Assembly: GCA_001898505.1 (NCBI GenBank)
Contig: MKTZ01000009.1
Location: 620,001-684,000, forward strand
Length of the DNA: 64,000 nucleotides
From: Sphingobacteriales bacterium 50-39
Lineage (GTDB): Bacteria > Bacteroidota > Bacteroidia > Chitinophagales > Chitinophagaceae
Direction: 5' to 3'
The notes beneath the pieces are model-generated. The model worked only from the letters and a program-made list of their open reading frames with translations, searched no databases and was not told the DNA's origin. Both the position numbers and the translations under genes were made by a program. This document shows, in pieces, positions 1 through 64,000 of the stretch. How positions within the stretch are numbered: position 1 is the stretch's first letter; every line of letters begins with the position of its first letter.

Positions 1-1
1 A

Positions 2-1324
2 ATGGTGCAGCTGATGGGTGGACGTGGGCCTGTACTCGCGGACCTCCAGCAGTTTTTTGAAAGGACACCAGAGAACATGCTTTGGAATGACTATTATAAT
101 CACGCCAACGAGCCCGTGCATCATGTGCCTTTCCTGTTCAATCGGCTGGGTGCACCCTTTCTGACGCAGCAATGGACAAGAACCATCTGCACACGTGCCT
201 ATCATAATTCCGTGGAGGGGCTTGTCGGCAATGAGGATGTGGGACAGATGTCTGCCTGGTATGTACTGGCCGCCAGCGGGCTGCATCCTGTATGCCCTGG
301 CGACACACGGTGGGAGATCACCAGCCCCGTATTCGACAAGGTGGTGATGCAATTGGACCCACATTACGCAAAGGGGAAAACTTTTACCATCATTGCGCGC
401 AACAACTCCCGGGAGAATAAATACATCCAATCCGCCAGCCTGAATGGGCAGTCGTATAATAAATGCTGGCTGGATCATGCAGACATCATGGCTGGAGGTG
501 TATTGGAGCTGAATATGGGGAAGTCTCCGGCGATGAGCTGGGGTGTTGAAGGGGTGTCCCAGGATGTAGATACTGTTGTGACCTATAGCGCGGCCATGCA
601 CAAAGAGATCAAAGCAGTAGTAATAAAACCAGCCGCCTATCAACAAGGCAGTCCCTACCCCGTAGTATACCTGCTGCATGGATACAGCGGAAATTACAGC
701 GACTGGGTGAAAAAGGTACCTGCTTTAAAAGAATATGCGGACAGGTATAATGTATTGATCGTATGTCCCGATGGCAATTTCGGCAGCTGGTATTTCGACA
801 GCCCCGTGGACAGCACCTGGAAGTATGAGACCTATGTGGGCAAAGAGCTGGTGAAATACATCGATGATCACTATAAGACGTTGCCGGGCCGCAAAGGAAG
901 GGCCATCACGGGACTAAGCATGGGCGGGCATGGAGCATTGTTCCTCGCCTTCCGCCATCAGGATGTATTTGGTGCGGCCGGCAGTATGAGCGGTGGGGTG
1001 GACATCCGGCCCTTTCCAAAGAACTGGGACATCGCGCGTCGTCTGGGCAGTCTTGACAGCTTCCCCCAGCGATGGGCCGACTACAGCGTGGTGAATCAAA
1101 CAAAGCTATTGAGGCCCGGCAGTCTTTCCATCATCTTCGATTGTGGCAGCGATGACTTTTTTTATAAGGTAAATAACGGGCTGCATGAGAAGCTGCTGGC
1201 TGAAAAGATACCCCATGTTTTCACCAGTCGTCCGGGTGGACATGACTGGAACTATTGGAGCAATTCCATAGAGTATCAGTTACTATACTTTCATCACTAT
1301 TTCGAGGAAAATAAACCTTTATGA
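2..1324 (+). CDS. GH92 alpha-mannosidase C-terminal part fused to a periplasmic esterase (5' truncated)
   Basis: The reading frame enters from the left edge, so the first Met is probably internal. Residues 1-185 look like the C-terminal catalytic part of a GH92 exo-alpha-mannosidase. The stretch GNEDVGQMSAWY (about 76-87) corresponds to the conserved family motif that supplies the acidic base. Residues 186-440 are a complete esterase of the PF00756/esterase D type: oxyanion region LLHGYSG, nucleophile elbow GLSMGGHG (Ser306), an Asp at 384 or 385 in CGSDD, and His414 in PGGHDW. The two domains join at about residue 185 with almost no linker, where a free-standing esterase would have its signal peptide. 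The product would probably be exported and act on mannosylated, possibly acylated glycans (inference). GH92-esterase fusion is not the usual architecture; a gene-fusing deletion is an alternative. Confident for both domains. Confidence 0.85.
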   Translation: MVQLMGGRGPVLADLQQFFERTPENMLWNDYYNHANEPVHHVPFLFNRLGAPFLTQQWTRTICTRAYHNSVEGLVGNEDVGQMSAWYVLAASGLHPVCPGDTRWEITSPVFDKVVMQLDPHYAKGKTFTIIARNNSRENKYIQSASLNGQSYNKCWLDHADIMAGGVLELNMGKSPAMSWGVEGVSQDVDTVVTYSAAMHKEIKAVVIKPAAYQQGSPYPVVYLLHGYSGNYSDWVKKVPALKEYADRYNVLIVCPDGNFGSWYFDSPVDSTWKYETYVGKELVKYIDDHYKTLPGRKGRAITGLSMGGHGALFLAFRHQDVFGAAGSMSGGVDIRPFPKNWDIARRLGSLDSFPQRWADYSVVNQTKLLRPGSLSIIFDCGSDDFFYKVNNGLHEKLLAEKIPHVFTSRPGGHDWNYWSNSIEYQLLYFHHYFEENKPL

Positions 1325-1332
1325 GGTCAGGC

Positions 1333-1365
1333 AAAAAAAAAGGGCCAGGATAGAAATCCAGCCCC
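1333..1365 (-). terminator. Hairpin with T-run oriented for the minus strand
   Basis: A 10-bp imperfect stem (1342-1351 with 1356-1365, loop AGAA) is followed on the minus strand by nine T. No minus-strand gene lies immediately to the right, so it either terminates the preceding plus-strand gene inefficiently or is a leftover. The rest of 1325-1600 holds only a short hairpin (1496-1510) and no convincing coding sequence. Confidence 0.35.
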
Positions 1366-1600
1366 GTCTTTAAATCCAATATCCTATGAAAAACCGAATA
1401 TGTAAATACAATCCTTGTGCCGGCTCGTGTCATTGGGCTGTGTATTTGATAGAAAAAATTATAATCAACTGACATACAATAATATATGATGCGCGCCAAC
1501 CGAAGGTTGGTGTCTGTTTTTACCTTGACCCAAGTCAATTTTTCTCCCACGGACGGAAAGATTTTCCCAGGGCAGGAACAGGGAGTATATTCACATACCA

Positions 1601-2920
1601 ATGAAAAATAAACTGGGCTTATGGACCGCCACCTCCCTGGTTGTCGGCAATATGATCGGAGCAGGCATTTTCTTACTGCCGGCGGCAACCGCATCCTTTG
1701 GTGGTATAAGCCTGTTAGGCTGGCTGCTTTCCGCCATAGGCGCCCTGTTTATCGCGCATATGTTCAGCGAGACCAGCAAGCTTTTGCCCCATATGGATGG
1801 AGGTCCTTATTCCTATACCCGCCATGCATTCGGGGATTTCCCCGGCTTCCTGATGGCATGGGGCTACTGGATATCCATCTGGTGTACCAATGCCGCCCTG
1901 ACCGTAGCGTTTGTCGGCGCCCTCAGCACTTTTTTTCCAGCCTTGTCCGCCAATCCTGTGCTGGCCGTCGGCACGGGGCTCGCCGCCATCTGGCTGCTCA
2001 CCTGGGTGAACAATCATGGTATAAAGTCCACCGGCGAGGTACAACTTGTCACCACTATTTTAAAGCTAACGCCGCTGGTATTCGTGGCAGTGGTTGGCCT
2101 CTTTTTTATCCGCTGGGAGAATTTCATCCCTTTCAATCGCGGCGGGGTCTCTACTTTCCAGGCCATCACCAGCGCATCTTCCCTGACCCTTTTTGCGTTC
2201 TTAGGTGTGGAGTGCGCCACCATCCCGGCATGCAGCATAGACAACCCCGAGAAGAATGTCCCCAGGGCTACCATGCTGGGCACCCTCGTCACGACGCTTG
2301 TATATATATTCGGGGCCATGAGTGTGATGGGCATCCTCTCTGCCACTCAACTGCAACGCACCGTCACACCTTATTCCGATGCGGCAGCCATTATCGTAGG
2401 ACCGCAGGCACGCTACTGGGTCTCGGCAGGAGTGGCCATTGCTGCCTTTGGCGCCTTGAATGGATGGACCCTCATGCAAGGACAGATCGTTCGAAGTATC
2501 AGCAGGGACAAGCTGTTCCCGCCCTTCTTCGAGAAAGAAAATAAGAGAGGTATGCCTGCCCGGGGGGTCATCCTCTCCAGCCTGCTTGTTTCCGTGATCA
2601 TGATCATGAACTATACCAGGGGGCTGGTAGAGCAATTCCAGTTCATGACACTCATGGCTACCATGACATCCGTCCTTCCTTTTCTCTTTGTCAGCGCAGG
2701 CTATGTTATCACCGTGATGAAAAAAAGACCTCCCTCCAATACCCGGGGCTGGCTTCGTATACTGGTTCCCGCGAGCCTGGCGTTTACATTCTCTCTCTTT
2801 GCCATCCTCGGCGCAGGAAAAGATATCGTCTTCTGGGGATTTGCATTATTGCTCATCGGAACACCCTTCTATATCTGGAATTTTTGGAGGAGGCGGCAGC
2901 ACGCACTACGTGAATTGTGA
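1601..2920 (+). CDS. APC-superfamily amino acid permease or antiporter (AdiC/ArcD-like)
   Basis: A 439-residue integral membrane protein with about 12 hydrophobic segments. The first helix carries GNMIGAGIFLLP (about 16-27), matching the unwound TM1 substrate-binding motif G(S/A)GIF of APC transporters. The second conserved block, YSYTRHAFGDFPGF, and the TM6 segment LFAFLGVECATIPA also fit the AdiC/CadB/PotE branch of amino acid/polyamine antiporters. It should exchange or import amino acids across the inner membrane; the substrate cannot be read from sequence. Length is typical for the family (430-470). No decarboxylase gene lies next to it, so a classical acid-resistance pair is not supported. 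It is monocistronic as far as can be seen, with a TATATTCA element 7 nt before the ATG. A perfect 8-bp AT-rich hairpin lies downstream at 2943-2964. Confidence 0.85.
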   Translation: MKNKLGLWTATSLVVGNMIGAGIFLLPAATASFGGISLLGWLLSAIGALFIAHMFSETSKLLPHMDGGPYSYTRHAFGDFPGFLMAWGYWISIWCTNAALTVAFVGALSTFFPALSANPVLAVGTGLAAIWLLTWVNNHGIKSTGEVQLVTTILKLTPLVFVAVVGLFFIRWENFIPFNRGGVSTFQAITSASSLTLFAFLGVECATIPACSIDNPEKNVPRATMLGTLVTTLVYIFGAMSVMGILSATQLQRTVTPYSDAAAIIVGPQARYWVSAGVAIAAFGALNGWTLMQGQIVRSISRDKLFPPFFEKENKRGMPARGVILSSLLVSVIMIMNYTRGLVEQFQFMTLMATMTSVLPFLFVSAGYVITVMKKRPPSNTRGWLRILVPASLAFTFSLFAILGAGKDIVFWGFALLLIGTPFYIWNFWRRRQHALREL

Positions 2921-3045
2921 GTGCTCCACCCTGACTTCTTAATATATGGAAATTTATCCATATAAAAAAGCCAAATTTAAGTGAATGAAATCGTAAATTT
3001 AGTTTAAGCAGGATTCCAATTTACATCAAGCCTAAAACGATTCAC

Positions 3046-4659
3046 ATGAGGTTCTGGGTATACCTAACTTCGGCGCTACTGCCGTTTGCGGGCATCCCCT
3101 ACCTGTCAGCACAAAGAGTTATGTATTGTGAGCCAGTCAATGACCGATGGACCATTCGTACTGAGCTGGTGGGTAAAGTAGGGGATTATTACTGGATGCA
3201 ATCCACGCACCGTCGAAGGGCCACGGCCCGAGCGGTAGACCCCCGTGAGACGGAGGGTCAGACCTTCGACATTTACGACTCCCGGATGAAGCCGGTGAAC
3301 ACCTTCCCTTCCATTGACATTACTGAGGCGACGCAGAAAGAGTACCTGATACCAGGTGACAATGCATTCGACCAGTTGATTGTGTTGGGCGGGCAGCGGA
3401 AGACCAGCTTCTATGTTCGACGATTTCAACCTGACGGCACGCCCGTAGGCCGGGGACGCATCCTGGACTCACTCCCGTTCAACGAGTCCGGCAACAGCTG
3501 GCTCCTGGTCCGCAGTGAGGACAGACAGCTGATCCTGTTGGTAGGCTTTCAGTCCATCACCTCCTATCCGCCCAAGCTCCATGCGTTGCTCTTCGACCAG
3601 GACTGGCATTTACTGTCCCGTCGGGTGTATGCCAGCCCCAATATTACCCAGCCTTTTATACAAGACGATTTTACCAACTATCCCCTGGAAAATTTTACCA
3701 ATAGTCCCGTAAAGCTGGCCAACAATGGTCAATGGCTGATGATGTCACCCTCCCGTACCGACGCCAATTTCTTCCTCCTGTTCCATTTCGATCCGATGGA
3801 TACTGCCATGACGATTAAGCCGATTGGCCTGCCGTTGAATTCGGGTATGGAAGACGTCAACCTCGCCATCGACAACCAGCGCGAAGAAGTCACCGCGGCC
3901 ATATTATCTACCTTCCACTATGACGTGCTGAAGAATGTACACGTCGTGCACTATTCCTTGAAGCAAAAAGCCTGTGACTTTGACAGCTCCTACCGGTTCA
4001 GCACGCTGGTGCCCGGCAAGGTGCGGGACGAGAACCTGACAAAGGAGAGCTTTATTGCCGTCAATGGGAATGGGTTTATGCTGCTAAAAGAATACGGCAG
4101 ACCCTTTACGGAGTGGTACGACGACGAGGGTACCATGGATCAGCAATGGGATCCTTCCTCGCTGATGATTCCCACCAGTACGAACATACCCGAGAAGGCC
4201 GTCCGCTCACCCGCCCTGCACGACGGATATGCACGTTATCCCTCTCTTTGCGGACTGGGTTTGGAACATCTGCGGGGTGATCTGGGCATATTCTATTTTC
4301 CCTGCCGGCGCACCGACAGCTGTTGGAGCGCCATGCTCAGCAAGGAGCAGATCACGGAGCTGAATTCGCCCAACCTCTCGTACTTTGCCGTTCCCAGGGG
4401 TGACAGACTATTCCTGTTGTACAACAGTTTCTTCCGAAACGAGAATCCATATGGCAGCACTACCGTGCTGGACCCGCGGGGAGATGTGCTCAACGACGCC
4501 ATCAGCCCCATGTTCTGGAAGTTCAAGACTATCCTGCAGTTCCAGCAGGCGCGCCAGATCTCCGGGGACGAAGTTGTCATACCATATAACAACTATTTTG
4601 GAAGGAGCGGTTTTGCCGTCGTGAAGTTCAATGTAAGTACCGGGATAGGAGAACCTTAA
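3046..4659 (+). CDS. Secreted protein of unknown function, possible beta-propeller
   Basis: A 537-residue protein with an N-terminal signal peptide (hydrophobic core to about residue 20, cleavage near LSAQ). I do not recognise the family. The body is rich in alternating hydrophobic/polar strands and recurring phrases such as LILLVGF, FLLLFHFD and LFLLYNSF, separated by loops. This resembles six or so blades of a beta-propeller, which is an inference from pattern only. Cysteines at several positions in the second half could form disulphides in the periplasm. No sorting domain is visible at the C-terminus and no lipobox at the N-terminus. The last codons overlap the end of the convergent hydrolase gene by 4 nt. 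No nearby gene suggests a role. Confidence 0.75.
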   Translation: MRFWVYLTSALLPFAGIPYLSAQRVMYCEPVNDRWTIRTELVGKVGDYYWMQSTHRRRATARAVDPRETEGQTFDIYDSRMKPVNTFPSIDITEATQKEYLIPGDNAFDQLIVLGGQRKTSFYVRRFQPDGTPVGRGRILDSLPFNESGNSWLLVRSEDRQLILLVGFQSITSYPPKLHALLFDQDWHLLSRRVYASPNITQPFIQDDFTNYPLENFTNSPVKLANNGQWLMMSPSRTDANFFLLFHFDPMDTAMTIKPIGLPLNSGMEDVNLAIDNQREEVTAAILSTFHYDVLKNVHVVHYSLKQKACDFDSSYRFSTLVPGKVRDENLTKESFIAVNGNGFMLLKEYGRPFTEWYDDEGTMDQQWDPSSLMIPTSTNIPEKAVRSPALHDGYARYPSLCGLGLEHLRGDLGIFYFPCRRTDSCWSAMLSKEQITELNSPNLSYFAVPRGDRLFLLYNSFFRNENPYGSTTVLDPRGDVLNDAISPMFWKFKTILQFQQARQISGDEVVIPYNNYFGRSGFAVVKFNVSTGIGEP

Positions 4660-5735
4660 TGTGAAGTGTCATCCAACAGCTCCTTCAGGTAGTTTCCCCA
4701 TACCGCCGGGTTGGAATGTGTGCCATGCCCTGATGTCTGATCTGTAATGGGCAGCAGGATATATCTTCCTTTGGGCACTTCTTTTATCTTTTCATCCAGT
4801 ATATGCAGCTCGGGAGGGTTCACCTCGTCGTCAGCTGAATTGACGGCAAAGAGTGGCGCCTTGATGGCCTTGAGATGCGGTGAAGGGTCATAGTTCCTCG
4901 AAGCATCGAACTGATAAATGAGGTCGTTGGCGTCCAGGCTGGCCAGATAATTCTTTTCCAGCTTTGCCAGTTCTGCCTCCGCCTGCTGACGCGTGGGTGC
5001 GCGTTTCTGGGATTGCAGAGGACTGCTGCCCATAAAGATGAGGGACGAAATGGCTCCCATGAGGCCCACCTTTGGCTCTTCTGTATATTCTCCATCCTTC
5101 CACGCGGGGTCCATCTCCACCATGTCGATCGCCATTTTGCGAAGCATGCGGTTCCTACCGGCAATGGCTACTGGTAGGCTGGCCAGCGGCATCAGCGCAT
5201 CCATAAAGTCCGGATAGGTATAGCCCCAGACCCATGTATGCATGGCGCCCATCGAAGTTCCCATCACCAGCCGGAGATGATTGACACCCAGATGTTCCGT
5301 CACCAGTCTGTATTGTGCCAGCACCATATCGTCATAAGTGTATTTGGGGAATCTCATGTGCAAGCCGTCACTGGGTTTGGAGGACTTGCCATGACCGATG
5401 GCATCGGGTAGGATGATATAATAAATCCCCGCATCCAACAGCTGCCCCGGGCCAAAGAGCCCTCCGGCGAATCGGGCGCTGAGGAACTGGTGTCCATTGC
5501 CCGTCGTGCCATGCATGATGATCACGGCATTGACAACTCTGCCCTGTGCATCCTTGCGGAGCTGTCCGATGGTAGTGTAATGCAGACGAAGATCAGGCAA
5601 CGTGGTATCGCCACTCTGAAATGAAAAATGGTGAATGACATAATCACCTTCCACAGGGGTTGGATAGTTAGGAGTTTGTGCTATGCCTCGGAGATAGAAA
5701 AAGCATAGGCCAGTCAGGAGGAGAAGAATTCTCAT
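4656..5735 (-). CDS. Exported alpha/beta hydrolase of the MetX-like (homoserine acetyltransferase) fold
   Basis: A 359-residue protein with a signal peptide (residues 1-20, ending GIAQ). The layout follows the MetX-like branch of alpha/beta hydrolases: oxyanion segment MHGTTGNGHQF (about 74-84), DAIGHGKSSKP, nucleophile elbow GTSMGAMHTW (Ser161), acidic residue in NSADDEVNPP, and His in SGHGTHSNP near the end. True homoserine O-acetyltransferases are cytosolic; the signal peptide argues that this is an extracytoplasmic esterase or acyltransferase, often annotated simply as alpha/beta hydrolase. No methionine biosynthesis genes are nearby. Its 3' end overlaps the convergent secreted protein by 4 nt. 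Confidence 0.85.
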   Translation of the reverse strand: MRILLLLTGLCFFYLRGIAQTPNYPTPVEGDYVIHHFSFQSGDTTLPDLRLHYTTIGQLRKDAQGRVVNAVIIMHGTTGNGHQFLSARFAGGLFGPGQLLDAGIYYIILPDAIGHGKSSKPSDGLHMRFPKYTYDDMVLAQYRLVTEHLGVNHLRLVMGTSMGAMHTWVWGYTYPDFMDALMPLASLPVAIAGRNRMLRKMAIDMVEMDPAWKDGEYTEEPKVGLMGAISSLIFMGSSPLQSQKRAPTRQQAEAELAKLEKNYLASLDANDLIYQFDASRNYDPSPHLKAIKAPLFAVNSADDEVNPPELHILDEKIKEVPKGRYILLPITDQTSGHGTHSNPAVWGNYLKELLDDTSH

Positions 5736-5858
5736 GTGTAATAGTTAGTACCGGACCACTTCCAATGGTTCCGGTACATATAAAGATAATACATATGCCA
5801 GCACTACGTAAAAAATTAGCCTATCTTCAGCGACCAAAATCAACGCAAGGCTTTTTCG

Positions 5859-6020
5859 ATGAATGGGACTTCCATGGTGAGCGATCCAATATTATTTGAT
5901 CACAGTACTGTAACGAATGGAGTAGATGAAACGTTATACCACGACCGCTTGTGGAGAGGCATAGGGTCATTATGGGGCGGCGGCAGCAACAATGGAGAAG
6001 ATTATGGTATAGGATGGTAG
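5859..6020 (+). CDS. Possible small gene or remnant, 53 codons
   Basis: Within the 324-nt gap 5736-6059 one frame is open from about 5821 to the TAG at 6018-6020. The first ATG in it is 5859. The peptide is not low-complexity and ends in a glycine-rich, aromatic run (LWGGGSNNGEDYGIGW) that looks protein-like. A second, shorter ORF (MPALRKKLAYLQRP...) overlaps it in another frame. Neither matches a family I know. It may be the 3' remnant of a lost gene, in line with other remnants in this window, or chance. No clear ribosome binding site. Confidence 0.2.
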   Translation: MNGTSMVSDPILFDHSTVTNGVDETLYHDRLWRGIGSLWGGGSNNGEDYGIGW

Positions 6021-6059
6021 AGATGCAACATTCGATGAAAACAGGAGACCTTAAATATT

Positions 6060-8423
6060 ATGCTTAAAAACTATCTGAAAGTCGCATTTCGCAACCTGTG
6101 GAAGAACAGGGGTTTCTCCCTTATCAATATCACTGGACTGGCAATCGGGATGGCCAGCGCCATGTTGATCATGCTGTGGATACAGAGTGAAGTAAGCTAT
6201 GAGCAGTTTCATGAGAAAAAAGACCGGATCTATGAAGCCTGGAACAAGGCAGTCTTCAGCGGGGAGATGCACTGTTGGAATACCACCCCCAAGATAATGG
6301 CCAGCGCCCTGAAGAGGGATCTCCCCGAAGTGGAGCATGCCTGTCGTGTCAACTGGAGCCAGAACTATCTTTTTAGCATAGGCGACAAGCGGATCATGGC
6401 GCAGGGCAATGCGGTGGACAGCATATTCCTACAGGTCTTCACTTTCCCACTGGTAAAGGGCGATGCCAATACCGCCCTGATGGAGCCCTTTTCTGTAGTG
6501 TTGACCGAGAGCTTTGCCAAAAGCCTTTTTGGGAACGACAATCCCATCGGCAAGACTGTCAAGATAGATGACAAGGATTATTTCAAGGTCACTGGAGTGG
6601 CCAAAGACCCCCCGATCAATAGCCGTTTCACATTCAAATACCTCATTCCCTGGAGCTATGTACGAAAGATAGGAGATGATGACAACGAATGGGGGAACAA
6701 CTCCACCCGCACCTATGTGCTTCTGAAAGAGAACGCCACCCTGGCATCCGTGGCCCCAAAGGTGAAGGGCCTGAAGATGCGGTATGATAGTAGCGAGAAG
6801 CATTGGGAGAACTTCCTCTATCCCATCAGCCGCTGGCGGCTTTATTCCAGCTTCAAAGGCGGGGTGGAAGAAGGCGGAAAAATAGAATTTGTGCGTCTGT
6901 TTGGGATCATCGCAGCCTTTATCCTTTTGATCGCCTGTATCAATTTTATGAATCTCAGCACCGCCCGTAGCGAGAAGAGGGCCAAGGAGGTGGGGATACG
7001 GAAGGTGGTAGGAGCACAGCGGGGTTCGCTGATAAGTCAATTCATCGGGGAGTCGATATTGCTTGCCCTTATTGCCGGCATCATCGCCGTTGGTATCGTA
7101 CAACTGAGCCTGCCTGGGTTCAATCAGTTGACGGATAAAAAGCTGGCCCTTCGATATGGCAGCCCTTATTTCTGGCTGATAGGACTTGCATTTATCATTT
7201 TTACAGGACTGCTGGCAGGCAGCTATCCGGCCTTCTTCCTTTCGTCCTTCCAACCTGTGAAAGTGCTGAAGGGTACATTCAGGGCTGTGAATGCGCTGGT
7301 GACACCACGAAAAGTACTGGTCGTGCTGCAATTCAGCTTTGCCATCATCCTGATCATTTGCACCATCATCGTCAAGCAGCAGATAGACCATGCCAGGGAC
7401 AGGGAGATAGGCTATGACAAGGCCAACCTGGTCTATCACTTCATGACGGGTGATGTTGGGAAGAACTACGATCTCATCAAGCGGGAACTGTTGTCCTCCG
7501 GCGCGGCCGTGTCCGTGTGCAAGACCAGCAGTCCTCTGACCCAGGGCTGGAGCGATAGTTGGGGATTCCAGTGGGAGGGCAAGGCGGCCGACGACAAGAC
7601 CGACTTTGACAGATTTTGTTCCGATCAGGGGCTTGTTTCCACCGCGGGCCTGAAACTGGCGATGGGCCGGGACTTCAACCTGAAAGACTATCCTACGGAC
7701 AGCACCGGCGTCCTTTTGAACGAGTCTGCCGCAAAGGCCATGGGATTCAAAAATCCGTTGGGAAAGATCGTCAAGGACAACAACATCGACTGGCACGTAG
7801 TGGGTGTCATCAAGGATTTTGTCCTCCAGAGCCCTTATCAACCCACTCACCCCATGGTCATCGAAGGGGCAAGGCTGCAATGGTTCAACACCGTGACCAT
7901 GCGGCTCAACGATGCCAACACTACTTCTCAGAATTTGAAAAAGGCGGAAGCCATCTTTAAAAAATACAATCCCGAATTCCCCTTCGAATATAATTTCATC
8001 GATGACGAGTATGCGCGGAAGTTCGATGATGAAAAACGAACCGGCACCCTGGCCGCTCTGTTCGCGGGGCTTACCATTTTTATCTCCTGTCTGGGGCTTT
8101 TTGGCCTGGCTACCTATATGGCCGAGAACAGGGTGAAAGAGATTGGCGTGCGTAAGGTGCTTGGTGCATCCGTCACCGGCATTGTTAGTCTACTATCAAA
8201 GGACTTCCTCAGACTGGTGATCATTGCATTCTTTATAGCCGCTCCCATATCCTGGTGGGCCATGTATAAGTGGTTGCAGGGGTACCCCTATCGGGTGTCC
8301 ATTCAATGGTGGGTATTTATGCTGGCGGCTTTGTTGTCGATGGGGATCGCGCTGCTGACCGTCAGCTACCAGGCCCTCCGGGCGGCCCTGTCCAATCCGG
8401 CGCGCAGCCTGCGTTCCGAATAG
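6060..8423 (+). CDS. FtsX/MacB-type ABC transporter permease
   Basis: A 787-residue inner-membrane protein of the large FtsX-like permease family common in Bacteroidota. It opens with a cytoplasmic LKNYLKVAFRNLWKNRGFSLIN block, then TM1 (about 21-42) and a MacB-type periplasmic core domain (about 45-250). Three TM helices follow (about 280-400), the first FtsX domain with the VGIRKVVGAQRGSL motif near 330. There is a short central TM around 425 and a second periplasmic domain. The protein ends in three TM helices with the repeated motif EIGVRKVLGASVTGIVSLL. These proteins work with an ATPase in efflux or lipoprotein/peptide export; no ATPase gene is adjacent. It ends in the family-typical tail NPARSLRSE. 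Long AT-rich upstream region, with no SD sequence. Confidence 0.92.
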   Translation: MLKNYLKVAFRNLWKNRGFSLINITGLAIGMASAMLIMLWIQSEVSYEQFHEKKDRIYEAWNKAVFSGEMHCWNTTPKIMASALKRDLPEVEHACRVNWSQNYLFSIGDKRIMAQGNAVDSIFLQVFTFPLVKGDANTALMEPFSVVLTESFAKSLFGNDNPIGKTVKIDDKDYFKVTGVAKDPPINSRFTFKYLIPWSYVRKIGDDDNEWGNNSTRTYVLLKENATLASVAPKVKGLKMRYDSSEKHWENFLYPISRWRLYSSFKGGVEEGGKIEFVRLFGIIAAFILLIACINFMNLSTARSEKRAKEVGIRKVVGAQRGSLISQFIGESILLALIAGIIAVGIVQLSLPGFNQLTDKKLALRYGSPYFWLIGLAFIIFTGLLAGSYPAFFLSSFQPVKVLKGTFRAVNALVTPRKVLVVLQFSFAIILIICTIIVKQQIDHARDREIGYDKANLVYHFMTGDVGKNYDLIKRELLSSGAAVSVCKTSSPLTQGWSDSWGFQWEGKAADDKTDFDRFCSDQGLVSTAGLKLAMGRDFNLKDYPTDSTGVLLNESAAKAMGFKNPLGKIVKDNNIDWHVVGVIKDFVLQSPYQPTHPMVIEGARLQWFNTVTMRLNDANTTSQNLKKAEAIFKKYNPEFPFEYNFIDDEYARKFDDEKRTGTLAALFAGLTIFISCLGLFGLATYMAENRVKEIGVRKVLGASVTGIVSLLSKDFLRLVIIAFFIAAPISWWAMYKWLQGYPYRVSIQWWVFMLAALLSMGIALLTVSYQALRAALSNPARSLRSE

Positions 8424-8431
8424 CTTCGGCA

Positions 8432-8458
8432 GCCAATGGCAGCCTGCGCTCTGAGTGA
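8432..8458 (+). pseudogene. Remnant 3' tail of a second FtsX permease
   Basis: Directly after the stop codon of the permease, a second copy of the family tail is encoded: eight codons reading ANGSLRSE followed by TGA. It is nearly the same DNA (AGCCTGCGCTCTGAG) as the end of the intact gene (AGCCTGCGTTCCGAA). FtsX-like permeases of this group commonly end NPxxSLRSE or similar. I infer that a tandem paralogue was deleted, leaving only its last codons. A short local duplication of the 3' end would look the same. Confidence 0.4.
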
Positions 8459-8483
8459 TAGTTGTTAAAAATTGATTAATAGC

Positions 8484-8508
8484 AAGGCGTTCTCTTCCGG
8501 AACGCCTT
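8484..8508 (+). terminator. Intrinsic terminator after the FtsX permease
   Basis: Perfect 9-bp stem AAGGCGTTC/GAACGCCTT with a 7-nt loop, followed by TATTTATTTTATTTTG. It separates the permease from the downstream barrel gene. Confidence 0.8.
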
Positions 8509-8541
8509 TATTTATTTTATTTTGTTTGCAATAACCTTGTT

Positions 8542-10647
8542 ATGAGAAAAACAGCCCTTGCCGTATGCTGTCTGCTGACATGCATTTCAGTGTTTGCTCA
8601 GAATGACAGCTCCCGACTGGATGCCGGCAGCCTCGTCCTGAAAAGAAATTTTACCCAACATATTGCCATCAAAGGCGAGGACCTGGAGAAGATGCCTTTC
8701 TCCAATCTTTCAGATGCCATCAATGTCTGGATCAGCGGCGCCTATACCGTCAGCCGCAATCTGATCTATGTCGTGGATGGGAATATCATCAGCGATGTCT
8801 GCGCCTACAGCATCCATGACATCGAAGAGGTCGTGTTCGTACAAAATGCAAATGCCCTGACAGGCACCGCTGCCAACCAGCAGGAGATGGTGTTGATCAC
8901 CACCCGGAACGCCAGGAATAAAGGCATTGGGCGACCGGCCCTAAGGGCATCCAGCCAAACCTCTTTGGTGAACAGTCCCGGATCCATGCTCGAAAGCTAT
9001 TATCATAATTATGCGGGTCTGGATGCCACGTTCAAAAAGATCAGCGTGGGTGTGTCGGGAGATTATTTACAGGATGTGACCCCTATGCCAAAGCGAGCGA
9101 ACTATGATGCGGTGTTGCCCTATACCATGGACAGATGGCGTTTGAATGGGAATTTCACCTGGCGGGCAGACACGAAGAATACGGTGGAGGTGCGTGTGGG
9201 GTATGCAGATCAGAAACTGGATTCGGCGCAGAACTATACGCCGCCGGGATACCGTATCCTGAATTACAACGAGCGCAGTCACGAGTCCGATAAGCAGTTC
9301 ACTTCCTGGGCAAGATGGCGTGGCGAGTGGTTGCCCGGGTTGCGAAATGATCTGCAGGTGGGGTATATCCATTTCAGACAGCAGGGAAATTACTACAACC
9401 TGGGGCATTTTACGGATTCCTCTACCTACTATGATATCCGTCTGGCTGCCGGGGACTATCATATCCATCACATCTATGTACGGGACAGGCTAAGTTATAC
9501 GCTCCATGCGGGGGATTGGTCTTTCGAGCCGGCCTTCAATGCATCTTATCAGTATCTCAACCAGGCATATGGCCAGGCGTTTGGGGCGCAATCCGGTAAT
9601 CTTTCGGGCGGCGGATTTGGCGGCGGGAGTATTATCAACAGCACAGCGGCCGAAGGCCGGGGCTATAAGCTGTACGTGCTGACCCCCACACTGGACATCA
9701 CCTATAAGGAGCTGTTGAATATACAGGGCGGCGTTGTAGAGAATGTGTCGCATAAGAGCTCGACAGGGACTTCCCTGCCGAGGGCATCGGCTTTTGCCAG
9801 CATAGCCATCGATATATTACGTATCGATGGAGTGAGCCGTACCAATAGCCTGAAGCTGTTCGGATCGTATGCTCAACGCAGCGCTTATTATGTCACCGAC
9901 TTTTCATTGAATGATATCGACAATGCCAATGCGCCTTTTAAATTTCCTATAGATGGGAACCCTCAGGCTGTGATGGGTACTATTTTCACCGGTGGCATCA
10001 TCATGTCAAACCTGCCCGTTAGCATACCCAAATATTGGGTCTGGGAAGCAGGAGCAAGCTGGTCCGTGCTGAAGAACAGGCTGCAGATAGATTATAATTT
10101 CGAGCGCCGGAACCTCACTACCACAGGTTTTGTGAACAGCGTTGGCGGAATTAACACTTATTATTTCCCTGACTTTAAATCTGCCCAGCATAGAGTAGGT
10201 GTCAATGTCCGGATCATCGACAAGGATGATATAAGCTGGCAGTCCGGTTTGAATACCACCGTGCTGAGGACAAAAATCGACCCTGACCTGCAGAGTCCAT
10301 CGGACAACAGCATCATTGGTGATCACTACCCCGGGAATAACAAACCTTCCTTTACGGGTGGATGGACCAACAGGGTACATTGTCATCGGGTCAGCGTGGG
10401 AATGGATGTGCTATATCATTTCAGCGGAGAGAATATTGTTGCCAACTCCTTCAGTCAGATGACTACATATAGCAGGGATAATGCCTGGCTGGCCCAAAAT
10501 ATTTATATAGGGTATAAGATAGCGCTCCCGGAAAAAATGGGGTTGGAAGTGTATGTGGACAGCCGTGGTCTGGTACGGGGCGGTAATACGCCTTATATGA
10601 CCACACCCAGCAGGTACTATGGCATAGGTGGAAAGTTCAGTCTATAA
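8542..10647 (+). CDS. TonB-plug outer-membrane beta-barrel protein, copy 1
   Basis: A 701-residue outer-membrane protein with signal peptide (1-19, cleavage near VFAQ). Residues about 35-125 form a TonB-dependent receptor plug: DLEKMPFSNLSDAINVWISG, then NLIYVVDGNIISD, DIEEVVFVQNANALTG and the closing MVLITTR. The rest is a beta-barrel of alternating aromatic/polar strands, ending in YYGIGGKFSL with a short hydrophobic C-terminus, as in barrel proteins recognised by the BAM machinery. It lacks the N-terminal carboxypeptidase-like domain of SusC proteins, and no SusD partner is adjacent. Its substrate is unknown. It is the first of two tandem paralogues (next start 26 nt downstream). A TAACCTTG element ends 2 nt before the ATG. 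Confidence 0.85.
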   Translation: MRKTALAVCCLLTCISVFAQNDSSRLDAGSLVLKRNFTQHIAIKGEDLEKMPFSNLSDAINVWISGAYTVSRNLIYVVDGNIISDVCAYSIHDIEEVVFVQNANALTGTAANQQEMVLITTRNARNKGIGRPALRASSQTSLVNSPGSMLESYYHNYAGLDATFKKISVGVSGDYLQDVTPMPKRANYDAVLPYTMDRWRLNGNFTWRADTKNTVEVRVGYADQKLDSAQNYTPPGYRILNYNERSHESDKQFTSWARWRGEWLPGLRNDLQVGYIHFRQQGNYYNLGHFTDSSTYYDIRLAAGDYHIHHIYVRDRLSYTLHAGDWSFEPAFNASYQYLNQAYGQAFGAQSGNLSGGGFGGGSIINSTAAEGRGYKLYVLTPTLDITYKELLNIQGGVVENVSHKSSTGTSLPRASAFASIAIDILRIDGVSRTNSLKLFGSYAQRSAYYVTDFSLNDIDNANAPFKFPIDGNPQAVMGTIFTGGIIMSNLPVSIPKYWVWEAGASWSVLKNRLQIDYNFERRNLTTTGFVNSVGGINTYYFPDFKSAQHRVGVNVRIIDKDDISWQSGLNTTVLRTKIDPDLQSPSDNSIIGDHYPGNNKPSFTGGWTNRVHCHRVSVGMDVLYHFSGENIVANSFSQMTTYSRDNAWLAQNIYIGYKIALPEKMGLEVYVDSRGLVRGGNTPYMTTPSRYYGIGGKFSL

Positions 10648-10673
10648 TAACCTTACTTGGTAATAAACTTTGT

Positions 10674-12782
10674 ATGAAAAAAATAACCCTTGTCTTATGC
10701 ACAACGCTGGCGTCTTTATGCGTGATCGCGCAGAATGACAGCTCCCGATTGGATGCCGGTGGTATCGTTCTAAAAAGAAATTTTACCCAGCATGTCTCCA
10801 TCAGGGGAGAAGATCTGGAAAAAATGCCTTTTTCGAATCTTTCCGATGCCATCAATGTCTGGCTCAACGGAGCTTATACAGTCAGCCGAAACCTGGTGTT
10901 TGTGGTGGATGGGAATATCATCAATGACGTAAATGCATATAGCATCCATGACATCGAAGAAGTGGTCTTGCTGCAAAACGCAGCTGTCCTGTCAGGTACA
11001 GCCGGCGGACAACAGCAGATGGTATTGATAACCACCCGGCGGAGTAGTGCCGCCGGATGGCATATTCGTGGCGCGGCGCAGACCATGCTGGTGCACAGCC
11101 GGGATGCAACGACAAATTTGTACCATCAATATTATGCAGGGGTGGACAAAGGTTTTGATAAGTTCAGCGTAGGCTTGTCGGTGAATTATCTGCGGGATGT
11201 GCTGCCTATGAGGAAACAGGAAGGAGCGATACCAACACCGCTTCACATGGACAGATGGCGTCTGAATGGGAATTTTCACTGGACGCCAGACTCGAAAAAC
11301 GCAGTAGAATTGCACGTTGGTTTCGCTCCGCAGACATTGGATTCGACATTTAATTACCATGCGCCAGCAAACGCTGGATCTATTTTTACGGATGGCTTTA
11401 CGCATTCGCACGAAAATGACCAGCAGTTCAGCTCCTGGATAAGATGGCGTGGCGAGTGGTTGCCCGGGTTAAGGAATGACCTGCAGGTGGGATATCTTCA
11501 TTTTTCTCAGAAAGAGGGCAACAACATGCTGTACCATTTTGCACCTCCCAACGAAAGTTCCAATACTTATCAGAAGGGGAATGAGGATTTTCATATCTAT
11601 CAGTTCTATGTGCGGGATCGGTTGAGCTATGCCATTCATGCGCAAAATTTGACCCTCGAGCCTGCCATCAATGCGTCCTATCAGGATGCCGAGGAAGTAT
11701 ATAGAGAAGCGTACTATAGGGAGACTGGCCCCGAGGCAGGGACACCGGCCGGCGCGATTTACGGCGAGCCCGGCAGCGCGATGCTTAACCCCGGTCGCAT
11801 CAAGCTCTATGTACTGACACCCACCATTGACGTCAGCTATAAACAGGTGCTGAATATCCAGGCCGGGGTCGTATCGAATGTTTCGCACAGAGCCCCCGCG
11901 CATGCAGCGATAATGCTACCCAGGACATCCGCTTTTGGCAGTGTCGCCGTCGATTTGCTGAAGCTGGATGGAGTGAGCCGCAGCAACAGTCTTCAACTTT
12001 TTGCGTCGGCATCGCGACGCAGTCTCTATTCTTTTAGCGACAATTCTCTAAATGACGTCGATGGCAACGATCTGCCCTACCGGTATTACTATCCTGGCAG
12101 CCTGTTTACGGTGGGTAACATCTTTCCGGAGAGGTCCTACTATGCGATGCCGGCAGTTGATAAAGCGCCTAAATATTGGGTCTGGGAGGCGGGACTGTCC
12201 TGGAAATCAATGCATGGCCGGCTGCAGCTCGATTATAATTTCGAGCGCCGGAATTTTTCGAGGGGGGTGCTTACGAACCAGGGTGATACCACCGTCATCT
12301 ATTGGTTGAATACGATGAGTTCATCGCAGCACCGGCTGGGGGTCAATTATCGTTTGATAGATCGCGCCGGCGTCAGTTGGATGATGGGAGCGAATACCAC
12401 CGTGCTTCGCGTCCATAACGTAGCCGAACCTAATCCCTACATCATCGGCGATAACACACCTGACAACAAAAGACCCAGCTTTACGGGAGGCTGGATGAAT
12501 AGGATACAGTGTCATGGTTTCAGCCTGGGGCTGGATCTGCTATATCATTTCAGCGGGGAGATGTATGATTTTTCCGGCCAAAATTCATATGTCCTGGCAG
12601 CAAGAAGAAATGGCTGGATCCTGCAAAATGTCTATGCAGGTTATAAGGTTCCCATGCACAAAAAAATGAACCTGGAAATTTATGCAGACTGTCGTGCACT
12701 GGCAGGTGGCGGCATTTTATCCTCCGTGGATATGACGAGTGACAGAAGATATTACGGCGTCGGCGCCAATATTAGTCTCTAG
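10674..12782 (+). CDS. TonB-plug outer-membrane beta-barrel protein, copy 2
   Basis: A 702-residue paralogue of the preceding gene. The first 130 residues are almost the same (NDSSRLDAG, FSNLSDAINVW, VVDGNI, DIEEVV and MVLITTR are all shared). The barrel strands have diverged, but marker blocks such as WRGEWLPGLRNDLQVGY, LYVLTPT and YWVWEAG are kept. It ends RRYYGVGANISL. Signal peptide 1-20. The conserved plug with diverged barrel loops suggests duplication followed by change of ligand or surface epitope (inference). The stop codon overlaps the stop of the convergent ABC permease by 3-4 nt. Whether it is co-transcribed with copy 1 is open; the 26-nt gap holds its own TTTG motif immediately before the ATG. 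Confidence 0.85.
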   Translation: MKKITLVLCTTLASLCVIAQNDSSRLDAGGIVLKRNFTQHVSIRGEDLEKMPFSNLSDAINVWLNGAYTVSRNLVFVVDGNIINDVNAYSIHDIEEVVLLQNAAVLSGTAGGQQQMVLITTRRSSAAGWHIRGAAQTMLVHSRDATTNLYHQYYAGVDKGFDKFSVGLSVNYLRDVLPMRKQEGAIPTPLHMDRWRLNGNFHWTPDSKNAVELHVGFAPQTLDSTFNYHAPANAGSIFTDGFTHSHENDQQFSSWIRWRGEWLPGLRNDLQVGYLHFSQKEGNNMLYHFAPPNESSNTYQKGNEDFHIYQFYVRDRLSYAIHAQNLTLEPAINASYQDAEEVYREAYYRETGPEAGTPAGAIYGEPGSAMLNPGRIKLYVLTPTIDVSYKQVLNIQAGVVSNVSHRAPAHAAIMLPRTSAFGSVAVDLLKLDGVSRSNSLQLFASASRRSLYSFSDNSLNDVDGNDLPYRYYYPGSLFTVGNIFPERSYYAMPAVDKAPKYWVWEAGLSWKSMHGRLQLDYNFERRNFSRGVLTNQGDTTVIYWLNTMSSSQHRLGVNYRLIDRAGVSWMMGANTTVLRVHNVAEPNPYIIGDNTPDNKRPSFTGGWMNRIQCHGFSLGLDLLYHFSGEMYDFSGQNSYVLAARRNGWILQNVYAGYKVPMHKKMNLEIYADCRALAGGGILSSVDMTSDRRYYGVGANISL

Positions 12783-13528
12783 CGCGTATTCCAGCGGAAC
12801 CATTTAATACCAAAGGTGGCAAACACCGCCGTATAGCCCAGTGTGACCAAGAGAGCCATCGAACTATGGCTGTTCCAGGTAGATGGTTCCAAGGCTGCCG
12901 ATATAATGTCTTTCACCGTGCCATAAGGGGACCATTCGACGGCATTCGTTACATATGGACCCAGATAACCCGTCTCGCCGAACGTGCCTATCATGATAAA
13001 GAGAAAATATACCAGCCTTGTAACGACATTCACTGTCTCGGGATTTTTGATCAGCCCCACGATGATCTGCCCCAGGCTGAGATAGATCGCCCCGCCTACG
13101 ATAGACGCCAGCAGTCCAAATAGATAACCTCTGGCTTCGATACTAATGTCGTCGAATTTATAGCCTACGATGAAAAGTACGACGGTCGTGATAATGATCA
13201 TTAACAATTGCACCGCCAGTCGGCTCGTCATGATGGTCCATTTTGGCGCGGGCGCCACACGCAACCGTTGAAAGATGCCCTTGTCCCTGTCGCGTGCTAT
13301 CATATTTGTATAGCCCATCAATCCGATGGCAGTAAGTCCTACCGTGATGCAATTGGAGAGAACGCCGGTCCCGCCTAATTGGCCGATGAGACCCTTCCAG
13401 GAAATAAGGATCACCGTAGGCACCAGCACCACGAGAAGGGATGCCCGGCGATTGCGCCAAAGCGTGGTCATGTCGGCGCGCAGCAGTTTTATAAATACAG
13501 AGCCGGCGGATGGGATAGTTGTAGTCAT
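12779..13528 (-). CDS. ABC-2 type transporter permease
   Basis: A 249-residue membrane protein with six predicted TM helices and no signal peptide. The N-terminus KLLRADMTTLWRNRRASLL and the segment ARDRDKGIFQRLRVAPAPKW are hallmarks of ABC-2 permeases of the DrrB/NodJ type. The paired ATPase gene lies 21 nt upstream on the same strand, so the two form a two-gene exporter. Substrates of such pairs include drugs, lipids and polysaccharides; nothing here tells which. Confidence 0.9.
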   Translation of the reverse strand: MTTTIPSAGSVFIKLLRADMTTLWRNRRASLLVVLVPTVILISWKGLIGQLGGTGVLSNCITVGLTAIGLMGYTNMIARDRDKGIFQRLRVAPAPKWTIMTSRLAVQLLMIIITTVVLFIVGYKFDDISIEARGYLFGLLASIVGGAIYLSLGQIIVGLIKNPETVNVVTRLVYFLFIMIGTFGETGYLGPYVTNAVEWSPYGTVKDIISAALEPSTWNSHSSMALLVTLGYTAVFATFGIKWFRWNTR

Positions 13529-13549
13529 GGCTGATGTGTTGCAATTGCT

Positions 13550-14344
13550 TTATGAGCGGACTTCCGTACCCGTTAGTCCTATAAATACGTCTTCCAGCGT
13601 GACCTTCCCTTTGCGGGAGGCCTGGATCACTTCCGGCCTTTCACGATTGCTGTCGATGAGCGCCTGTGGCGTATCCGTAGCGATGATCTTACCGTGGTCG
13701 ATGATAGCGATCCGGTCGCAGACCGCTTCTGCCTCTTCCATACTATGCGTGGTCAGCAGGATGCCATGCCCTTTATCCCGCATGGCTTCTATTCTCACCC
13801 AGAGCTGACGGCGGGATTGTGGGTCCAGACCCGTAGTGGGTTCGTCCAGCAGCACCAGCTGCGGATCGTGGATGGTGGCGATGACCAGGGATATGCGTTG
13901 TTGCTGCCCGCCGGACAGCTGTCCATATTTTTTATTTGCGGAATCCTGCAGCTTGATATTGGCCAGGATAGATGCTACCTGCTCCTTTGACAGATCCACT
14001 CCGTAAATACCTGCATAGAGCTGTATGATCTCCGTGATCGTCAGCTCCGGCTGAAAGCTCGTAGCCTGCAGCTGTACTCCCATATTAGCCCGGGCATACA
14101 AAGGTTGTTCGCGGATGGAATAACCCGCTACCCGGATATTGCCGGATTGTGGTTTCAACAGACCTTCCACGGCGCTAAGCGTACTCGTCTTACCCGCCCC
14201 GTTAGGACCAAGAAGGCCGAATATCTCTCCTGGCCTTACTTCGAAGCTGACATTGCTGACTGCGTGGAAGCTGCCGTAGTATACGTTGAGGCCGTCAACC
14301 TGTAACACCGGGGTGGTCTGGCTAGTATGGTTGTCGTTGTTCAT
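13550..14344 (-). CDS. ABC transporter ATP-binding protein (ABC-2 exporter subunit)
   Basis: A 264-residue cytosolic ATPase. Walker A GPNGAGKTST is near residues 45-54. The Q-loop follows, then signature LSGGQQQRIS (about 143-152), Walker B LVLLDEPTTGLD (about 163-174) and the H-switch TTHSMEEAE. The C-terminal 40 residues contain the DrrA-like tail (VTLEDVFIGLTG), typical of ATPases that pair with ABC-2 permeases. It is the first gene of the exporter operon and is divergent from the membrane regulator gene with 71 nt between start codons. That spacing could allow joint control. Confidence 0.95.
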   Translation of the reverse strand: MNNDNHTSQTTPVLQVDGLNVYYGSFHAVSNVSFEVRPGEIFGLLGPNGAGKTSTLSAVEGLLKPQSGNIRVAGYSIREQPLYARANMGVQLQATSFQPELTITEIIQLYAGIYGVDLSKEQVASILANIKLQDSANKKYGQLSGGQQQRISLVIATIHDPQLVLLDEPTTGLDPQSRRQLWVRIEAMRDKGHGILLTTHSMEEAEAVCDRIAIIDHGKIIATDTPQALIDSNRERPEVIQASRKGKVTLEDVFIGLTGTEVRS

Positions 14345-14415
14345 GCGTGTAAATATGCAGAATCGCTTAACAATTACATAATACTAATCCCTTTTCTTTG
14401 TGACTCCTTCTATAA

Positions 14416-15231
14416 ATGAGCTATTTGTGTAATATATCCTTTCGGGGCCTTACCCTGGGGTTGCTACTTTTTCTGTCTTTTTCTGATGAGGCACAGGTAA
14501 AGGGGAACGACCGGGCGGACAGTGTTTTCGTTTTATTAAAGGAAAAGTATATCCAGTCCCTTGCAAAAAAGGACCTGGAGGATGCCCGGAAGATAACTAT
14601 GGTTACAACCACGGCAGTCGTCGCTGTGATCCTGCTGCTGATAGTGCTGGGCGCCGTTGTCATCAGCCGCCAGCGTCTCAAGATCAGGAATGAGCGTCTA
14701 ACGGGCGAGCGGGACAGACAGATATACCAGGCTCAGCGGGAGCTGATGCAGGCCGAGCTGCAAAACCGGCAGCTGCAGGAGGAAAGGCTGATACGGGAGC
14801 TGGAGGTCAAGCGGAAGGGGCTCACCAATAGCACCCTCCATGTCATCCAGAAGAACCAGCTGCTGGAAAATCTGCGAGACCGTCTGGAACTGATGGTAAA
14901 GGATGACAAGCGTGACCAGAAAAAGCAGCTGCAGCAGCTGATCCAGCAGATAAACCTCCATTTCAACCACGACCAGTACTGGAGTGAGTTCAGGGAGACT
15001 TTTGGCCAGGTGCACCAGCAATTTTTCGGTCATTTGAAGGCGCATTGCGAAGATCTTACGGGCAATGACCTCCGTCTGCTGTCCCTCATCAAATTAAACC
15101 TCACCTCCGGCGACATCGCCACCCTCCTTGGGATATCCCAGGACAGCCTGCGGGTTTCCAGGTATCGCCTGAAGAAGAAATTGTCTCTTAATAATGGGGA
15201 AAGCCTGACGGCATTTGTTCACTCCTTGTAG
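14416..15231 (+). CDS. Membrane-anchored HTH regulator of the Bacteroidota TPR/coiled-coil type, lacking the TPR part
   Basis: A 271-residue protein. Order: hydrophobic N-terminus resembling a signal peptide (1-26), a short extracytoplasmic stretch of about 28 residues, a TM helix (about 55-77, VTTTAVVAVILLLIVLGAVV), a long glutamine-rich coiled coil (about 80-175), and a C-terminal LuxR-like helix-turn-helix (NDLRLLSLIKLNLTSGDIAT...LGISQDSLRVSRYRLKKKL). In the family I recall, the outer part contains several TPR repeats that sense a ligand or partner; here it is almost absent. The frame is intact, so the gene may still work as a constitutive or partner-dependent regulator. The adjacent divergent ABC exporter is a candidate target (inference from position only). 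Confidence 0.7.
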   Translation: MSYLCNISFRGLTLGLLLFLSFSDEAQVKGNDRADSVFVLLKEKYIQSLAKKDLEDARKITMVTTTAVVAVILLLIVLGAVVISRQRLKIRNERLTGERDRQIYQAQRELMQAELQNRQLQEERLIRELEVKRKGLTNSTLHVIQKNQLLENLRDRLELMVKDDKRDQKKQLQQLIQQINLHFNHDQYWSEFRETFGQVHQQFFGHLKAHCEDLTGNDLRLLSLIKLNLTSGDIATLLGISQDSLRVSRYRLKKKLSLNNGESLTAFVHSL

Positions 15232-15318
15232 CCGTTGGTGCGGGATTGCAGCAGGACATGATGGGGTATTTGCGGGGATTGGAATAGAAACCTTATTTTT
15301 AGGGTAATAACATTCTAT

Positions 15319-15693
15319 ATGCGAAAAACACTATTCTTATCCATTGCCTTATCGTTAGCCGGCGCGATCAGTCTCCATGCCCAGTCGATAAAGGGCACCA
15401 GCTGGAAATTGTACATCGATGAATTGCACGATACATTGACCCTTCATATTAAGGGAGATTCCTCCTTTGTTACGGATGGATCAGGGGAAGTGGTGGTGCG
15501 CAGCCTCTGTAAGATCAGTAAGGATACTATCTCGATGAAGGACATCGACGGGAAATATGTTTGTCCTGACCAGACGGGTGTGTATATCTATGCGTTCATT
15601 GCGGATACGCTGACCATGACCCTGGTAAACGACCCTTGTGACAATCGTAGCAATAGTATCAACGGGTCACGCTGGATGCGGGCTAAGGACTAG
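15319..15693 (+). CDS. Small secreted protein of unknown function
   Basis: A 124-residue protein with a clear signal peptide (1-21, ending LHAQ). The mature part begins SIKGTSWKLYID and is beta-strand rich, with three cysteines (CKISKD, YVCPD, DPCDN). The opening GTSWKL and closing GSRWMRAKD resemble small lipocalin- or META-like secreted barrels, but I cannot assign a family. A TATTTTTA element lies 17 nt before the ATG. Its stop codon overlaps the convergent downstream gene by 4 nt. Confidence 0.6.
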   Translation: MRKTLFLSIALSLAGAISLHAQSIKGTSWKLYIDELHDTLTLHIKGDSSFVTDGSGEVVVRSLCKISKDTISMKDIDGKYVCPDQTGVYIYAFIADTLTMTLVNDPCDNRSNSINGSRWMRAKD

Positions 15694-16019
15694 TCCTGAA
15701 GGTCATCCAGCTCCTCCTGGAAGGCGTCATTGAGGTCCATGTCCCCTTCATTTCTGTCCAGGTGCTCGCCTTCCCGGCTGGAAGCTACCACACAGAGATA
15801 ATAGTAAATCTCTTCCTGGAATTTCCGGGTCAGTTGGGACTGCCAGTGGGTTAGACTGGGTTTTATATTGCCATCTTCGAAGAGTATGGTGCTGTTCACC
15901 GGGTTCTCCAGATTGAAAGCCTTATTCGCCAGCAGGAAGTCCGCGATATCCAGTTTCAGGTCCATGGGACCGGCGCCTAATGCATCCTTGGCGTCGTATA
16001 CGAGACAGTATTTAGCCAT
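15690..16019 (-). CDS. Small cytosolic protein of unknown function
   Basis: A 109-residue acidic protein starting MAKYCLVYDAKDALGAG. I chose the ATG at 16019 over an in-frame TTG 6 nt upstream, because a consensus TAnnTTTG box ends 3 nt before this ATG. No signal peptide or membrane segment. The middle (KPSLTHWQSQLTRKFQEEIYYYL) is helical; the end is rich in Asp/Glu. No family recognised. It lies between a terminator upstream and a convergent secreted-protein gene, so it is monocistronic. Confidence 0.6.
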   Translation of the reverse strand: MAKYCLVYDAKDALGAGPMDLKLDIADFLLANKAFNLENPVNSTILFEDGNIKPSLTHWQSQLTRKFQEEIYYYLCVVASSREGEHLDRNEGDMDLNDAFQEELDDLQD

Positions 16020-16022
16020 GTC

Positions 16023-16030
16023 CAAATATA
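16023..16030 (-). promoter_or_regulatory. TAnnTTTG promoter box abutting a start codon
   Basis: TATATTTG on the minus strand, an exact match to the Bacteroidota -7 element, ends 3 nt before the ATG at 16019. A transcription start about 4-5 nt downstream would fall at the start codon, giving a leaderless mRNA. Confidence 0.45.
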
Positions 16031-16032
16031 CA

Positions 16033-16056
16033 AAAACCCTGCATATGCAGGGTTTT
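16033..16056 (-). terminator. Intrinsic terminator, perfect palindrome
   Basis: AAAACCCTGCAT/ATGCAGGGTTTT is a perfect 24-nt palindrome, so the hairpin has a small loop. It is T-rich at its minus-strand end. It lies 20 nt after the stop of the small secreted protein gene and just before the next promoter. Confidence 0.75.
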
Positions 16057-16075
16057 GCTTGGGGAAAGGATTATT

Positions 16076-16477
16076 TTACAATTTGGTAACAACTGTGTTT
16101 TCAGTGACTGTGCGGGTAACGGCGAACTGACGTACGATCTCGTTATTGTCGTTGCGAATGATGAAGGTCGGACGGATGTCGGACTGCTCATTCTCGAAAT
16201 ATACGTTCTTGCTGAAATGAGTTGCGGTGAACTGTTTGCGATATACTACATCACCGTTGTCATTACGGATGATCAGCCAGAACTTTTCTCCAGTGGGATT
16301 TTCGAAATCTACATGGAATACTACATGATCTTCACTGACACCTACGTACTGAACGGTGACCTGCTCGTCGGTGAGCTTGGCTTTTTCGTTCTTGCCGCCG
16401 TTTGCCAGGCTGGCGATAGGGTTGTTGATGATAAGTAAAAGGGCTGCTGCAGAGATTGCTTTCAAAATGTTTTTCAT
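16076..16477 (-). CDS. Small secreted beta-rich protein, tandem paralogue 1
   Basis: A 133-residue protein with signal peptide (1-25, ending ASLANG). The frame is open further upstream, but I chose the ATG at 16477 because the sequence from there (MKNILKAISAAALLL) aligns with the start of the second copy. The mature part is one beta-rich domain: QVTVQYVGVSEDHVVFHVDF, GEKFWLIIRNDNGDVVYRKQF, IRPTFIIRNDNNEIVRQFAV, ending TENTVVTKL. The alternating strands look like an immunoglobulin-like or cupredoxin-like sandwich (inference). No cysteines or catalytic pattern in the mature part. About 60 percent identical to the neighbour by eye; each copy has its own terminator. The gap 16478-16848 (371 nt) holds the terminator of copy 2 and no gene. 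Confidence 0.75.
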   Translation of the reverse strand: MKNILKAISAAALLLIINNPIASLANGGKNEKAKLTDEQVTVQYVGVSEDHVVFHVDFENPTGEKFWLIIRNDNGDVVYRKQFTATHFSKNVYFENEQSDIRPTFIIRNDNNEIVRQFAVTRTVTENTVVTKL

Positions 16478-16763
16478 AACTGATTTTTTTTGTCTGTGAT
16501 TTAAATGGTAGGCTTGAATCGGAAGACGCAGACAATCGAGAGGATTTTCATTGCTGGAGAAGCAATCTTCATTAGACAATACAAAAATAGAAATACATCG
16601 ATGGGTGTGCAAACCATGTTTTGGGCGATTTCATTATGTCAAACCTCCGGACCGGACAGGCATCTGGCTGGTAATGAGTGTTTTGTAGCGAAAATTCTTA
16701 TGATGGGCAAAGATTTTCGACCTGTAGGGCAATAAGTTGTCCGAGGGACACCGAAAACAAAAA

Positions 16764-16783
16764 GCCCCGGAACTATCCGGGGC
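16764..16783 (-). terminator. Intrinsic terminator after secreted paralogue 2
   Basis: 8-bp stem GCCCCGGA/TCCGGGGC with loop ACTA, followed on the minus strand by TTTTTGTTTTCGG. It lies 65 nt past the stop of the gene at 16849-17259 and separates the two paralogues. Confidence 0.8.
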
Positions 16784-16848
16784 CCGCTCTATTGAATCGA
16801 TGGCTTCTGAGATATCTTTATCCAATCTAAATCCTAATCCTACGCTTA

Positions 16849-17259
16849 TTACAATTTCGTTACTACTGTGTTCTCGGTAACAACATTGCTAACGGCGAAC
16901 TTACGTACCACTTCGTTATTGCTGTTACGGATGATGAAGGTGGGACGGATCTCAGTATCTTCCTTCTGAACGAAGATGGATTTGCTGAAGTGAGCGCCGC
17001 TGAACTGTTTGCGATATACTACGTCACCAGCATCATTCTTGATGATCAGCCAGAACTTTTCGGCAGTAGGGTTCTCGAATTCTACGTGGAAAACAACCTG
17101 GTTTTCGTTGGTACCTACATATTGAACAGAAACCTGGTCGTCCTTGAGGTTGGCGTTCTTGTTACCATCGTTGGCAAGAGATGCCAGGGGATTGCTTACT
17201 GTGAATACTACTGCTACTGCAACTGCTGCCAGGGTCTTTACTACATAATTGCTTTTCAT
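16849..17259 (-). CDS. Small secreted beta-rich protein, tandem paralogue 2
   Basis: A 136-residue protein with signal peptide (1-29, ending LASLAND), followed by the same domain as its neighbour: QVSVQYVGTNENQVVFHVEF, EKFWLIIKNDAGDVVYRKQF, RPTFIIRNSNNEVVRKFAV and the C-terminus TENTVVTKL. Family and role unknown to me. Conservation of strands and of the last nine residues shows recent duplication. It is divergent from the tricorn-like protease gene across 244 nt of AT-rich DNA that must carry both promoters. Confidence 0.75.
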   Translation of the reverse strand: MKSNYVVKTLAAVAVAVVFTVSNPLASLANDGNKNANLKDDQVSVQYVGTNENQVVFHVEFENPTAEKFWLIIKNDAGDVVYRKQFSGAHFSKSIFVQKEDTEIRPTFIIRNSNNEVVRKFAVSNVVTENTVVTKL

Positions 17260-17503
17260 AACTATTCTGTTTTATCTTTTACAAAGTTTACAATTGGGTC
17301 GGCAAGCAATTCTGTGTTTGACGAGGCAAAAGTAGTACGTGATGGATGGGTGTACAAGCCTTCTTTTCCCTGATCTTATTACGTTCATCGGGGGGTACAC
17401 CCTCCGAAAGCCTTGTTAGACAGGGATTTTAACAAAATTTTGATATGACGACCAAGCGATTTTTGAGTATTGGATCGAGTCAAAAAATGCTTATTTTCAG
17501 CAT

Positions 17504-20500
17504 ATGAAAAAACTACTGCTTTCCTTATCCGCCGGATTTTTCTTTCTGGCCGCTTTTAGCCAGGACAACCCCTTGTGGATGCGCTATCCTGTCCTTTCGC
17601 CCGATGGTCAGACCATCCTCTTCAGCTATAGAGGTGATATTTATAAAGTACCTGCTGCGGGTGGTACCGCCGTGCCGCTGACCATCAGCGAGTCCTATGA
17701 GTTCGCTCCCGTATGGTCGCACGATGGGAAATACATTGCATTTGCATCAGACCGGTATGGCAACTTCGACATCTTTGTGATGCCGGCTGTCGGTGGCGAG
17801 GCGCGAAGGTTGACCTTTTACTCGCGTAATGAGATACCCAGCAGCTTCACGGCGGACGACAAGCAAATCATCTTTACTACGCAGCGACAGGACCTCGTCA
17901 CCGACGCGCAGTTTCCTTCCGGCGTGATGACGGAACTATATACCGTGCCCGTGGCCGGTGGCAAAGTGAGCCAGCTGCTGCCTATATCCGCACAGGAAGC
18001 CACCGTCAATGCCGCCGGCGACAAGCTGCTGTATGACGATCAAAAAGGGTACGAGAGCGAATGGCGCAAGCACCATACTTCTTCCATCACCCGTGATATT
18101 TGGTTATATGATATGAAGTCGGGGAAATACACCCGCCTGACACAATTCAAAGGGGAGGATCGTAATCCCGTATGGGATGCCAATGGCAATGACTTTTATT
18201 ATCTCAGCGAGCAGGACGGCAGCTTCAATATATATAAGTCTTCTGTACAAAACCCCTCTTCCTCCACAGCCCTGACACATTATAGCAAACATCCCGTGCG
18301 ATTCTTATCACGCGCCAATGATAATACCCTTTGCTTTGGGTTCGACGGCGAGATATATATCAAGAAGTCTTCCGGCGAGCCACAGAAAGTGCCTGTTCGT
18401 ATAGCAGAAGATGGCCGGTATGTGCTGGAGAAAGTGCTGCCTGTCAATGGCGGACTGACGGAGATGAAATTATCACCCAATGGGAAAGAGATAGCCTTTG
18501 TTTTTAGAGGTGAAATATTTGTCACCAGTGTTACGGGGGGCATTACCAAGCGGATCACGAATACTCCCTGGCAGGAGCGTAGTGTCAGCTTTAGTCCCGA
18601 TGGGCGCAGCCTCGTATATGCTGCGGAAAAGAACAGCAACTGGAATATCTATAAGGTATCCATCATCCGTAAAGAAGAGCCCTATTTTTATGCGTCTACC
18701 ATATTGAAGGAAGATACCGTCATCGCAACACCCGCGGAAGAATTCCAGCCAGCCTTCTCACCGGATGGAAAAGAAGTAGCATACCTGGAGGATCGTGTGA
18801 CGCTTAAAGTAGTGAATCTTGCAAGTCGGCAGTCGCGGACCATCCTCCCCGCCGATAAGAATTATTCCTATGCCGACGGGGATCAATATTATCAATGGTC
18901 GCCCGATGGAAAATGGTTCCTTGTACAGTTTGGCCCACCCGAACGGGTGCAGACGCCCGAAGTAGGGCTTGTGGCCGCCGACGGCAAGTCGCCGGTGATC
19001 AACCTGACCCTCAGCGGTTATGATGATTTTGGTCCCAAATGGTGTATGGGCGGAAAGATGTTTGTCTGGGGCTCCGACAGGAACGGCACTCGTCAGCAGG
19101 CAGGCTACCCCGCAACAGCGGATGTATTCGGTATGTTCTTTACCAAGGAGGCATTTGACAGGTTCAGGCTCTCAAAAGAGGAGCTGGCCCTTTTGAAGGA
19201 ACAAGAGGAAAAGAAAGATAAGGATAAGAAGGAAGCAGAGGAAAAGTCTGGCGGCAAAAAGAATGATAAGAAGAAGGATAGCGCAGAAAAGAAAAAGGAT
19301 TCTCCCAAAGAGATCAAAATAGACTGGGACAACCTCACGGAAAGGAAGCTCAAGCTGACCACGCATACTTCCGACGCCTCCGACTGGCTTCTGTCCAAGG
19401 ATGGTGAGAAATTATATTACCTCACCCAGTTCGAGAAAGGATACGATCTGTGGATGACAGAGCTGCGTACCAAGGAAACCAAATTGTTCTTTAAGCTGGG
19501 CGCCCGGTATGCCGGTATGGAATTATCCGAGGACGGTAAATCAATCTTTGTGTTGGCGGAAGGCCGTATCACTAAGATAGATGCGGAGAGCGGCAAGCCC
19601 GAGCCCGTGGCCATCAATGGCGAGATGGTGCTGAAAGATGCGGATGAGAAAGCTTATATTTTCGATCATGCCTGGCGTCAGATGAAGGAGAAATATTATG
19701 TAGTGAATATGAATGGCGTGGACTGGGATTTTTACTACACTGCTTATAAGAAGTTCCTTCCTTATATCAACAACGATTATGACTTCGCAGAGATGCTTAG
19801 TGAAATGCTGGGCGAGCTCAACGTATCTCATACCGGCTGCTATTATTTTGGCGGCAGGAGGCCGGGCGGCGATCAGACTGCTTCGCTGGGCATATTCCAT
19901 GATTACGCATACAAGGGTTCGGGTTTGAAGATCTGGGAAGTGGTCGATGGCGGTCCGTTAGACAAGTCTTCCTCAAAGATCGTCCCTGGTGTCATCCTGG
20001 AAAAGATCGACGGGGAAGATATTACCGATAACATGGATCATTACAGCCTGTTGAATCGCAAGGTGGGCAAGCTCATTTTATTATCTCTTTACAATCCTGC
20101 GACGAATACCCGCTGGGAGGAGACGGCGAAGCCCATTTCGATAGGAGATGAAGAAGAACTGCTGTACCAGCGTTGGGTGCGGCTCCGCCGCAAGGAAACG
20201 GATTCCCTGTCCAAGGGTAAGATAGGATATATCCATGTACGGGCCATGGATGACGAAAGCATGCGCACCGTATTTGAAGAGGCATTGGGCCGTAACATCG
20301 GTAAGGATGCGTTGGTCATCGACACCCGATTCAACGGGGGAGGTAATATCCACGAGCAGCTGTCCGATTTTCTCAATGGCAAGAAATATTTCGATATCAT
20401 CCCGCATGGACAGTATGTAGGCTCCGAGCCCTATGACAAATGGGTAAAGCCTTCCATCGTCATCATCGGGGAGGCCAATTATTCCGACGCGCATCTTTTT

Positions 20501-20764
20501 CCCGCCGCCTATAAATTGAAGAATGCAGGCAAGACCCTTGGTATGCCTGTTCCCGGCACCGGCACCTTTGTCTGGTGGGAAACGCAGATCGATCCCGGGC
20601 TGGTCTTTGGCATGCCCATGGGGGGATGGCGTACACCCGAGGGATATTTCGAGGAAGGTCATCAGCTGGAACCTGACATTCCCATACGTAATGAGCCCGA
20701 TGTGTTATCCGCCGGTCATGATCAGCAGATCGAGGCGGCCGTCAGGGAGCTGCTAAAGAAATAG
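17504..20764 (+). CDS. Tricorn-like protease (S41 family with beta-propeller domains), exported
   Basis: A 1086-residue protein with signal peptide (1-19, ending AFSQ). Order: WD40-like PD40 propeller repeats (about 25-300, e.g. VLSPDGQTILFSYRGDIYKV), a second propeller (about 310-560), a lysine/glutamate-rich insert (about 566-606), a tricorn C1 domain, a PDZ-like domain (about 800-880) and the C2 tail-specific protease domain. Catalytic features seen: Ser-His in ELNVSHTG, matching the tricorn pair, and Ser994 in NYSDAHLFP as likely nucleophile. Glu1064 in RNEPD may be the tricorn Glu, though this is unproven. Archaeal tricorn trims proteasome products in the cytosol; the exported bacterial form probably degrades peptides in the periplasm. 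A TATTTTCA element ends 4 nt before the ATG. Confidence 0.93.
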   Translation: MKKLLLSLSAGFFFLAAFSQDNPLWMRYPVLSPDGQTILFSYRGDIYKVPAAGGTAVPLTISESYEFAPVWSHDGKYIAFASDRYGNFDIFVMPAVGGEARRLTFYSRNEIPSSFTADDKQIIFTTQRQDLVTDAQFPSGVMTELYTVPVAGGKVSQLLPISAQEATVNAAGDKLLYDDQKGYESEWRKHHTSSITRDIWLYDMKSGKYTRLTQFKGEDRNPVWDANGNDFYYLSEQDGSFNIYKSSVQNPSSSTALTHYSKHPVRFLSRANDNTLCFGFDGEIYIKKSSGEPQKVPVRIAEDGRYVLEKVLPVNGGLTEMKLSPNGKEIAFVFRGEIFVTSVTGGITKRITNTPWQERSVSFSPDGRSLVYAAEKNSNWNIYKVSIIRKEEPYFYASTILKEDTVIATPAEEFQPAFSPDGKEVAYLEDRVTLKVVNLASRQSRTILPADKNYSYADGDQYYQWSPDGKWFLVQFGPPERVQTPEVGLVAADGKSPVINLTLSGYDDFGPKWCMGGKMFVWGSDRNGTRQQAGYPATADVFGMFFTKEAFDRFRLSKEELALLKEQEEKKDKDKKEAEEKSGGKKNDKKKDSAEKKKDSPKEIKIDWDNLTERKLKLTTHTSDASDWLLSKDGEKLYYLTQFEKGYDLWMTELRTKETKLFFKLGARYAGMELSEDGKSIFVLAEGRITKIDAESGKPEPVAINGEMVLKDADEKAYIFDHAWRQMKEKYYVVNMNGVDWDFYYTAYKKFLPYINNDYDFAEMLSEMLGELNVSHTGCYYFGGRRPGGDQTASLGIFHDYAYKGSGLKIWEVVDGGPLDKSSSKIVPGVILEKIDGEDITDNMDHYSLLNRKVGKLILLSLYNPATNTRWEETAKPISIGDEEELLYQRWVRLRRKETDSLSKGKIGYIHVRAMDDESMRTVFEEALGRNIGKDALVIDTRFNGGGNIHEQLSDFLNGKKYFDIIPHGQYVGSEPYDKWVKPSIVIIGEANYSDAHLFPAAYKLKNAGKTLGMPVPGTGTFVWWETQIDPGLVFGMPMGGWRTPEGYFEEGHQLEPDIPIRNEPDVLSAGHDQQIEAAVRELLKK

Positions 20765-21621
20765 ACGAACTGCTCTAGGGCCAGTGGATGCTGGTCAAAG
20801 AACAGTGTAGGCTCTACCAGCTCCAATTCCATCAAGGTAAATACGCCCTTGCGGATGACGCCATCTACGCGTGCATAAAGGAGGGGCGACAGAAGTACTG
20901 CCGTGTCCAGGATGGCCGTTGCCTGTCGTATGATGTCCGATCCAGGCCGTGCAGGGAGACTGGTGCCGCCATATTTTTCCTGCACTCTAAAATCGCCTGC
21001 CCTGGCAGTCTTCTTTACAGCGTGGCTGTATTGCTGACCAAAAAAGAGCAGGGAGTATTCTCCATCTGTCTCCACTTCTTCCATAAATTCCTGGATCATG
21101 TACCTGTCCGTCCGCAGCAGCTCGTGCAGACGTGGGTTGTCGGCTGTAGCCGTATCTGGTCCGGTGACCCATGTGTTATAGGCAGTGGCGGAGATACAGG
21201 GTTTGATCACGGCGCGTCGCCAGCCTGTGGCCTGGAAGATGCTGTCCAGGTCGGGGTGGCTGTCCTTATCCAGGAACTGGGTCGGCGGCAGGGGCACGCC
21301 CTGCTGTTGCAGCTGTTCCAGATAGGCTTTGTCCATATTCCATTCCAGTATATCGATGGGGTTGAATATGGAAAGACGCAGTTTTTTGAGTCGATGCAGC
21401 CAGGCCCGGAATGCGGTAGGATGCAGGTGATAGTTCCAGGTGCTGCGGATGACCACCGCCCGATATCTTATCCAGTCGATGTCTTCATCGTCCCAGGGAG
21501 TTGCTTCGATGGTGTAGCCTGCAGCCGACAAGGCCATCGCCAGTTGGACATCGTCCTCCGACAGGGCAGGGAAGGGACGGCAGGTAGCAAAGGCTATAAG
21601 TTTATTCGCAGCCACAGACAA
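20722..21621 (-). CDS. ATP-grasp domain protein (RimK/DcsG-like ligase)
   Basis: A 299-residue cytosolic protein. The N-terminal part has the pre-ATP-grasp pattern (LIAFATCRPFPALSEDDVQL, AVVIRSTWNYHLHPTAF). The ATP-grasp core follows: an Asn-Lys pair WNMDKAYLEQL, the nucleotide-binding RRAVIKPCISATAYNTW, the hinge MIQEFMEEVETDGEYSLLFF, and the metal site LMELELVEPTLFF. Such proteins form amide or peptide bonds from a carboxylate and an amine using ATP; the substrates cannot be told. The start is not ATG: either TTG 21621 or GTG 21615, both overlapping the end of the rhodanese gene, which suggests translational coupling. The 3' end overlaps the protease gene by 43 nt in convergent orientation. 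Confidence 0.8.
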   Translation of the reverse strand: MSVAANKLIAFATCRPFPALSEDDVQLAMALSAAGYTIEATPWDDEDIDWIRYRAVVIRSTWNYHLHPTAFRAWLHRLKKLRLSIFNPIDILEWNMDKAYLEQLQQQGVPLPPTQFLDKDSHPDLDSIFQATGWRRAVIKPCISATAYNTWVTGPDTATADNPRLHELLRTDRYMIQEFMEEVETDGEYSLLFFGQQYSHAVKKTARAGDFRVQEKYGGTSLPARPGSDIIRQATAILDTAVLLSPLLYARVDGVIRKGVFTLMELELVEPTLFFDQHPLALEQFVYFFSSSLTAASIC

Positions 21622-22069
21622 GAGGGTTTGATGATATGGGACCTTTTTCCGTTTCGTAGCCGTCGTACTTCCACCATTCCAGACCGCCGAGCATTTCTTT
21701 TACGGCAAATCCCAGGCTGGCCAGCTTCATGCTGCCCTTGGTGGAGGCGTTGCATCCTATGCCATCGCAGTAGACCACCATCATTTTGTCTTTTGGGAGG
21801 AGGGCCGTCGTCTCCAGGTTCATCAGCGGGTGGGGAATATTGATGGAGCCGGGAACATGTTCCCTGGCAAAGCTTTCCGGGCTGCGGGCGTCGATGACGA
21901 TGAAGTCGTCAACACCATTTTGCATGTCGGTGTATACGTCGGAAGCTTCTGTCTCGTAGCAGAGCTTGTGCATGAAGTAGGCGAGGGTAGACTCGCCGCC
22001 CTGCGGCAGGTATTGAGTGACCCGTCCGCGGGTGTTGAAGTAAGTGCTGGTGCTGTTTAATGTTGTCAT
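21602..22069 (-). CDS. Rhodanese-like domain protein
   Basis: A 155-residue cytosolic protein with one rhodanese domain (about 35-145): DFIVIDARSPESFAREHVPGS, the active-site loop VVYCDGIGCNAS with the likely catalytic Cys, and the end motif MLGGLEWWKYDGY. Rhodaneses move sulfane sulfur or serve as redox/sulfur carriers. I take the ATG at 22069, because an exact TAnnTTTG promoter ends 4 nt upstream; an in-frame ATG at 22111 would lie before that promoter. It is the first gene of a pair with the ATP-grasp gene and is divergent from a MocR regulator, the likely controller (inference). Confidence 0.85.
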   Translation of the reverse strand: MTTLNSTSTYFNTRGRVTQYLPQGGESTLAYFMHKLCYETEASDVYTDMQNGVDDFIVIDARSPESFAREHVPGSINIPHPLMNLETTALLPKDKMMVVYCDGIGCNASTKGSMKLASLGFAVKEMLGGLEWWKYDGYETEKGPISSNPLVCGCE

Positions 22070-22073
22070 GCAA

Positions 22074-22081
22074 CAAAGATA
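22074..22081 (-). promoter_or_regulatory. TAnnTTTG promoter box of the rhodanese gene
   Basis: TATCTTTG on the minus strand, an exact -7 consensus match, ends 4 nt before the ATG at 22069. It predicts a leaderless or almost leaderless transcript. Confidence 0.5.
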
Positions 22082-22088
22082 TTCGTAA

Positions 22089-22134
22089 TTTGGTACTACG
22101 TTTTGGTCCAATTTGCATATATTTTATGATACCA
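22089..22134. promoter_or_regulatory. Candidate MocR operator repeats
   Basis: Direct repeats TTTGGTAC (22089-22096) and TTTGGTCC (22102-22109) lie 13 nt apart. An inverted half-site ATACCA follows near 22129-22134. MocR regulators are known to bind direct repeats between divergent genes, which fits this rhodanese/MocR intergenic region. Confidence 0.4.
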
Positions 22135-22148
22135 TTTAAATCCTGGTC

Positions 22149-23648
22149 ATGAGCAGAATTTCCCGGCAGATATCGCTGCCTTTTATACGCATCGACAGGA
22201 GGGACGCGCGCCCGGTATATGAGCAGTTGTATGAGGGGATGCGGGAGGCCATTTTGAATGGGCGTTTGCAGCCGAATGACAGGCTGCCTGCTACCCGGCT
22301 GATTGCCGAGGAACTGGGCGTGTCGCGGAACATCGTGGTGATAGCGTTCGAGCAGCTGTTGATGGAGGGGTATATACGGAGCAAGGCTGGGGCCGGGAGC
22401 TTTGTCGAGGCCATGGATGCCATCCCGCCCGCTCCGCGGGCTGGTCGCCGGCCCTTGCCGGGCCGGCGGGTCGAGGGGGAGTTCGTACGCAGATTGAATG
22501 AAGTCGTGTTACAACGAAATATAGATAGGGAAGAAACGGCTCCCTTCCAAACTTCGCAGCCCGCCTTTGACGCCTTCCCCTTTGCTGTGTGGAGCAAGTT
22601 GGCGGCAAGGGTCTATCGCTATCTTGACTTTCAACATTTGGGGTACGAGGATGCCGCCGGCGCCCTGCCCTTACGGGAAGCCATAGCCGATCATCTCAGG
22701 GTCAACAGAGGCGTGGAGTGCGATGCAAGCCGCATTCTCATCGTAAATGGAACACAACAGGCCCTTTTCCTGGCCGCACAGCTGTTATTACAGCCTGGAG
22801 ACCAATTCTGGATCGATGATCCGGGATACGTAAATGCCCGATTCACTTTTTTGCTGCATGGAGGGGTGGCCTGTCCAATACCGGTGACCGGCGAAGGCAC
22901 GGACATCGACTATGCCTGTCAGCGTTATCCAAACGCGCGGCTGGCCTATCTGACACCGTCACATCAGCATCCCGTGGGTGGCACCCTGCCCCTGGCCCAG
23001 CGGTTGAAGCTGCTGGCATGGGCGCGCGACCGCCGGCTATGGATCATCGAGGATGATTATGACAGCGAACTGCGCTATCGCGGCAAGCCCATCCCCGCAT
23101 TGCAGGGGCTCGATGCACATGGGAATGTCATTTATATCGGGACGTTCAGCAAAGTACTGTTCCCTGCGTTGCGGGTGGCGTATATGGTGCTGCCCGATCA
23201 GGCGGTGTTCCAGTCCTTCCGGTCTTTAAAGGCGTTGAACGACCGGCAATCAGCCATTGTAGACCAGCTGATACTCACCGACTTTATAAAGGAAGGATAC
23301 TTCCACCGGCACCTGCGGAAGATGCGATCCATCTATAGTGCCCGCCTCCAATGTCTGCTGGAGGAATTGGAGACACATCTCTCGGAGTACCTGTCCTTCA
23401 CCGATCCCGCTGCAGGTATGCACCTGGCCGTCTACTTTAAGAGACCTGTCGATGAAGACAGGTTGTTACAGGCTGCTGCCGATAAGGGGCTGATACTGCT
23501 GAGCCTGCGGGAATATACCATCGGAGCCTGTCGCCGTCCCGGCATACTGCTGGGGTATTCTTCCTTCCCCGAGGACAAGATCCGGCAGGCCGTGCGGACG
23601 CTAAAGTCCATTTTCTCCTCGCTCCACCCTCTGCCGAAAATTAGTTGA
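22149..23648 (+). CDS. MocR/PdxR-family regulator (GntR HTH plus PLP aminotransferase-like domain)
   Basis: A 499-residue two-domain protein. Residues about 12-85 are a GntR winged helix: PVYEQLYEGMREAILNGRL, LPATRLIAEELGVSRNIVV. Residues about 130-490 are a fold-type I aminotransferase domain with GYEDAAGALPLREAIADHL, the PLP-contact block IIEDDYDSELRYRG, and the Schiff-base lysine in IGTFSKVLFPALRVAYM. MocR proteins sense PLP or PLP-amino acid adducts and control a divergent operon, here probably the rhodanese/ATP-grasp pair. The stop codon lies inside a palindrome that is a candidate MarR operator for the next gene. Length (about 500) is normal. Confidence 0.93.
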   Translation: MSRISRQISLPFIRIDRRDARPVYEQLYEGMREAILNGRLQPNDRLPATRLIAEELGVSRNIVVIAFEQLLMEGYIRSKAGAGSFVEAMDAIPPAPRAGRRPLPGRRVEGEFVRRLNEVVLQRNIDREETAPFQTSQPAFDAFPFAVWSKLAARVYRYLDFQHLGYEDAAGALPLREAIADHLRVNRGVECDASRILIVNGTQQALFLAAQLLLQPGDQFWIDDPGYVNARFTFLLHGGVACPIPVTGEGTDIDYACQRYPNARLAYLTPSHQHPVGGTLPLAQRLKLLAWARDRRLWIIEDDYDSELRYRGKPIPALQGLDAHGNVIYIGTFSKVLFPALRVAYMVLPDQAVFQSFRSLKALNDRQSAIVDQLILTDFIKEGYFHRHLRKMRSIYSARLQCLLEELETHLSEYLSFTDPAAGMHLAVYFKRPVDEDRLLQAAADKGLILLSLREYTIGACRRPGILLGYSSFPEDKIRQAVRTLKSIFSSLHPLPKIS

Positions 23649-23661
23649 TTTTGTCAACTAA
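23641..23661. promoter_or_regulatory. Candidate MarR operator palindrome
   Basis: TTAGTTGA/TCAACTAA, a perfect 8-bp inverted repeat with 5-nt spacer TTTTG, lies 18 nt before the MarR gene and overlaps the MocR stop codon. A near-consensus -7 box (TATCTTGG, 23668-23675) follows. The position fits autorepression by the MarR protein. There is no T-run, so it is not a terminator. Confidence 0.55.
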
Positions 23662-23679
23662 TAGTATTATCTTGGCATA

Positions 23680-24129
23680 ATGAAACAAAGAGTAGTGGAT
23701 GAAGTTCGTGCTTTCAGCAGGTTTTATACGGAAGTGATCGGGCTGCTGAACAGGTATGTTCTTAACAGTGCCTTTACCCTGCAAGAGGCGAGGATAATGT
23801 ATGAGCTGTATCACCGGGATGGTGTGCAGGCGTGGGAGATCGCCGCCCTGCTGGAGCTTGATAAAGGATATCTCAGCCGGATCCTGGATCAGTTTACCCG
23901 CAAGGGACTGATCACACGCCGGCGTTCTGCTGAAGATGGCAGAGTGCAACCTATCTTTCTTACTCTAAAGGGCAAGGAAACGTTTGATGTGTTGAACAAG
24001 GCTTCGGACAAACAGGTGAAGGATATCCTTCGGCAGGTGCCGGATGAGGAGGCCGACAGGTTGGTGCATCATATGAATGAGATAAAGAAAATAATGATCA
24101 GTTATGGAAACAGCCATTTGCCTCGATGA
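23680..24129 (+). CDS. MarR-family transcriptional regulator
   Basis: A 149-residue winged-helix protein. Helix 1 VDEVRAFSRFYTEVIGLLNRY leads into the HTH core ILEARIMYEL-like (TLQEARIMYELYHRDG), recognition helix ALLELDKGYLSRILDQFTRKGLI, and wing RRRSAEDGRVQPIFLT. It should bind DNA as a dimer, most likely at the palindrome just upstream. It overlaps the GNAT acetyltransferase gene by 26 nt in another frame. In many bacteria these two domains form one MarR-GNAT fusion protein, so they probably act together. The -7-like box ends 4 nt before the ATG. Confidence 0.9.
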   Translation: MKQRVVDEVRAFSRFYTEVIGLLNRYVLNSAFTLQEARIMYELYHRDGVQAWEIAALLELDKGYLSRILDQFTRKGLITRRRSAEDGRVQPIFLTLKGKETFDVLNKASDKQVKDILRQVPDEEADRLVHHMNEIKKIMISYGNSHLPR

Positions 24130-24604
24130 TATCGTTATACGTACGGAGCTGAGGCCGGGTGACATCGGGTATGTCATCCATCTGCATGGCAGGTTGTATA
24201 AGGAAGAGTATAGTTATGGTATTGCTTTCGAAGCTTATGTCGCGCAGGGAATGTTTGAATTCTATCAGCAGTACGATCCCGTAAAGGACCGGGTGTGGAT
24301 CTGTGAGCATCGGGATAAGATCGTAGGCTTTCTCCTGCTGATGCATCGGGACGGAAATATCGCGCAGCTGCGTTATTTTATCCTGGAGCCCGGATACAGG
24401 GGCATCGGACTGGGCAAGAAGCTCATGGACCTGTATATGGAGCATCTTAGAAGTACAGGCTATCGGGGGAGCTATCTTTGGACGACGCATGAGCTGGCTA
24501 CGGCTGCGTCCCTGTATCAGCGGCATGGATTTGTACGCACCGAAGAGAAGGCCTCACAGGCATTTGGAAAATCATTGTATGAAGTAAAATACGAGCTAAT
24601 ATGA
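24104..24604 (+). CDS. GNAT-family N-acetyltransferase
   Basis: A 166-residue protein with the GNAT fold: N-terminal IRTELRPGDIGYVIHLHGRLYKEEY, strand DKIVGFLLLMH, the acetyl-CoA P-loop motif YRGIGLGKKLMD (Q/RxxGxG/A type, about 105-116), and C-terminal AASLYQRHGFVRTEEK. The N-terminal block closely resembles the acetyltransferase half of MarR-GNAT fusion proteins. Its start lies inside the MarR gene (26-nt overlap), so translation is probably coupled. The acceptor is unknown; such enzymes often acetylate amino acids or drugs. Its stop overlaps the next gene as ATGA. Confidence 0.9.
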   Translation: METAICLDDIVIRTELRPGDIGYVIHLHGRLYKEEYSYGIAFEAYVAQGMFEFYQQYDPVKDRVWICEHRDKIVGFLLLMHRDGNIAQLRYFILEPGYRGIGLGKKLMDLYMEHLRSTGYRGSYLWTTHELATAASLYQRHGFVRTEEKASQAFGKSLYEVKYELI

Positions 24605-24906
24605 TACAACGTCATTGGAGGGGAGTGGCAAAGAGGGGCGAGGCTAATAACTATATCCGTCATTTGGAGACGGAGACATTTCCGTTGATCTCCGCCATTT
24701 CAGGCTTTGTAAAAGCATCTATTCTCCGGCGCAGCACTGCCGATGGAATAGAGTTCCTGATCATCACCATATGGGAATCCATGGATGCCATCCGGAAGTT
24801 CGCCGGTGATGATCCCGGGAGAGCCGTAATCCCCAAGGTCGTAAAGGGCATGATGCTGAGCTGGGAGGACCGGGTTAGGCACTATGAGGTAGTGTCTGAG
24901 CGTTGA
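24601..24906 (+). CDS. Antibiotic biosynthesis monooxygenase (ABM)-like domain protein
   Basis: A 101-residue single-domain protein with the ferredoxin-like ABM pattern: [50 protein letters not shown]. Such proteins act as small dimeric cofactor-free oxygenases or as uncharacterised stress proteins; no function follows from the family alone. It is the last gene of the MarR-GNAT-ABM operon, linked to the preceding gene by an ATGA overlap. Its end overlaps the convergent hybrid kinase gene by 32 nt. Confidence 0.8.
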
Positions 24907-27900
24907 TCGTGCTTCCCCATTTTTTCAGCATGGTCACCAGCTGGTCCAGGTTCACCGGCTTGGGGAGATAGTCGTTCATGCCTTCGGCCAGACATTCGTC
25001 CCTGTCCCCCGACATGGCATTGGCTGTCATGGCGATTATCACCGGTTGCGGACCATCGCCGTTGCGTATGATACGGGTGGCTTCCAGACCATCCATCTCC
25101 GGCATCTGGATATCCATCAGTATGAGGTCTATCTTTTTCTCCTGCAGTCTGGTGAGGACTTCTTTTCCATTTTCCACAAATTCCGGCTCATAGCCCATCT
25201 TTGTCAGGATGACCATTGCCAGTTGTTGATTGATCGGGTTGTCTTCTGCTACTAAGATTTGCAGCGGATACTTTTCCGCCATCTGCACAGGTAGGGGTGT
25301 GGTTGCCATAGGAATCTTTCTTTTTTGTGTGCCGGGCCGACAGAGGATCGTCCAGCTGAATACGGAGCCTTTGCCGGGCTTGCTTTCTACTTTTATCTTG
25401 CCGCCCATCAGTTGGATCAGCTTGTCACAGATGGTAAGGCCCAGTCCGGTGCCGCCATATTTGCGGGTGATGGATGAGTCCACCTGCGAGAATGCTTTAA
25501 AAAGCTGGTCAAATTTATCATGAGGTATGCCAATGCCGGTGTCCTTCACTTCGAAGCCTATCTCCAGCTTGTCGCTGTTGTCAGGACTTGCGGGCCCGGT
25601 GAGGTAGGCACGGACGCTAACCTTTCCATGGTGCGTGAATTTGATGGCATTGCCTACAATATTGATCAATACCTGGCGGAGACGGCCACCGTCCGCAAGG
25701 ATGGGAGAAGGAATAGAAGCGTCGATGTCATATTCCAGCCCTAGCCCGGACTGGGCTGCCTTGACGCTAAAGATGGCCAGCACCTCCTTTATACAGTCGT
25801 GCAGGTCTATCTCTTTTTCATCGAGCTCCATTTTCCCAGATTCTATTTTGGAGACGTCCAGGATATCATTGATGACGATGAGCAGTGTTTCCCCGCAATT
25901 CTGTATCGTCTCTGCATAACCCCGTTGTTCATCATCGAGCTTTGTTTGTGAGAGAAGGGTCGCCATTCCTATCATGCCATTCATAGGCGTGCGGATCTCA
26001 TGGCTCATATTGGCCAAAAATATGCTCTTGGCGCCGTTGGCCTTCCGTTCGTCCTCCATTGCCTGTGCCAGCTGTTCCGTGCGTTGGTCCACGAGCTCTT
26101 TCAACTTTCGTTGCTGGGCCTTGATGCCATTGATACGAATCCTGTACAGCGTAACAGTTATTCCTACCGTCAGCAGAGTCACACCCAGCCTGAACCACCA
26201 TGTCATCCAGAAGGGCGGAGTGATGGTTAGCTGTACTACTGCCATGCGAGGGGACCACCTGCCTTCATAGTCTTTTCCTTTCACCTTGAAGGTATAGTTA
26301 CCCGGGTCCAGGTTGGTATAGGTGGCTGTACGCTTGCTGCCAACATCGTTCCAGGTCTTGTCGAAATTTTCCAGCATGTAGGCGTATTGTCTTCTCTCCA
26401 TGGTGCTGTAGTTCAGCGAAGCAAACTCAAAGGAGATGACAGAGCTGGCATAGGGGAGCATGATCTCCCTGGTCTCGGTAATGGATTTCTTCAAAGGGGA
26501 TGGGTCTATGCTGTCCCCTGCAATGGGTACATCCTTATTGAATATCTGGAAACCCGTGATCAGCAGCGGCGGATCGGCCACCTGCTCTTTGATACTGTCC
26601 GGGAAGAACTCATTAAAGCCATTGACGCCGCCGAAATACAGCGCCCCGCTGCTGCTCTTGCAGTAGGCATGCTCCTTGAACTCATAGCTTTGCAATCCGT
26701 CTGAAGTACCATAGTTCTTTACCTTGTGGGTGGACGTATTGAAGAGACACAATCCTTTGTTGGTGCTGATCCAGAGCTGATCCTTCGTGCCAGGCAGGAT
26801 GCCGAAGATGACGTTGTTGGGAAGACCGTCTTCCTTGGTATAGACATGCACCTGGTGGGTGGCCCGGTCGAAATAATTAAGGCCATTCAGCGTGCCTATC
26901 CAGAGATTGCCTTTTTCATCTTCATAGATCTCGCCTACCCTGTTATCGCTGATACTGTTCTGCCCCTCGACGTGGGTGTAGCGGGTGAATTGATGGGTGT
27001 TTTTATCAAAATAGTTCAATCCTCCTCCATCCGTGCCCAGCCAGATGCCCCCTTCCCTGTCCTCGAATATGGAATGTATTTTCCTGCTGTTGACATTCAC
27101 CGGGTCCTTGTCATCATACGAATAATGGCTAAAGCCGCCCGTCCCCGGGTGATACAGCTCCAATCCGCCGCCATAGGTGCCGATCCAGATATTTCCGTCG
27201 TGATCTTCATGAAGCGCATATGCATTATTGTTACTTAGACTCGTGGGGTCAGCTGTATTATGACGGAAATGTCTATAGACGCCTTTTTTAGGGTCGAATA
27301 CCGTGACCCCATCGCCCCAGGTGCCCAGCCAGACATGGCCTGTTCTATCCTGGAGGGCGCATAGCACATAATTCCCGCATATCGTGTTTGGATTGCCTTC
27401 CTGGTGAAGAAAGTGCTGGAACTGACCGGTGACGGGATCAAATCTGTTGAGTCCCCCTCCATCCGTGCCGATCCATAATTTTTTATCCTCAGCCTCCGTG
27501 ATGCTGAGCACGTTGTTATGGCTGAGACTGGCAGGGTCTAGTGTATGACGGTAGTGTATGAACTGGCTGGAATATCGCTTGTAAATATTCATGCCGCCTG
27601 CAAAGGAGCCCAGCCACATATTGCCTGCGTTGTCCTCATATGCCGTGTGGATGGAGTTGTTGCTAAGGCTGGTGGGGTCGATGTCGTCGTGCAGATGCTG
27701 CTGGAAAGTGTTGGTGTTGGGGTTGTAGATATTGAGCCCCGCGTTTTCCAGCCCTATCCAGATATAATGTTTGGGGCCTTCACCTATGCCATAGATGACA
27801 TTGCCCGAGAGACCCTTTGTGTCACCCGGTGTATGCTTGAAATGAGAAAAGACGCCGCCGGGGCCGGGGTTGTCCATCCTGTCCAGCCCTCCTCCATCCG

Positions 27901-28651
27901 TACCGATCCAGAGACAGTGACGGCTGTCCTCGAAAAGACAGATTAGCCTGTTATCACAAAGAGAAGATGGGTCTTTCTCACGGTGGATGAACCGGGTAAA
28001 TTTCCTCCCCTTTTTATCAAAGAGATCCAGGCCATTGCCATATGTGCCGACCCAAAGGTTCTGACGGCTGTCGACATACACCGCACGGACATAGTCGCCG
28101 CTGAGGCTGGCAGGGTCATTGTCTGCGTGATGATAATGATAACAGCGGTTGCTGTCAGGTATGAGGTAGACGATACCCTGGTCTTCCGTGCCTATCCAGA
28201 TATTACCGGCGGCATCCTCCGCCAGCCGGGTGATGAGATCGCTGGGTATGGAATTTTTGCCGCCATCCTTTCGGAACACCTGGAACTGATCCTTTGTTCT
28301 GTCATATCTGTTGAGACCTCCTCCGCGGGTAGCTACCCAGATATAGCCCTTGTGGTCTTCTATGATGTCGGAAATAAAATTATTGCTGAGACTGCATTTG
28401 TTGCGGGGATCGTTGCGATAGACTGTGATCTGATAGCCATCGTATTTGTTGAGCCCGTCCCGGGTGCCGAACCACATAAAACCACGGCTGTCCTGGAGGA
28501 CGGCAAGGACATTGTTTTGAGAGAGTCCTGCATTGATATCAAGATGTTCGAACTGAAGACCCGGCCCCGGTGGTTGTGCGGTGGCCAGGCGACACAGGAG
28601 TATCGCCAGCGACATGGCAAGGGCTTTAGTTTTGACAGGTTCGAATAGCAT
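24875..28651 (-). CDS. Hybrid two-component sensor kinase with Reg_prop beta-propeller sensor
   Basis: A 1258-residue membrane protein. Signal peptide (1-25), then about 14 Reg_prop repeats (about 35-690) with the phrase [17 protein letters not shown] and variants, forming two seven-bladed propellers in the periplasm. A Y_Y_Y domain follows (about 715-790, [16 protein letters not shown]), a TM helix (about 795-815), HisKA with His884 in [10 protein letters not shown], HATPase_c with N, G1 (DTGIGIP) and G2 (GGTGLGL) boxes, and a receiver domain with phospho-acceptor Asp1180 in [13 protein letters not shown]. Unlike classical HTCS regulators of polysaccharide loci, it has no C-terminal AraC HTH, so it must pass the signal to a separate Hpt or regulator. 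None is adjacent. Confidence 0.95.
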
Positions 28652-28810
28652 GCATTGGGTTTCAGGGCCTAACGAATAGTTGCTCTACGGGTGCACTCAG
28701 GGGTTAACGGTGTGGGATAGAAGGTATTTTGACTTTTGGACGTTTTCTACCACGGGTAGGGGTTTTCCCCTATTTTCAAATGACCTCTACGGGTGAAATA
28801 GCGGAAAAGA

Positions 28811-28862
28811 TTTGGAATGATCGTTCCAAATATCTTATCTTTGTTCTGGAATGAGTATTCCA
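28811..28862 (+). promoter_or_regulatory. Promoter flanked by two TetR-type operators
   Basis: A -33 TTTG (28811-28814) and an exact -7 TATCTTTG (28836-28843) are 21 nt apart, as expected for the primary sigma factor of Bacteroidota. Operator 1 (28812-28829, TTGGAATGATCGTTCCAA) overlaps the -33 box. Operator 2 (28847-28862, TGGAATGAGTATTCCA) covers the start region. Both share the half-site TGGAAT/ATTCCA or the one-base variant GTTCCA. Their centres are 34 nt apart. The TetR protein encoded two genes downstream is the obvious binder (inference). Confidence 0.7.
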
Positions 28863-28875
28863 AATAAATGTAAAA

Positions 28876-29516
28876 ATGCTTTTTATGAACAGGTTATTAA
28901 ACAAAACAGCGGTTATTACAGGCGGGAACAGTGGTATTGGGCTGGCTACGGCCAGTGAGTTTATTGCAGAGGGCGCCAGGGTGATCATCACCGGAAGGAA
29001 CAAGAATTCTCTGGACCAGGCAGTAACAGAATTGGGTATGCAGGCGCGGGGCATCGTCTCCGACACCTCGAACCTGAAGGATGTGGTACAGTTGGGGCAG
29101 CAGGTATCAGCTATCTTCCCCAAGGTGGATGTATTGTTCATCAATGCGGGTATTGCGAAGTTCGCTCCATCGTCTTGAATACTTCGATAAATGCGCACAT
29201 GGGTATGCCAAACGCCTCCATCTACGCCGCGAGCAAGGCTGCCGTACTGACCTTTGCCAAGAACCTTTCCGCCGAGCTGCTCCCCAAAAAGATCCGTGTG
29301 AATGCCGTCAGTCCAGGTCCCGTGGCTACGCCTCTTCACAGCAAATTGGGAGTGCCTGAAAAAGAGCATATGGAACAGACAGCCGGTCAGATACCTATTG
29401 GACGATTCGGCACTCCGCAGGAGATAGCAAAGATCGCCGTCTTCTTCGCGTCGGAAGATTCCGGTTTTGTGCTGGGCGCAGAGCTGATCGCAGATGGTGG
29501 TATGGCGACGCTGTAA
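28876..29516 (+). pseudogene. Short-chain dehydrogenase/reductase with internal deletion and frameshift
   Basis: The first part (to about 29170) encodes the Rossmann start TAVITGGNSGIGLATASEF and the NAG motif (LFINAGIAKFAP). It then reads into a TGA at 29176-29178. The second part, in another frame from about 29172, encodes ILNTS-like IVLNTSINAHMG, the catalytic YAASKAA, VSPGPVATPL, and the C-terminal GAELIADGGMATL. SDRs of this type have about 245 residues; here about 210 codons remain. The missing piece is the roughly 40 residues between the NAG motif and the catalytic Ser strand, and the join changes frame. All other motifs are conserved, so decay is recent. It is under the TetR-type double operator and was the probable first gene of a two-gene operon. 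An assembly error is the alternative. Confidence 0.8.
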
Positions 29517-29527
29517 ATTTGTTAAAA

Positions 29528-29535
29528 AAGGAGGT
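29528..29535 (+). promoter_or_regulatory. Strong Shine-Dalgarno sequence of the TetR gene
   Basis: AAGGAGGT, a full anti-SD match, lies 4 nt before the ATG at 29540. Such a site is rare in this phylum and fixes the start, although the frame is open to 29519. Confidence 0.6.
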
Positions 29536-29539
29536 CATT

Positions 29540-30136
29540 ATGCCAAAGGAAATCTTATTCGATGAGGAGGTAGTATTGCGCAGGGCGACAGAATTGTTCT
29601 GGACCAGGGGATACAATGCCACCTCCATGGATGAGCTGACCAGGATCACCGGGTTGAGCAGGTCCAGCATCTATAACAGCTTTGGAGGGAAGCATGCATT
29701 GTTCATGCGATGTTTGCGATACTACCTGGGTGATCAGCAGCGGCAGCTGCATGAGCTGGCCGGCAAGGTGAAGCCTGTGGTTCCACGGATTAGGGCGGCC
29801 TTTCAATATGCGGTGGAGGAGATATTGGCTGACAGGATGCGCAAGGGCTGCATGATGGTGAACACTACCACCGAAATGGTCAACCAGGATAAGGACATCG
29901 CGGCAGTTTCGGCAGAGAATATGGAGCAGATGGAAGGGATATTTGCGAATTGGATCAGCGAGGGGCAGGCTGCGCGCGAGATCAGTACTGCGTTTAATCC
30001 CCAGATGCTGGCAAGACATCTGTTTAATACATACAGTGGGCTGAAAGTATCGGGCAAGACCCGTCCGGACCGTAAGACGCTGGAGGACCTCGTTACAGTA
30101 GCATTGTCCGTATTGGAAGGCCCGGGGGCGTCATAA
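29540..30136 (+). CDS. TetR/AcrR-family transcriptional regulator
   Basis: A 198-residue protein starting MPKEILFDEEVVLRRATELF. The N-terminal HTH is typical: FWTRGYNATSMDELTRITGLSRSSIYNSFGGKHALF (described in two parts: GYNATSMDELTRIT and GLSRSSIYNSFGGK). The C-terminal ligand domain has RMRKGCMMVNTTTEM, as in the TetR_C_16-type group linked to SDR or oxidoreductase genes. The start is set by a strong SD. It lies 24 nt after the broken SDR, so both were probably one operon, controlled through the palindromes at 28812-28862. The TetR gene itself is intact although its partner is not. Its 3' end overlaps the DUF488 remnant on the other strand. Confidence 0.9.
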   Translation: MPKEILFDEEVVLRRATELFWTRGYNATSMDELTRITGLSRSSIYNSFGGKHALFMRCLRYYLGDQQRQLHELAGKVKPVVPRIRAAFQYAVEEILADRMRKGCMMVNTTTEMVNQDKDIAAVSAENMEQMEGIFANWISEGQAAREISTAFNPQMLARHLFNTYSGLKVSGKTRPDRKTLEDLVTVALSVLEGPGAS

Positions 30137-30415
30137 ACTTCTCCCGCAGAAACATTACCGTCTTCTGGTCTTTCAATTCTCCCGCTCGTCGATGTGCTGT
30201 ACGGAGATATGGATATCCTGCAGGGCCTGGCCGATAAGCTTGCTGCGGTGACATTTTTCCGGGCTGCGGTGGAGCGATTCCCTGTTGCATTGGGGATTGG
30301 ATTTGGAGTAAGGCATGGTGCGCACATCAGCGAGCCAGGAGATGTCGTATTTTTTAAGAAGGTCAAGGAGCTCGTTGATGGGACAAGTGCCGTGGCCGAT
30401 GGAGAAGACGGGCAT
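30093..30415 (-). pseudogene. DUF488 family gene, internally deleted and frameshifted
   Basis: From the ATG at 30415 the frame reads MPVFSIGHGTCPINELLDLL and WLADVRTMPYSKSNPQ, the typical DUF488 N-terminus (IGHST, DVRxxPxSKxNPxF). At about codon 48 (near 30270) it jumps straight to the C-terminal signature SPEKCHRSKLIGQALQ, which normally follows some 60-90 residues later. After HIDERE the frame is lost at about 30182. A neighbouring frame continues GELKDQKTVMFLREKFM to the stop at 30093. So there is one internal deletion (apparently in frame) plus a one-base frameshift. The gene cannot make a normal protein. The 3' part overlaps the TetR gene end. Confidence 0.75.
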
Positions 30416-30544
30416 GGGCTTTAGTTTAAAATTACTAAAAAAATTAGTATTTTTGAGAATTAAAGTGGTATAACTTTTATTACAACAGCACGCATGCCTT
30501 AACCTTTGGAAAAAGTTGGAAAAGAAAAATAGTAACTTTATTTT

Positions 30545-30706
30545 ATGAACCTCGAACAGGAAACTGCCAAAATTCTAGCTCCTTGCTTATATGTTCTTAA
30601 CAAAACAGGAAAAATAAGCAAGCACCACCTGAGCAAGATCCTATATTTTGCAGACAAATCTCACATTGCAAAATATGGAAGGATCCTTACTGAGCCAGCG
30701 AGATAG
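30545..30706 (+). pseudogene. 5' remnant of a Panacea (DUF4065/SocA-like) gene
   Basis: A 53-codon frame starts MNLEQETAKILAPCLYVLNK and includes SKILYFADKSHIAKYGR. This is the recognisable N-terminal motif of Panacea/DUF4065 antitoxin-type proteins (KLLYFADxxHLAxYGR). These are about 130-180 residues long. Here similarity stops at about 30685, where sequence of the following GlxA-type gene begins in another frame, and the remnant frame ends at a TAG. The promoter-like TAACTTTA ends 4 nt before the ATG. No toxin gene is visible next to it. I infer that a deletion joined this gene to the next one. Confidence 0.6.
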
Positions 30707-31643
30707 AGTCATCTTCTTCATCAACAAAGAGACCCACATCCTCGACCTGGCAGGGGCTGTGCAGACCTTCTACGAGAGCGGCGATTATGGTAAACCATTC
30801 GAGATCCTCTACGTCTCCGACAACGCCCGGCAACCCTGTTCCGCTCAGCTACAATTCACAGGACTCAAACGATACACCAGTATAAAAGTACTCCCTTCCG
30901 ACATCCTCGTCATCCCCGGATATGACCTGCGCCGTGTGCCTCCCCGGGAGAGCCGCACGTTCTTCAATTGGCTGCGACAGGCCGACAAGGCGGGCGCTAC
31001 CATCTGCTCCATCTGCACAGGAGCCTTTACCCTGGCGGCAGCAGGTCTCCTCAAAGGAAAAGAATGTACCACCCACTGGAAATATACAGAGCGGCTGCAG
31101 AAAGACTTTCCCGATGCGAAGGTGTTGAGCAACCGGCTGTTTGTAAAGAGCGGTCATATCTATACCAGCGCAGGAGTGACAACAGGATTGGATATGGCGC
31201 TCGCCCTGCTGGAGGAAAGGTTCGGACCGGAGTTCGCCTACAAAATAGCGCGGGAGATGGTGGTCTATATCCGTCGTGACGGTACCGAGCCACAGGACAG
31301 CATCTATATGCAATACCGCAGCCATGTCAACGACGATATCCATACCGTGCAGGATTGGATCGTACGTCACCTGCCTAAAAAAATAAAAGTGGAGGAACTG
31401 GCAGCGCTCATCTATACCAGTCCCCGCAATCTTACCCGTCAATTCAAGAAGTCCACCGGCATTACTGTCGGCGAGTACATGGAGAAGCTGCGGGTGGAGA
31501 AGGCTGTACACCTGTTGAACAGCAATCATAAAGTAGGCGCCGTCACCGAACAGTGCGGTCTGCAGAGCGCCAACCAGCTGCGGCATATTATCCGGAAACA
31601 TACGGGCAGTTTGCCTTCGGCACTGAGGAAGGGATTGTCCTAA
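30648..31643 (+). CDS. GlxA-type AraC regulator with DJ-1/PfpI domain
   Basis: A 331-residue protein. Residues about 18-190 form a class I glutamine amidotransferase-like (DJ-1/PfpI) domain: VIFFINKETHILDLAGAVQTF, DILVIPGYDLRR, the nucleophile-elbow CSICTGAFTLAAAGLL, and CTTHWKYTERL. Residues about 220-325 carry two AraC HTH motifs (VEELAALIYTSPRNLTRQFK and a second at VGAVTEQCGLQSANQLRHI). Such regulators often control stress or amine/aldehyde metabolism. The N-terminal 15 or so codons (ATG 30648 or 30675) are in DNA that belongs to the Panacea remnant, so the original start has been lost and replaced; the native start may have been slightly different. It lies 53 nt before the metal-domain DJ-1 protein gene. 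Confidence 0.85.
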   Translation: MQTNLTLQNMEGSLLSQRDRVIFFINKETHILDLAGAVQTFYESGDYGKPFEILYVSDNARQPCSAQLQFTGLKRYTSIKVLPSDILVIPGYDLRRVPPRESRTFFNWLRQADKAGATICSICTGAFTLAAAGLLKGKECTTHWKYTERLQKDFPDAKVLSNRLFVKSGHIYTSAGVTTGLDMALALLEERFGPEFAYKIAREMVVYIRRDGTEPQDSIYMQYRSHVNDDIHTVQDWIVRHLPKKIKVEELAALIYTSPRNLTRQFKKSTGITVGEYMEKLRVEKAVHLLNSNHKVGAVTEQCGLQSANQLRHIIRKHTGSLPSALRKGLS

Positions 31644-31684
31644 AACTGCGCAGAAATGTCCTAGCCACCTTGCGGGGGCGTAGG

Positions 31685-31692
31685 TATTTTTG
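31685..31692 (+). promoter_or_regulatory. TAnnTTTG promoter box before the DJ-1 protein gene
   Basis: TATTTTTG, an exact -7 match, ends 4 nt before the ATG at 31697. The start codon is secured by the signal peptide that follows it, so a leaderless transcript is predicted. No -33 TTTG is seen at the usual distance. Confidence 0.5.
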
Positions 31693-31696
31693 AAGC

Positions 31697-32512
31697 ATGA
31701 AAAAAACACTCATCTTCATCCTGCTACTGGCCGGCTCCACCCTCCTGCATGCACAAGGCCAGCGCTCCAAAGAAGACACTGCCTGGTTCTGTGGTATCTG
31801 TGGCGGCAGCTGCGATACGCTGGTCTTTACCAAGCCAGGTGTATGCCCTCACTGCGGCATGCCCCTCCTTCACATGACCTTTACAGAAAGACAAACTGTA
31901 TTAAACAATTATCATAAACAAATGACTATTTGCTTTTACCTGCAGGATGGCGTGGAAGTACTCGATTTCGCCGGACCGATGGAAGTATTTGCCTATGCCG
32001 GATTCCATGTCTTCACCGTCTCGAAGACAAAAGCCCCCATCGTTACACAAGGGATATTGAAGGTGATGCCCGATTATAGCATCGACGACGCACCCCCGGC
32101 GGATATCATGGCCTTTTTTGGCGGCAACGCGGGGCCTCCCTCGATGGACAGCAGCATCATGGCCTGGGTCAAAGGACGCAGATCATCTACTTCTTATTTC
32201 TTTTCCGTGTGTACAGGCGCCTTTATCATCGGCAGGGCGGGTCTGCTGGACAACCTCACGGCCACTACCTTTCACGCCAGCATCGAATCCCTGCGCAAGG
32301 CGCTGCCCGGCACAAAAGTGCTGTCGGATGTGCGATTTGTAGACAATGGCAAGGTAATCACCACGGCGGGCATTTCGGCTGGCATCGACGGAGCGCTGCA
32401 TCTCGTGGCAAAGCTCAAAGGTGAAGAGATGGCCAAAGAGGTAGCTGCTTACATGGAGTACGACAAGTGGGTGCCGGGTCAGGGGCTTGTCATTTCTCCA
32501 CAGGGATTGTGA
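31697..32512 (+). CDS. Exported DJ-1/PfpI protein with an N-terminal heavy-metal-binding-like domain
   Basis: A 271-residue protein. Signal peptide (1-20, ending LLHAQ), then a Cys-rich module (about 30-60) with FCGICGGSC and PGVCPHCGMPLLHM. Its PGxCPxCGMxL end matches the heavy-metal-binding domain found in CusB/CopA-type proteins. Residues about 75-265 are a DJ-1/PfpI domain: ICFYLQDGVEVLDFAGPMEVF, the elbow FSVCTGAFIIGRAGLLD, and TTAGISAGIDGALHLVA. The upstream gene encodes the same fold fused to AraC, so the pair probably shares a signal or substrate. Export and metal motif suggest a periplasmic role with Cu/Zn or thiol stress (inference). Ends in a 23-nt convergent overlap with the S9 remnant. 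Confidence 0.85.
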   Translation: MKKTLIFILLLAGSTLLHAQGQRSKEDTAWFCGICGGSCDTLVFTKPGVCPHCGMPLLHMTFTERQTVLNNYHKQMTICFYLQDGVEVLDFAGPMEVFAYAGFHVFTVSKTKAPIVTQGILKVMPDYSIDDAPPADIMAFFGGNAGPPSMDSSIMAWVKGRRSSTSYFFSVCTGAFIIGRAGLLDNLTATTFHASIESLRKALPGTKVLSDVRFVDNGKVITTAGISAGIDGALHLVAKLKGEEMAKEVAAYMEYDKWVPGQGLVISPQGL

Positions 32513-33909
32513 TCTCTTCCCCCCAGATGTATTTTGCAAACCACTGCCAGTTGTGCCATATGGCCGCCAGCCTTTCCTTTGGCTTGGTAATGCCATGACC
32601 AAAACCCTTGTAGATGATCAGCCGCAAAGGTACCTTTCTGTCCTGGAAACCGCGGTACAGCTCATGCGCATCCGAGATAGGCACACGCGCGTCCAGCTCC
32701 CCATGCTGTATCTGTGTAGGAGTCGTTGCCTGGTTGATCGCCGCGATGGGAGAAGTCTTCTCATAAATGGCCTTGTCTTCCCATGGCGTAGCTTTCAGAT
32801 ATTGCCGGGTGAAACCCCTTTTTTGCCAGGTAGTCAACCCCGCTGACCACATCCCACATATCACCTACGCCCAGGTTGCGTACATTGAGACTACGGAATT
32901 TCGAACCATAGCCGGCGGAACCCCGGTAGTTGACGCGGAGGACGAGGGCTCCTTTCTCACACCATTGCATGATCGGGTATACATAAGTGGGAATTGGATC
33001 GGGCCGGTCGACGCCCGTTGGGCCGCCATGGATGACCACCAATAAGGGATATTTTTTCTGCGGATCGAAATTGCGGGGTTTTAATCATTGCCGATGTAGA
33101 TCTCTGAAAGCCCGTCAAAGGCCCGACCTGAAAAAGCCATCACGCTCCCATCTTTTGTATAGCTGGCATTACCCACGATGTCAACGGGCAGGGACACCTG
33201 CTCAATCCTGCCGTTGGATGGGTCCATCTGAAAAACACCAGCTTTTGTTTTTTGAGATGCCATGAAGAAGATACCCTTCTTATTCCAGCTGGTCACAAAT
33301 TTATCCTCGTCGAAATCCGTGGCAATCTCCCTGGAAGAATGACTGGCCATATCGTAGATAAAAAGGCGGTTGTTGGTATAGAAGTTCGGTGTAGTGTCAT
33401 TGACGTTGCTGGCATATATGAACTTGTCGCCTTCGGGACTCCATGCAAGAAAATCATCTGAGGAAGGATTGGCGATAAGAGGGGTCGATGTCCTGGCGGT
33501 TATATCCAGCAAGGCAATATCCGAATGAATGGATGAGTTGATCAGTGGGTCAGGCGGCCTGTCATATGCAATAGATCTGCGACTTGTCACCTCTGTCCGC
33601 CAGGAAAACCAGCCATTTGCTGTCAGGACTCCATTTGGGCGAATTGCTGCTGCCCTTAGCCGTTCTTGTTAGTTGAAATGGTTTTTGCCCTTTTTGAGCT
33701 ATCCATATTTCATTGTCATAGCTGTTGTCTTTCCACTCTGTCGTGCTGACAGTATAGGCTGCAAATGCGCCATCGGGTGACAGAGCGACACCGCCTGCGG
33801 AATGGAGGCTAAGCCATTTCTCAAAACTGATAGAGGGTTGCGACTGACCGGCCGTCCGGACGACGATCAAGGATAAAAGGCAGTAGAACAACGTTTTGGG
33901 ATGAGTCAT
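32490..33909 (-). pseudogene. S9 family (prolyl oligopeptidase-like) peptidase, broken by several internal deletions
   Basis: The gene starts at ATG 33909 with a signal peptide and propeller sequence (GGVALSPDGAFAAYTVSTTE). Breaks: near 33575 the frame changes within QIY to IAYDRPPDPL; near 33083 GLSEIYIGND runs into a stop while a new frame gives LKPRNFDPQKKYPLLVVIHG; near 32822 VDYLAKKGF jumps to FTRQYLKATPWED. The last gap removes the conserved GWSQGGY-type nucleophile region. The catalytic Asp (HGELDARVP) and His (GFGHGITKP) regions remain. About 1.4 kb is left where such genes have about 2.0 kb. At each break the flanking protein is well conserved, so losses are recent and are deletions, not point-mutation decay. 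No active peptidase can be made. Confidence 0.85.
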
Positions 33910-34078
33910 AACAGTTAGTTTTTAACAGGAGGTCCAAAAAGGTAGGAAGTTTTTGGAGATTTTAACATTTCGTTATTCTAACAGCTGGTAAATAGAATGT
34001 TATAGATGTGTTATTACTGTTAGGCTGAATTAACCTTGTTCAATTTTTGACGTCTATATAGTATAAGGAGAAATAAAT

Positions 34079-34684
34079 ATGAAAACGAAAATAATAGTTG
34101 CAGTTTTATTCGCCGCAGGGCTCTCTTTAGGCGCATCCGCTCAACGGGGAGTGCATTTTAGTGGTGGCACGGCCATCCACGGTGGTGGGGTTTATCGTGG
34201 TGGCGGGGTGGTATATGCGTACCCCCGTACCTATGTTGGACTGGGATTAGGTTTTGGTTATGGCCCCTTTGGCTGGGGTTATCCCTTCTATGGTCCCTGG
34301 GGTTGGGGTTACTACCCTTATCCTCCTTTCTATTACGGCTACGGCGCTATGCCTTCACCCCTTGGTACGGAGATCAACAACATCAAGAGTGATTACAGCG
34401 CGCAGATCAAGGACGTACGTCACGATAAGACCATACCCAGAAAGGAAAGAAAGGAAAAGATCAATCAGCTGAAAAAAGATCGTGACGCAGCGATAATTCA
34501 GGCAAGACATGATTATTTCGATCAACACTATCGTCGGAACAGTAGCAACGGACCGCAGCCATACAATGGCAATGGTTCACAACCTCAACAACAAAAAGAT
34601 AATAAGCCGGTGAGTGGAAATGAGGAGCAGCCGGAATATCAAAATAGTCAGTCCTCTCCCGGAGGATCTACTACACAGGAGTAA
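34079..34684 (+). CDS. Secreted glycine/tyrosine-rich protein
   Basis: A 201-residue protein with signal peptide (1-21, ending GASAQ). Residues about 22-95 are very rich in Gly, Tyr, Pro and Trp (GFGYGPFGWGYPFYGPWGWG), without heptad or catalytic pattern. Residues about 95-150 are a charged helix (NNIKSDYSAQIKDVRHDKTI, KEKINQLKKDRDAAII). The C-terminus is Gln/Asn/Ser/Pro-rich and disordered. Proteins like this are common in Chitinophagaceae and are of unknown role; an envelope or surface-layer function is possible. An SD-like AAGGAG lies 8 nt before the ATG, again unusual for the phylum, and a strong terminator follows. It is therefore monocistronic and probably well expressed. Confidence 0.75.
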   Translation: MKTKIIVAVLFAAGLSLGASAQRGVHFSGGTAIHGGGVYRGGGVVYAYPRTYVGLGLGFGYGPFGWGYPFYGPWGWGYYPYPPFYYGYGAMPSPLGTEINNIKSDYSAQIKDVRHDKTIPRKERKEKINQLKKDRDAAIIQARHDYFDQHYRRNSSNGPQPYNGNGSQPQQQKDNKPVSGNEEQPEYQNSQSSPGGSTTQE

Positions 34685-34720
34685 GACTCTGTACAAACCG
34701 ATATCTTAACAACAATCGCC

Positions 34721-34749
34721 AGGCGGCCTCTTCGGGAGGCCGCCTTTTT
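34721..34749 (+). terminator. Strong intrinsic terminator
   Basis: Perfect 10-bp stem AGGCGGCCTC/GAGGCCGCCT with loop TTCGG, followed by TTTT. It ends the glycine/tyrosine-rich protein gene and touches the stop codon of the convergent DUF4159 gene. Confidence 0.88.
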
Positions 34750-35380
34750 AGTAGACGGCATTCAGCGCATACATAATAATATTCACCCCGAACTTTGTAT
34801 TGTCCTCCGCGAGAAATCGCTTGTTGCGAAAATCATAGTCCCATTCGCAGCCATAGTCCTTATTGCTATACAATACGCCGATGCGGTCTTTCACGACGAT
34901 GGCTTTCAGGTAATCATGTACCAGATCATCCCCCCATCCATTCAGCTCGAATGACGTATTGGGCGGTCCTTTTTCAAACGAAAAGAAGGAATGATATATC
35001 CTGTGGCTATTGGGTATTTTCTGCAGGGCGTTCGGCCCAAAGAGGGTATGCATCTGCGCTTCGAAACTGCGGGCAAAAAGGCCGTCGATGTCGTGATTGC
35101 AGTCGTCCGCAAAGACAAATCCCCCGTTCTGTACATATCGATGGAAATGCTCTCCCTCCTGGGCATTGAACTGTACCAGCTTGTGACCGCTGATGTAACA
35201 GAAAGGGTATTGGAAGATGTCGGAGCTTTCCAGGTCGATGACCTTTTCCTGCAGATTGACTGGGAGGGTAGTATATTCTATCAGGGAATTCAACAGGTTG
35301 GAGGGCATCCGCTGGTCGGTATCCCAGTCTCCCGACCTATATCTCAATCGTGCAAATGTGAACTTCTCCCCCTTATCCAC
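34748..35380 (-). CDS. DUF4159 domain protein
   Basis: A 210-residue protein with the DUF4159 pattern: FTFARLRYRSGDWDTDQRMP, then FQYPFCYISGHKLVQF, the GGFVFADDCNHDIDGLFA block, and RIGVLYSNKDYGCEWDY near the end. The fold is thought to resemble a glutamine amidotransferase, without known activity. DUF4159 genes commonly accompany MoxR-DUF58-VWA clusters, and here the gene is divergent from moxR. The only usual start codon is GTG 35380. The frame stays open upstream with protein-like sequence (EIKDKIINFKKITPPVDKGE) up to the moxR start, with no ATG in it. A longer protein may have lost its start or use an unusual codon. No signal peptide is present in the part seen. Confidence 0.75.
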   Translation of the reverse strand: MDKGEKFTFARLRYRSGDWDTDQRMPSNLLNSLIEYTTLPVNLQEKVIDLESSDIFQYPFCYISGHKLVQFNAQEGEHFHRYVQNGGFVFADDCNHDIDGLFARSFEAQMHTLFGPNALQKIPNSHRIYHSFFSFEKGPPNTSFELNGWGDDLVHDYLKAIVVKDRIGVLYSNKDYGCEWDYDFRNKRFLAEDNTKFGVNIIMYALNAVY

Positions 35381-35461
35381 CGGCGGTGTAATTTTTTTAA
35401 AATTGATGATTTTATCTTTAATTTCCTGTTTTTCCGTCAGATTTTTTGAACTTTTAAATGC

Positions 35462-36463
35462 ATGCGTTTGGAAATCGTTGAAAGTAACGTACAGTCATTA
35501 TTGGGAAAACTCTCACAATTAAAAAAGGAGATCCAAAAGGTTATTGTCGGTCAGGACGCCATCGTCGAAGAGATACTGATCGCCCTCATTGCCGGAGGAC
35601 ATTGTTTGCTGGAAGGCGTCCCGGGGCTTGCAAAGACCTTGATGGTGCGAACCCTCTCTCAGGCGCTGGATCTTTCCTTCAGACGGATACAATTTACGCC
35701 CGACCTTATGCCCACCGATATCCTCGGTACGGAGATACTGGAAGAGGATCATACTACCGGGCGTCGTTTTTTCAAGTTCAACAAAGGGCCGCTCTTTGCC
35801 AATATCGTACTGGCGGATGAGATCAACCGTACTCCTCCCAAGACACAGTCGGCTCTGCTGGAAGCCATGCAGGAGTTCGAGATCACCTATGGCGGACAGA
35901 CCTATAAGCTGGACCGTCCTTTCTTTATATTGGCTACGCAAAACCCTATCGAACAGGCGGGAACGTACCCTCTGCCCGAGGCACAGCTGGACCGGTTTCT
36001 ACTCTATATCAAGATTGGCTACCCTACTGCAGAAGAGGAAGCTACTATCCTTAGTCATACCACCGGCGCCCGCCGGCCAACCGTTCATCCCGTCGTCAAC
36101 GGGTCAGAGATACAACAGCTGCAAAAGCTGGTACGCGAGGTCAGCATCAGCGAGGACATGATAAAATATGTGGCGGAGATCATACGCGCCACCCGCCCCG
36201 ATACATCTACATCGGGATTTGTGAAAGAATGGATACGATGGGGTGCGGGTCCCCGTGCCGGGCAGGCTCTTATACTGACCGCCAAAGCCAGGGCCCTGTT
36301 CAGACAGCGCTACGCAGTGATCCCCGAGGACATCCATACCATGGCTTTTCCAGTCCTGCGGCATCGTATCCTGATGAACTTCAAGGCCGAGGCCGAGGGT
36401 ATCACATCCGACCAGGCAACCGCCGTATTGTTGAAGACCATTGAGCGTCCGGCTACATTATGA
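35462..36463 (+). CDS. MoxR-family AAA+ ATPase
   Basis: A 333-residue cytosolic ATPase. Walker A GVPGLAKTLMVR (about 57-68), Walker B NIVLADEINRTPPKTQSALL (about 113-132), sensor 1 FILATQNPIEQAGTYPLPEAQLDRF, and the C-terminal lid domain WGAGPRAGQALILTAKA. MoxR ATPases are chaperone-like and insert metals or activate VWA-domain partners. The next gene encodes the usual DUF58 (VWA-like) partner, overlapping as ATGA. It is the first gene of a seven-gene run and is divergent from DUF4159 with 81 nt between. An AT-rich segment with TATCTTTA near 35411-35418 may be the promoter. Confidence 0.95.
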   Translation: MRLEIVESNVQSLLGKLSQLKKEIQKVIVGQDAIVEEILIALIAGGHCLLEGVPGLAKTLMVRTLSQALDLSFRRIQFTPDLMPTDILGTEILEEDHTTGRRFFKFNKGPLFANIVLADEINRTPPKTQSALLEAMQEFEITYGGQTYKLDRPFFILATQNPIEQAGTYPLPEAQLDRFLLYIKIGYPTAEEEATILSHTTGARRPTVHPVVNGSEIQQLQKLVREVSISEDMIKYVAEIIRATRPDTSTSGFVKEWIRWGAGPRAGQALILTAKARALFRQRYAVIPEDIHTMAFPVLRHRILMNFKAEAEGITSDQATAVLLKTIERPATL

Positions 36464-37347
36464 GCGAATTACCAGATCACCATATTTTAATGGCCATAAA
36501 GGACCTGTCGCTGGCAGCACGCCGGACGATCGATGGTTTTATGGCAGGCATCAACAAAAGCAAGGTCAAAGGTCCCGGACTCGAATTCAGCCAATACAGA
36601 AGCTATCAGCCTGGCGACGATCTGCGCTGGCTAGATTGGAAAAGATATGCCAGGAGCGACCGGTATTATATCCGCGAGTCGGAGATAGAGACCAGCATTT
36701 CCATCCGCCTGCTGGTGGACGCCAGCAATTCCATGGCCCACCGGGATGGGGCGTATACCAAATTGGATTATGCCCGCCTGCTGGCTGCCAGTCTGGGCTG
36801 GCTGGCGCATATGCAAGGCGACAGTTTCGGTCTGTATACCTTCCAGGAGGGGGATGTATTTACGCTGCCATCACGAAAGGATCCCCAGCACCTGGCCCGC
36901 TTCTTTTACCAGTTAGAGAATATCCGGCCCGGGGGAAGGATGGGAGAGCCCAGCCAATACAAACATATTTTTACGGGGGAGGGGAAGAGGGAACTGCTGG
37001 TGTTTATCACCGATATGTACCAGCGGAATGGGGAGATCAGCCGTCTGCTGGAATTGCTTGCCGCCCTTCGTCATGAGGTCATCGTGTTTCACCTGATGGG
37101 AAAGAACGAGCTGGAGATGGATTATAAAGGCTATCTACGGTTGCAGGACCTGGAAACAGGCGAGCAGATACCTTTTTCCGGCCAGCAGGGACAGAAGGAA
37201 TATATGCAGCGGATGCAGGATTGGCTGGCGGCAGTACGGATGCAGGTGTTGGATAAACAGATAGCCTATACCATGGTGCGGATGGATCAGCCGCCGGGCG
37301 AAGCCTTGCGGGATTTTTTAAAACAACGGCAAAAACTCATCGGATAG
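36460..37347 (+). CDS. DUF58 (VWA-like) protein
   Basis: A 295-residue protein. The DUF58 signature is clear: GPGLEFSQYRSYQPGDDLRW, LDWKRYARSDRYYIRESE. It is followed by a MIDAS-type DxSxS in LLVDASNSMAHRDG (about 87-91) and a VWA-like fold. Metal-ion-dependent adhesion sites bind a partner protein; MoxR ATPases act on such domains. No membrane segment is seen, so it probably docks to the following membrane proteins. Its start overlaps the moxR stop, and its stop is 1 nt before the next start. Confidence 0.93.
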   Translation: MSELPDHHILMAIKDLSLAARRTIDGFMAGINKSKVKGPGLEFSQYRSYQPGDDLRWLDWKRYARSDRYYIRESEIETSISIRLLVDASNSMAHRDGAYTKLDYARLLAASLGWLAHMQGDSFGLYTFQEGDVFTLPSRKDPQHLARFFYQLENIRPGGRMGEPSQYKHIFTGEGKRELLVFITDMYQRNGEISRLLELLAALRHEVIVFHLMGKNELEMDYKGYLRLQDLETGEQIPFSGQQGQKEYMQRMQDWLAAVRMQVLDKQIAYTMVRMDQPPGEALRDFLKQRQKLIG

Positions 37348-37348
37348 T

Positions 37349-38626
37349 TTGTTAGGACTTTTACAATCCATATGGTTATTCGCAATGGCCGGGATCATCG
37401 CCCCGGTGGTGATCCATTTGTGGAATAACAGACAGGGCAAGGTGCTTTCCATCGGCAGCATCGATTTTCTGGATAAGACATCTCTCAGGAAGGCGCGTAG
37501 CCGTCGGATATCCGACTGGTGGCTGCTCGTACTGCGTTGCCTTTTGCTCATCCTGGTGGCATTATTGCTCGCGGGCCCTGTTTGGAAGCGACAGCCCGAT
37601 GTCGGGAAGAAGGGTTGGGTGTTGGTGAGCAAGGTGACGATGACAGAGGCATCACAGGTGGATTCATTGGTACAACGAGGGTTTCAAAAACATTATATGG
37701 AAGGCCCATCGTGGTGGGAGAACTTCCATGTATTGGATCAGGAGGCGCCGGCGGGAATTCCCTTTTATGTATTTACGGATGGGCTGTTGGTGCATTTCTC
37801 CGGTATCAGACCTGTCAGCAATCGGCCGGTGTACTGGCAGATCAACGCTTATCCGGATAGTATCGTGCATTGGGTAGCTGCCGCCTGGAAGCAGGGAGCC
37901 GACAGTATGAGCGTGATCACGGGCAGCAGCGGCGCTACAGGCATATCCTATAATTATCGGATATCTGGAAGGGATACGACGCCGGTGGATACTTCCACAT
38001 TGCGTGTGGCGGTGTGTACGGATGATAAGTATTCCCGTGACGGACAATGGGTGACAGGAGCCGTGAAGGCTTTGCAGCAGTTCACCCGGAGAAATATAAT
38101 GATCTCTAACTCACCGGAAGGAGCCGACTGGGTCTTCTGGCTGTCTGAAAAACCTCTTAATACAAAGGCGCCCAACATAGTTTTATACGAACCCGGACAG
38201 GCGACCCCTGTAGATACATGGATAAGAGGGAGCGATATACCCGTTGAAAAGGTGACGGAACAGACCCGGCAACTGCAGCCCATATGGACCGATGGATTTG
38301 GAAAACCCCTGCTGGCGCTGGAAGAAACGGGCGGTGGCAGACGCTATCATTTTTTTAGTCATTTTGATCCTGCCTGGAATGGGCTTGTATGGAGTAAGGA
38401 TTTTCCTGTTCTTATGGAAGAGCTGTTGCTGGGGCAGCCTGCAAATGCATCAGACAGGAGAGTGATCGATCCGTCGCAGGTTACTCCTTCCAGGGGGGGT
38501 AATGAACAACAGGACACACCGGTCATGGCGACTTCCATCGATCTCTCACCCTTTGGGTGGCTGTTGATCTTTCTAACGTTAGTGGCCGAGCGGATACTGT
38601 CTTTTAAAAGAGCGAAAAATGGCTAA
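37349..38626 (+). CDS. BatA-like membrane protein
   Basis: A 425-residue inner-membrane protein with TTG start, 1 nt after the DUF58 stop. The BatA N-terminal domain is present: TM1 (about 4-20), then HLWNNRQGKVLSIGSIDFLDKTSLRKARSRRISDW, given here as HLWNNRQGKVL and GSIDFLDKTSLRKARSRR, then TM2 (about 55-72). The large periplasmic part (about 75-395) has no VWA MIDAS that I can see. A third TM sits at the C-terminus (LSPFGWLLIFLTLVAERIL). Bat proteins were named for aerotolerance in Bacteroides; the function in this cluster is unknown. It overlaps the next gene by 8 nt. Confidence 0.85.
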   Translation: MLGLLQSIWLFAMAGIIAPVVIHLWNNRQGKVLSIGSIDFLDKTSLRKARSRRISDWWLLVLRCLLLILVALLLAGPVWKRQPDVGKKGWVLVSKVTMTEASQVDSLVQRGFQKHYMEGPSWWENFHVLDQEAPAGIPFYVFTDGLLVHFSGIRPVSNRPVYWQINAYPDSIVHWVAAAWKQGADSMSVITGSSGATGISYNYRISGRDTTPVDTSTLRVAVCTDDKYSRDGQWVTGAVKALQQFTRRNIMISNSPEGADWVFWLSEKPLNTKAPNIVLYEPGQATPVDTWIRGSDIPVEKVTEQTRQLQPIWTDGFGKPLLALEETGGGRRYHFFSHFDPAWNGLVWSKDFPVLMEELLLGQPANASDRRVIDPSQVTPSRGGNEQQDTPVMATSIDLSPFGWLLIFLTLVAERILSFKRAKNG

Positions 38627-40700
38627 GGGAACGAATATACTATCAACAGTACGACGCAGGTGGATGCTGGAGGGCATCGTCTTTTATGTGCTGCTGTCCC
38701 TGTCCGTCAGCCTGACGCTTTGGATATTGCTTGGCAGATGGGGTTATGGGGCGCCTTTATATGGAATAGGGATATTCTGCCTATTGTCTTTAGCTGCTCT
38801 CCTGCTCTTCCGGGGCTGGAAGATAACGCTTGTCGATACTGCTCGTGCGCTGGATAGATGGATCCCCGAGCTGGAAGAGAGCAGCCATCTCCTGTTAAGG
38901 CCGGAGAATGACCTGGGCGCCCTGGAAAAGCTACAGGCAGCGCGGATAGAGGGCAGGCTGGATAAAGCGCAGCTGCCGCACCCCTTCCGGATCAGGCTGA
39001 TCATAAGTATTGGTCTGGTCGTAGTGGCTGCTGCGCCATGGGCAATAAAAAGTATTTCTCCGCCGGATACTCATACCGCCTCCGGACTTGAAAAAGCGAC
39101 GCCGAAAAAATCTCTCCTGCCTGCCATACAGACAGTGCGTATCCGTGTCACTCCCCCCGCATATACAGGCCGGCCCGTGCGAAGTCAGCAGGACCTCAAC
39201 ATACAGGCGGAAGAAGGAGCTCTTATCAACTGGGAGATACAGACCAACACCGCCGTGGACACCCTGCAGATCATCTTGTCCGACAGTGCTCAAATACAAT
39301 TACAGCCAGCCGGTCCGGAGCGAACGCTATGGCGCTGGTCCACCGTGGCGGCCCATTCCGGATTTTATCAGCTCAGGCTGAGCAAAGAATTTTCAGACCT
39401 GTACAAGATGGAAGTGATCAGGGACGAGGCGCCCCGTATCGTTATCCGCACTCCCAAGCCCTATACCATTGTAGATATAGGTGAATCCAGGAGGGTGCCG
39501 CTGGCTGCAAAGGTGCAGGACGACTATGGTGTCCAGGATGCCACCGTGATAGCCACCATTGCCACCGGCAGCGGCGAGGCCGTGAAATTTAAAGAGCAGG
39601 TATTACCTTTCAGGACCGTATTCACTGGTAATGTGCCAGCCTATGATCTGCAGCAAACCCTGGACCTGGACGCCCTGGGAGTTCATCCCGGAGATGAGCT
39701 ATATTTTTATTGCAAGGCAAGGGACAATCATGGTGCGGAATCACGCAGCGACATGTATATCATTTCACTCCCCGACACCGCCAAACTGATGAGCCTGGAA
39801 GGGCTGACCATGGGAATGAATATAAAGCCCGAGCTTTTCCGAAGCCAGCGGCAGATCATCATCGAGACCGAGCAATTGCTTCATGGGAAGGATAGCATAT
39901 CCGTGCAGGCCTTTAATGACAAGAGTAATGACCTGGGTGTCGATCAGAAGCTGCTGCGGCTGCGGTATGGTAAGTTCCTGGGCGAGGAGGCTGAAGAGGG
40001 TGGGTCCGAAGAAAGCTTTAAAAAAGCCGGCGACTCACCGGCTGATTTTGGCAATGCCGGAAAAGTGCTGGATGCCTTTACGGATAAGCATGACAATGCG
40101 GAGGATGCTACCTATTTCGAACCCGCTATCAAGCAGCAGCTAAAGGCTACGCTGACCGAGATGTGGAATGCCGAGCTGCGGCTGCGGACCTTCAAGCCCC
40201 GGGAGGCGTTGCCGTATGAATACAAAGCCCTGCGATTGCTGAAGGACCTGCAGCAGAAATCAAGAGCCTATGTGGCCAAGACGGGCGTGAAGCTGACACC
40301 GCTGGACCCGGCCAAAAGACTCAAGGGGTCCCTCGATGGTATTGGGCAGCCCGTGATACAGTCGACCAGGACGCAGGAGCCTTCCCCGGAAGATAAGTTG
40401 CGCATGGCGTTGAGTGTACTGGATCGACAAGACGCGTTTACGAGTCCTGCATATGGTATATTACAGGAAGCCGCAAGGCAATTAGGGAGACAAGCCGCGG
40501 ATCATCCGGGAGAATATCTGGCCGGCTTTCAGGCGCTCAAAAGAATATTGGCAGGAACCAAAGCTCCGTCCGATGCACATTTAGCGCAGCAGGCCCTGCG
40601 CAAGCTGGTTCCACTCCCGGAAGCAAACCCCTCCGCCCCCAACGCACCGCCGGATACAGGTCTCTCACAACTTTATTTTAATAAGGTGAACAAACGATGA
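38619..40700 (+). CDS. DUF4175-like membrane protein
   Basis: A 693-residue protein. Two TM helices near residues 17-60, a cytosolic segment with RALDRWIPELEESSHLLL, a third TM (about 127-145), then a periplasmic part. It contains TVRIRVTPPAYTGRPVRSQQ and LAAKVQDDYGVQDATVIATI, the strand pair typical of DUF4175-type proteins, then a long helical, charged C-terminal region (KLRMALSVLDRQDAF). Family members reach about 1100 residues; this is a shorter form. It sits inside the MoxR operon, overlapping its neighbours by 8 and 4 nt, so it is probably a stoichiometric part of the same complex. Confidence 0.75.
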   Translation: MAKGTNILSTVRRRWMLEGIVFYVLLSLSVSLTLWILLGRWGYGAPLYGIGIFCLLSLAALLLFRGWKITLVDTARALDRWIPELEESSHLLLRPENDLGALEKLQAARIEGRLDKAQLPHPFRIRLIISIGLVVVAAAPWAIKSISPPDTHTASGLEKATPKKSLLPAIQTVRIRVTPPAYTGRPVRSQQDLNIQAEEGALINWEIQTNTAVDTLQIILSDSAQIQLQPAGPERTLWRWSTVAAHSGFYQLRLSKEFSDLYKMEVIRDEAPRIVIRTPKPYTIVDIGESRRVPLAAKVQDDYGVQDATVIATIATGSGEAVKFKEQVLPFRTVFTGNVPAYDLQQTLDLDALGVHPGDELYFYCKARDNHGAESRSDMYIISLPDTAKLMSLEGLTMGMNIKPELFRSQRQIIIETEQLLHGKDSISVQAFNDKSNDLGVDQKLLRLRYGKFLGEEAEEGGSEESFKKAGDSPADFGNAGKVLDAFTDKHDNAEDATYFEPAIKQQLKATLTEMWNAELRLRTFKPREALPYEYKALRLLKDLQQKSRAYVAKTGVKLTPLDPAKRLKGSLDGIGQPVIQSTRTQEPSPEDKLRMALSVLDRQDAFTSPAYGILQEAARQLGRQAADHPGEYLAGFQALKRILAGTKAPSDAHLAQQALRKLVPLPEANPSAPNAPPDTGLSQLYFNKVNKR

Positions 40701-42253
40701 ACCTTTGGAACTATATCGTCGTATGTCTTTCCCTGCTGCTATTGGCGACGTTGCTATGGTGGGAGATCAGAAGGATCAATAGGGCCCGGCGGATTGGACG
40801 TGTCATCGCTACCATCCTGCTGGTGGCGGGCCTGGCTGCCATCGTCCTGCCCGTAACGTATACCGGGAGCCGTATTGCAGGAGGCAGGGAAGGGGTACTC
40901 CTGACCGAAGGCTACGATCCCGACAGCGCCCGGATCTATTTATCATCGGGCGTAGAGGTAAAAGACCTGTCAGACCTGCATCTATCAGCTCTGCACGTGT
41001 TGGGATATGGATTGACCGAAGGTGAGCGTGCCACAATATCCGATGTTCCAATAGTGTTCCATCCTTCTCCCATGCACACCGGTATCATGTCCCTTCATTG
41101 GGCGCAGCAGCTTTTACCGGGGCAGGCGTGCAGGATACAAGGCAGTTTTTACAATACCACCGGGGGACCTGTAAAGCTCCTGCTCTTTGGGGTAAGCAGT
41201 TTGCTGGATTCGGTCGAAGTGCGTTTACGGGAAGGGAACTTTGAACTAAGAACAGTGCCGGTTCAGGCCGATCGTGCTGTATACAGGCTGGCGGTCGTCG
41301 CAGGGAAAGACACCATAGAGCAGGAGTCCATCCCCGTGGAAGTGCTGCCGGCGAGATTTCTGAAGATATTGATGCTGGCTGCTTCACCGGATTTTGAGAA
41401 CAGATTTTTGGCGGGATGGCTTTCGGAGAAAGGACACGGCGTCGTCATACGGACTGCTATCAGCAAGGACAAATATGATCATGCCTTTCTGAATACACCT
41501 GCGATGGCTGTCGATCATCTTTCGTCCTCCCTGTTCGCTCAATTCGATATTGTCATAGCAGATGCCGCTGAGCTAAGGGCGATGGGCGCTGCAGAACATG
41601 CCGCTCTATGGGATGCCATTGCCGGGAAGGGATTGGGACTGGTGATAAAGGCCGATTCACTGAGTCATGACGCGGACAGCGTGCGCATGCATGGCGCTGG
41701 TAAAATACTGCAAACCACCTTGTATACTACCTACGCGCGGCTGCTGGCCGGAGAGAGAAAAGATTATGCTGCTCTTTGGACCCGTATCCTGCAACAGGCA
41801 GCCCGGGAGAAGGAGGGGGCAGAGCGCTGGCATTTTTCGCCTGCCTTGCCCGAAGTGGATCATCCGGTGAATATCCTGCTTCAGACCGCTGCATCGATGC
41901 CGCAGGGTCTGTTGGAAGAGGGGAATGGACCTGTTAGTGTATACTTTGCACAGCATCCTTTTTTACCTTTTTATTGGTCGGGAGTTTATTGGCCCAGGGA
42001 GGCAGGCTGGCAGGCGGTGAGTACGCCGCAAGGAACGCGAAGCTGGTGGTATGCCTGGAAGGAGGGGGATTGGGCAACTATTCATCGTCGGGACAGGCTG
42101 GAAGGGACACGGCGGTGGATCGCTGCACGGGGTGAAGGGAAAGGAGCGGTAATGGAGGCCGGTGAGGTACACAAGTTATTGGTTGCCAAGGGATGGTTCT
42201 ACCTGTTATTCGTGCTCAGCGGTCTGTTTTTATGGGTAGAAAGGAGGATTTGA
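40697..42253 (+). CDS. Membrane protein of the MoxR/BatA cluster, unknown function
   Basis: A 518-residue protein with two N-terminal TM helices (about 5-23 and 38-56), a long periplasmic domain, and a C-terminal TM (WFYLLFVLSGLFLWVERRI). The middle contains LKILMLAASPDFENRFLAGW, followed by LSEKGHGVVIRTAISKDKY, which recalls the amidotransferase-like module of BatA-related proteins without catalytic residues that I can identify. Start overlaps the DUF4175-like stop as ATGA. Together with the two preceding genes it would supply the membrane platform for the MoxR-DUF58 pair. Gap of 67 nt to the TldD start. Confidence 0.7.
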   Translation: MNLWNYIVVCLSLLLLATLLWWEIRRINRARRIGRVIATILLVAGLAAIVLPVTYTGSRIAGGREGVLLTEGYDPDSARIYLSSGVEVKDLSDLHLSALHVLGYGLTEGERATISDVPIVFHPSPMHTGIMSLHWAQQLLPGQACRIQGSFYNTTGGPVKLLLFGVSSLLDSVEVRLREGNFELRTVPVQADRAVYRLAVVAGKDTIEQESIPVEVLPARFLKILMLAASPDFENRFLAGWLSEKGHGVVIRTAISKDKYDHAFLNTPAMAVDHLSSSLFAQFDIVIADAAELRAMGAAEHAALWDAIAGKGLGLVIKADSLSHDADSVRMHGAGKILQTTLYTTYARLLAGERKDYAALWTRILQQAAREKEGAERWHFSPALPEVDHPVNILLQTAASMPQGLLEEGNGPVSVYFAQHPFLPFYWSGVYWPREAGWQAVSTPQGTRSWWYAWKEGDWATIHRRDRLEGTRRWIAARGEGKGAVMEAGEVHKLLVAKGWFYLLFVLSGLFLWVERRI

Positions 42254-42320
42254 TGGGATGAGCGGGTGGAGAATTTTATAAAAGTTCTTTAGCTTGGGGC
42301 CACAACTAAATGAGAAAACC

Positions 42321-43958
42321 TTGAAACGAAAAGATTTCATTCAAATGGCGGGGATGGGCCTTGGCTCACTCGTCCTGCCCAAACTTCCCTTCGGCACAAG
42401 AATGATCGACCCTTCCGAGGCGCTCAACGCCGGGATGGATGTTGCCGTAAAAAAGCAGCTGTCGGATGTTGCTCTAAATGCCGCAAAGGCCAAAGGGGCC
42501 ACATACACCGATGTACGCATTGGCCGCTACCTCAATCAATTTATTATTACACGGGAGAACAGGATCCAGAACATCGTCAACCTCGAATCGTTCGGAGTGG
42601 GCATTCGGGTGATCGCGGGCGGTAGCTGGGGGTTTGCCGCCACCAACGACGTTACGAAGGAAGGAGTGGCCCGTACCGCGGAAAGGGCCGTAGCTGTAGC
42701 CAGGGCTAACGCTAAGATCATCTCCGAGCCGGTGCAGCTGGCGCCTCAGAAAGGATACGGGGAGGTGAGCTGGAAGACACCTATCATCAAAAATGCATTC
42801 GAGGTGCCCATCAAAGAAAAGGTGGACCTTCTCCTGAATGTCAATGGCATTGCCATGAAGGGCGGCGCCAATTTTATCAATTCGGCCATGCTGGCCGTCA
42901 ATGAACAGAAATACTTTGCTTCCACCGACGGCAGCTACATCGATCAGGACATCCACCGTATCTATCCTTTTTTCAATGTCACGAAGATCGACCAGGCCAC
43001 CGGCAAGTTCCAGACCCGGCAGGCGTTGAGCTCGCCCGTGGGTATGGGGTATGAATATCTTACCGCCACCGACCAAGACAAGGTGCAGGGCGTTGTTACC
43101 CGTTATAAGAACCGTTATGACATGCTGGAAGATGTCAGGAATGCAGCGGCCGATGTCACGCAAAAGATCGCGGCGAAATCCGTAGAGCCCGGCAAGTACG
43201 ATTTGATACTCGACCCTTCCCATCTCTGGCTCACCATTCACGAGTCCGTGGCGCACCCCACCGAGCTGGACCGTGTGCTGGGATACGAGGCCAATTTTGC
43301 CGGAACGAGCTTCCTCACATTGGACAAGTGGAAGTCAGGCAATTTCAATTTCGGCAGCAAGCTGGTGAACATCTCCGCCGACAAGCTCCAACCCGGATCG
43401 TTAGGCGCCGTAGGCTATGATGACGAAGGTGTGAGATGCGGACAATGGGACCTGATCAAGGAAGGGATCCTCGTCAATTACCAGGCCATCCGCGACCAGG
43501 CACATATCATCGGACTGAAGGCATCCCAGGGATGCTGTTATGCACAAAGCTGGTCCGATGTTCAGTTCCAGCGTATGCCCAATGTGTCCCTCCGTCCCGG
43601 CAAGGACCCTCTCTCCGTGGATGATATGATCAGGAATGTGCAGAAAGGTATCTATATCATCGGCAACGGCTCTTTCTCCATCGATCAGCAGCGTTACAAT
43701 TTCCAGTTTGGCGGTCAGACCTTCTATGAGATCAAGGAAGGGAAGATCGTCGGTATGTTGAAGGACGTAGCCTACCAGGCAAATACCCGGGAGTTCTGGA
43801 ACTCTTGTGCAGCCATCGCCGACGAGCGTGACTACAGACTGGGCGGGGCGTTCAACGATGGAAAAGGACAACCCAGCCAGTCCAATGCGGTATCGCATGG
43901 CAGCTCGACCACCCGCTTCAACGGAGTGAATGTCATCAATACCGCCCGGAAGATTTAA
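42321..43958 (+). CDS. tldD: TldD-like metalloprotease with Tat-like signal
   Basis: A 545-residue protein. I chose TTG 42321 (KRKDFIQMAGMGLGSLVLPK), because it gives a Tat-type N-terminus, basic KRKDF followed by a mild hydrophobic stretch; TTG 42294 is an alternative. The zinc motif HExxxH is seen as HESVAHPTELDRVLGYE (about 312-330), with a possible third ligand Cys in SQGCCYAQS. N-terminal domain: GATYTDVRIGRYLNQFIITR. TldD/TldE heterodimers cleave unstructured peptides and mature microcins in E. coli, in the cytosol. A signal on TldD implies periplasmic action here. The TldE gene follows after 30 nt. Both are downstream of the MoxR cluster, probably one transcript. Confidence 0.88.
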   Translation: MKRKDFIQMAGMGLGSLVLPKLPFGTRMIDPSEALNAGMDVAVKKQLSDVALNAAKAKGATYTDVRIGRYLNQFIITRENRIQNIVNLESFGVGIRVIAGGSWGFAATNDVTKEGVARTAERAVAVARANAKIISEPVQLAPQKGYGEVSWKTPIIKNAFEVPIKEKVDLLLNVNGIAMKGGANFINSAMLAVNEQKYFASTDGSYIDQDIHRIYPFFNVTKIDQATGKFQTRQALSSPVGMGYEYLTATDQDKVQGVVTRYKNRYDMLEDVRNAAADVTQKIAAKSVEPGKYDLILDPSHLWLTIHESVAHPTELDRVLGYEANFAGTSFLTLDKWKSGNFNFGSKLVNISADKLQPGSLGAVGYDDEGVRCGQWDLIKEGILVNYQAIRDQAHIIGLKASQGCCYAQSWSDVQFQRMPNVSLRPGKDPLSVDDMIRNVQKGIYIIGNGSFSIDQQRYNFQFGGQTFYEIKEGKIVGMLKDVAYQANTREFWNSCAAIADERDYRLGGAFNDGKGQPSQSNAVSHGSSTTRFNGVNVINTARKI

Positions 43959-43988
43959 TCCTTTTAACTACTAACAAGAAATTCCTAT

Positions 43989-45323
43989 ATGGCAATTTTA
44001 AGCAAAGATGAAGCGCAAAAGCTGATGAAAAAAGTGCTCAGCTATTCCAAGGCGGAGGAATGTGAGGTCTCCCTCACAGGCTCTGACGGAGGTAATATAC
44101 GGTATGCCCGCAACTCCGTCTCGACCGCTGGTGAGGTCAATCAGCTGACCCTGGTCGTCAATTCAATTTATGGAAAGAAGTCGGGTGTCGCCACCATCGA
44201 TGAGTTCGACGATACATCGTTGGAAAAAGTGGTGCGCCGTTCCGAAGAGCTGGCCCAGCTGGCTCCGGAGAACCCTGAACATATGCCGCTCCTGGGGCCG
44301 CAGGATTTTCCCGAGTCCATTACATACGTGCCTGTAACGGCGGCCATTACGCCCGATACGAGGGCAGAGGCCGTGGCCAAAAGCATACAGACCTGCAAGG
44401 ATGCAAAGCTGCAGGCGGCGGGCTATCTGGAGAATACTACCAGCTTCAACGCTATCATGAACTCAAAAGGGCTTTTCGCCTATAACAAGGACACTGATGT
44501 CGTTTTCTCCGTCACCACCCGTAACGAGGAAGGCACCGGCTCCGGCTACGCCGCCCGCGGCTTTAATGATGTCAGCAAGCTGGATACCTTGTCCGCTACA
44601 AAGATCGCTGCCTCCAAGGCCAATGGCTCCGTTGGCGCCAGGGCCATCGAGCCGGGAAAATATACCGTGATCCTGGAACCCGTGGCCGTAGCGTATTTGC
44701 TGGAGAGCCTTTTCTTCGGACTGGACGCCCGCAGCGCAGATGAAGGGCGGAGCTTTATGAGCAAGGCCGGCGGCGGCAATCGATTGGGAGAACAGCTGAT
44801 GGATACGAAGGTGAATATCTATTCCGACCCCTTCAATCCCGATCTCCCTTCTTCCACCTGGAACAGGGAAGGTCAACTGCTCACAAAGAGGAGCTGGATC
44901 GAGAAGGGAGTGGTAAAGAATCTCAGTTATTCCAGGTATTGGGCAGACAAGAAAAAGGTCGACCCTGTACCAGCGCCATCCAATGTCATCATGGACGGAG
45001 GGACCGCCTCACTGGAAGAATTGATCAAGAGCACGGAAAAAGGCATACTCGTGTCACGTCTCTGGTATATCCGCATGGTAGACCCGCAGACATTGTTGCT
45101 CACCGGCCTGACGCGTGACGGTACTTTCTATATCGAGAATGGCGAAGTGAAATTTCCCATCAAGAACTTCCGGTTCAACGAGAGCCCTGTTATCATGCTG
45201 AACAATGTGGAAGCACTGGGCCGGCCGGAAAGAAGTATCAGCGTAGAATCCTACCGGAGCTACCTGGTGCCGCCCATCAAGGCAAGGGATTTTACCTTTA
45301 GTTCATTGTCGGACGCTGTATAG
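43989..45323 (+). CDS. TldE/PmbA-like partner of TldD
   Basis: A 444-residue protein of the same fold as TldD: SKAEECEVSLTGSDGGNIRYARN, ITPDTRAEAVAKSIQTCKDA and FSVTTRNEEGTGSGYAARGF. The C-terminal domain has GKYTVILEPVAVAYLLESLFF in place of the zinc-motif helix of TldD, so it is the non-catalytic subunit, as expected for TldE. No signal peptide is visible. If TldD is exported by Tat, TldE could be carried across as a folded complex (inference). It is the last gene of the cluster and is followed by a weak hairpin with T-run. Confidence 0.88.
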   Translation: MAILSKDEAQKLMKKVLSYSKAEECEVSLTGSDGGNIRYARNSVSTAGEVNQLTLVVNSIYGKKSGVATIDEFDDTSLEKVVRRSEELAQLAPENPEHMPLLGPQDFPESITYVPVTAAITPDTRAEAVAKSIQTCKDAKLQAAGYLENTTSFNAIMNSKGLFAYNKDTDVVFSVTTRNEEGTGSGYAARGFNDVSKLDTLSATKIAASKANGSVGARAIEPGKYTVILEPVAVAYLLESLFFGLDARSADEGRSFMSKAGGGNRLGEQLMDTKVNIYSDPFNPDLPSSTWNREGQLLTKRSWIEKGVVKNLSYSRYWADKKKVDPVPAPSNVIMDGGTASLEELIKSTEKGILVSRLWYIRMVDPQTLLLTGLTRDGTFYIENGEVKFPIKNFRFNESPVIMLNNVEALGRPERSISVESYRSYLVPPIKARDFTFSSLSDAV

Positions 45324-45359
45324 AGGGGTGGAGATTACGGCGCCGGGACCTCTATTTTT
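45321..45359 (+). terminator. Possible terminator after TldE
   Basis: TAGAGG (45321-45326) pairs with CCTCTA (45349-45354) around a 22-nt loop, followed by TTTTT. The stem includes the stop codon. Weak but well placed. Confidence 0.4.
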
Positions 45360-45475
45360 CGGTGATCCCTATTTGGTTTAAAAAATACGGATTTTTGGTA
45401 CCTGAAGTACTAATATTCGATAAAAAATAAACTAAATCGCCCACTCGTAAAAAGGCATTCTTTACTACGAGGGAG

Positions 45476-46305
45476 CTATCTGCTCCCTGCCGCAGCTGGG
45501 ATTTCAAAGTCAGCCAGGAGATTCACATTCGGGTCCGGGGTGATCGTTGCTGGTTCAGCTATCAGCGGTATCCGAAGAAAGTTGGTTTTGGTGGTGAGCT
45601 GGGTGGTATATGGCTTGCCGTCGATGGACAGCTCCAGGGGGAATTCAAAGGGTATTGGCTGTAGCTGTGTGGTGGTGTTGAACAAGGCGGAGTTGGCATC
45701 GTCATAATACCATTCCAGGCGGACGGAAGGATGACCCGGTGTATAGAGCCATTGGTGGAAGAAAGCGTGCAGGTCCTGTCCGCTGGCCGTCTCCACGATC
45801 TTTTCAAAGTCTTCCGTTGAGGCATTGCTGTTGCGGTAAGTGCCATAATAGGTAGAGATGGCCTTCCAGAAAAGAGAATCGCCTATCTTCCGGCGTAGCA
45901 TGTGCAGGACCCAGCCCCCTTTCTGATAGCTGTTGGGATTCAGCAGCTCCATATAATCTTGCTTTACGCTGGAGTCCACCACCGGCGTCATTCTTTTCTT
46001 TTCAAAGGAAAAGACGGTAGCTCTGTCTTTCCGCAGGCCAGCCTTCAGGTCGGCGCCGTACCGGCTTTCCAGGTAGCAATGGGTCATATAGGTGGCGAAC
46101 CCCTCACTAAGCCAGAGATGCCGCCATTGCGCCATGAGGGATTCGACTCCCGGGCTGCTGACTGAATTCTCATAGTAGCAGATGGCGCCGGCGTTCTCCA
46201 ATCCGCCAAAGCGGGTCTTGGATTGTCAGAGAAATGACGGCGTTCCCGGTGATCCTATCATTAGTGTTATACCAACGGCGCAAGGATGAGCAGACGAAGT
46301 GTCAT
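45476..46305 (-). pseudogene. M1 aminopeptidase copy with several internal deletions, zinc motif lost
   Basis: A degenerate duplicate of the intact M1 gene at 48874-50469. From ATG 46305 it reads MTLRLLILAPL, aligned to MALRLPFLALL of the intact copy, then breaks. A fragment NTNDRITGNAVISL aligns to DTSDMIQGTAFIHI. About 230 codons are then missing up to QSKTRFGGLENA. The longest remaining frame (45476-46201) matches the intact protein closely but lacks the 15 residues HEIAHQWFGDAVTET between SLMA and QWRH, an exact in-frame loss of 45 nt that takes out the HExxH zinc site. One further codon is lost at GAD-LKAG. The C-terminal half is otherwise conserved. The product could not be a working peptidase. 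Confidence 0.88.
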
Positions 46306-46371
46306 AACAAATGATTTACATAAATATCCCGTAAATTAGCAGGTATGTCCGAACATATCAAAGCTCCGCAT
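46302..46371 (+). repeat. Duplicated M1/DUF1345 intergenic block
   Basis: About 70 nt are nearly the same as 50466-50535, with roughly 4 mismatches by eye. The block includes both start codons, exactly 40 nt apart in each copy. It proves that the divergent M1-DUF1345 module was duplicated as a unit. Confidence 0.85.
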
Positions 46372-46383
46372 TTAAAGGGTTAA
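46345..46383 (+). pseudogene. DUF1345 copy reduced to 12 codons
   Basis: The frame reads MSEHIKAPH then LKG and TAA. The first nine codons match the start of the intact DUF1345 gene (MSEYIKAPH). The last three codons match its end (LKG, followed by a stop, with the same TTTAAAGGGTTA sequence as at 51180-51191). About 215 codons between are gone. The two ends meet at a short shared AT-rich sequence. This is a clear footprint of a large internal deletion. Confidence 0.8.
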
Positions 46384-46397
46384 TCCAATCAAATAAT

Positions 46398-48809
46398 ATG
46401 TTTCGGTGGTTGGTAATTATATGTTGTCCGATGATGCTCTGTGCGCAGCAATCGCCCTCAGGGGTGGAGGCTTATCGGAGATGGGATCTGCTGCCGCAGC
46501 AGCGCATTGGTGTCCGGGCGTATATGCGCAGCACCTACGATCGTACGGGCGGGGGTAGCGATGCGGGAAATTTTCTTTTTATGAACAAGGAGGACGAGAA
46601 TGTGACCCTGGATGTAAAGGGTCAGGGGATGTTGTATTTCTTCAGGGCCAATCACTGGCATGGAAGCCCCTGGCATTTTACCATTGACGGCAAAGACCAT
46701 ATCGTGAAGGAAACCGCTACCGACAGTCCTGTCAATGCCTGGAAGACCGTGCAAAGGGCCCAATTCATCCCAGGTGATGTTTTTCATGAGCCCATGGACT
46801 GGACATGGACCACCTCCAAGGGGGCCGACCTGATCTGGACACCTATGCCTTTCCAGGATTCGTTTCGGATTGCTTATTCACGGACCTTTTATGGAACGGG
46901 ATATTATATATATCATTTATTTAACGGCGAGGTGCCTGTGAGTACGTTTGATCCAGCTACGCTGATGAGCGGGGCGGGGACTGACATCGCACCAAAGGAT
47001 ATCGCTACCACGCGGGGCCAGGTGCTATTGGATAAGCAGAGTGTACTGTTGGATGCCCTTGTCGTTGGGCCGTCCGTCATACGGGCCCTCAAACTAAAAA
47101 TTCCGCTGGATAAAGCCGTCGATATCGAACGACTGCGGCTGAGAATCACCTGGGATGATGCTTCCTATCCATCCGTGGATGCGCCTTTATGTCTTTTCTT
47201 TGGGGCGGGGACGTTTTTCAACAAGGGAAAAAACGAATATTTTGTAAAAGGGCTGCCGATCAACATACGGTATGATTATCCACAGAATAAGGTGGAGCTG
47301 GCCTGTTACTATCCCATGCCTTTCTTTCGGCAGGCGCGTTTAGAGATAGTGGGCGGTGCAGCCGGCGTTCCTCTTGAATACGAGATAAGGTATGAGCCGC
47401 TAACAACGGCCGCCAACCTCAGCAGCTATTTCCACGCCACCTATGTGGATATACCGGAACCCGTGCTGGGACAGGATATGGTCTGGCTGGATACAAAGGG
47501 TGTCGAGGGACACGCCGACTGGTCCGGCAGCTTTGCGGGGACTTCCTTTATCTTTAGTCATAACGCTAATTTCTTTACGCTGGAGGGGGACCCCCGATTC
47601 TTCTTCGACGACAGCCAGACACCGCAGGCCCAGGGCACCGGTACGGAAGAATGGGCCGGTGGCGGTGATTATTGGGGCGGAGAGAAAATGACCCTGCCCC
47701 TGGCCGGCCATCCCTGTGGCACGAAAGACAAAGCTTTGGCGGTGAATGACAAAGATCTTATTGAGTCAGCCTATAGGTTCCTGATGGCGGATATCATGCC
47801 TTTTGGCCGGCGCGCCATCATCCGCTTCGAACATAGCGAGGATGTCAGCATGGAGCATTATGAGGCCGTGACCTATTGGTATGGTCTGCCTGCGCCCTCG
47901 CTGATCAAGACCGACTCGCTGGACATTGGCAAGGTCCTCGACGAGAATAAACATAATTATTATTCTCCCGATGCGTCGCCCGTAGAGACACTGGTTTCCC
48001 GTTATGAGTGGGGGCCCGACTCGCTGCCAGAATACGTATATGGCATCGATGTCAGCAAGATACCCGGCTATAAGGCCGGCACTGAGCTGTATCCTACAAG
48101 TGAACAGGATGGCCGGCACACGCTGGGGGTATCGGAATTTACCGTCAGGCTCGACCCCGCCAATGTGGGGGTGTTGCTTCGGCGAACTTTGGACTACAGC
48201 TTTCCCAACCAAACGGCGGAAGTGTATGTGCAAACTACGAGCGGCTGGCAGAAGGCCGGTATATGGTACCTGGCGGGCGCCAATACCTGTATGTATTCGG
48301 AACCACCTGATGAGCTGGGGCTGAGGGAATATCATGTGCGGACATCCGACCGGCAATTCCGCGACGATGAGTTCCTGTTACCCGCGCGGTTGACAAAGGG
48401 GCAGTCTTTCCTGCGAATACGTATCCGCTGTATACCTGACCAGCAGCAGCTATACCCTGGCCATGCGTTCCCAAAACCCAGTTGCTGGAGTGAATTGAAA
48501 TACGATGTATATAGTTATGTCATACCCAAATTCCAGATCGATTCGGCAACGACGGATTCGTCAGATCATGTCAGCGTATATCCCAATCCTGCGGGCGACC
48601 AGGTGAACCTGGAGATATTCAGCAGCCTGACTGGCGTCATCAATGTACAGGTGATCAATGCTGTGGGCGTCACCGTTAAGCACTATCAATACAGCAAAGA
48701 GGAGCAGTTGATGCGGCAATCTATTTCGCTCAGTGGATTGCCGACAGGACTCTATTTCATCCGGATGCAAAGCGCCGGCTGGAGCGAGATAAAAAAGATA
48801 TTGAAGTGA
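46398..48809 (+). CDS. GH172-type (DUF2961) glycoside hydrolase-like protein with type IX sorting domain
   Basis: An 803-residue exported protein: signal peptide (1-17, ending LCAQQ), DUF2961 double jelly-roll core (about 45-420), and about 300 further residues of beta-rich sequence. The core includes GKDHIVKETATDSPVNAW and ends in the family motif GTGTEEWAGGGDYWGG, whose Glu is a candidate catalytic residue. The last 80 residues (VSVYPNPAGDQVNLEIFS ... GLPTGLYFIRMQ) form a Por secretion sorting domain, so it leaves the cell by the T9SS. GH172 enzymes act on furanosides such as fructose dianhydride, arabinofuranose or galactofuranose; substrate here is not known. It sits between the two copies of the M1/DUF1345 module. 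Confidence 0.85.
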   Translation: MFRWLVIICCPMMLCAQQSPSGVEAYRRWDLLPQQRIGVRAYMRSTYDRTGGGSDAGNFLFMNKEDENVTLDVKGQGMLYFFRANHWHGSPWHFTIDGKDHIVKETATDSPVNAWKTVQRAQFIPGDVFHEPMDWTWTTSKGADLIWTPMPFQDSFRIAYSRTFYGTGYYIYHLFNGEVPVSTFDPATLMSGAGTDIAPKDIATTRGQVLLDKQSVLLDALVVGPSVIRALKLKIPLDKAVDIERLRLRITWDDASYPSVDAPLCLFFGAGTFFNKGKNEYFVKGLPINIRYDYPQNKVELACYYPMPFFRQARLEIVGGAAGVPLEYEIRYEPLTTAANLSSYFHATYVDIPEPVLGQDMVWLDTKGVEGHADWSGSFAGTSFIFSHNANFFTLEGDPRFFFDDSQTPQAQGTGTEEWAGGGDYWGGEKMTLPLAGHPCGTKDKALAVNDKDLIESAYRFLMADIMPFGRRAIIRFEHSEDVSMEHYEAVTYWYGLPAPSLIKTDSLDIGKVLDENKHNYYSPDASPVETLVSRYEWGPDSLPEYVYGIDVSKIPGYKAGTELYPTSEQDGRHTLGVSEFTVRLDPANVGVLLRRTLDYSFPNQTAEVYVQTTSGWQKAGIWYLAGANTCMYSEPPDELGLREYHVRTSDRQFRDDEFLLPARLTKGQSFLRIRIRCIPDQQQLYPGHAFPKPSCWSELKYDVYSYVIPKFQIDSATTDSSDHVSVYPNPAGDQVNLEIFSSLTGVINVQVINAVGVTVKHYQYSKEEQLMRQSISLSGLPTGLYFIRMQSAGWSEIKKILK

Positions 48810-48873
48810 TCTTTATGCCGCCACCTCCTCCTCTTAGAAAGATCGTACCCCTTCCGTCAATGATCAACGGCTG

Positions 48874-50469
48874 TTAATGGTGTTCCGGCATTTTAAAATC
48901 AGCTAAAAGATCCACATTCGGGTCCGGGACGATCGTTGTCGGCTCAGCTATCAGCGGTATCCGAAGAAAGTTCGTTTTGGTGGTCAGCTGGATGGTATAC
49001 GGCTTGCCGTCGATGGACAGCTCCAGGGGGAATTCAAAGGGTATTGGCTGCAGCTGTGTGGTGGTGATGAACAGGGCGGAGTTGGCATCGTCATAATGCC
49101 ATTGCAGGCGGACGGAAGGATGACCCGGTGTATAGAGCCATTGATGGAAGAAAGTATGCAGATCCTGTCCGCTGGCCGTCTCCACGATCTTTTCAAAGTC
49201 TTCCGTTGAGGCATTGCCGTTGCGGTAAGTGTTGTAATAGGTAGAGATGGCCTTCCAGAAAAGAGAGTCGCTAATTTTACGGCGTAACATATGCAGCACC
49301 CAGCCGCCTTTCTGATAGCTGTTAGGGTTCAGCAACACCATATAGTCGTGATGGACGGAAGAGTCCACCACCGGCGTCATTCTTTTCTTTTCAAAGTGGA
49401 GGACCGTGATCCTGTCTTTCCGCAGGCCAGCCTTCAGGGTGTCGGCGCCATACCGGCTTTCCAGGTAGCAATGGGTCATATAGGTGGCGAACCCTTCGCT
49501 GAGCCAGAGATGTCGCCATTGCGTCTCCGTCACCGCATCGCCAAACCACTGGTGGGCTATCTCATGGGCCATGAGGGATTCAACTCCGGGGCTGCTGACC
49601 GAATTCTCGTAATAACAGATGGCGCTGGCATTCTCCAGTCCCCCAAACCGGGTCTTGGATTGAACGTTGCCGCATTTTTCAAAAGGGTATGGGCCGATGC
49701 GATGGATATAGAAGGGAAGGATCTTTAGCGCGTTGGCATAGCTGTGGAAGCCGACCGTCTTGTCCTCCGGGTAGACGTAATTATACACCGGCACGCCTTC
49801 CACGTCACCTGGATGATCTACGGCAAAGTCGGAAATGCCAACCATCATGATCTTGGGGGACAGGGGGGCGGATTCTATCCAACTGGTGACCTTCATGCCG
49901 TTATCCAGTTTTTCCTCTTTTTGCAGGGCGCCATTAGCCACTACTGTATAATGTGCCGGCGCTACGACATCGAATGTTACCGTTGCTTTATCCGAGGGGT
50001 CATCTATACAGGGCAGCCAGTTATGGGCGCGGTTAGGCCAATTGTCCCCGAAAAATCCACGGTGTCCGTACTTGTTTTTGGAGATGATAAGGCCGTCGGA
50101 GGGAATACCTTTATATTCGATCACATAAAGCCGTTGCTCCTCCGAGTCTGCCGTGTCGTAGATAATGAGATGGTCTTTTGTCTGCTTAAAATTTTTGCTA
50201 AAAGTGAGTGGATGCATTTCCTGTTCTACTGCAAACACATACATTCCCTTACCCTGGCCATCGACATTCTTCAAATCCAACAGGAAGCTATCGGCATGTT
50301 GTCTGAATTTGATATGAATAAAAGCAGTCCCCTGGATCATATCACTGGTATCGCTAACCCGAAGAGCAAACTCATAATTCTGCACATCGACGGCAGGATT
50401 ATAAGGCTGTCCAAAGCTCACGGAAAAAAACACCAGCAACAGGGCAAGGAACGGCAAGCGCAGGGCCAT
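48874..50469 (-). CDS. M1 family zinc aminopeptidase, intact copy
   Basis: A 531-residue exported protein: signal peptide (1-20, ending SFGQ), N-terminal beta domain with NWPNRAHNWLPCIDDPSDKA, exopeptidase motif variant GGLENASAICYYE (about 276-288), and zinc site HEIAHQWFGD (His302, Glu303, His306) with third ligand Glu325 in WLSEGFATYM. The C-terminal part is shorter than in PepN-type enzymes, as in many Bacteroidota M1 proteins. It should cleave N-terminal residues from peptides in the periplasm. It is divergent from the DUF1345 gene with only 39 nt between the start codons. A remnant copy lies at 45476-46305. Confidence 0.93.
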   Translation of the reverse strand: MALRLPFLALLLVFFSVSFGQPYNPAVDVQNYEFALRVSDTSDMIQGTAFIHIKFRQHADSFLLDLKNVDGQGKGMYVFAVEQEMHPLTFSKNFKQTKDHLIIYDTADSEEQRLYVIEYKGIPSDGLIISKNKYGHRGFFGDNWPNRAHNWLPCIDDPSDKATVTFDVVAPAHYTVVANGALQKEEKLDNGMKVTSWIESAPLSPKIMMVGISDFAVDHPGDVEGVPVYNYVYPEDKTVGFHSYANALKILPFYIHRIGPYPFEKCGNVQSKTRFGGLENASAICYYENSVSSPGVESLMAHEIAHQWFGDAVTETQWRHLWLSEGFATYMTHCYLESRYGADTLKAGLRKDRITVLHFEKKRMTPVVDSSVHHDYMVLLNPNSYQKGGWVLHMLRRKISDSLFWKAISTYYNTYRNGNASTEDFEKIVETASGQDLHTFFHQWLYTPGHPSVRLQWHYDDANSALFITTTQLQPIPFEFPLELSIDGKPYTIQLTTKTNFLRIPLIAEPTTIVPDPNVDLLADFKMPEHH

Positions 50470-50508
50470 AACAAATGATTTACTTAAATATACCGTAAAT
50501 TAGCAGGT

Positions 50509-51192
50509 ATGTCCGAATATATCAAAGCTCCGCATTGGTTTTATAGGATCAGAGCCATCTACAAGTTGCTCATCTGTCTTTCAATAGCAACAGTCAGCTA
50601 TGTGTTATTGCTCCCCGTCCGGATGGAACCCTTTACACGCACGATGGTCGCCTGGGATATTTTTAGCCTTTGCGAGATCGTCATCAGTCTGGCTATTTTC
50701 TCTGCCGTATGCCCTCAGCAGCTACGGATCCTGGCCAGCCGGGAAGATGCAAGCCGGCCCGTGGTATTCACTATCGTGATCACCGCTATCGTGGGCAGCT
50801 TGGGCGGTGTACTGCTCCTGCTGAAGAACCAGAATGCCTGGTTGCTGAGTGAAGGTCTGGAGACGGCCATCTATATTGCCGGAGTTACTTTTTCCTGGAT
50901 ATTGTTACATATCATTTTTACGAGCCGGTATGCCCACCTTTATTATGGCGATCATGCCAAAAAGAAGGGTGAGATGGCCAAGGGGCTGGAGATACCCGGC
51001 AATGAGGCCCCCGACTATTTGGACTTTGCTTACTTTTCCTTTGTCATAGGCATGACCTTCCAGGTGTCGGATGTCCAGATCTCGTCCCGCCAGATACGGA
51101 GGGTGGTGCTGATCCATGGGGTATTATCTTTCCTTTTCAATACCGTCATCGTAGCCCTCACCATCAATGTCGTGGTAAATTTAAAGGGTTAG
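50509..51192 (+). CDS. DUF1345 membrane protein, intact copy
   Basis: A 227-residue integral membrane protein with five or six TM helices. Family marks: MVAWDIFSLCEIVISL, the loop HLYYGDHAKK, and the conserved end PDYLDFAYFSFVIGMTFQVSD, then SSRQIRRVVLIHGVLSFLFNT. The function of DUF1345 is unknown. It is divergent from the M1 peptidase, and both promoters must fit in 39 nt, which suggests leaderless or very short-leader transcripts. A 12-codon relic of a second copy lies at 46345-46383. Confidence 0.85.
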   Translation: MSEYIKAPHWFYRIRAIYKLLICLSIATVSYVLLLPVRMEPFTRTMVAWDIFSLCEIVISLAIFSAVCPQQLRILASREDASRPVVFTIVITAIVGSLGGVLLLLKNQNAWLLSEGLETAIYIAGVTFSWILLHIIFTSRYAHLYYGDHAKKKGEMAKGLEIPGNEAPDYLDFAYFSFVIGMTFQVSDVQISSRQIRRVVLIHGVLSFLFNTVIVALTINVVVNLKG

Positions 51193-51233
51193 ATCACTCT
51201 TGCACAATACACATGGGATGATTATATTGAGGT

Positions 51234-51749
51234 ATGAAACTCCTACTAAACCTCCTGCTACTGACAGGGACGATCCTATGCGCGCATAGCCTGTCCGCAC
51301 AAACCGACAAATTGCTGGAAACTGTTCCCAAGACCAAAGAAGAATTCACTGCCAGCGAACCTCTTGTGATCAATACCATTAACTGGTTGGAAGATACACC
51401 TCTGGACCAGGAGCCGGACAAGCGGCAAGAACAAAGCTCACTACTAATAGGATGGATCTCCGGATCGCCCCAGGTTACCGTCAAGCTGGAAGAGAAAATG
51501 ATGCCTTTTATGAAGAAAGGCAATGAGCAGCTTATGCTCATCTTTATGGGCGGCTGGACCAAATATTGCCTTCAAAACAATTACTCCAGGGATGATGTCC
51601 AATGCAACCTGGCCGCCTTACACAGCACGATAAAAGTGTATAAGAAAGGTGTCGGGCTCAAGAAGAACAAAGAAATGGAAAAGCTAATAGCCCTGGATGA
51701 CAAGGGACAACTGGAGCAGTGGGTAAAGGACAATTTGAAGAAAGGATAG
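51234..51749 (+). CDS. Secreted protein of unknown function
   Basis: A 171-residue protein with signal peptide (1-23, ending SLSAQ). The mature part is mostly helical (TKEEFTASEPLVINTINWLE, then KKNKEMEKLIALDDKGQLEQ) with two cysteines (KYCLQN, VQCNLAA). I know of no named family. It lies 41 nt after DUF1345 and may be co-transcribed, though a TATATTGA element 3 nt before its ATG allows its own promoter. Confidence 0.6.
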   Translation: MKLLLNLLLLTGTILCAHSLSAQTDKLLETVPKTKEEFTASEPLVINTINWLEDTPLDQEPDKRQEQSSLLIGWISGSPQVTVKLEEKMMPFMKKGNEQLMLIFMGGWTKYCLQNNYSRDDVQCNLAALHSTIKVYKKGVGLKKNKEMEKLIALDDKGQLEQWVKDNLKKG

Positions 51750-51877
51750 GGATTTATAAGCCGCCTTTAACAAATTCGCCTGTTGTACCTGTTGCTCTTT
51801 TGATTGGGCGGAGGAAAGGGAGGTTATAAAATATAAAAATGGCGCAGAAGAGGGATAGAAGGAGTTTCATTGGTAAA

Positions 51878-51916
51878 AACCCTACCGTCATGGTTATATT
51901 CCACAACGATAGGGTT
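51878..51916 (-). terminator. Terminator of the Ala/Lys-rich protein gene
   Basis: Stem AACCCTA.CGT paired with ACG.TAGGGTT, extending to about 16 nt with mismatches, followed on the minus strand by TTTTT. It lies 22 nt past the stop at 51939. The stretch 51750-51877 shows nothing further. Confidence 0.6.
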
Positions 51917-51938
51917 ATTCAAAAGTGATGCAAGTAAA

Positions 51939-52346
51939 TCAATTCGTCTTTTTAATGTACTCTTTATTGCCGTTCTTGGAAAGATAGTACCTGCCGCCTC
52001 TGGGCCCTTCATAAATTGTCCTGCCCTTATCATCCGTACCTACTACCTTGTCCGCTGATTTGTTCACAGGCTGGGTTGCAGCTGGCGTTGTCTTGGGAGA
52101 GGTAGGCTGGGTGGTTGGACTGGTCGCCGGCTTCGGAGCGGGCGTTGTTGTTGTAGCTGTCTGGGCTTTCGCATTAGCCGCTGCCTTGGCTGCTGCTTTG
52201 TCCGCTTTGGCTTTTGCTTTTGCGGCTGCCTTGTCCGCTTTGGCCTGTTCCTTTGTTGTGGTGGTAGCTGGAGTGGTCTGTGCCTGTAATCCGGCTGTAG
52301 TCAGGAGCATCCCCGAGATCAGGCAACTTAATACTACTGCTTTCAT
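51939..52346 (-). CDS. Secreted Ala/Lys-rich protein with PBCV-type basic adaptor domain
   Basis: A 135-residue protein: signal peptide (1-22, ending GLQAQ), a low-complexity helix of Lys/Ala/Asp repeats (AKADKAAAKAKAKADKAAAK, about 35-60), a Thr/Pro/Ala linker, and a short C-terminal module GRTIYEGPRGGRYYLSKNGN (about 110-129). That module matches the small basic adaptor domain first named in PBCV-1 virus proteins and common in Bacteroidota; its ligand is unknown. The repeats are of the kind that anchor to an acidic surface such as nucleic acid or cell wall (inference). Confidence 0.7.
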   Translation of the reverse strand: MKAVVLSCLISGMLLTTAGLQAQTTPATTTTKEQAKADKAAAKAKAKADKAAAKAAANAKAQTATTTTPAPKPATSPTTQPTSPKTTPAATQPVNKSADKVVGTDDKGRTIYEGPRGGRYYLSKNGNKEYIKKTN

Positions 52347-52451
52347 GCTTGTTAAGATTTAAGTATTAAATAAGTCCTTCGGGTCAGTTATTAGAGTAAG
52401 TAAATATAAGATTATTATTGATGCTGTAAAATATTTGTTTACAATCGTGTC

Positions 52452-53054
52452 TTACCGAAATCTGTCCGATAGTGTATAGCAGACCCTGTCGTTGATGCGC
52501 CGGAAGACCTCTGCGTTGATCTTGCGCACCCGTCGGAGCTTGCGGCCCACCAACAGATTGCCGTCGCTGTCAAAATACTGAGGTTGCTGGAAATAAGTGA
52601 GGATATAATATTTCTTATTGACAAAGGGGAAGTTGAATGTGCGCGGCCATAGCGAGATATAAGTCAGATAATGTTTTCGCTCCTCCGTATAATAGTCCAG
52701 GTTATTGACCCAAGTACAATCCACCGAACGCATTTGGGTGATCAGGTCGTTGATCGCGGTGGTATCATAACCGTATTTGCGCAACGTGTCCTGCATGCGG
52801 TCTTCTCCCACCCAGAACTCATAAACATACGTGAGCGTATCCGTAGCCAGCTCCAGTGACACACGGTCGAACGCCCTGTCCGTAAACTCAATGGAGAAAG
52901 GCTTCTGTGCGTAGGCCTGTGTATATACCAGTTCGATGCTGTCCAGGATGGACTGATGACGATGGTAATAGCGGGTGATGTTCATCGTCTTGCACGAAGA
53001 AGCAAGGAGCAGGATAAGAACACCGGGGACGATATGACCTTTTTTATTATTCAT
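52452..53054 (-). CDS. Lipoprotein of unknown function
   Basis: A 200-residue protein. I chose ATG 53054 (MNNKKGHIVPGVLILLLASSC), because it begins a signal peptide with lipobox LLASSC; an in-frame ATG 30 nt upstream lies inside the preceding gene. The mature part is acidic/aromatic with IEFTDRAFDRVSLELATDTL and WPRTFNFPFVNKKYYILTYF. No family recognised. It is the third gene of an operon and overlaps the preceding gene by 8 nt, so the three products probably act together on the periplasmic side. Confidence 0.7.
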   Translation of the reverse strand: MNNKKGHIVPGVLILLLASSCKTMNITRYYHRHQSILDSIELVYTQAYAQKPFSIEFTDRAFDRVSLELATDTLTYVYEFWVGEDRMQDTLRKYGYDTTAINDLITQMRSVDCTWVNNLDYYTEERKHYLTYISLWPRTFNFPFVNKKYYILTYFQQPQYFDSDGNLLVGRKLRRVRKINAEVFRRINDRVCYTLSDRFR

Positions 53055-53925
53055 CGTTATCTTTTTCAATATATGTGACCCCATAGAGTATCTTTTTTAA
53101 AAAGCTGGTTGTCACCTGCCGGAGGGTCTTTCCTCCATAATCCCAGTACACGATCGTCAGCACATCGTCCTCCTTTTGTATATCCGTCAACACGAGGAAG
53201 TGTGTGGGGAAGCTAAACCGTGACTTGTTGTGATTTTTTACATGCAGATAAGTATTGTTGACATAAAGAAAGGTGGTGCCTGTGTGCACGGCTTTTTGCA
53301 GATAGGTATAGAGGTCCCTTATGCCGGGGCGCAGCAGGTCAGAGCCGATGGCCCTTACTTTATAGCCCATCATGCGCTTTATCATCCGATTGAACTTACC
53401 CAGGTTGCAGGCCGCCCAGAAAGTATCTTCGGAGCCGGTATGGAATTTTGCATGGAAGAGGTTTAGATAGCTCCTGAAGCGATCCGCCAGAACGAGGAAC
53501 CACATCTGATCTGCCGGGTGTATATCCAGCACTCCTTTAAAATGGAGCGTGCCCGCAGCCAGCATTACTTCCGGAGAGGGGGTGAATTTTACTTTACGCC
53601 ATTTGGCCTGCCCGTCTGTATAAAGAGACACCATAAATTTTACATATCGGAGAGGATCGTAGTTCAGCGGCAGATATGAGAGTGCCGCATAGCCACAGAA
53701 ATTGGTATTGGTACCCTGGTACATGCCCACCGGATGGGTCACATTGATACGCAGATTTTCCAGGAATAAATGATGCTGAACGTGCGGCCAGTACAGGCTG
53801 GTGTCGGGCAGGTGGACCGTATTCAGCCATTCGAGGGCTTCCTCCGGGGTTGAATAGCTTTCTTGCGATTGGGCTGGCAAAGCCAGCCCAATCGTCCAAA
53901 CAAGTATGAATATCAGTCTACGCAT
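53047..53925 (-). CDS. Exported papain-fold (C39-like) cysteine peptidase candidate
   Basis: A 292-residue protein with signal peptide (1-20, ending AQSQ). No family is obvious, but the order of motifs fits a papain-like fold: GTNTNFCGYAALSYLP (about 69-84, candidate nucleophile Cys after Asn), then a helical domain, then FPTHFLVLTDIQKEDDVL (candidate His) and IVYWDYGGKTLRQV (candidate Asp). This resembles the C/H/D spacing of peptidase C39-like proteins. It is the middle gene of three: TAATG junction with the lipoprotein before it and an 8-nt overlap with the lipoprotein after it. Assignment rests on motif reading only. Confidence 0.5.
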   Translation of the reverse strand: MRRLIFILVWTIGLALPAQSQESYSTPEEALEWLNTVHLPDTSLYWPHVQHHLFLENLRINVTHPVGMYQGTNTNFCGYAALSYLPLNYDPLRYVKFMVSLYTDGQAKWRKVKFTPSPEVMLAAGTLHFKGVLDIHPADQMWFLVLADRFRSYLNLFHAKFHTGSEDTFWAACNLGKFNRMIKRMMGYKVRAIGSDLLRPGIRDLYTYLQKAVHTGTTFLYVNNTYLHVKNHNKSRFSFPTHFLVLTDIQKEDDVLTIVYWDYGGKTLRQVTTSFLKKILYGVTYIEKDNDE

Positions 53926-54803
53926 TATTTGAACACAACGGGTTTCTCATTGAAATTTTCCCGCCAGCTATCGATGGTCCTCGGGACACGATGTTTGTAA
54001 TCCCGCCGGTTAGTATAATAATTCACGCTATCCCCATGGATCACGGCAGCCCAGATATCCTGGTGATCATTGATCAGAATGATATTTTCTCTCACACTGA
54101 ACGAATGTTTTACCGCTGCCTGGTGAACGATGGCCAGGAGGCTGTCTTTATCCTTCTGCTTTTCGAAGACCAGCTGCGAGGAGTTGACGAAGAGCTTGTA
54201 GTCGTCGCCAACCAATGTTCTGAACTTTTTATCCTGCGCTTCGTTGTCCAGCATGCCCAGGCTGAGCAGCGTCTCTTCCGGCCTTTTGGGAGGATTTTTA
54301 TAATAGTAACCGCTGTAGTATACGCCTGCTCCGGCTTCGCAGTTACCTTCCTGCTGGTCTACATATACGGAGTCTCCTTCGAAAGTGAATTCTATCCGGC
54401 AGGCGCCCCCATATTCCTTTTTCGTATACAAGGCATGATACCCCTGCAGTTTGGCCGAACCTTCCACCTCGCCGCCGGCGGCGCCATCGACGGCATCCAT
54501 GGAAAAAGTAAAGGCGCCTCCTTTTATTCCGGTGATCTTCAACGTACCTCCACTAAACTTCTCTTCGTGTTGCCAATAACCGATCCAGTTCTTTGCGACC
54601 ATAGGCGTGGAGGGCGTGTCGGGTCCGGCCGGCCGGGGCGAGTCACGGACTACAAGTTGGGTAGAGTCCATGGAGTTTTTGCCGGAGTCGGTCGTCCGGG
54701 CAGTCCCCGCGGCAAGTGTGTCAGATGATCGGGCAGTGCCGGAAGAAGGTCCCTGGCAAGACAGCAAGACCAATGGTACAAGGACGAGCGGGGACAGTTT
54801 CAT
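53925..54803 (-). CDS. Lipoprotein of unknown function, first gene of the operon
   Basis: A 292-residue lipoprotein: signal peptide with lipobox VLLSC (Cys16), a long Ser/Thr/Pro-rich linker (about 17-68), and a folded part with IGYWQHEEKFSGGTLKITGI, followed by EYGGACRIEFTFEGDSVYVD and EGNCEAGAGVYYSG. The strand-rich middle resembles a small lipocalin- or META-like barrel; the rest (DDYKLFVNSSQLVFEKQKDK) is unassigned. It ends with TAA overlapping the ATG of the next gene (TAATG). A TATATTCG element ends 4 nt before its ATG. Confidence 0.65.
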   Translation of the reverse strand: MKLSPLVLVPLVLLSCQGPSSGTARSSDTLAAGTARTTDSGKNSMDSTQLVVRDSPRPAGPDTPSTPMVAKNWIGYWQHEEKFSGGTLKITGIKGGAFTFSMDAVDGAAGGEVEGSAKLQGYHALYTKKEYGGACRIEFTFEGDSVYVDQQEGNCEAGAGVYYSGYYYKNPPKRPEETLLSLGMLDNEAQDKKFRTLVGDDYKLFVNSSQLVFEKQKDKDSLLAIVHQAAVKHSFSVRENIILINDHQDIWAAVIHGDSVNYYTNRRDYKHRVPRTIDSWRENFNEKPVVFK

Positions 54804-54834
54804 GAGACGAATATAATTAATATGCCGATACCCG

Positions 54835-57800
54835 TTATCTTCCCCCGAAGAGGAAGGACTGCGACCGCCGCTGCGACTTACTTATCCAGACCAGGCTATA
54901 AATGCCTTTTGGCAGCCCCTTGAGATATACCTGCGTTTGTGTAGTATTGGGTTCCACCGGAAGGGTCCGGATTATTTTCCCGCTGATGTCCACCAGCTGC
55001 AGTTGCGCGGACAGGGTGGAAGGATGTTGTACGATTACAAATTCCGTTGCGGGGTTTGGATATAATCCAAGCTGGTTGTTGTTGCCCAATACATCATTGG
55101 TGGCTGTGACCAGGCTGCTGCCTTTATTGCCGGCGAAGAAGCCGCTAAAGCCTTTGACGTCGAAGCTTATCTTCCACAGTTGGGAGAGAGCATCCCAGAC
55201 GATGTCTTTGTCGTCGGGATCGATGATGACAGAGCTGCTGCCATTATAGGTGCCCGGCAGGTGTGACGAGCTCGTGCCATGGAACTGGTATATACGAATA
55301 TTAGCGATCCCCGCAGAGTCGGCAGGTCCGGTGGGCAGTTGGGGACCATGACCTGGGACAGCATTGAAATTGTCGAAGTCATGCTGTTGGAAATACAGGG
55401 TTACCCTGGCTGTCGCCGTCGAAGGATTTTTCGCGGGCTCGATATCGTAATGGCGCTGGACATAGGGACTACCGTTGTAGGATTGCACCGTGGAATCCAG
55501 CGAGAAAGAGGAAGTGATATTACCCTGCACCGGGCTGGTTCCCGCGGCGATGACCAATGGCTCGCCGGTGGTATTGCGACGGATGGAGACCCTGTCGTAG
55601 TGATTAGCGATGGCCAGATCGGGTTTGCCGTCGCCATCCAGGTCGCCGATGCCGACGTACGTAGGACCATATCCTGTAGAGTCGTCGATCCGGCTGGTAA
55701 AGGAAATAGTCAGGCTGTCGGAAGTATTTTTATACAGGCCAAAGGACGATGGCATATCTGCCGGCACCACCAGATCGGGTTTGCCATCGCCATCCAGATC
55801 CGCCACGGAAATGCTGTACGGATTTTTTGCCGTGGTGAGGTCCGGGACTGCCTGGAAGGCCGGAGCATTTAGATGGGAAATATTCTGGTAAACGGAGATG
55901 GTGCCGGATGAGTAATTGGACACCAGTATCTCGGGCTTACCGTCATTGTTAAGGTCCGCGAGTGTGACAAAGGACGGAAAACTGCCCACCGGATAGTCCC
56001 GGGGAACATCGAAATTGATATTACCCAGCGTGCTGATATTTTTAAAGACCGTGATGCTGCCGCCGCTGGAGTTGGCTGTTACGAGGTCAGGTTTGCCGTC
56101 TCCGTCTACATCGCCGATGACCGCTGCGTCGGCATGATCCAATTTGGTGATCGTCTGACCCGGAGCAAACTGGATGCCTCCCGTTGAGTCGGGGATATTC
56201 AGAAAGACGGTAAGATATCCTGCATTGCCCGAACAGGCTACGAGGTCAGGTTTGCCGTCTCCGTCCAGGTCACCGGCTGCCAGTCCGAGCGTGCCTGCAC
56301 CCGTAGGAAGGACCATGGCCGGCCCGAAGTTCACGACGCCGCGGGTGCTGTTATTACGGAACACACTGACGGAACCTGCGTTGCCGCTGTTGAAGTTGCT
56401 TACCGCAGCATCGGGCTTGCCGTCCCCGTTGAAGTCGGCAATAGCGATATCATAAGGACCTGCACCGCTGACAAAACTGACCCCGGGGGCAAAACTGAGC
56501 GCCTGGGGAAGGCTTTTATTCCTGTAGGCTGTGACCGTATTGCTGCCCTGATCGGATACCAGGACATCCGTCAGTCCATCGCCGTCGAGGTCGATAATCG
56601 ACACACGTCGGGGGTTGTTGGAATTGAGGTCGTAAGGAATGGAGTCGAAGGGGATCATCCCAAAGGAGGCGTTCCCACCGGGGAAGGTGACATAGAATGC
56701 CTGCTGTGCATATGCCGTCAGGTTCCTTACCGTGACGCTCAGGGGGACATAGGTGGCGCCGGCCGGGACTGTTACGGTGAGGGTGCTGCTCGTAGCGCTG
56801 GTCACGACCGCGTTGGCGGCCCCGAAGTAAACGATATTATGGGATGCCACCGTATCGAAGTTATCGCCATAGATATAGACGGTGGTACCAATCGGACCAT
56901 AAGAGGGCGTAAAATTATTGATCGCGGGAATGGCGGTGCGCACCGTATGACCCATCTCATTCAAAAGAATGGAAATGGAGTTCCCTCCGAAATTAGCGGT
57001 TGCCAGGTCGGCTTGACCGTCGCCGTCCAGATCGCTGATAATAGTATTATAGGGGTTATTGCCTGTGGGGTAATCGAATTTGGTAGCAAAAGTCAGGCTG
57101 CCCGGAGTGCTTAGATTCTTCATTACTGAGATCCTGGACGGACCGGTGCTATAGTCGGCTGCTGCCAGCTCGGGTTTTCCATCACCGTCGAGATCGCCTA
57201 CAGCGACACCGTAGGGAGTAGTACCTATCGGGTAGTCGATCTTTGCATCGAATGCAATACTTCCGGCGGCGCCGGCATTTCTTAAGACAGAAATGGCGCC
57301 ACCGCTGCCATTACCTGTAATAATATCAGGTTTGCCGTCTCCGTCCAGGTCACCGAGGACCACGTGATAAGGCTGGTTCCCCGTGGTAAAGTCCATCTTC
57401 GTATCAAACGCGATATTCCCGCTGCTGCTGATGTTCTTATATACCGAGACGGACGGACCATAATAATTGGTAACAATGAGTTCCGCAAACCCGTCCCCAT
57501 TGAGGTCAGCTATGGCAACGCTTTGGGGAGCGGAGCCTGTTGAAAAATATTGCGGTGCGGCAAAAGATATCGTACCCGGTGTGCTGGTGTTCCTATATAT
57601 AGACACCAGGTTGGATTGATTGCTGGTTACGGCCAGGTCCGGCTTGCCGTCACCGTCCAGGTCTCCGATAGCGATGCCTTGTGCGTAATTGGGTGTGGTG
57701 TAGGTTTGTTCGGAGGCAAATGTGATGGAGTCTCCCGATGTTGTATTGCGAAAAATAGAAAGCGTTGTAAGCTCGCTGGCTACGGCTATATCGGGCTTGC

Positions 57801-58137
57801 CATCGCCGTCCAGATCGGCCGCCCGTACCGAAGAGGGTTTACCGGACACTGTCAACACCTGTTGCTGACCAAATCCGAAGGAGCCCCGAGTGCTTTTATT
57901 CTTGAATATCGAGAGGCTGGTGCCTGAGTAGTTGGCTGAGACGATGTCGTTCCGGCCATCGCCATTCAGGTCGACGGCTACCACATCGATGGGAAGCGAG
58001 CCGGCGGGCAGATCATAGTTCCGGTTAAATGAATTTGCATTAAAAGCAGTGTCTCCTCCGTTGCCCGCCTTTACTGCTATAGCAAAAGAAAAAAAGGCTG
58101 CCAGGAGCAAAATGGCATAGGGTAAAGGTCTGGGCAT
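54835..58137 (-). CDS. FG-GAP/VCBS repeat protein with IPT/TIG domain and type IX sorting domain
   Basis: An 1100-residue exported protein: signal peptide (1-24, ending AVKAG), then seven or eight FG-GAP/VCBS units with the calcium-binding loop DLDGDGKPDL (about 30-395), an IPT/TIG domain (about 400-485, PAINNFTPSYGPIGTTVYIY), a second set of similar repeats (about 500-880), an unassigned beta domain with a modified DxDxDG, and a Por sorting domain (last 80 residues, LGLYPNPATEFVIVQ, then GLPKGIYSLVW). Such proteins fold into integrin-alpha-like propellers, often on the cell surface, for adhesion or substrate binding. The repeats make the DNA internally repetitive. Divergent from the blaI-like gene. 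Confidence 0.92.
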   Translation of the reverse strand: MPRPLPYAILLLAAFFSFAIAVKAGNGGDTAFNANSFNRNYDLPAGSLPIDVVAVDLNGDGRNDIVSANYSGTSLSIFKNKSTRGSFGFGQQQVLTVSGKPSSVRAADLDGDGKPDIAVASELTTLSIFRNTTSGDSITFASEQTYTTPNYAQGIAIGDLDGDGKPDLAVTSNQSNLVSIYRNTSTPGTISFAAPQYFSTGSAPQSVAIADLNGDGFAELIVTNYYGPSVSVYKNISSSGNIAFDTKMDFTTGNQPYHVVLGDLDGDGKPDIITGNGSGGAISVLRNAGAAGSIAFDAKIDYPIGTTPYGVAVGDLDGDGKPELAAADYSTGPSRISVMKNLSTPGSLTFATKFDYPTGNNPYNTIISDLDGDGQADLATANFGGNSISILLNEMGHTVRTAIPAINNFTPSYGPIGTTVYIYGDNFDTVASHNIVYFGAANAVVTSATSSTLTVTVPAGATYVPLSVTVRNLTAYAQQAFYVTFPGGNASFGMIPFDSIPYDLNSNNPRRVSIIDLDGDGLTDVLVSDQGSNTVTAYRNKSLPQALSFAPGVSFVSGAGPYDIAIADFNGDGKPDAAVSNFNSGNAGSVSVFRNNSTRGVVNFGPAMVLPTGAGTLGLAAGDLDGDGKPDLVACSGNAGYLTVFLNIPDSTGGIQFAPGQTITKLDHADAAVIGDVDGDGKPDLVTANSSGGSITVFKNISTLGNINFDVPRDYPVGSFPSFVTLADLNNDGKPEILVSNYSSGTISVYQNISHLNAPAFQAVPDLTTAKNPYSISVADLDGDGKPDLVVPADMPSSFGLYKNTSDSLTISFTSRIDDSTGYGPTYVGIGDLDGDGKPDLAIANHYDRVSIRRNTTGEPLVIAAGTSPVQGNITSSFSLDSTVQSYNGSPYVQRHYDIEPAKNPSTATARVTLYFQQHDFDNFNAVPGHGPQLPTGPADSAGIANIRIYQFHGTSSSHLPGTYNGSSSVIIDPDDKDIVWDALSQLWKISFDVKGFSGFFAGNKGSSLVTATNDVLGNNNQLGLYPNPATEFVIVQHPSTLSAQLQLVDISGKIIRTLPVEPNTTQTQVYLKGLPKGIYSLVWISKSQRRSQSFLFGGR

Positions 58138-58211
58138 GAGGTTAAGTATTTGGCCTCAAGATAGACACAAGGGAGTTTTTTTTCTAAAAAAGATGTCATA
58201 ATATTTTGAAC

Positions 58212-58229
58212 GTACGTTTTTTTACGTAC
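58212..58229. promoter_or_regulatory. Candidate BlaI-type operator
   Basis: GTACGT (58212-58217) and ACGTAC (58224-58229) are a perfect inverted repeat around six T, 9 nt before the ATG of the BlaI-like gene. BlaI/MecI repressors bind palindromes at their own promoter, which fits autoregulation. Confidence 0.55.
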
Positions 58230-58238
58230 CTTAGGTGT

Positions 58239-58664
58239 ATGAAAAGATTTAAAAGGGAAGGTTCCGACGGACAGGAGCCTACCAAGGCGGAGTTGGCAGT
58301 ATTGCAGGTGTTGTGGCAGCACGGTCCTTCGACTGTACGATTTGTACATGACGCCTTGAATGAAGGAAGAGAGGCGGCTCAATATACTACCACCCTCAAG
58401 CTTATGCAGCTGATGACCGAGAAGGGAATGTTGCTGCGGGATGAGTCGAGCATGAAGCATGTATATAGCGCTGCACTGGAGGAGAAGGGGACGAAGGGAC
58501 AGCTGCTGAACAGATTTATAGATACCATGTATCACGGCTCCGTTGGTAATATGATGTTGGCCCTGCTGGGGAATGAGAAGACGTCGACTAAGGACTTGCA
58601 ACAATTGCGCGAGCTGTTGGACAAAATGCATGTCAACGAACCACCACCTGGAAAAAAGAAATAA
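58239..58664 (+). CDS. BlaI/MecI-family repressor
   Basis: A 141-residue protein starting MKRFKREGSD, with the winged helix of the family: PTKAELAVLQVLWQHGPSTV, then FVHDALNEGREAAQYTTTLK and LMQLMTEKGMLLRDES. The C-terminal helices (FIDTMYHGSVGNMMLALL) serve dimerisation. I chose ATG 58239, because the operator palindrome lies between it and an upstream in-frame ATG at 58206. The paired membrane peptidase gene follows after 2 nt. In such pairs the peptidase senses a cell-wall or other signal and inactivates the repressor. No beta-lactamase gene is near. Confidence 0.93.
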   Translation: MKRFKREGSDGQEPTKAELAVLQVLWQHGPSTVRFVHDALNEGREAAQYTTTLKLMQLMTEKGMLLRDESSMKHVYSAALEEKGTKGQLLNRFIDTMYHGSVGNMMLALLGNEKTSTKDLQQLRELLDKMHVNEPPPGKKK

Positions 58665-58666
58665 TT

Positions 58667-60073
58667 ATGATACAAGCCATCTGCTGGACACTGGTACATT
58701 CCCTCTGGCAGGGTCTGTTTTTCGCCCTGATCACCGGCGGTGTCATGGTGCTGACAAGACAGGCGAGTGCGGTGATGCGCTATAATATAATATGTATCCT
58801 TTTCTTTTTATTTCTGGCCGTCTGTGCGGGCACGTTCCTGTATGAATTGACCAGTGCATCACCCGGGAACGGAACTGTTATTGCTGCAGCAGATGGTGCG
58901 GGCAGGATGACTGCATGGATCGATGCCCTGGGGAGGTATTGTTCGGAGCATGCTGTGCTGATCGTGTGGGGATGGCTGTTTATTTTTACCATCAAGTCGC
59001 TGCATATGATTGGTGGTTATCTCTATTCCCAACGCGTCCGGCATTATGGGATCAGTGCTGCGCCCGGGGATTGGCAGGAGAGGGTAGACAGGTTGTGCCG
59101 GCAGATGGGTATTCGCCAGGCCGTGCGGCTGGTGGAGTCGCAGATCGTGAAAATGCCATTGGTGATCGGCCATCTGCGTCCCATGATCCTGATGCCGCTG
59201 GGGCTTATCACAGGCCTGCCCGAGGAAGAGATAGAAGCCGTGATCCTGCATGAGCTGGCGCATATCCGTCGCAACGACTATATCGTCAACTTTATACAGA
59301 ATGTGGCCGTCAACTTCTTTTTCTTTAACCCCGGGTTGCTTTGGATGTCTTCGCTGCTGCGGGAGGAAAGAGAGCATTGTTGTGATGATATAGCCATCGC
59401 ACGGACCCATGACAGGGCCGGCTTTATTCGCGCGCTTATCAGCTTTAAGGAGCACGATCTGCGATTGGCAGGCGTGGCCAATGCTTTCCCCGGGAAAAGG
59501 AACCAATTGGTGAAGAGGGCCATGCGCATTGCACAAAGCACGAACAAGACGCTTGACCCTATCGAGAAGATATTTCTCGGAATAAGTTTTATCCTTATCA
59601 CCTTGCTGGTGGCCGCTACATCCGGAAAAAATTCCCCTTCTCCTGTAAAGGTGGCGCAGATTCCAGGAGGAAAATACCGCTTCTTCGTAGACACGCCGAC
59701 AAGGAGGATACAGGCGCCCGAGCTGCCGCCTCCGCCGAAGGTGACGGCGAAAGTAGAACGGGCAGGGCAAGATGGAGAGTCAGGTCACGAGACAATAGAA
59801 ATGCCGGAGGCGGCGTCCGAAGAGGCGCAGGCGAAGATGGCTATGGATGCAGCTGTTCAGGACATCCGGGACAAGCAACAGGCAGAGTTGGATGCCAGGC
59901 AGGCGATGCGTGACAAAGAGCAGCGGCAGTTGGACAAAGAGCAGGCTGCCCGTGACGAAGCGCAAGCCATACGCAACAAGGAGCAAGCCATACGCGACAA
60001 GGAACAGGCTATCCGTGACAGGAAGCAGGCCGAACGTGATGAACAACAGGCCCAGCGGCCCCCTTCCCCTTAA
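58667..60073 (+). CDS. M56-family (BlaR1-like) membrane metallopeptidase
   Basis: A 468-residue protein. Four TM helices (about 8-28, 38-58, 92-112, 300-318) and the zinc motif HELAHIRRND (His195, Glu196, His199) with the downstream EREHCCDDIA that supplies the third ligand. No penicillin-binding domain, so the signal is not necessarily a beta-lactam. The C-terminal 90 residues are a coiled coil built of seven-residue units of the form RDKEQAI, the same unit as in the next gene. It is translated directly after the BlaI-like repressor, its probable target. Confidence 0.9.
   Translation: MIQAICWTLVHSLWQGLFFALITGGVMVLTRQASAVMRYNIICILFFLFLAVCAGTFLYELTSASPGNGTVIAAADGAGRMTAWIDALGRYCSEHAVLIVWGWLFIFTIKSLHMIGGYLYSQRVRHYGISAAPGDWQERVDRLCRQMGIRQAVRLVESQIVKMPLVIGHLRPMILMPLGLITGLPEEEIEAVILHELAHIRRNDYIVNFIQNVAVNFFFFNPGLLWMSSLLREEREHCCDDIAIARTHDRAGFIRALISFKEHDLRLAGVANAFPGKRNQLVKRAMRIAQSTNKTLDPIEKIFLGISFILITLLVAATSGKNSPSPVKVAQIPGGKYRFFVDTPTRRIQAPELPPPPKVTAKVERAGQDGESGHETIEMPEAASEEAQAKMAMDAAVQDIRDKQQAELDARQAMRDKEQRQLDKEQAARDEAQAIRNKEQAIRDKEQAIRDRKQAERDEQQAQRPPSP
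59866..60051 (+). repeat. Heptad-coding repeats (RDKEQA unit), also at about 60440-60705
   Basis: Units of 21 nt encoding variants of RDKEQAI repeat at the end of the M56 gene and again in the middle of the next gene. The shared unit suggests origin by local repeat spread between neighbours. Confidence 0.6.
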
Positions 60074-60107
60074 TTATTACCCATTGTTAACCTAAAAGCT
60101 TAAAAAA

Positions 60108-60923
60108 ATGCGAAAGACAATTTTGAGCTGGGGCTTCTTTGCCCTGGCACTGAGCTCCTTTGCCCCTACACTACAGGCGCAGAAAAAAGAGCCCCGCCCC
60201 GTGGTGCATTCCAGCAAAGTCAGCTGGGGCAATCAGCAATATATGAACATCGATGTGGATTCTTCCGCCACCCCGCCGCGGATCATTGCCACTTACAAAA
60301 GTGACACGCTGTACAACCTGATCATCAGCCAGGGCCGGCTGACGAGCCTTTACATCAATGGAAAGCTTATACCTTCGGACAGCTTTTATTTATATGACGG
60401 TCTGGTGAAGCGAATTGTCGACCAGATGAGGAGGGACAGCGTTCAGGCCATACGGGATAAAGAGCAGGCGGAGCGTGACGAAGAACAGGCCATTCGCGAC
60501 AAGAAACAGGCTGAGCGGGATGCAGAACAGGCCGAGAAGGAGGCCATCGACGCCAGGATGGAGGCGGAGCGGGATGCCCGGCAGGCCCAGGCGGACAGGG
60601 AACAGGCCGTTCGTGATAAAAAGCAGGCCGAGCTGGATATGCAACAGGCCGTCCGTGACAAAGAGCAAGCCGTCCGCGACAGGAAACGGGCCGAAGAGGA
60701 CAAGGCGCTGTTAAAAAGCCTGCTGGCAGATGTCGTAAAAGAAGGGTTGGCGCCGGATGAAAAAAGCATCGTTTCCCTTGTCCTGGATGGATCTGTATTC
60801 TTTGTCAATGGCAAGAAACAATCCGACGAGCTGCAAAAGAAGTTCGAACAAAAATATATCCGAAAGGAAGGATACGGCTTTTATATCAACGGGAAGGTGA
60901 TGCAGATAGGCACCCGATACTAG
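60108..60923 (+). CDS. Secreted coiled-coil protein linked to the M56 peptidase
   Basis: A 271-residue protein with signal peptide (1-25, ending LQAQ). The N-terminal domain (about 30-105, NQQYMNIDVDSSATPPRII and LYINGKLIPSDSFYLYDG) is followed by a long charged coiled coil (about 108-205) of seven-residue units RDKEQAE/RDKKQAE, and a C-terminal domain (DEKSIVSLVLDGSVFFVNGK, then YGFYINGKVMQIGTRY). The two flanking domains look alike (both with a xINGK turn), so they may be a duplicated module. The coiled coil matches that at the end of the M56 protein encoded 34 nt upstream, which suggests a direct contact between the two (inference). Confidence 0.75.
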   Translation: MRKTILSWGFFALALSSFAPTLQAQKKEPRPVVHSSKVSWGNQQYMNIDVDSSATPPRIIATYKSDTLYNLIISQGRLTSLYINGKLIPSDSFYLYDGLVKRIVDQMRRDSVQAIRDKEQAERDEEQAIRDKKQAERDAEQAEKEAIDARMEAERDARQAQADREQAVRDKKQAELDMQQAVRDKEQAVRDRKRAEEDKALLKSLLADVVKEGLAPDEKSIVSLVLDGSVFFVNGKKQSDELQKKFEQKYIRKEGYGFYINGKVMQIGTRY

Positions 60924-61020
60924 CGGAAGGCCCGCCGGCGGAGAATAGATTAAGAATTTTCAGATGTCGTGCAACATTTTGCTAAAGGGCATGTACTTTA
61001 GATAAATAAATGCAGACATC

Positions 61021-62061
61021 ATGAAGAAACTATATTTCTTACTACTTGTTGGTTTTCAGGTATATACGGTATCGGCGCAGAATTCCGGCAAGAGCCCCCT
61101 ATACCTTCAGAAGCCGTTGTCTGGCCTGTCTATCCAGCAAGTGGCCGCAGAGACCTCCGGGGGCAATATTTCTGTATCCGGCGTACCGGATAATGAAGCA
61201 AAGCTGGAAGTCTATATCCGCGACAATAGAGGACATGACCTTAGCAACGAGGAGATCAAGAAAAGACTGGACGAACAGTTCGATCTCATTATTACTACCG
61301 ACGATCATAAGCTCCATGTGGCGGCCCGTCCCAAACACGATCGTATCAACTGGAACAGGAGCCTTAGCATATCCTTTAAAGTATATGTGCCCGAGAGTGT
61401 ATCTACCGTCCTCAGGACCAGCGGTGGCAATATCACCCTGAAAAAGCTCACCGGGCCTTCACAGGATTTTAAGACCAGCGGCGGCAATATGGATATCGAC
61501 CAGGTCTCGGGTAAGATCAATGGAAGGACCTCCGGCGGGAATATCAATATCTCGGATGCAAAGGATCAGATCGACCTGGGGACCAGCGGCGGCAACATCG
61601 AAGCTACCCATTGCGAGGGCGATATGCGTCTGTCCACCTCCGGTGGCGAATTAAAGCTCCGCCTGTTGAAAGGTTCTGTCCGGGCTACTACTTCAGGGGG
61701 GAATGTGAAGGGAGAGGTCATCGAAGGCGAGCTTATTGCAAGGACTTCCGGCGGCAATATCCGGTTCACCGACCTGTCCTGCAGCCTGAATGGGGTCACC
61801 AGCGGCGGAGACATCAATGTCAGCTTTAAGGACCTGGGCAAATACCTCGAGCTCAACAATTCCAGCGGCGATGTCACCGTACAGTTGCCACAGGGCAAGG
61901 GACTAAATCTGCAGATAACGGCTGATAGAGTGAAGTCCACCACGTTGAGCAATTTCAGTGGCAGGATGGATGAAAAGCACATCGATGGTACGTTGAATGG
62001 AGGCGGGATACCCGTGAAGATCGACAGCAACAGCGGAGATGTGACACTAACTTTTAAATAA
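61021..62061 (+). CDS. Secreted DUF4097 beta-helix-like repeat protein
   Basis: A 346-residue protein with signal peptide (1-19, ending VSAQ). From about residue 40 to 260 the phrase TSGGNI recurs about nine times at intervals of 15-25 residues (SGGNITLKKL, SGGNMDIDQV, SGGNINISDA, SGGNIEATHC). This is the mark of DUF4097 proteins, which are thought to fold as a right-handed beta-helix or beta-roll. Such proteins are often found with envelope-stress regulators; the nearby BlaI/M56 pair fits that. No active site is seen. A strong terminator follows 21 nt after the stop. Confidence 0.85.
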   Translation: MKKLYFLLLVGFQVYTVSAQNSGKSPLYLQKPLSGLSIQQVAAETSGGNISVSGVPDNEAKLEVYIRDNRGHDLSNEEIKKRLDEQFDLIITTDDHKLHVAARPKHDRINWNRSLSISFKVYVPESVSTVLRTSGGNITLKKLTGPSQDFKTSGGNMDIDQVSGKINGRTSGGNINISDAKDQIDLGTSGGNIEATHCEGDMRLSTSGGELKLRLLKGSVRATTSGGNVKGEVIEGELIARTSGGNIRFTDLSCSLNGVTSGGDINVSFKDLGKYLELNNSSGDVTVQLPQGKGLNLQITADRVKSTTLSNFSGRMDEKHIDGTLNGGGIPVKIDSNSGDVTLTFK

Positions 62062-62082
62062 GTGAAAAGATATCACCCTCGA

Positions 62083-62107
62083 AAAACCCGGCCACCAGCC
62101 GGGTTTT
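62083..62107 (+). terminator. Intrinsic terminator after the DUF4097 gene
   Basis: Perfect 10-bp stem AAAACCCGGC/GCCGGGTTTT with loop CACCA, followed by ATTATTTTTA. Confidence 0.85.
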
Positions 62108-62109
62108 AT

Positions 62110-62117
62110 TATTTTTA
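62110..62117 (+). promoter_or_regulatory. -7-like box before the M28 gene
   Basis: TATTTTTA, one base off TAnnTTTG, lies between the terminator and the ATG at 62123, with a 5-nt spacer. There is hardly room for another promoter, because the terminator ends at 62107. Confidence 0.4.
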
Positions 62118-62122
62118 GGTCT

Positions 62123-63469
62123 ATGAAAATCCTCCTCACCGCCACCCTGGCGCTATTACTACACGACGCATACGCACAGACGACCATCAACAGGGACATC
62201 GGAATAGAGAACATGGTAAAAGAGGTCAACGCAGATAGCCTGCAGTCCTATATCAGGACCATGGTAGCTTTTAAGACCCGCAGCACCGTGAGTTCTGTCA
62301 CCGACAGCAAGACAGGCATCGGTGCCGCCCGCAATTGGGTGCTGGCCAAGTTCAACCAGTTCGCGGCTGCCTCCGGCGGACGACTCACCGCTATAGTGGA
62401 TACCACCACCTATATGGCCGACGGCAATCGGGTCAAAAACAATATCAATTTGGGCAACACCGTGGCCACTCTGAGAGGTACTGACCCCAATGACCCGCGC
62501 ATCTTTATCATCAGCGGGCATCTCGACAGCAGGAGATCGGATGTGCTGGATGGGGTAGGTGAGGCGCCCGGCGCCAATGATGACGGTAGTGGTTGCGCCG
62601 CCGTGCTCGAATGTGCGCGTATCTTGAGCAAACATTCATTTCCGGCCACCATTATTTTTGTTACGGTCAGCGGTGAAGAGCAGGGACTGCTCGGCGCCGG
62701 CTATATGGCAAAGAAGGCAAAGACAGCCAATTGGGACATCGAGGCCGTATTGAACAATGACATCATCGGCAGCAACAACAGCAGCCAGACAAATATCATC
62801 AATAACACACAGGTACGTGTCTTTAGCGAAGGATTGCCCGCCTATGAGCTGGACAAGCAGGCTAAGACCATCCGGCAGTTGGGGATGGAAAACGACGGGA
62901 AGTCCCGGCAGCTGGCCCGTTATGTAAAGGAGACGGGGGAGCGTTATGTAGACAACCTGCAGGTCATGTTGGTATATCGCCCCGACAGGTTCCTGCGCGG
63001 CGGGGATCATATACCCTACCTGGAGAATGGCTATACTGCCGTACGCATCACCGAGATGAATGAGAACTTTAACCACCAGCACCAGGATGTTCGCACGGAC
63101 AAAGGCATCGTCTATGGCGACCTGCCGGAATTCATGGACTTTGAATATCTCCGCAAGAATACTGCATTGAACCTGGCCAATCTCGCTAATCTGGCCAAGG
63201 CGCCCGGCCTGCCCGAAACCGTGAGGGTAGAGGTGCGCAATCTCACCAATAGCACACAGCTCAACTGGAAGGCGCCGCTTCATGGGCGGCCCAAAGGATA
63301 TTATGTGCTGATGCGGGAGACCATCAGCCCCTACTGGCAGAAGAAATTCTTTACCACGGCCACGGACATCGAGCTGCCTTATTCAAAGGACAATTATTTC
63401 TTTGCCGTACAGTCCGTTTCGGAGGATGGAAATGAGGGTTTACCCGTAGTGCCCACCGTAGGACGGTAG
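62123..63469 (+). CDS. M28-family zinc aminopeptidase, exported
   Basis: A 448-residue protein with signal peptide (1-18, ending DAYAQ). The M28 metal ligands are in order: His in ISGHLDSRRS, bridging Asp in PGANDDGSGCAA, Glu-Glu in VSGEEQGLLGAGY (general base and ligand), Asp in LNNDIIGS, and a His in RGGDHIPYLENGY. The C-terminal 80 residues (VRVEVRNLTNSTQLNWKAPL) look like an Fn3-type domain. It should release N-terminal residues from peptides in the periplasm or outside. The start is secured by the signal peptide; a -7-like box ends 5 nt upstream. Next gene 54 nt downstream. Confidence 0.92.
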   Translation: MKILLTATLALLLHDAYAQTTINRDIGIENMVKEVNADSLQSYIRTMVAFKTRSTVSSVTDSKTGIGAARNWVLAKFNQFAAASGGRLTAIVDTTTYMADGNRVKNNINLGNTVATLRGTDPNDPRIFIISGHLDSRRSDVLDGVGEAPGANDDGSGCAAVLECARILSKHSFPATIIFVTVSGEEQGLLGAGYMAKKAKTANWDIEAVLNNDIIGSNNSSQTNIINNTQVRVFSEGLPAYELDKQAKTIRQLGMENDGKSRQLARYVKETGERYVDNLQVMLVYRPDRFLRGGDHIPYLENGYTAVRITEMNENFNHQHQDVRTDKGIVYGDLPEFMDFEYLRKNTALNLANLANLAKAPGLPETVRVEVRNLTNSTQLNWKAPLHGRPKGYYVLMRETISPYWQKKFFTTATDIELPYSKDNYFFAVQSVSEDGNEGLPVVPTVGR

Positions 63470-63523
63470 ACCCATGTAACTTTTTCACGGTCGTCTCCGT
63501 CACAGTAGGAATAACCTTAAGCG

Positions 63524-64000
63524 ATGTTCCAAAACTACTTCAAGACGGCGTTGCGCAACCTATGGAAAAACAAGGGGTTTTCCGCCATCAACATCATCGG
63601 ACTGGCCGTAGGGCTGGCCACCTGCCTGCTGATAGTCCTGTATGTCACCGACGAATTGAGCTATGACAGATGGAATAAACAGGCGGACCGGATCTATCGC
63701 CTGGATGCCCAGGTCAAGTTCGGGGGAAATCATTTGTTCCTGGCCGTAGCCCCTCCTCTGGCGGGGCCATCCATGATACAGGATTATCCGGAGGTGGAAC
63801 AATACACCCGGTTCCGCTATTACGGAGGTATCCTCGCCAGGAAGGGCGACATGAATATCCGTGAGAACAGCACTACCTATGCCGACTCCACCCTATTCGA
63901 TGTTTTTACCCTGCCGATGATCGCCGGTGATCCTCACACCGCGCTGACAACTCCCCGTTCCGTAGTTATCAGCGAAAAGATGGCGTTAAAATATTTCGGC
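63524..64000 (+). CDS. FtsX/MacB-type ABC transporter permease (5' part, runs off the window)
   Basis: Starts at ATG 63524 with MFQNYFKTALRNLWKNKGFS, followed by TM1 (NIIGLAVGLATCLLIVLYV) and the beginning of a MacB-type periplasmic core domain (DELSYDRWNKQADRIYRLDA). At least 159 codons lie in the window and the frame is open at the right edge. It has the same architecture as the permease at 6060-8423, with clear similarity in the first 60 residues (LRNLWKNKGFSxIN). Confidence 0.9.
   Translation, partial: MFQNYFKTALRNLWKNKGFSAINIIGLAVGLATCLLIVLYVTDELSYDRWNKQADRIYRLDAQVKFGGNHLFLAVAPPLAGPSMIQDYPEVEQYTRFRYYGGILARKGDMNIRENSTTYADSTLFDVFTLPMIAGDPHTALTTPRSVVISEKMALKYFG

Follow-up and report, generated by a model that had tools for sequence, protein, structure and literature searches.

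Repeated near-blunt internal deletions in decaying genes of a Chitinophagaceae genome: a footprint consistent with end joining

The window analysed here is a 64,000-nucleotide stretch (contig C9:620001-684000) of the genome of Sphingobacteriales bacterium 50-39 (G000 in our set), an assembly of 7.9 Mb in 27 contigs that is listed as 100% complete. Among 58 relatives, queried with one window protein, the closest are G002 (66% identity) and G007 (65%); contig C19 of G002 and contig C35 of G007 are collinear with the window. We called deletions by comparison with the intact genes of relatives or with an intact duplicate. An initial annotation had proposed that six genes between 28876 and 46383 (SDR, DUF488, Panacea/GlxA, S9, an M1 copy and a DUF1345 copy) had decayed alike, keeping their ends and losing inner segments. 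The comparisons bear this out: all six have lost internal segments and retain part of each end. The loci of the window are as follows.

~5856..6017, plus strand: gamma-glutamyltranspeptidase (GGT) remnant, earlier described as an FtsX tail; the G002 gene is PF01019
14416..15231, plus strand: "TPR-less regulator", still open, 271 aa, compared with its G002 orthologue
28876..29516, plus strand: SDR gene with an out-of-frame deletion of ~109 nt near 29172; reference is locus L058 of G014, with a weak left seed (14/24)
29519..30136, plus strand: TetR-type regulator, open frame, adjoining the SDR gene (context)
30150..30415, minus strand: DUF488 gene with an in-frame deletion of ~204 nt near 30262, then a -1 frameshift, relative to G002
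30546..30703, plus strand: Panacea (SocA-like) antitoxin gene, first ~50 codons left, relative to G007
30675..31643, plus strand: GlxA-type AraC regulator, intact
32493..33909, minus strand: S9 peptidase gene, thrown out of frame by each of three deletions (335, ~105 and 155 nt); reference is L051 of G029
34079..45323, no single strand: nine genes without decay (MoxR/DUF58/BatA-type operon, TldD/PmbA pair), compared with G002/G007 orthologues
45476..46305, minus strand: decayed M1 peptidase copy with deletions of 45, 647 and 80 nt relative to the intact copy 3 kb away
46345..46383, plus strand: DUF1345 copy, reduced by a 645-nt in-frame deletion to 12 codons and a stop
48874..50469, minus strand: M1 peptidase, intact reference copy
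50509..51192, plus strand: DUF1345 gene, intact reference copy

The SDR gene now consists of two open pieces (28876-29178 and 29175-29516) that match both parts of the fold, and no internal stop was found in its aligned retained blocks. DUF488 is 76% identical to its G002 counterpart over the first 51 residues. The Panacea locus is a two-gene deletion. In G007 an intact Panacea-domain gene (PF13274) is followed by a 139-aa neighbour and then by GlxA; relative to this order 804 nt are gone, comprising the remainder of the Panacea gene and the neighbour, while the beginning of the Panacea gene and the complete GlxA gene are kept. The first in-frame ATG of GlxA now lies inside former antitoxin sequence. 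The 139-aa neighbour, which has no Pfam family match and a weak PADLOC model match (E 0.004), is labelled a putative toxin from its position.

In the S9 peptidase gene the deletions lie near 33566, 33098 and 32815, the third removing the GWSQGGY stretch, and the aligned retained blocks contain no stop. Across 33 genomes, copies of the S9 family are mostly long among the matches listed. The M1/DUF1345 pair is duplicated, and all four of its deletions are in one copy. The main block of the decayed M1 copy is 89% identical to the intact gene; its 45-nt deletion is in frame and removes HEIAHQWF, the HExxH stretch, and a small piece survives between the 647- and 80-nt deletions. The only other lesion in this copy is a 3-nt gap. 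Over 229 codons the two M1 genes show Ks 0.353 and Ka 0.049, with no stop. Since Ka is far below Ks and these codons remain open, selection probably acted on the decayed copy through most of its existence and kept it constrained until recently, and its deletions would be young.

The footprint extends beyond the interval first proposed, which proved too narrow: it begins at ~5.9 kb of the window and recurs on contig C9 outside the window, at 567.7, 598.2 and 611.6 kb. At the left of the window, the GGT remnant joins residues ~418-461 to residues 640-657 of a 657-aa G002 protein, an in-frame internal loss of 531 nt, and its 5' part is lost too. The TPR-less regulator lacks 795 nt, deleted in frame at 14574/14575, which correspond to residues 62-326 of the G002 orthologue and comprise the entire block of TPR matches in that protein. 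Both had been put forward as possible further cases and both stand. The third such candidate, a GH92-esterase junction, does not: it is an intact fusion, one open frame of 1003 aa with neither domain cut short where the two meet. The loci outside the window are these.

C9, 567.7-568.2 kb: PepSY_TM gene with 141 nt deleted in frame, a second, frame-changing break and a missing N-terminus
C9, 598.2-598.6 kb: two-gene remnant with deletions of 3119 and 158 nt
C9, 611.6 kb: 33-residue tail with one doubtful stop at its edge, the weakest case

A SusC-like gene at C1:256678, missing ~175 nt relative to a reference that is 40% identical, is likely a twelfth case and was left out of the counts. A suspected remnant at 521.9 kb was rejected; the gene is intact. 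The genes at 34-45 kb had been described as untouched, and the nine genes there indeed align nearly full length with G002 and/or G007 orthologues. Two of them are fast-evolving (50-55% identity) and shorter than in G002, against which they show gaps of 87 and 78 nt, both in frame and not polarised.

Altogether the window holds 12 sized deletions and one 5' loss over eight loci, against one small frameshift, in agreement with the proposal of a deletion-dominated process. Small lesions in retained pieces, in and beyond the window, amount to the -1 frameshift of DUF488, the 3-nt gap of the M1 copy and the doubtful stop of the 611.6-kb tail, much as expected from the initial description of little other mutation; most "stop" calls, judged from those opened individually, were shadow frames or gene ends.

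The junctions constrain how these deletions could have arisen. Over 15 junctions (12 of them in the window), mean microhomology is 0.87 nt, compared with 0.55 nt in 3000 simulated deletions (P 0.10); these values are approximate because the references are 74-90% identical and several are too distant. The longest microhomologies are 4 nt at DUF488 and 3 nt at DUF1345, and, allowing for a shift of 1 nt, CCAG can be seen by eye at the Panacea join. For these three, slippage or alternative end joining would also fit. None of the 15 junctions has a direct repeat longer than 4 nt, no transposase domain was found in the subset of window ORFs scanned with Pfam, and no 6-mer is common to more than 3 of the 15 junctions, below the random mean of 3.48. 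Because the joins are near-blunt and lack repeats or a common motif, deletion through repeats or insertion sequences is disfavoured, as is a site-specific nuclease (a nuclease activity had been suggested at the outset), and end joining fits. Joining by short homology, the original idea, is thus not supported as such; what supports end joining in a broader sense is these near-blunt joins and the presence of Ku and LigD. The genome encodes Ku (C1:1012382) and, ~4.6 kb away, a LigD that combines a ligase with a primase-polymerase domain (C1:1007770). In Mycobacterium marinum, non-homologous end joining of breaks made by Cas12a left deletions of 2 to 10,179 bp (PMC6989103). Loss of an AddB/RecB-type nuclease was not seen (PF12705 is present in all four genomes queried), and C9 shows no sign of a replication terminus in the window, where GC skew is positive throughout with no switch. 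Of 33 genomes of the genus, 23 have Ku, G002 and G007 among them, and it was not found in 10, some of them incomplete. Ku by itself is no explanation, since G002 and G007 carry it and show no such remnants in their syntenic contigs. Something besides Ku must differ in the present lineage, be it break rate, selection or time.

Whether this lineage has lost more by deletion than its relatives was the subject of a comparison run over part of the genomes. A tblastn scan with one pooled reference set took in 1.146 Mb from the present genome, 0.62 Mb from G002, 0.52 Mb from G007 and 0.39 Mb from the Ku-lacking G026. Raw frame-breaking deletions numbered 8 in the present genome and 0 in each of the others; in G026, just 71 of 325 ORFs have any reference homologue. 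Three of the eight calls are false, arising from adjacent kinase and response-regulator genes (C1 132862; C9 189541 and 33900), and three are S9, detected only via intact S9 proteins added to the references. Inspection, with S9 set aside, leaves SDR and the SusC-like gene. Raw truncated ORFs number 15, 8, 2 and 2 in the present genome, G002, G007 and G026 (13.1, 12.8, 3.8 and 5.1 per Mb), and raw non-coding remnants 35, 18, 6 and 4 (250, 290, 204 and 58 per Mb of non-coding DNA). By these uncurated counts per Mb the present genome is not separable from G002.

Curated comparisons at syntenic positions lean towards an excess. Over 85 three-way orthologues, mean protein identity is 73.5% between the present genome and G002, 73.1% between it and G007, and 77.7% between G002 and G007, so that the present branch is ~1.5 times the length of the other two (0.185 vs 0.123 and 0.129), or 42% of the three-way total. 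Genes absent from their syntenic place number 23/107 here, 8/86 in G002 and 9/91 in G007, a surplus that is in part expected because the present branch is longer. In a local three-way test of conserved genes, 4/107 are damaged here, 1/86 in G002 and 1/91 in G007; after one row was dropped for each genome (paralogues at 25-29% identity), 3/107 remain against 0/177 in G002 and G007 together, a borderline difference (P 0.05). For seven of the damaged loci, G002 or G007 offers an intact reference at the syntenic place (GGT, the TPR regulator, DUF488, the Panacea pair, PepSY_TM, the 598-kb pair and the 611.6-kb tail). No deletion remnant was recognised in the collinear G002 and G007 contigs, where alignment rows were read and a few opened; in G002 one MocR-type gene is frameshifted. 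That all seven curated losses fall on the present branch has P 0.002 if losses are proportional to branch length. A deletion excess over these relatives is therefore likely, on the strength of a curation done manually by someone who knew the hypothesis.

These observations could also reflect ordinary neutral pseudogene erosion, in which several deletion routes, such as slippage and illegitimate recombination, act at a normal rate and the stretch simply happens to be rich in accessory genes in mid-decay. That bacterial genomes are biased towards deletion and erode their pseudogenes is well known from a survey of Salmonella pseudogenes (PMC2916853), whose references include Mira et al. 2001 and Kuo and Ochman 2009. 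SDR/TetR and S9 are missing from their syntenic place in both G002 and G007, the decayed M1/DUF1345 copy is redundant, the single-gene deletions that keep the frame, 6/13, come close to the chance expectation (P 0.24), and the genome resembles G002 in raw fragments per Mb. What speaks against such erosion is the kind of damage. In the Salmonella survey, a single lesion is all that is seen in 346 of 378 pseudogenes, mostly a short deletion (141) or a stop (131), and few of the pseudogenes are shortened by more than 20% (PMC2916853). In the present genome, 5 of 11 loci carry multiple lesions, compared with 32/378 in Salmonella (P 0.002, the 5 and the 11 being hand counts), and 10 of 11, again by hand count, have lost more than 20% of their length. 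Decay of the Salmonella type, in which a gene typically carries one stop or small indel, is thus not what we find, but the contrast is inflated because our search finds deletions more easily than point lesions. We regard neutral erosion as a serious alternative whose probability falls somewhat short of even.

An assembly artefact, with segments dropped where short overlaps arising by chance led to false contig joins, would account for segments that are missing with no other damage and for joins near chance. It predicts random placement, whereas the deletions concentrate in the same dead genes: 13 uniformly placed deletions would fall within eight or fewer genes of 1.1 kb, an assumed gene size, with P 0.0008. 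It would also have to place every deletion of the M1/DUF1345 pair in the same copy, to spare all nine genes at 34-45 kb, and to leave listed completeness at 100%, which random loss at such density would reduce; we consider it very improbable. Positive selection that repeatedly favoured losing these functions, with an unremarkable deletion process behind it, would fit the functional cores that were struck (M1 HExxH, S9 GWSQGGY and the TPR block of the regulator) and the joint removal of the antitoxin gene and its neighbour. The genes, however, share no common function, and several carry more than one deletion, which is more than such selection needs. This too seems quite improbable.

The reading that we prefer, and to which we give about an even chance, is a recent, deletion-dominated decay of dispensable genes, with end joining as the probable route and with neighbours spared by selection. 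Accessory genes, a redundant duplicate pair and an antitoxin pair would recently have been worn by repeated deletions, each removing tens to hundreds of bases, with near-blunt joins. Double-strand breaks may have had their ends trimmed and then been sealed by non-homologous end joining through Ku and LigD. Deletions that reached needed neighbours should have been purged by selection, so that internal ones survive and gene ends are left standing. A gene once dead would tolerate more deletions, which may account for repeat hits such as the three each in S9 and the M1 copy. The deletions and their sizes, the rarity of other damage, the near-blunt joins, the Ku and LigD genes and the intact state of the neighbours are observed; that breaks occurred, which enzyme sealed them, that selection acted and that the events are recent we infer from these.

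Several known systems come close to this one. As in the erosion of bacterial pseudogenes described in Salmonella (PMC2916853), unneeded genes shed DNA by deletion, and their ends and synteny reveal the loss; single small indels and stops prevail there, whereas here the deletions are mid-sized, near-blunt and often repeated, with hardly any small lesions. Bacterial Ku/LigD end joining, as presented in two studies (PMC7719229, PMC6989103), resembles our case in the genes present, in deletions that range from tens to thousands of bases and in joins without long homology. It is known there from induced laboratory breaks, whereas here there are footprints only, which are absent from the syntenic contigs of Ku-bearing relatives. 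Fusion genes born by deletion, described in a preprint (PMC12803068), have counterparts in the new open frames of the TPR-less regulator, of GlxA with its antitoxin-derived ATG and of the 12-codon DUF1345 remnant; any expression of these frames, or selection on them, would be hypothetical here. Fractionation by short deletions in maize (PMC2893956) similarly whittles down one copy of a redundant pair, but maize is a plant after tetraploidy and the likeness is a bare analogy. Titles, abstract openings and selected passages from the literature on end joining, deletions and the decay of pseudogenes contained no such footprint in Chitinophagaceae. What we describe is a variant of ordinary gene decay in which deletions dominate, probably through end joining, and the new part is the spectrum.

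Gene loss in free-living bacteria is usually ascribed to small indels and rare large deletions. A broader and more doubtful proposal, which we offer tentatively, is that end joining is the main mutational force on unneeded genes in this lineage. Near-blunt deletions of 45-800 nt would then become fixed more often than stops or frameshifts, wearing genes away from the inside and occasionally yielding trimmed proteins or rewired starts, as perhaps in the TPR-less regulator and GlxA. For annotation, the finding counsels caution, as short open frames in this genome may be remnants. A genome dominated by mid-size, near-blunt deletions would also offer a test of whether Ku/LigD joining shapes gene content, by comparison of Ku-bearing with Ku-lacking congeners.

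The GH92 glycosidase and the esterase at the start of the window (1-1324) form a single open frame of 1003 amino acids (C9:618313-621321) that carries two complete domains. In the close relative G002, two neighbouring genes (C19:169851-172055) stand for what is a single fused ORF in G007 and in Sphingobacteriales bacterium 50-39 itself. A small frameshift disrupts a MocR-type regulator of G002 (C19:209345-210994).

At L042, the locus of G007 at which the pair reduced to a remnant in the window stands intact, a Panacea antitoxin-like gene and its partner of 139 amino acids occupy positions 7711-8673. The partner had no Pfam matches and matched the SduA model weakly. Elsewhere in the genome of 50-39, a deletion of about 175 nt at C1:256678 breaks the frame of a SusC-like gene, and an open frame of 537 amino acids comes next.

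The M1/DUF1345 pair is duplicated (window 45476-51192), and between its two copies stands a DUF2961 gene that also encodes a secretion-tail domain. The best DNA match of this DUF2961 gene in G002 lies about 20 kb further on. Adjoining the decayed M1 copy, a short stretch at window 45406-45442 has further occurrences in the same genome, at C15:225737 (89%) and C12:154207 (96%), and may be a small dispersed repeat.
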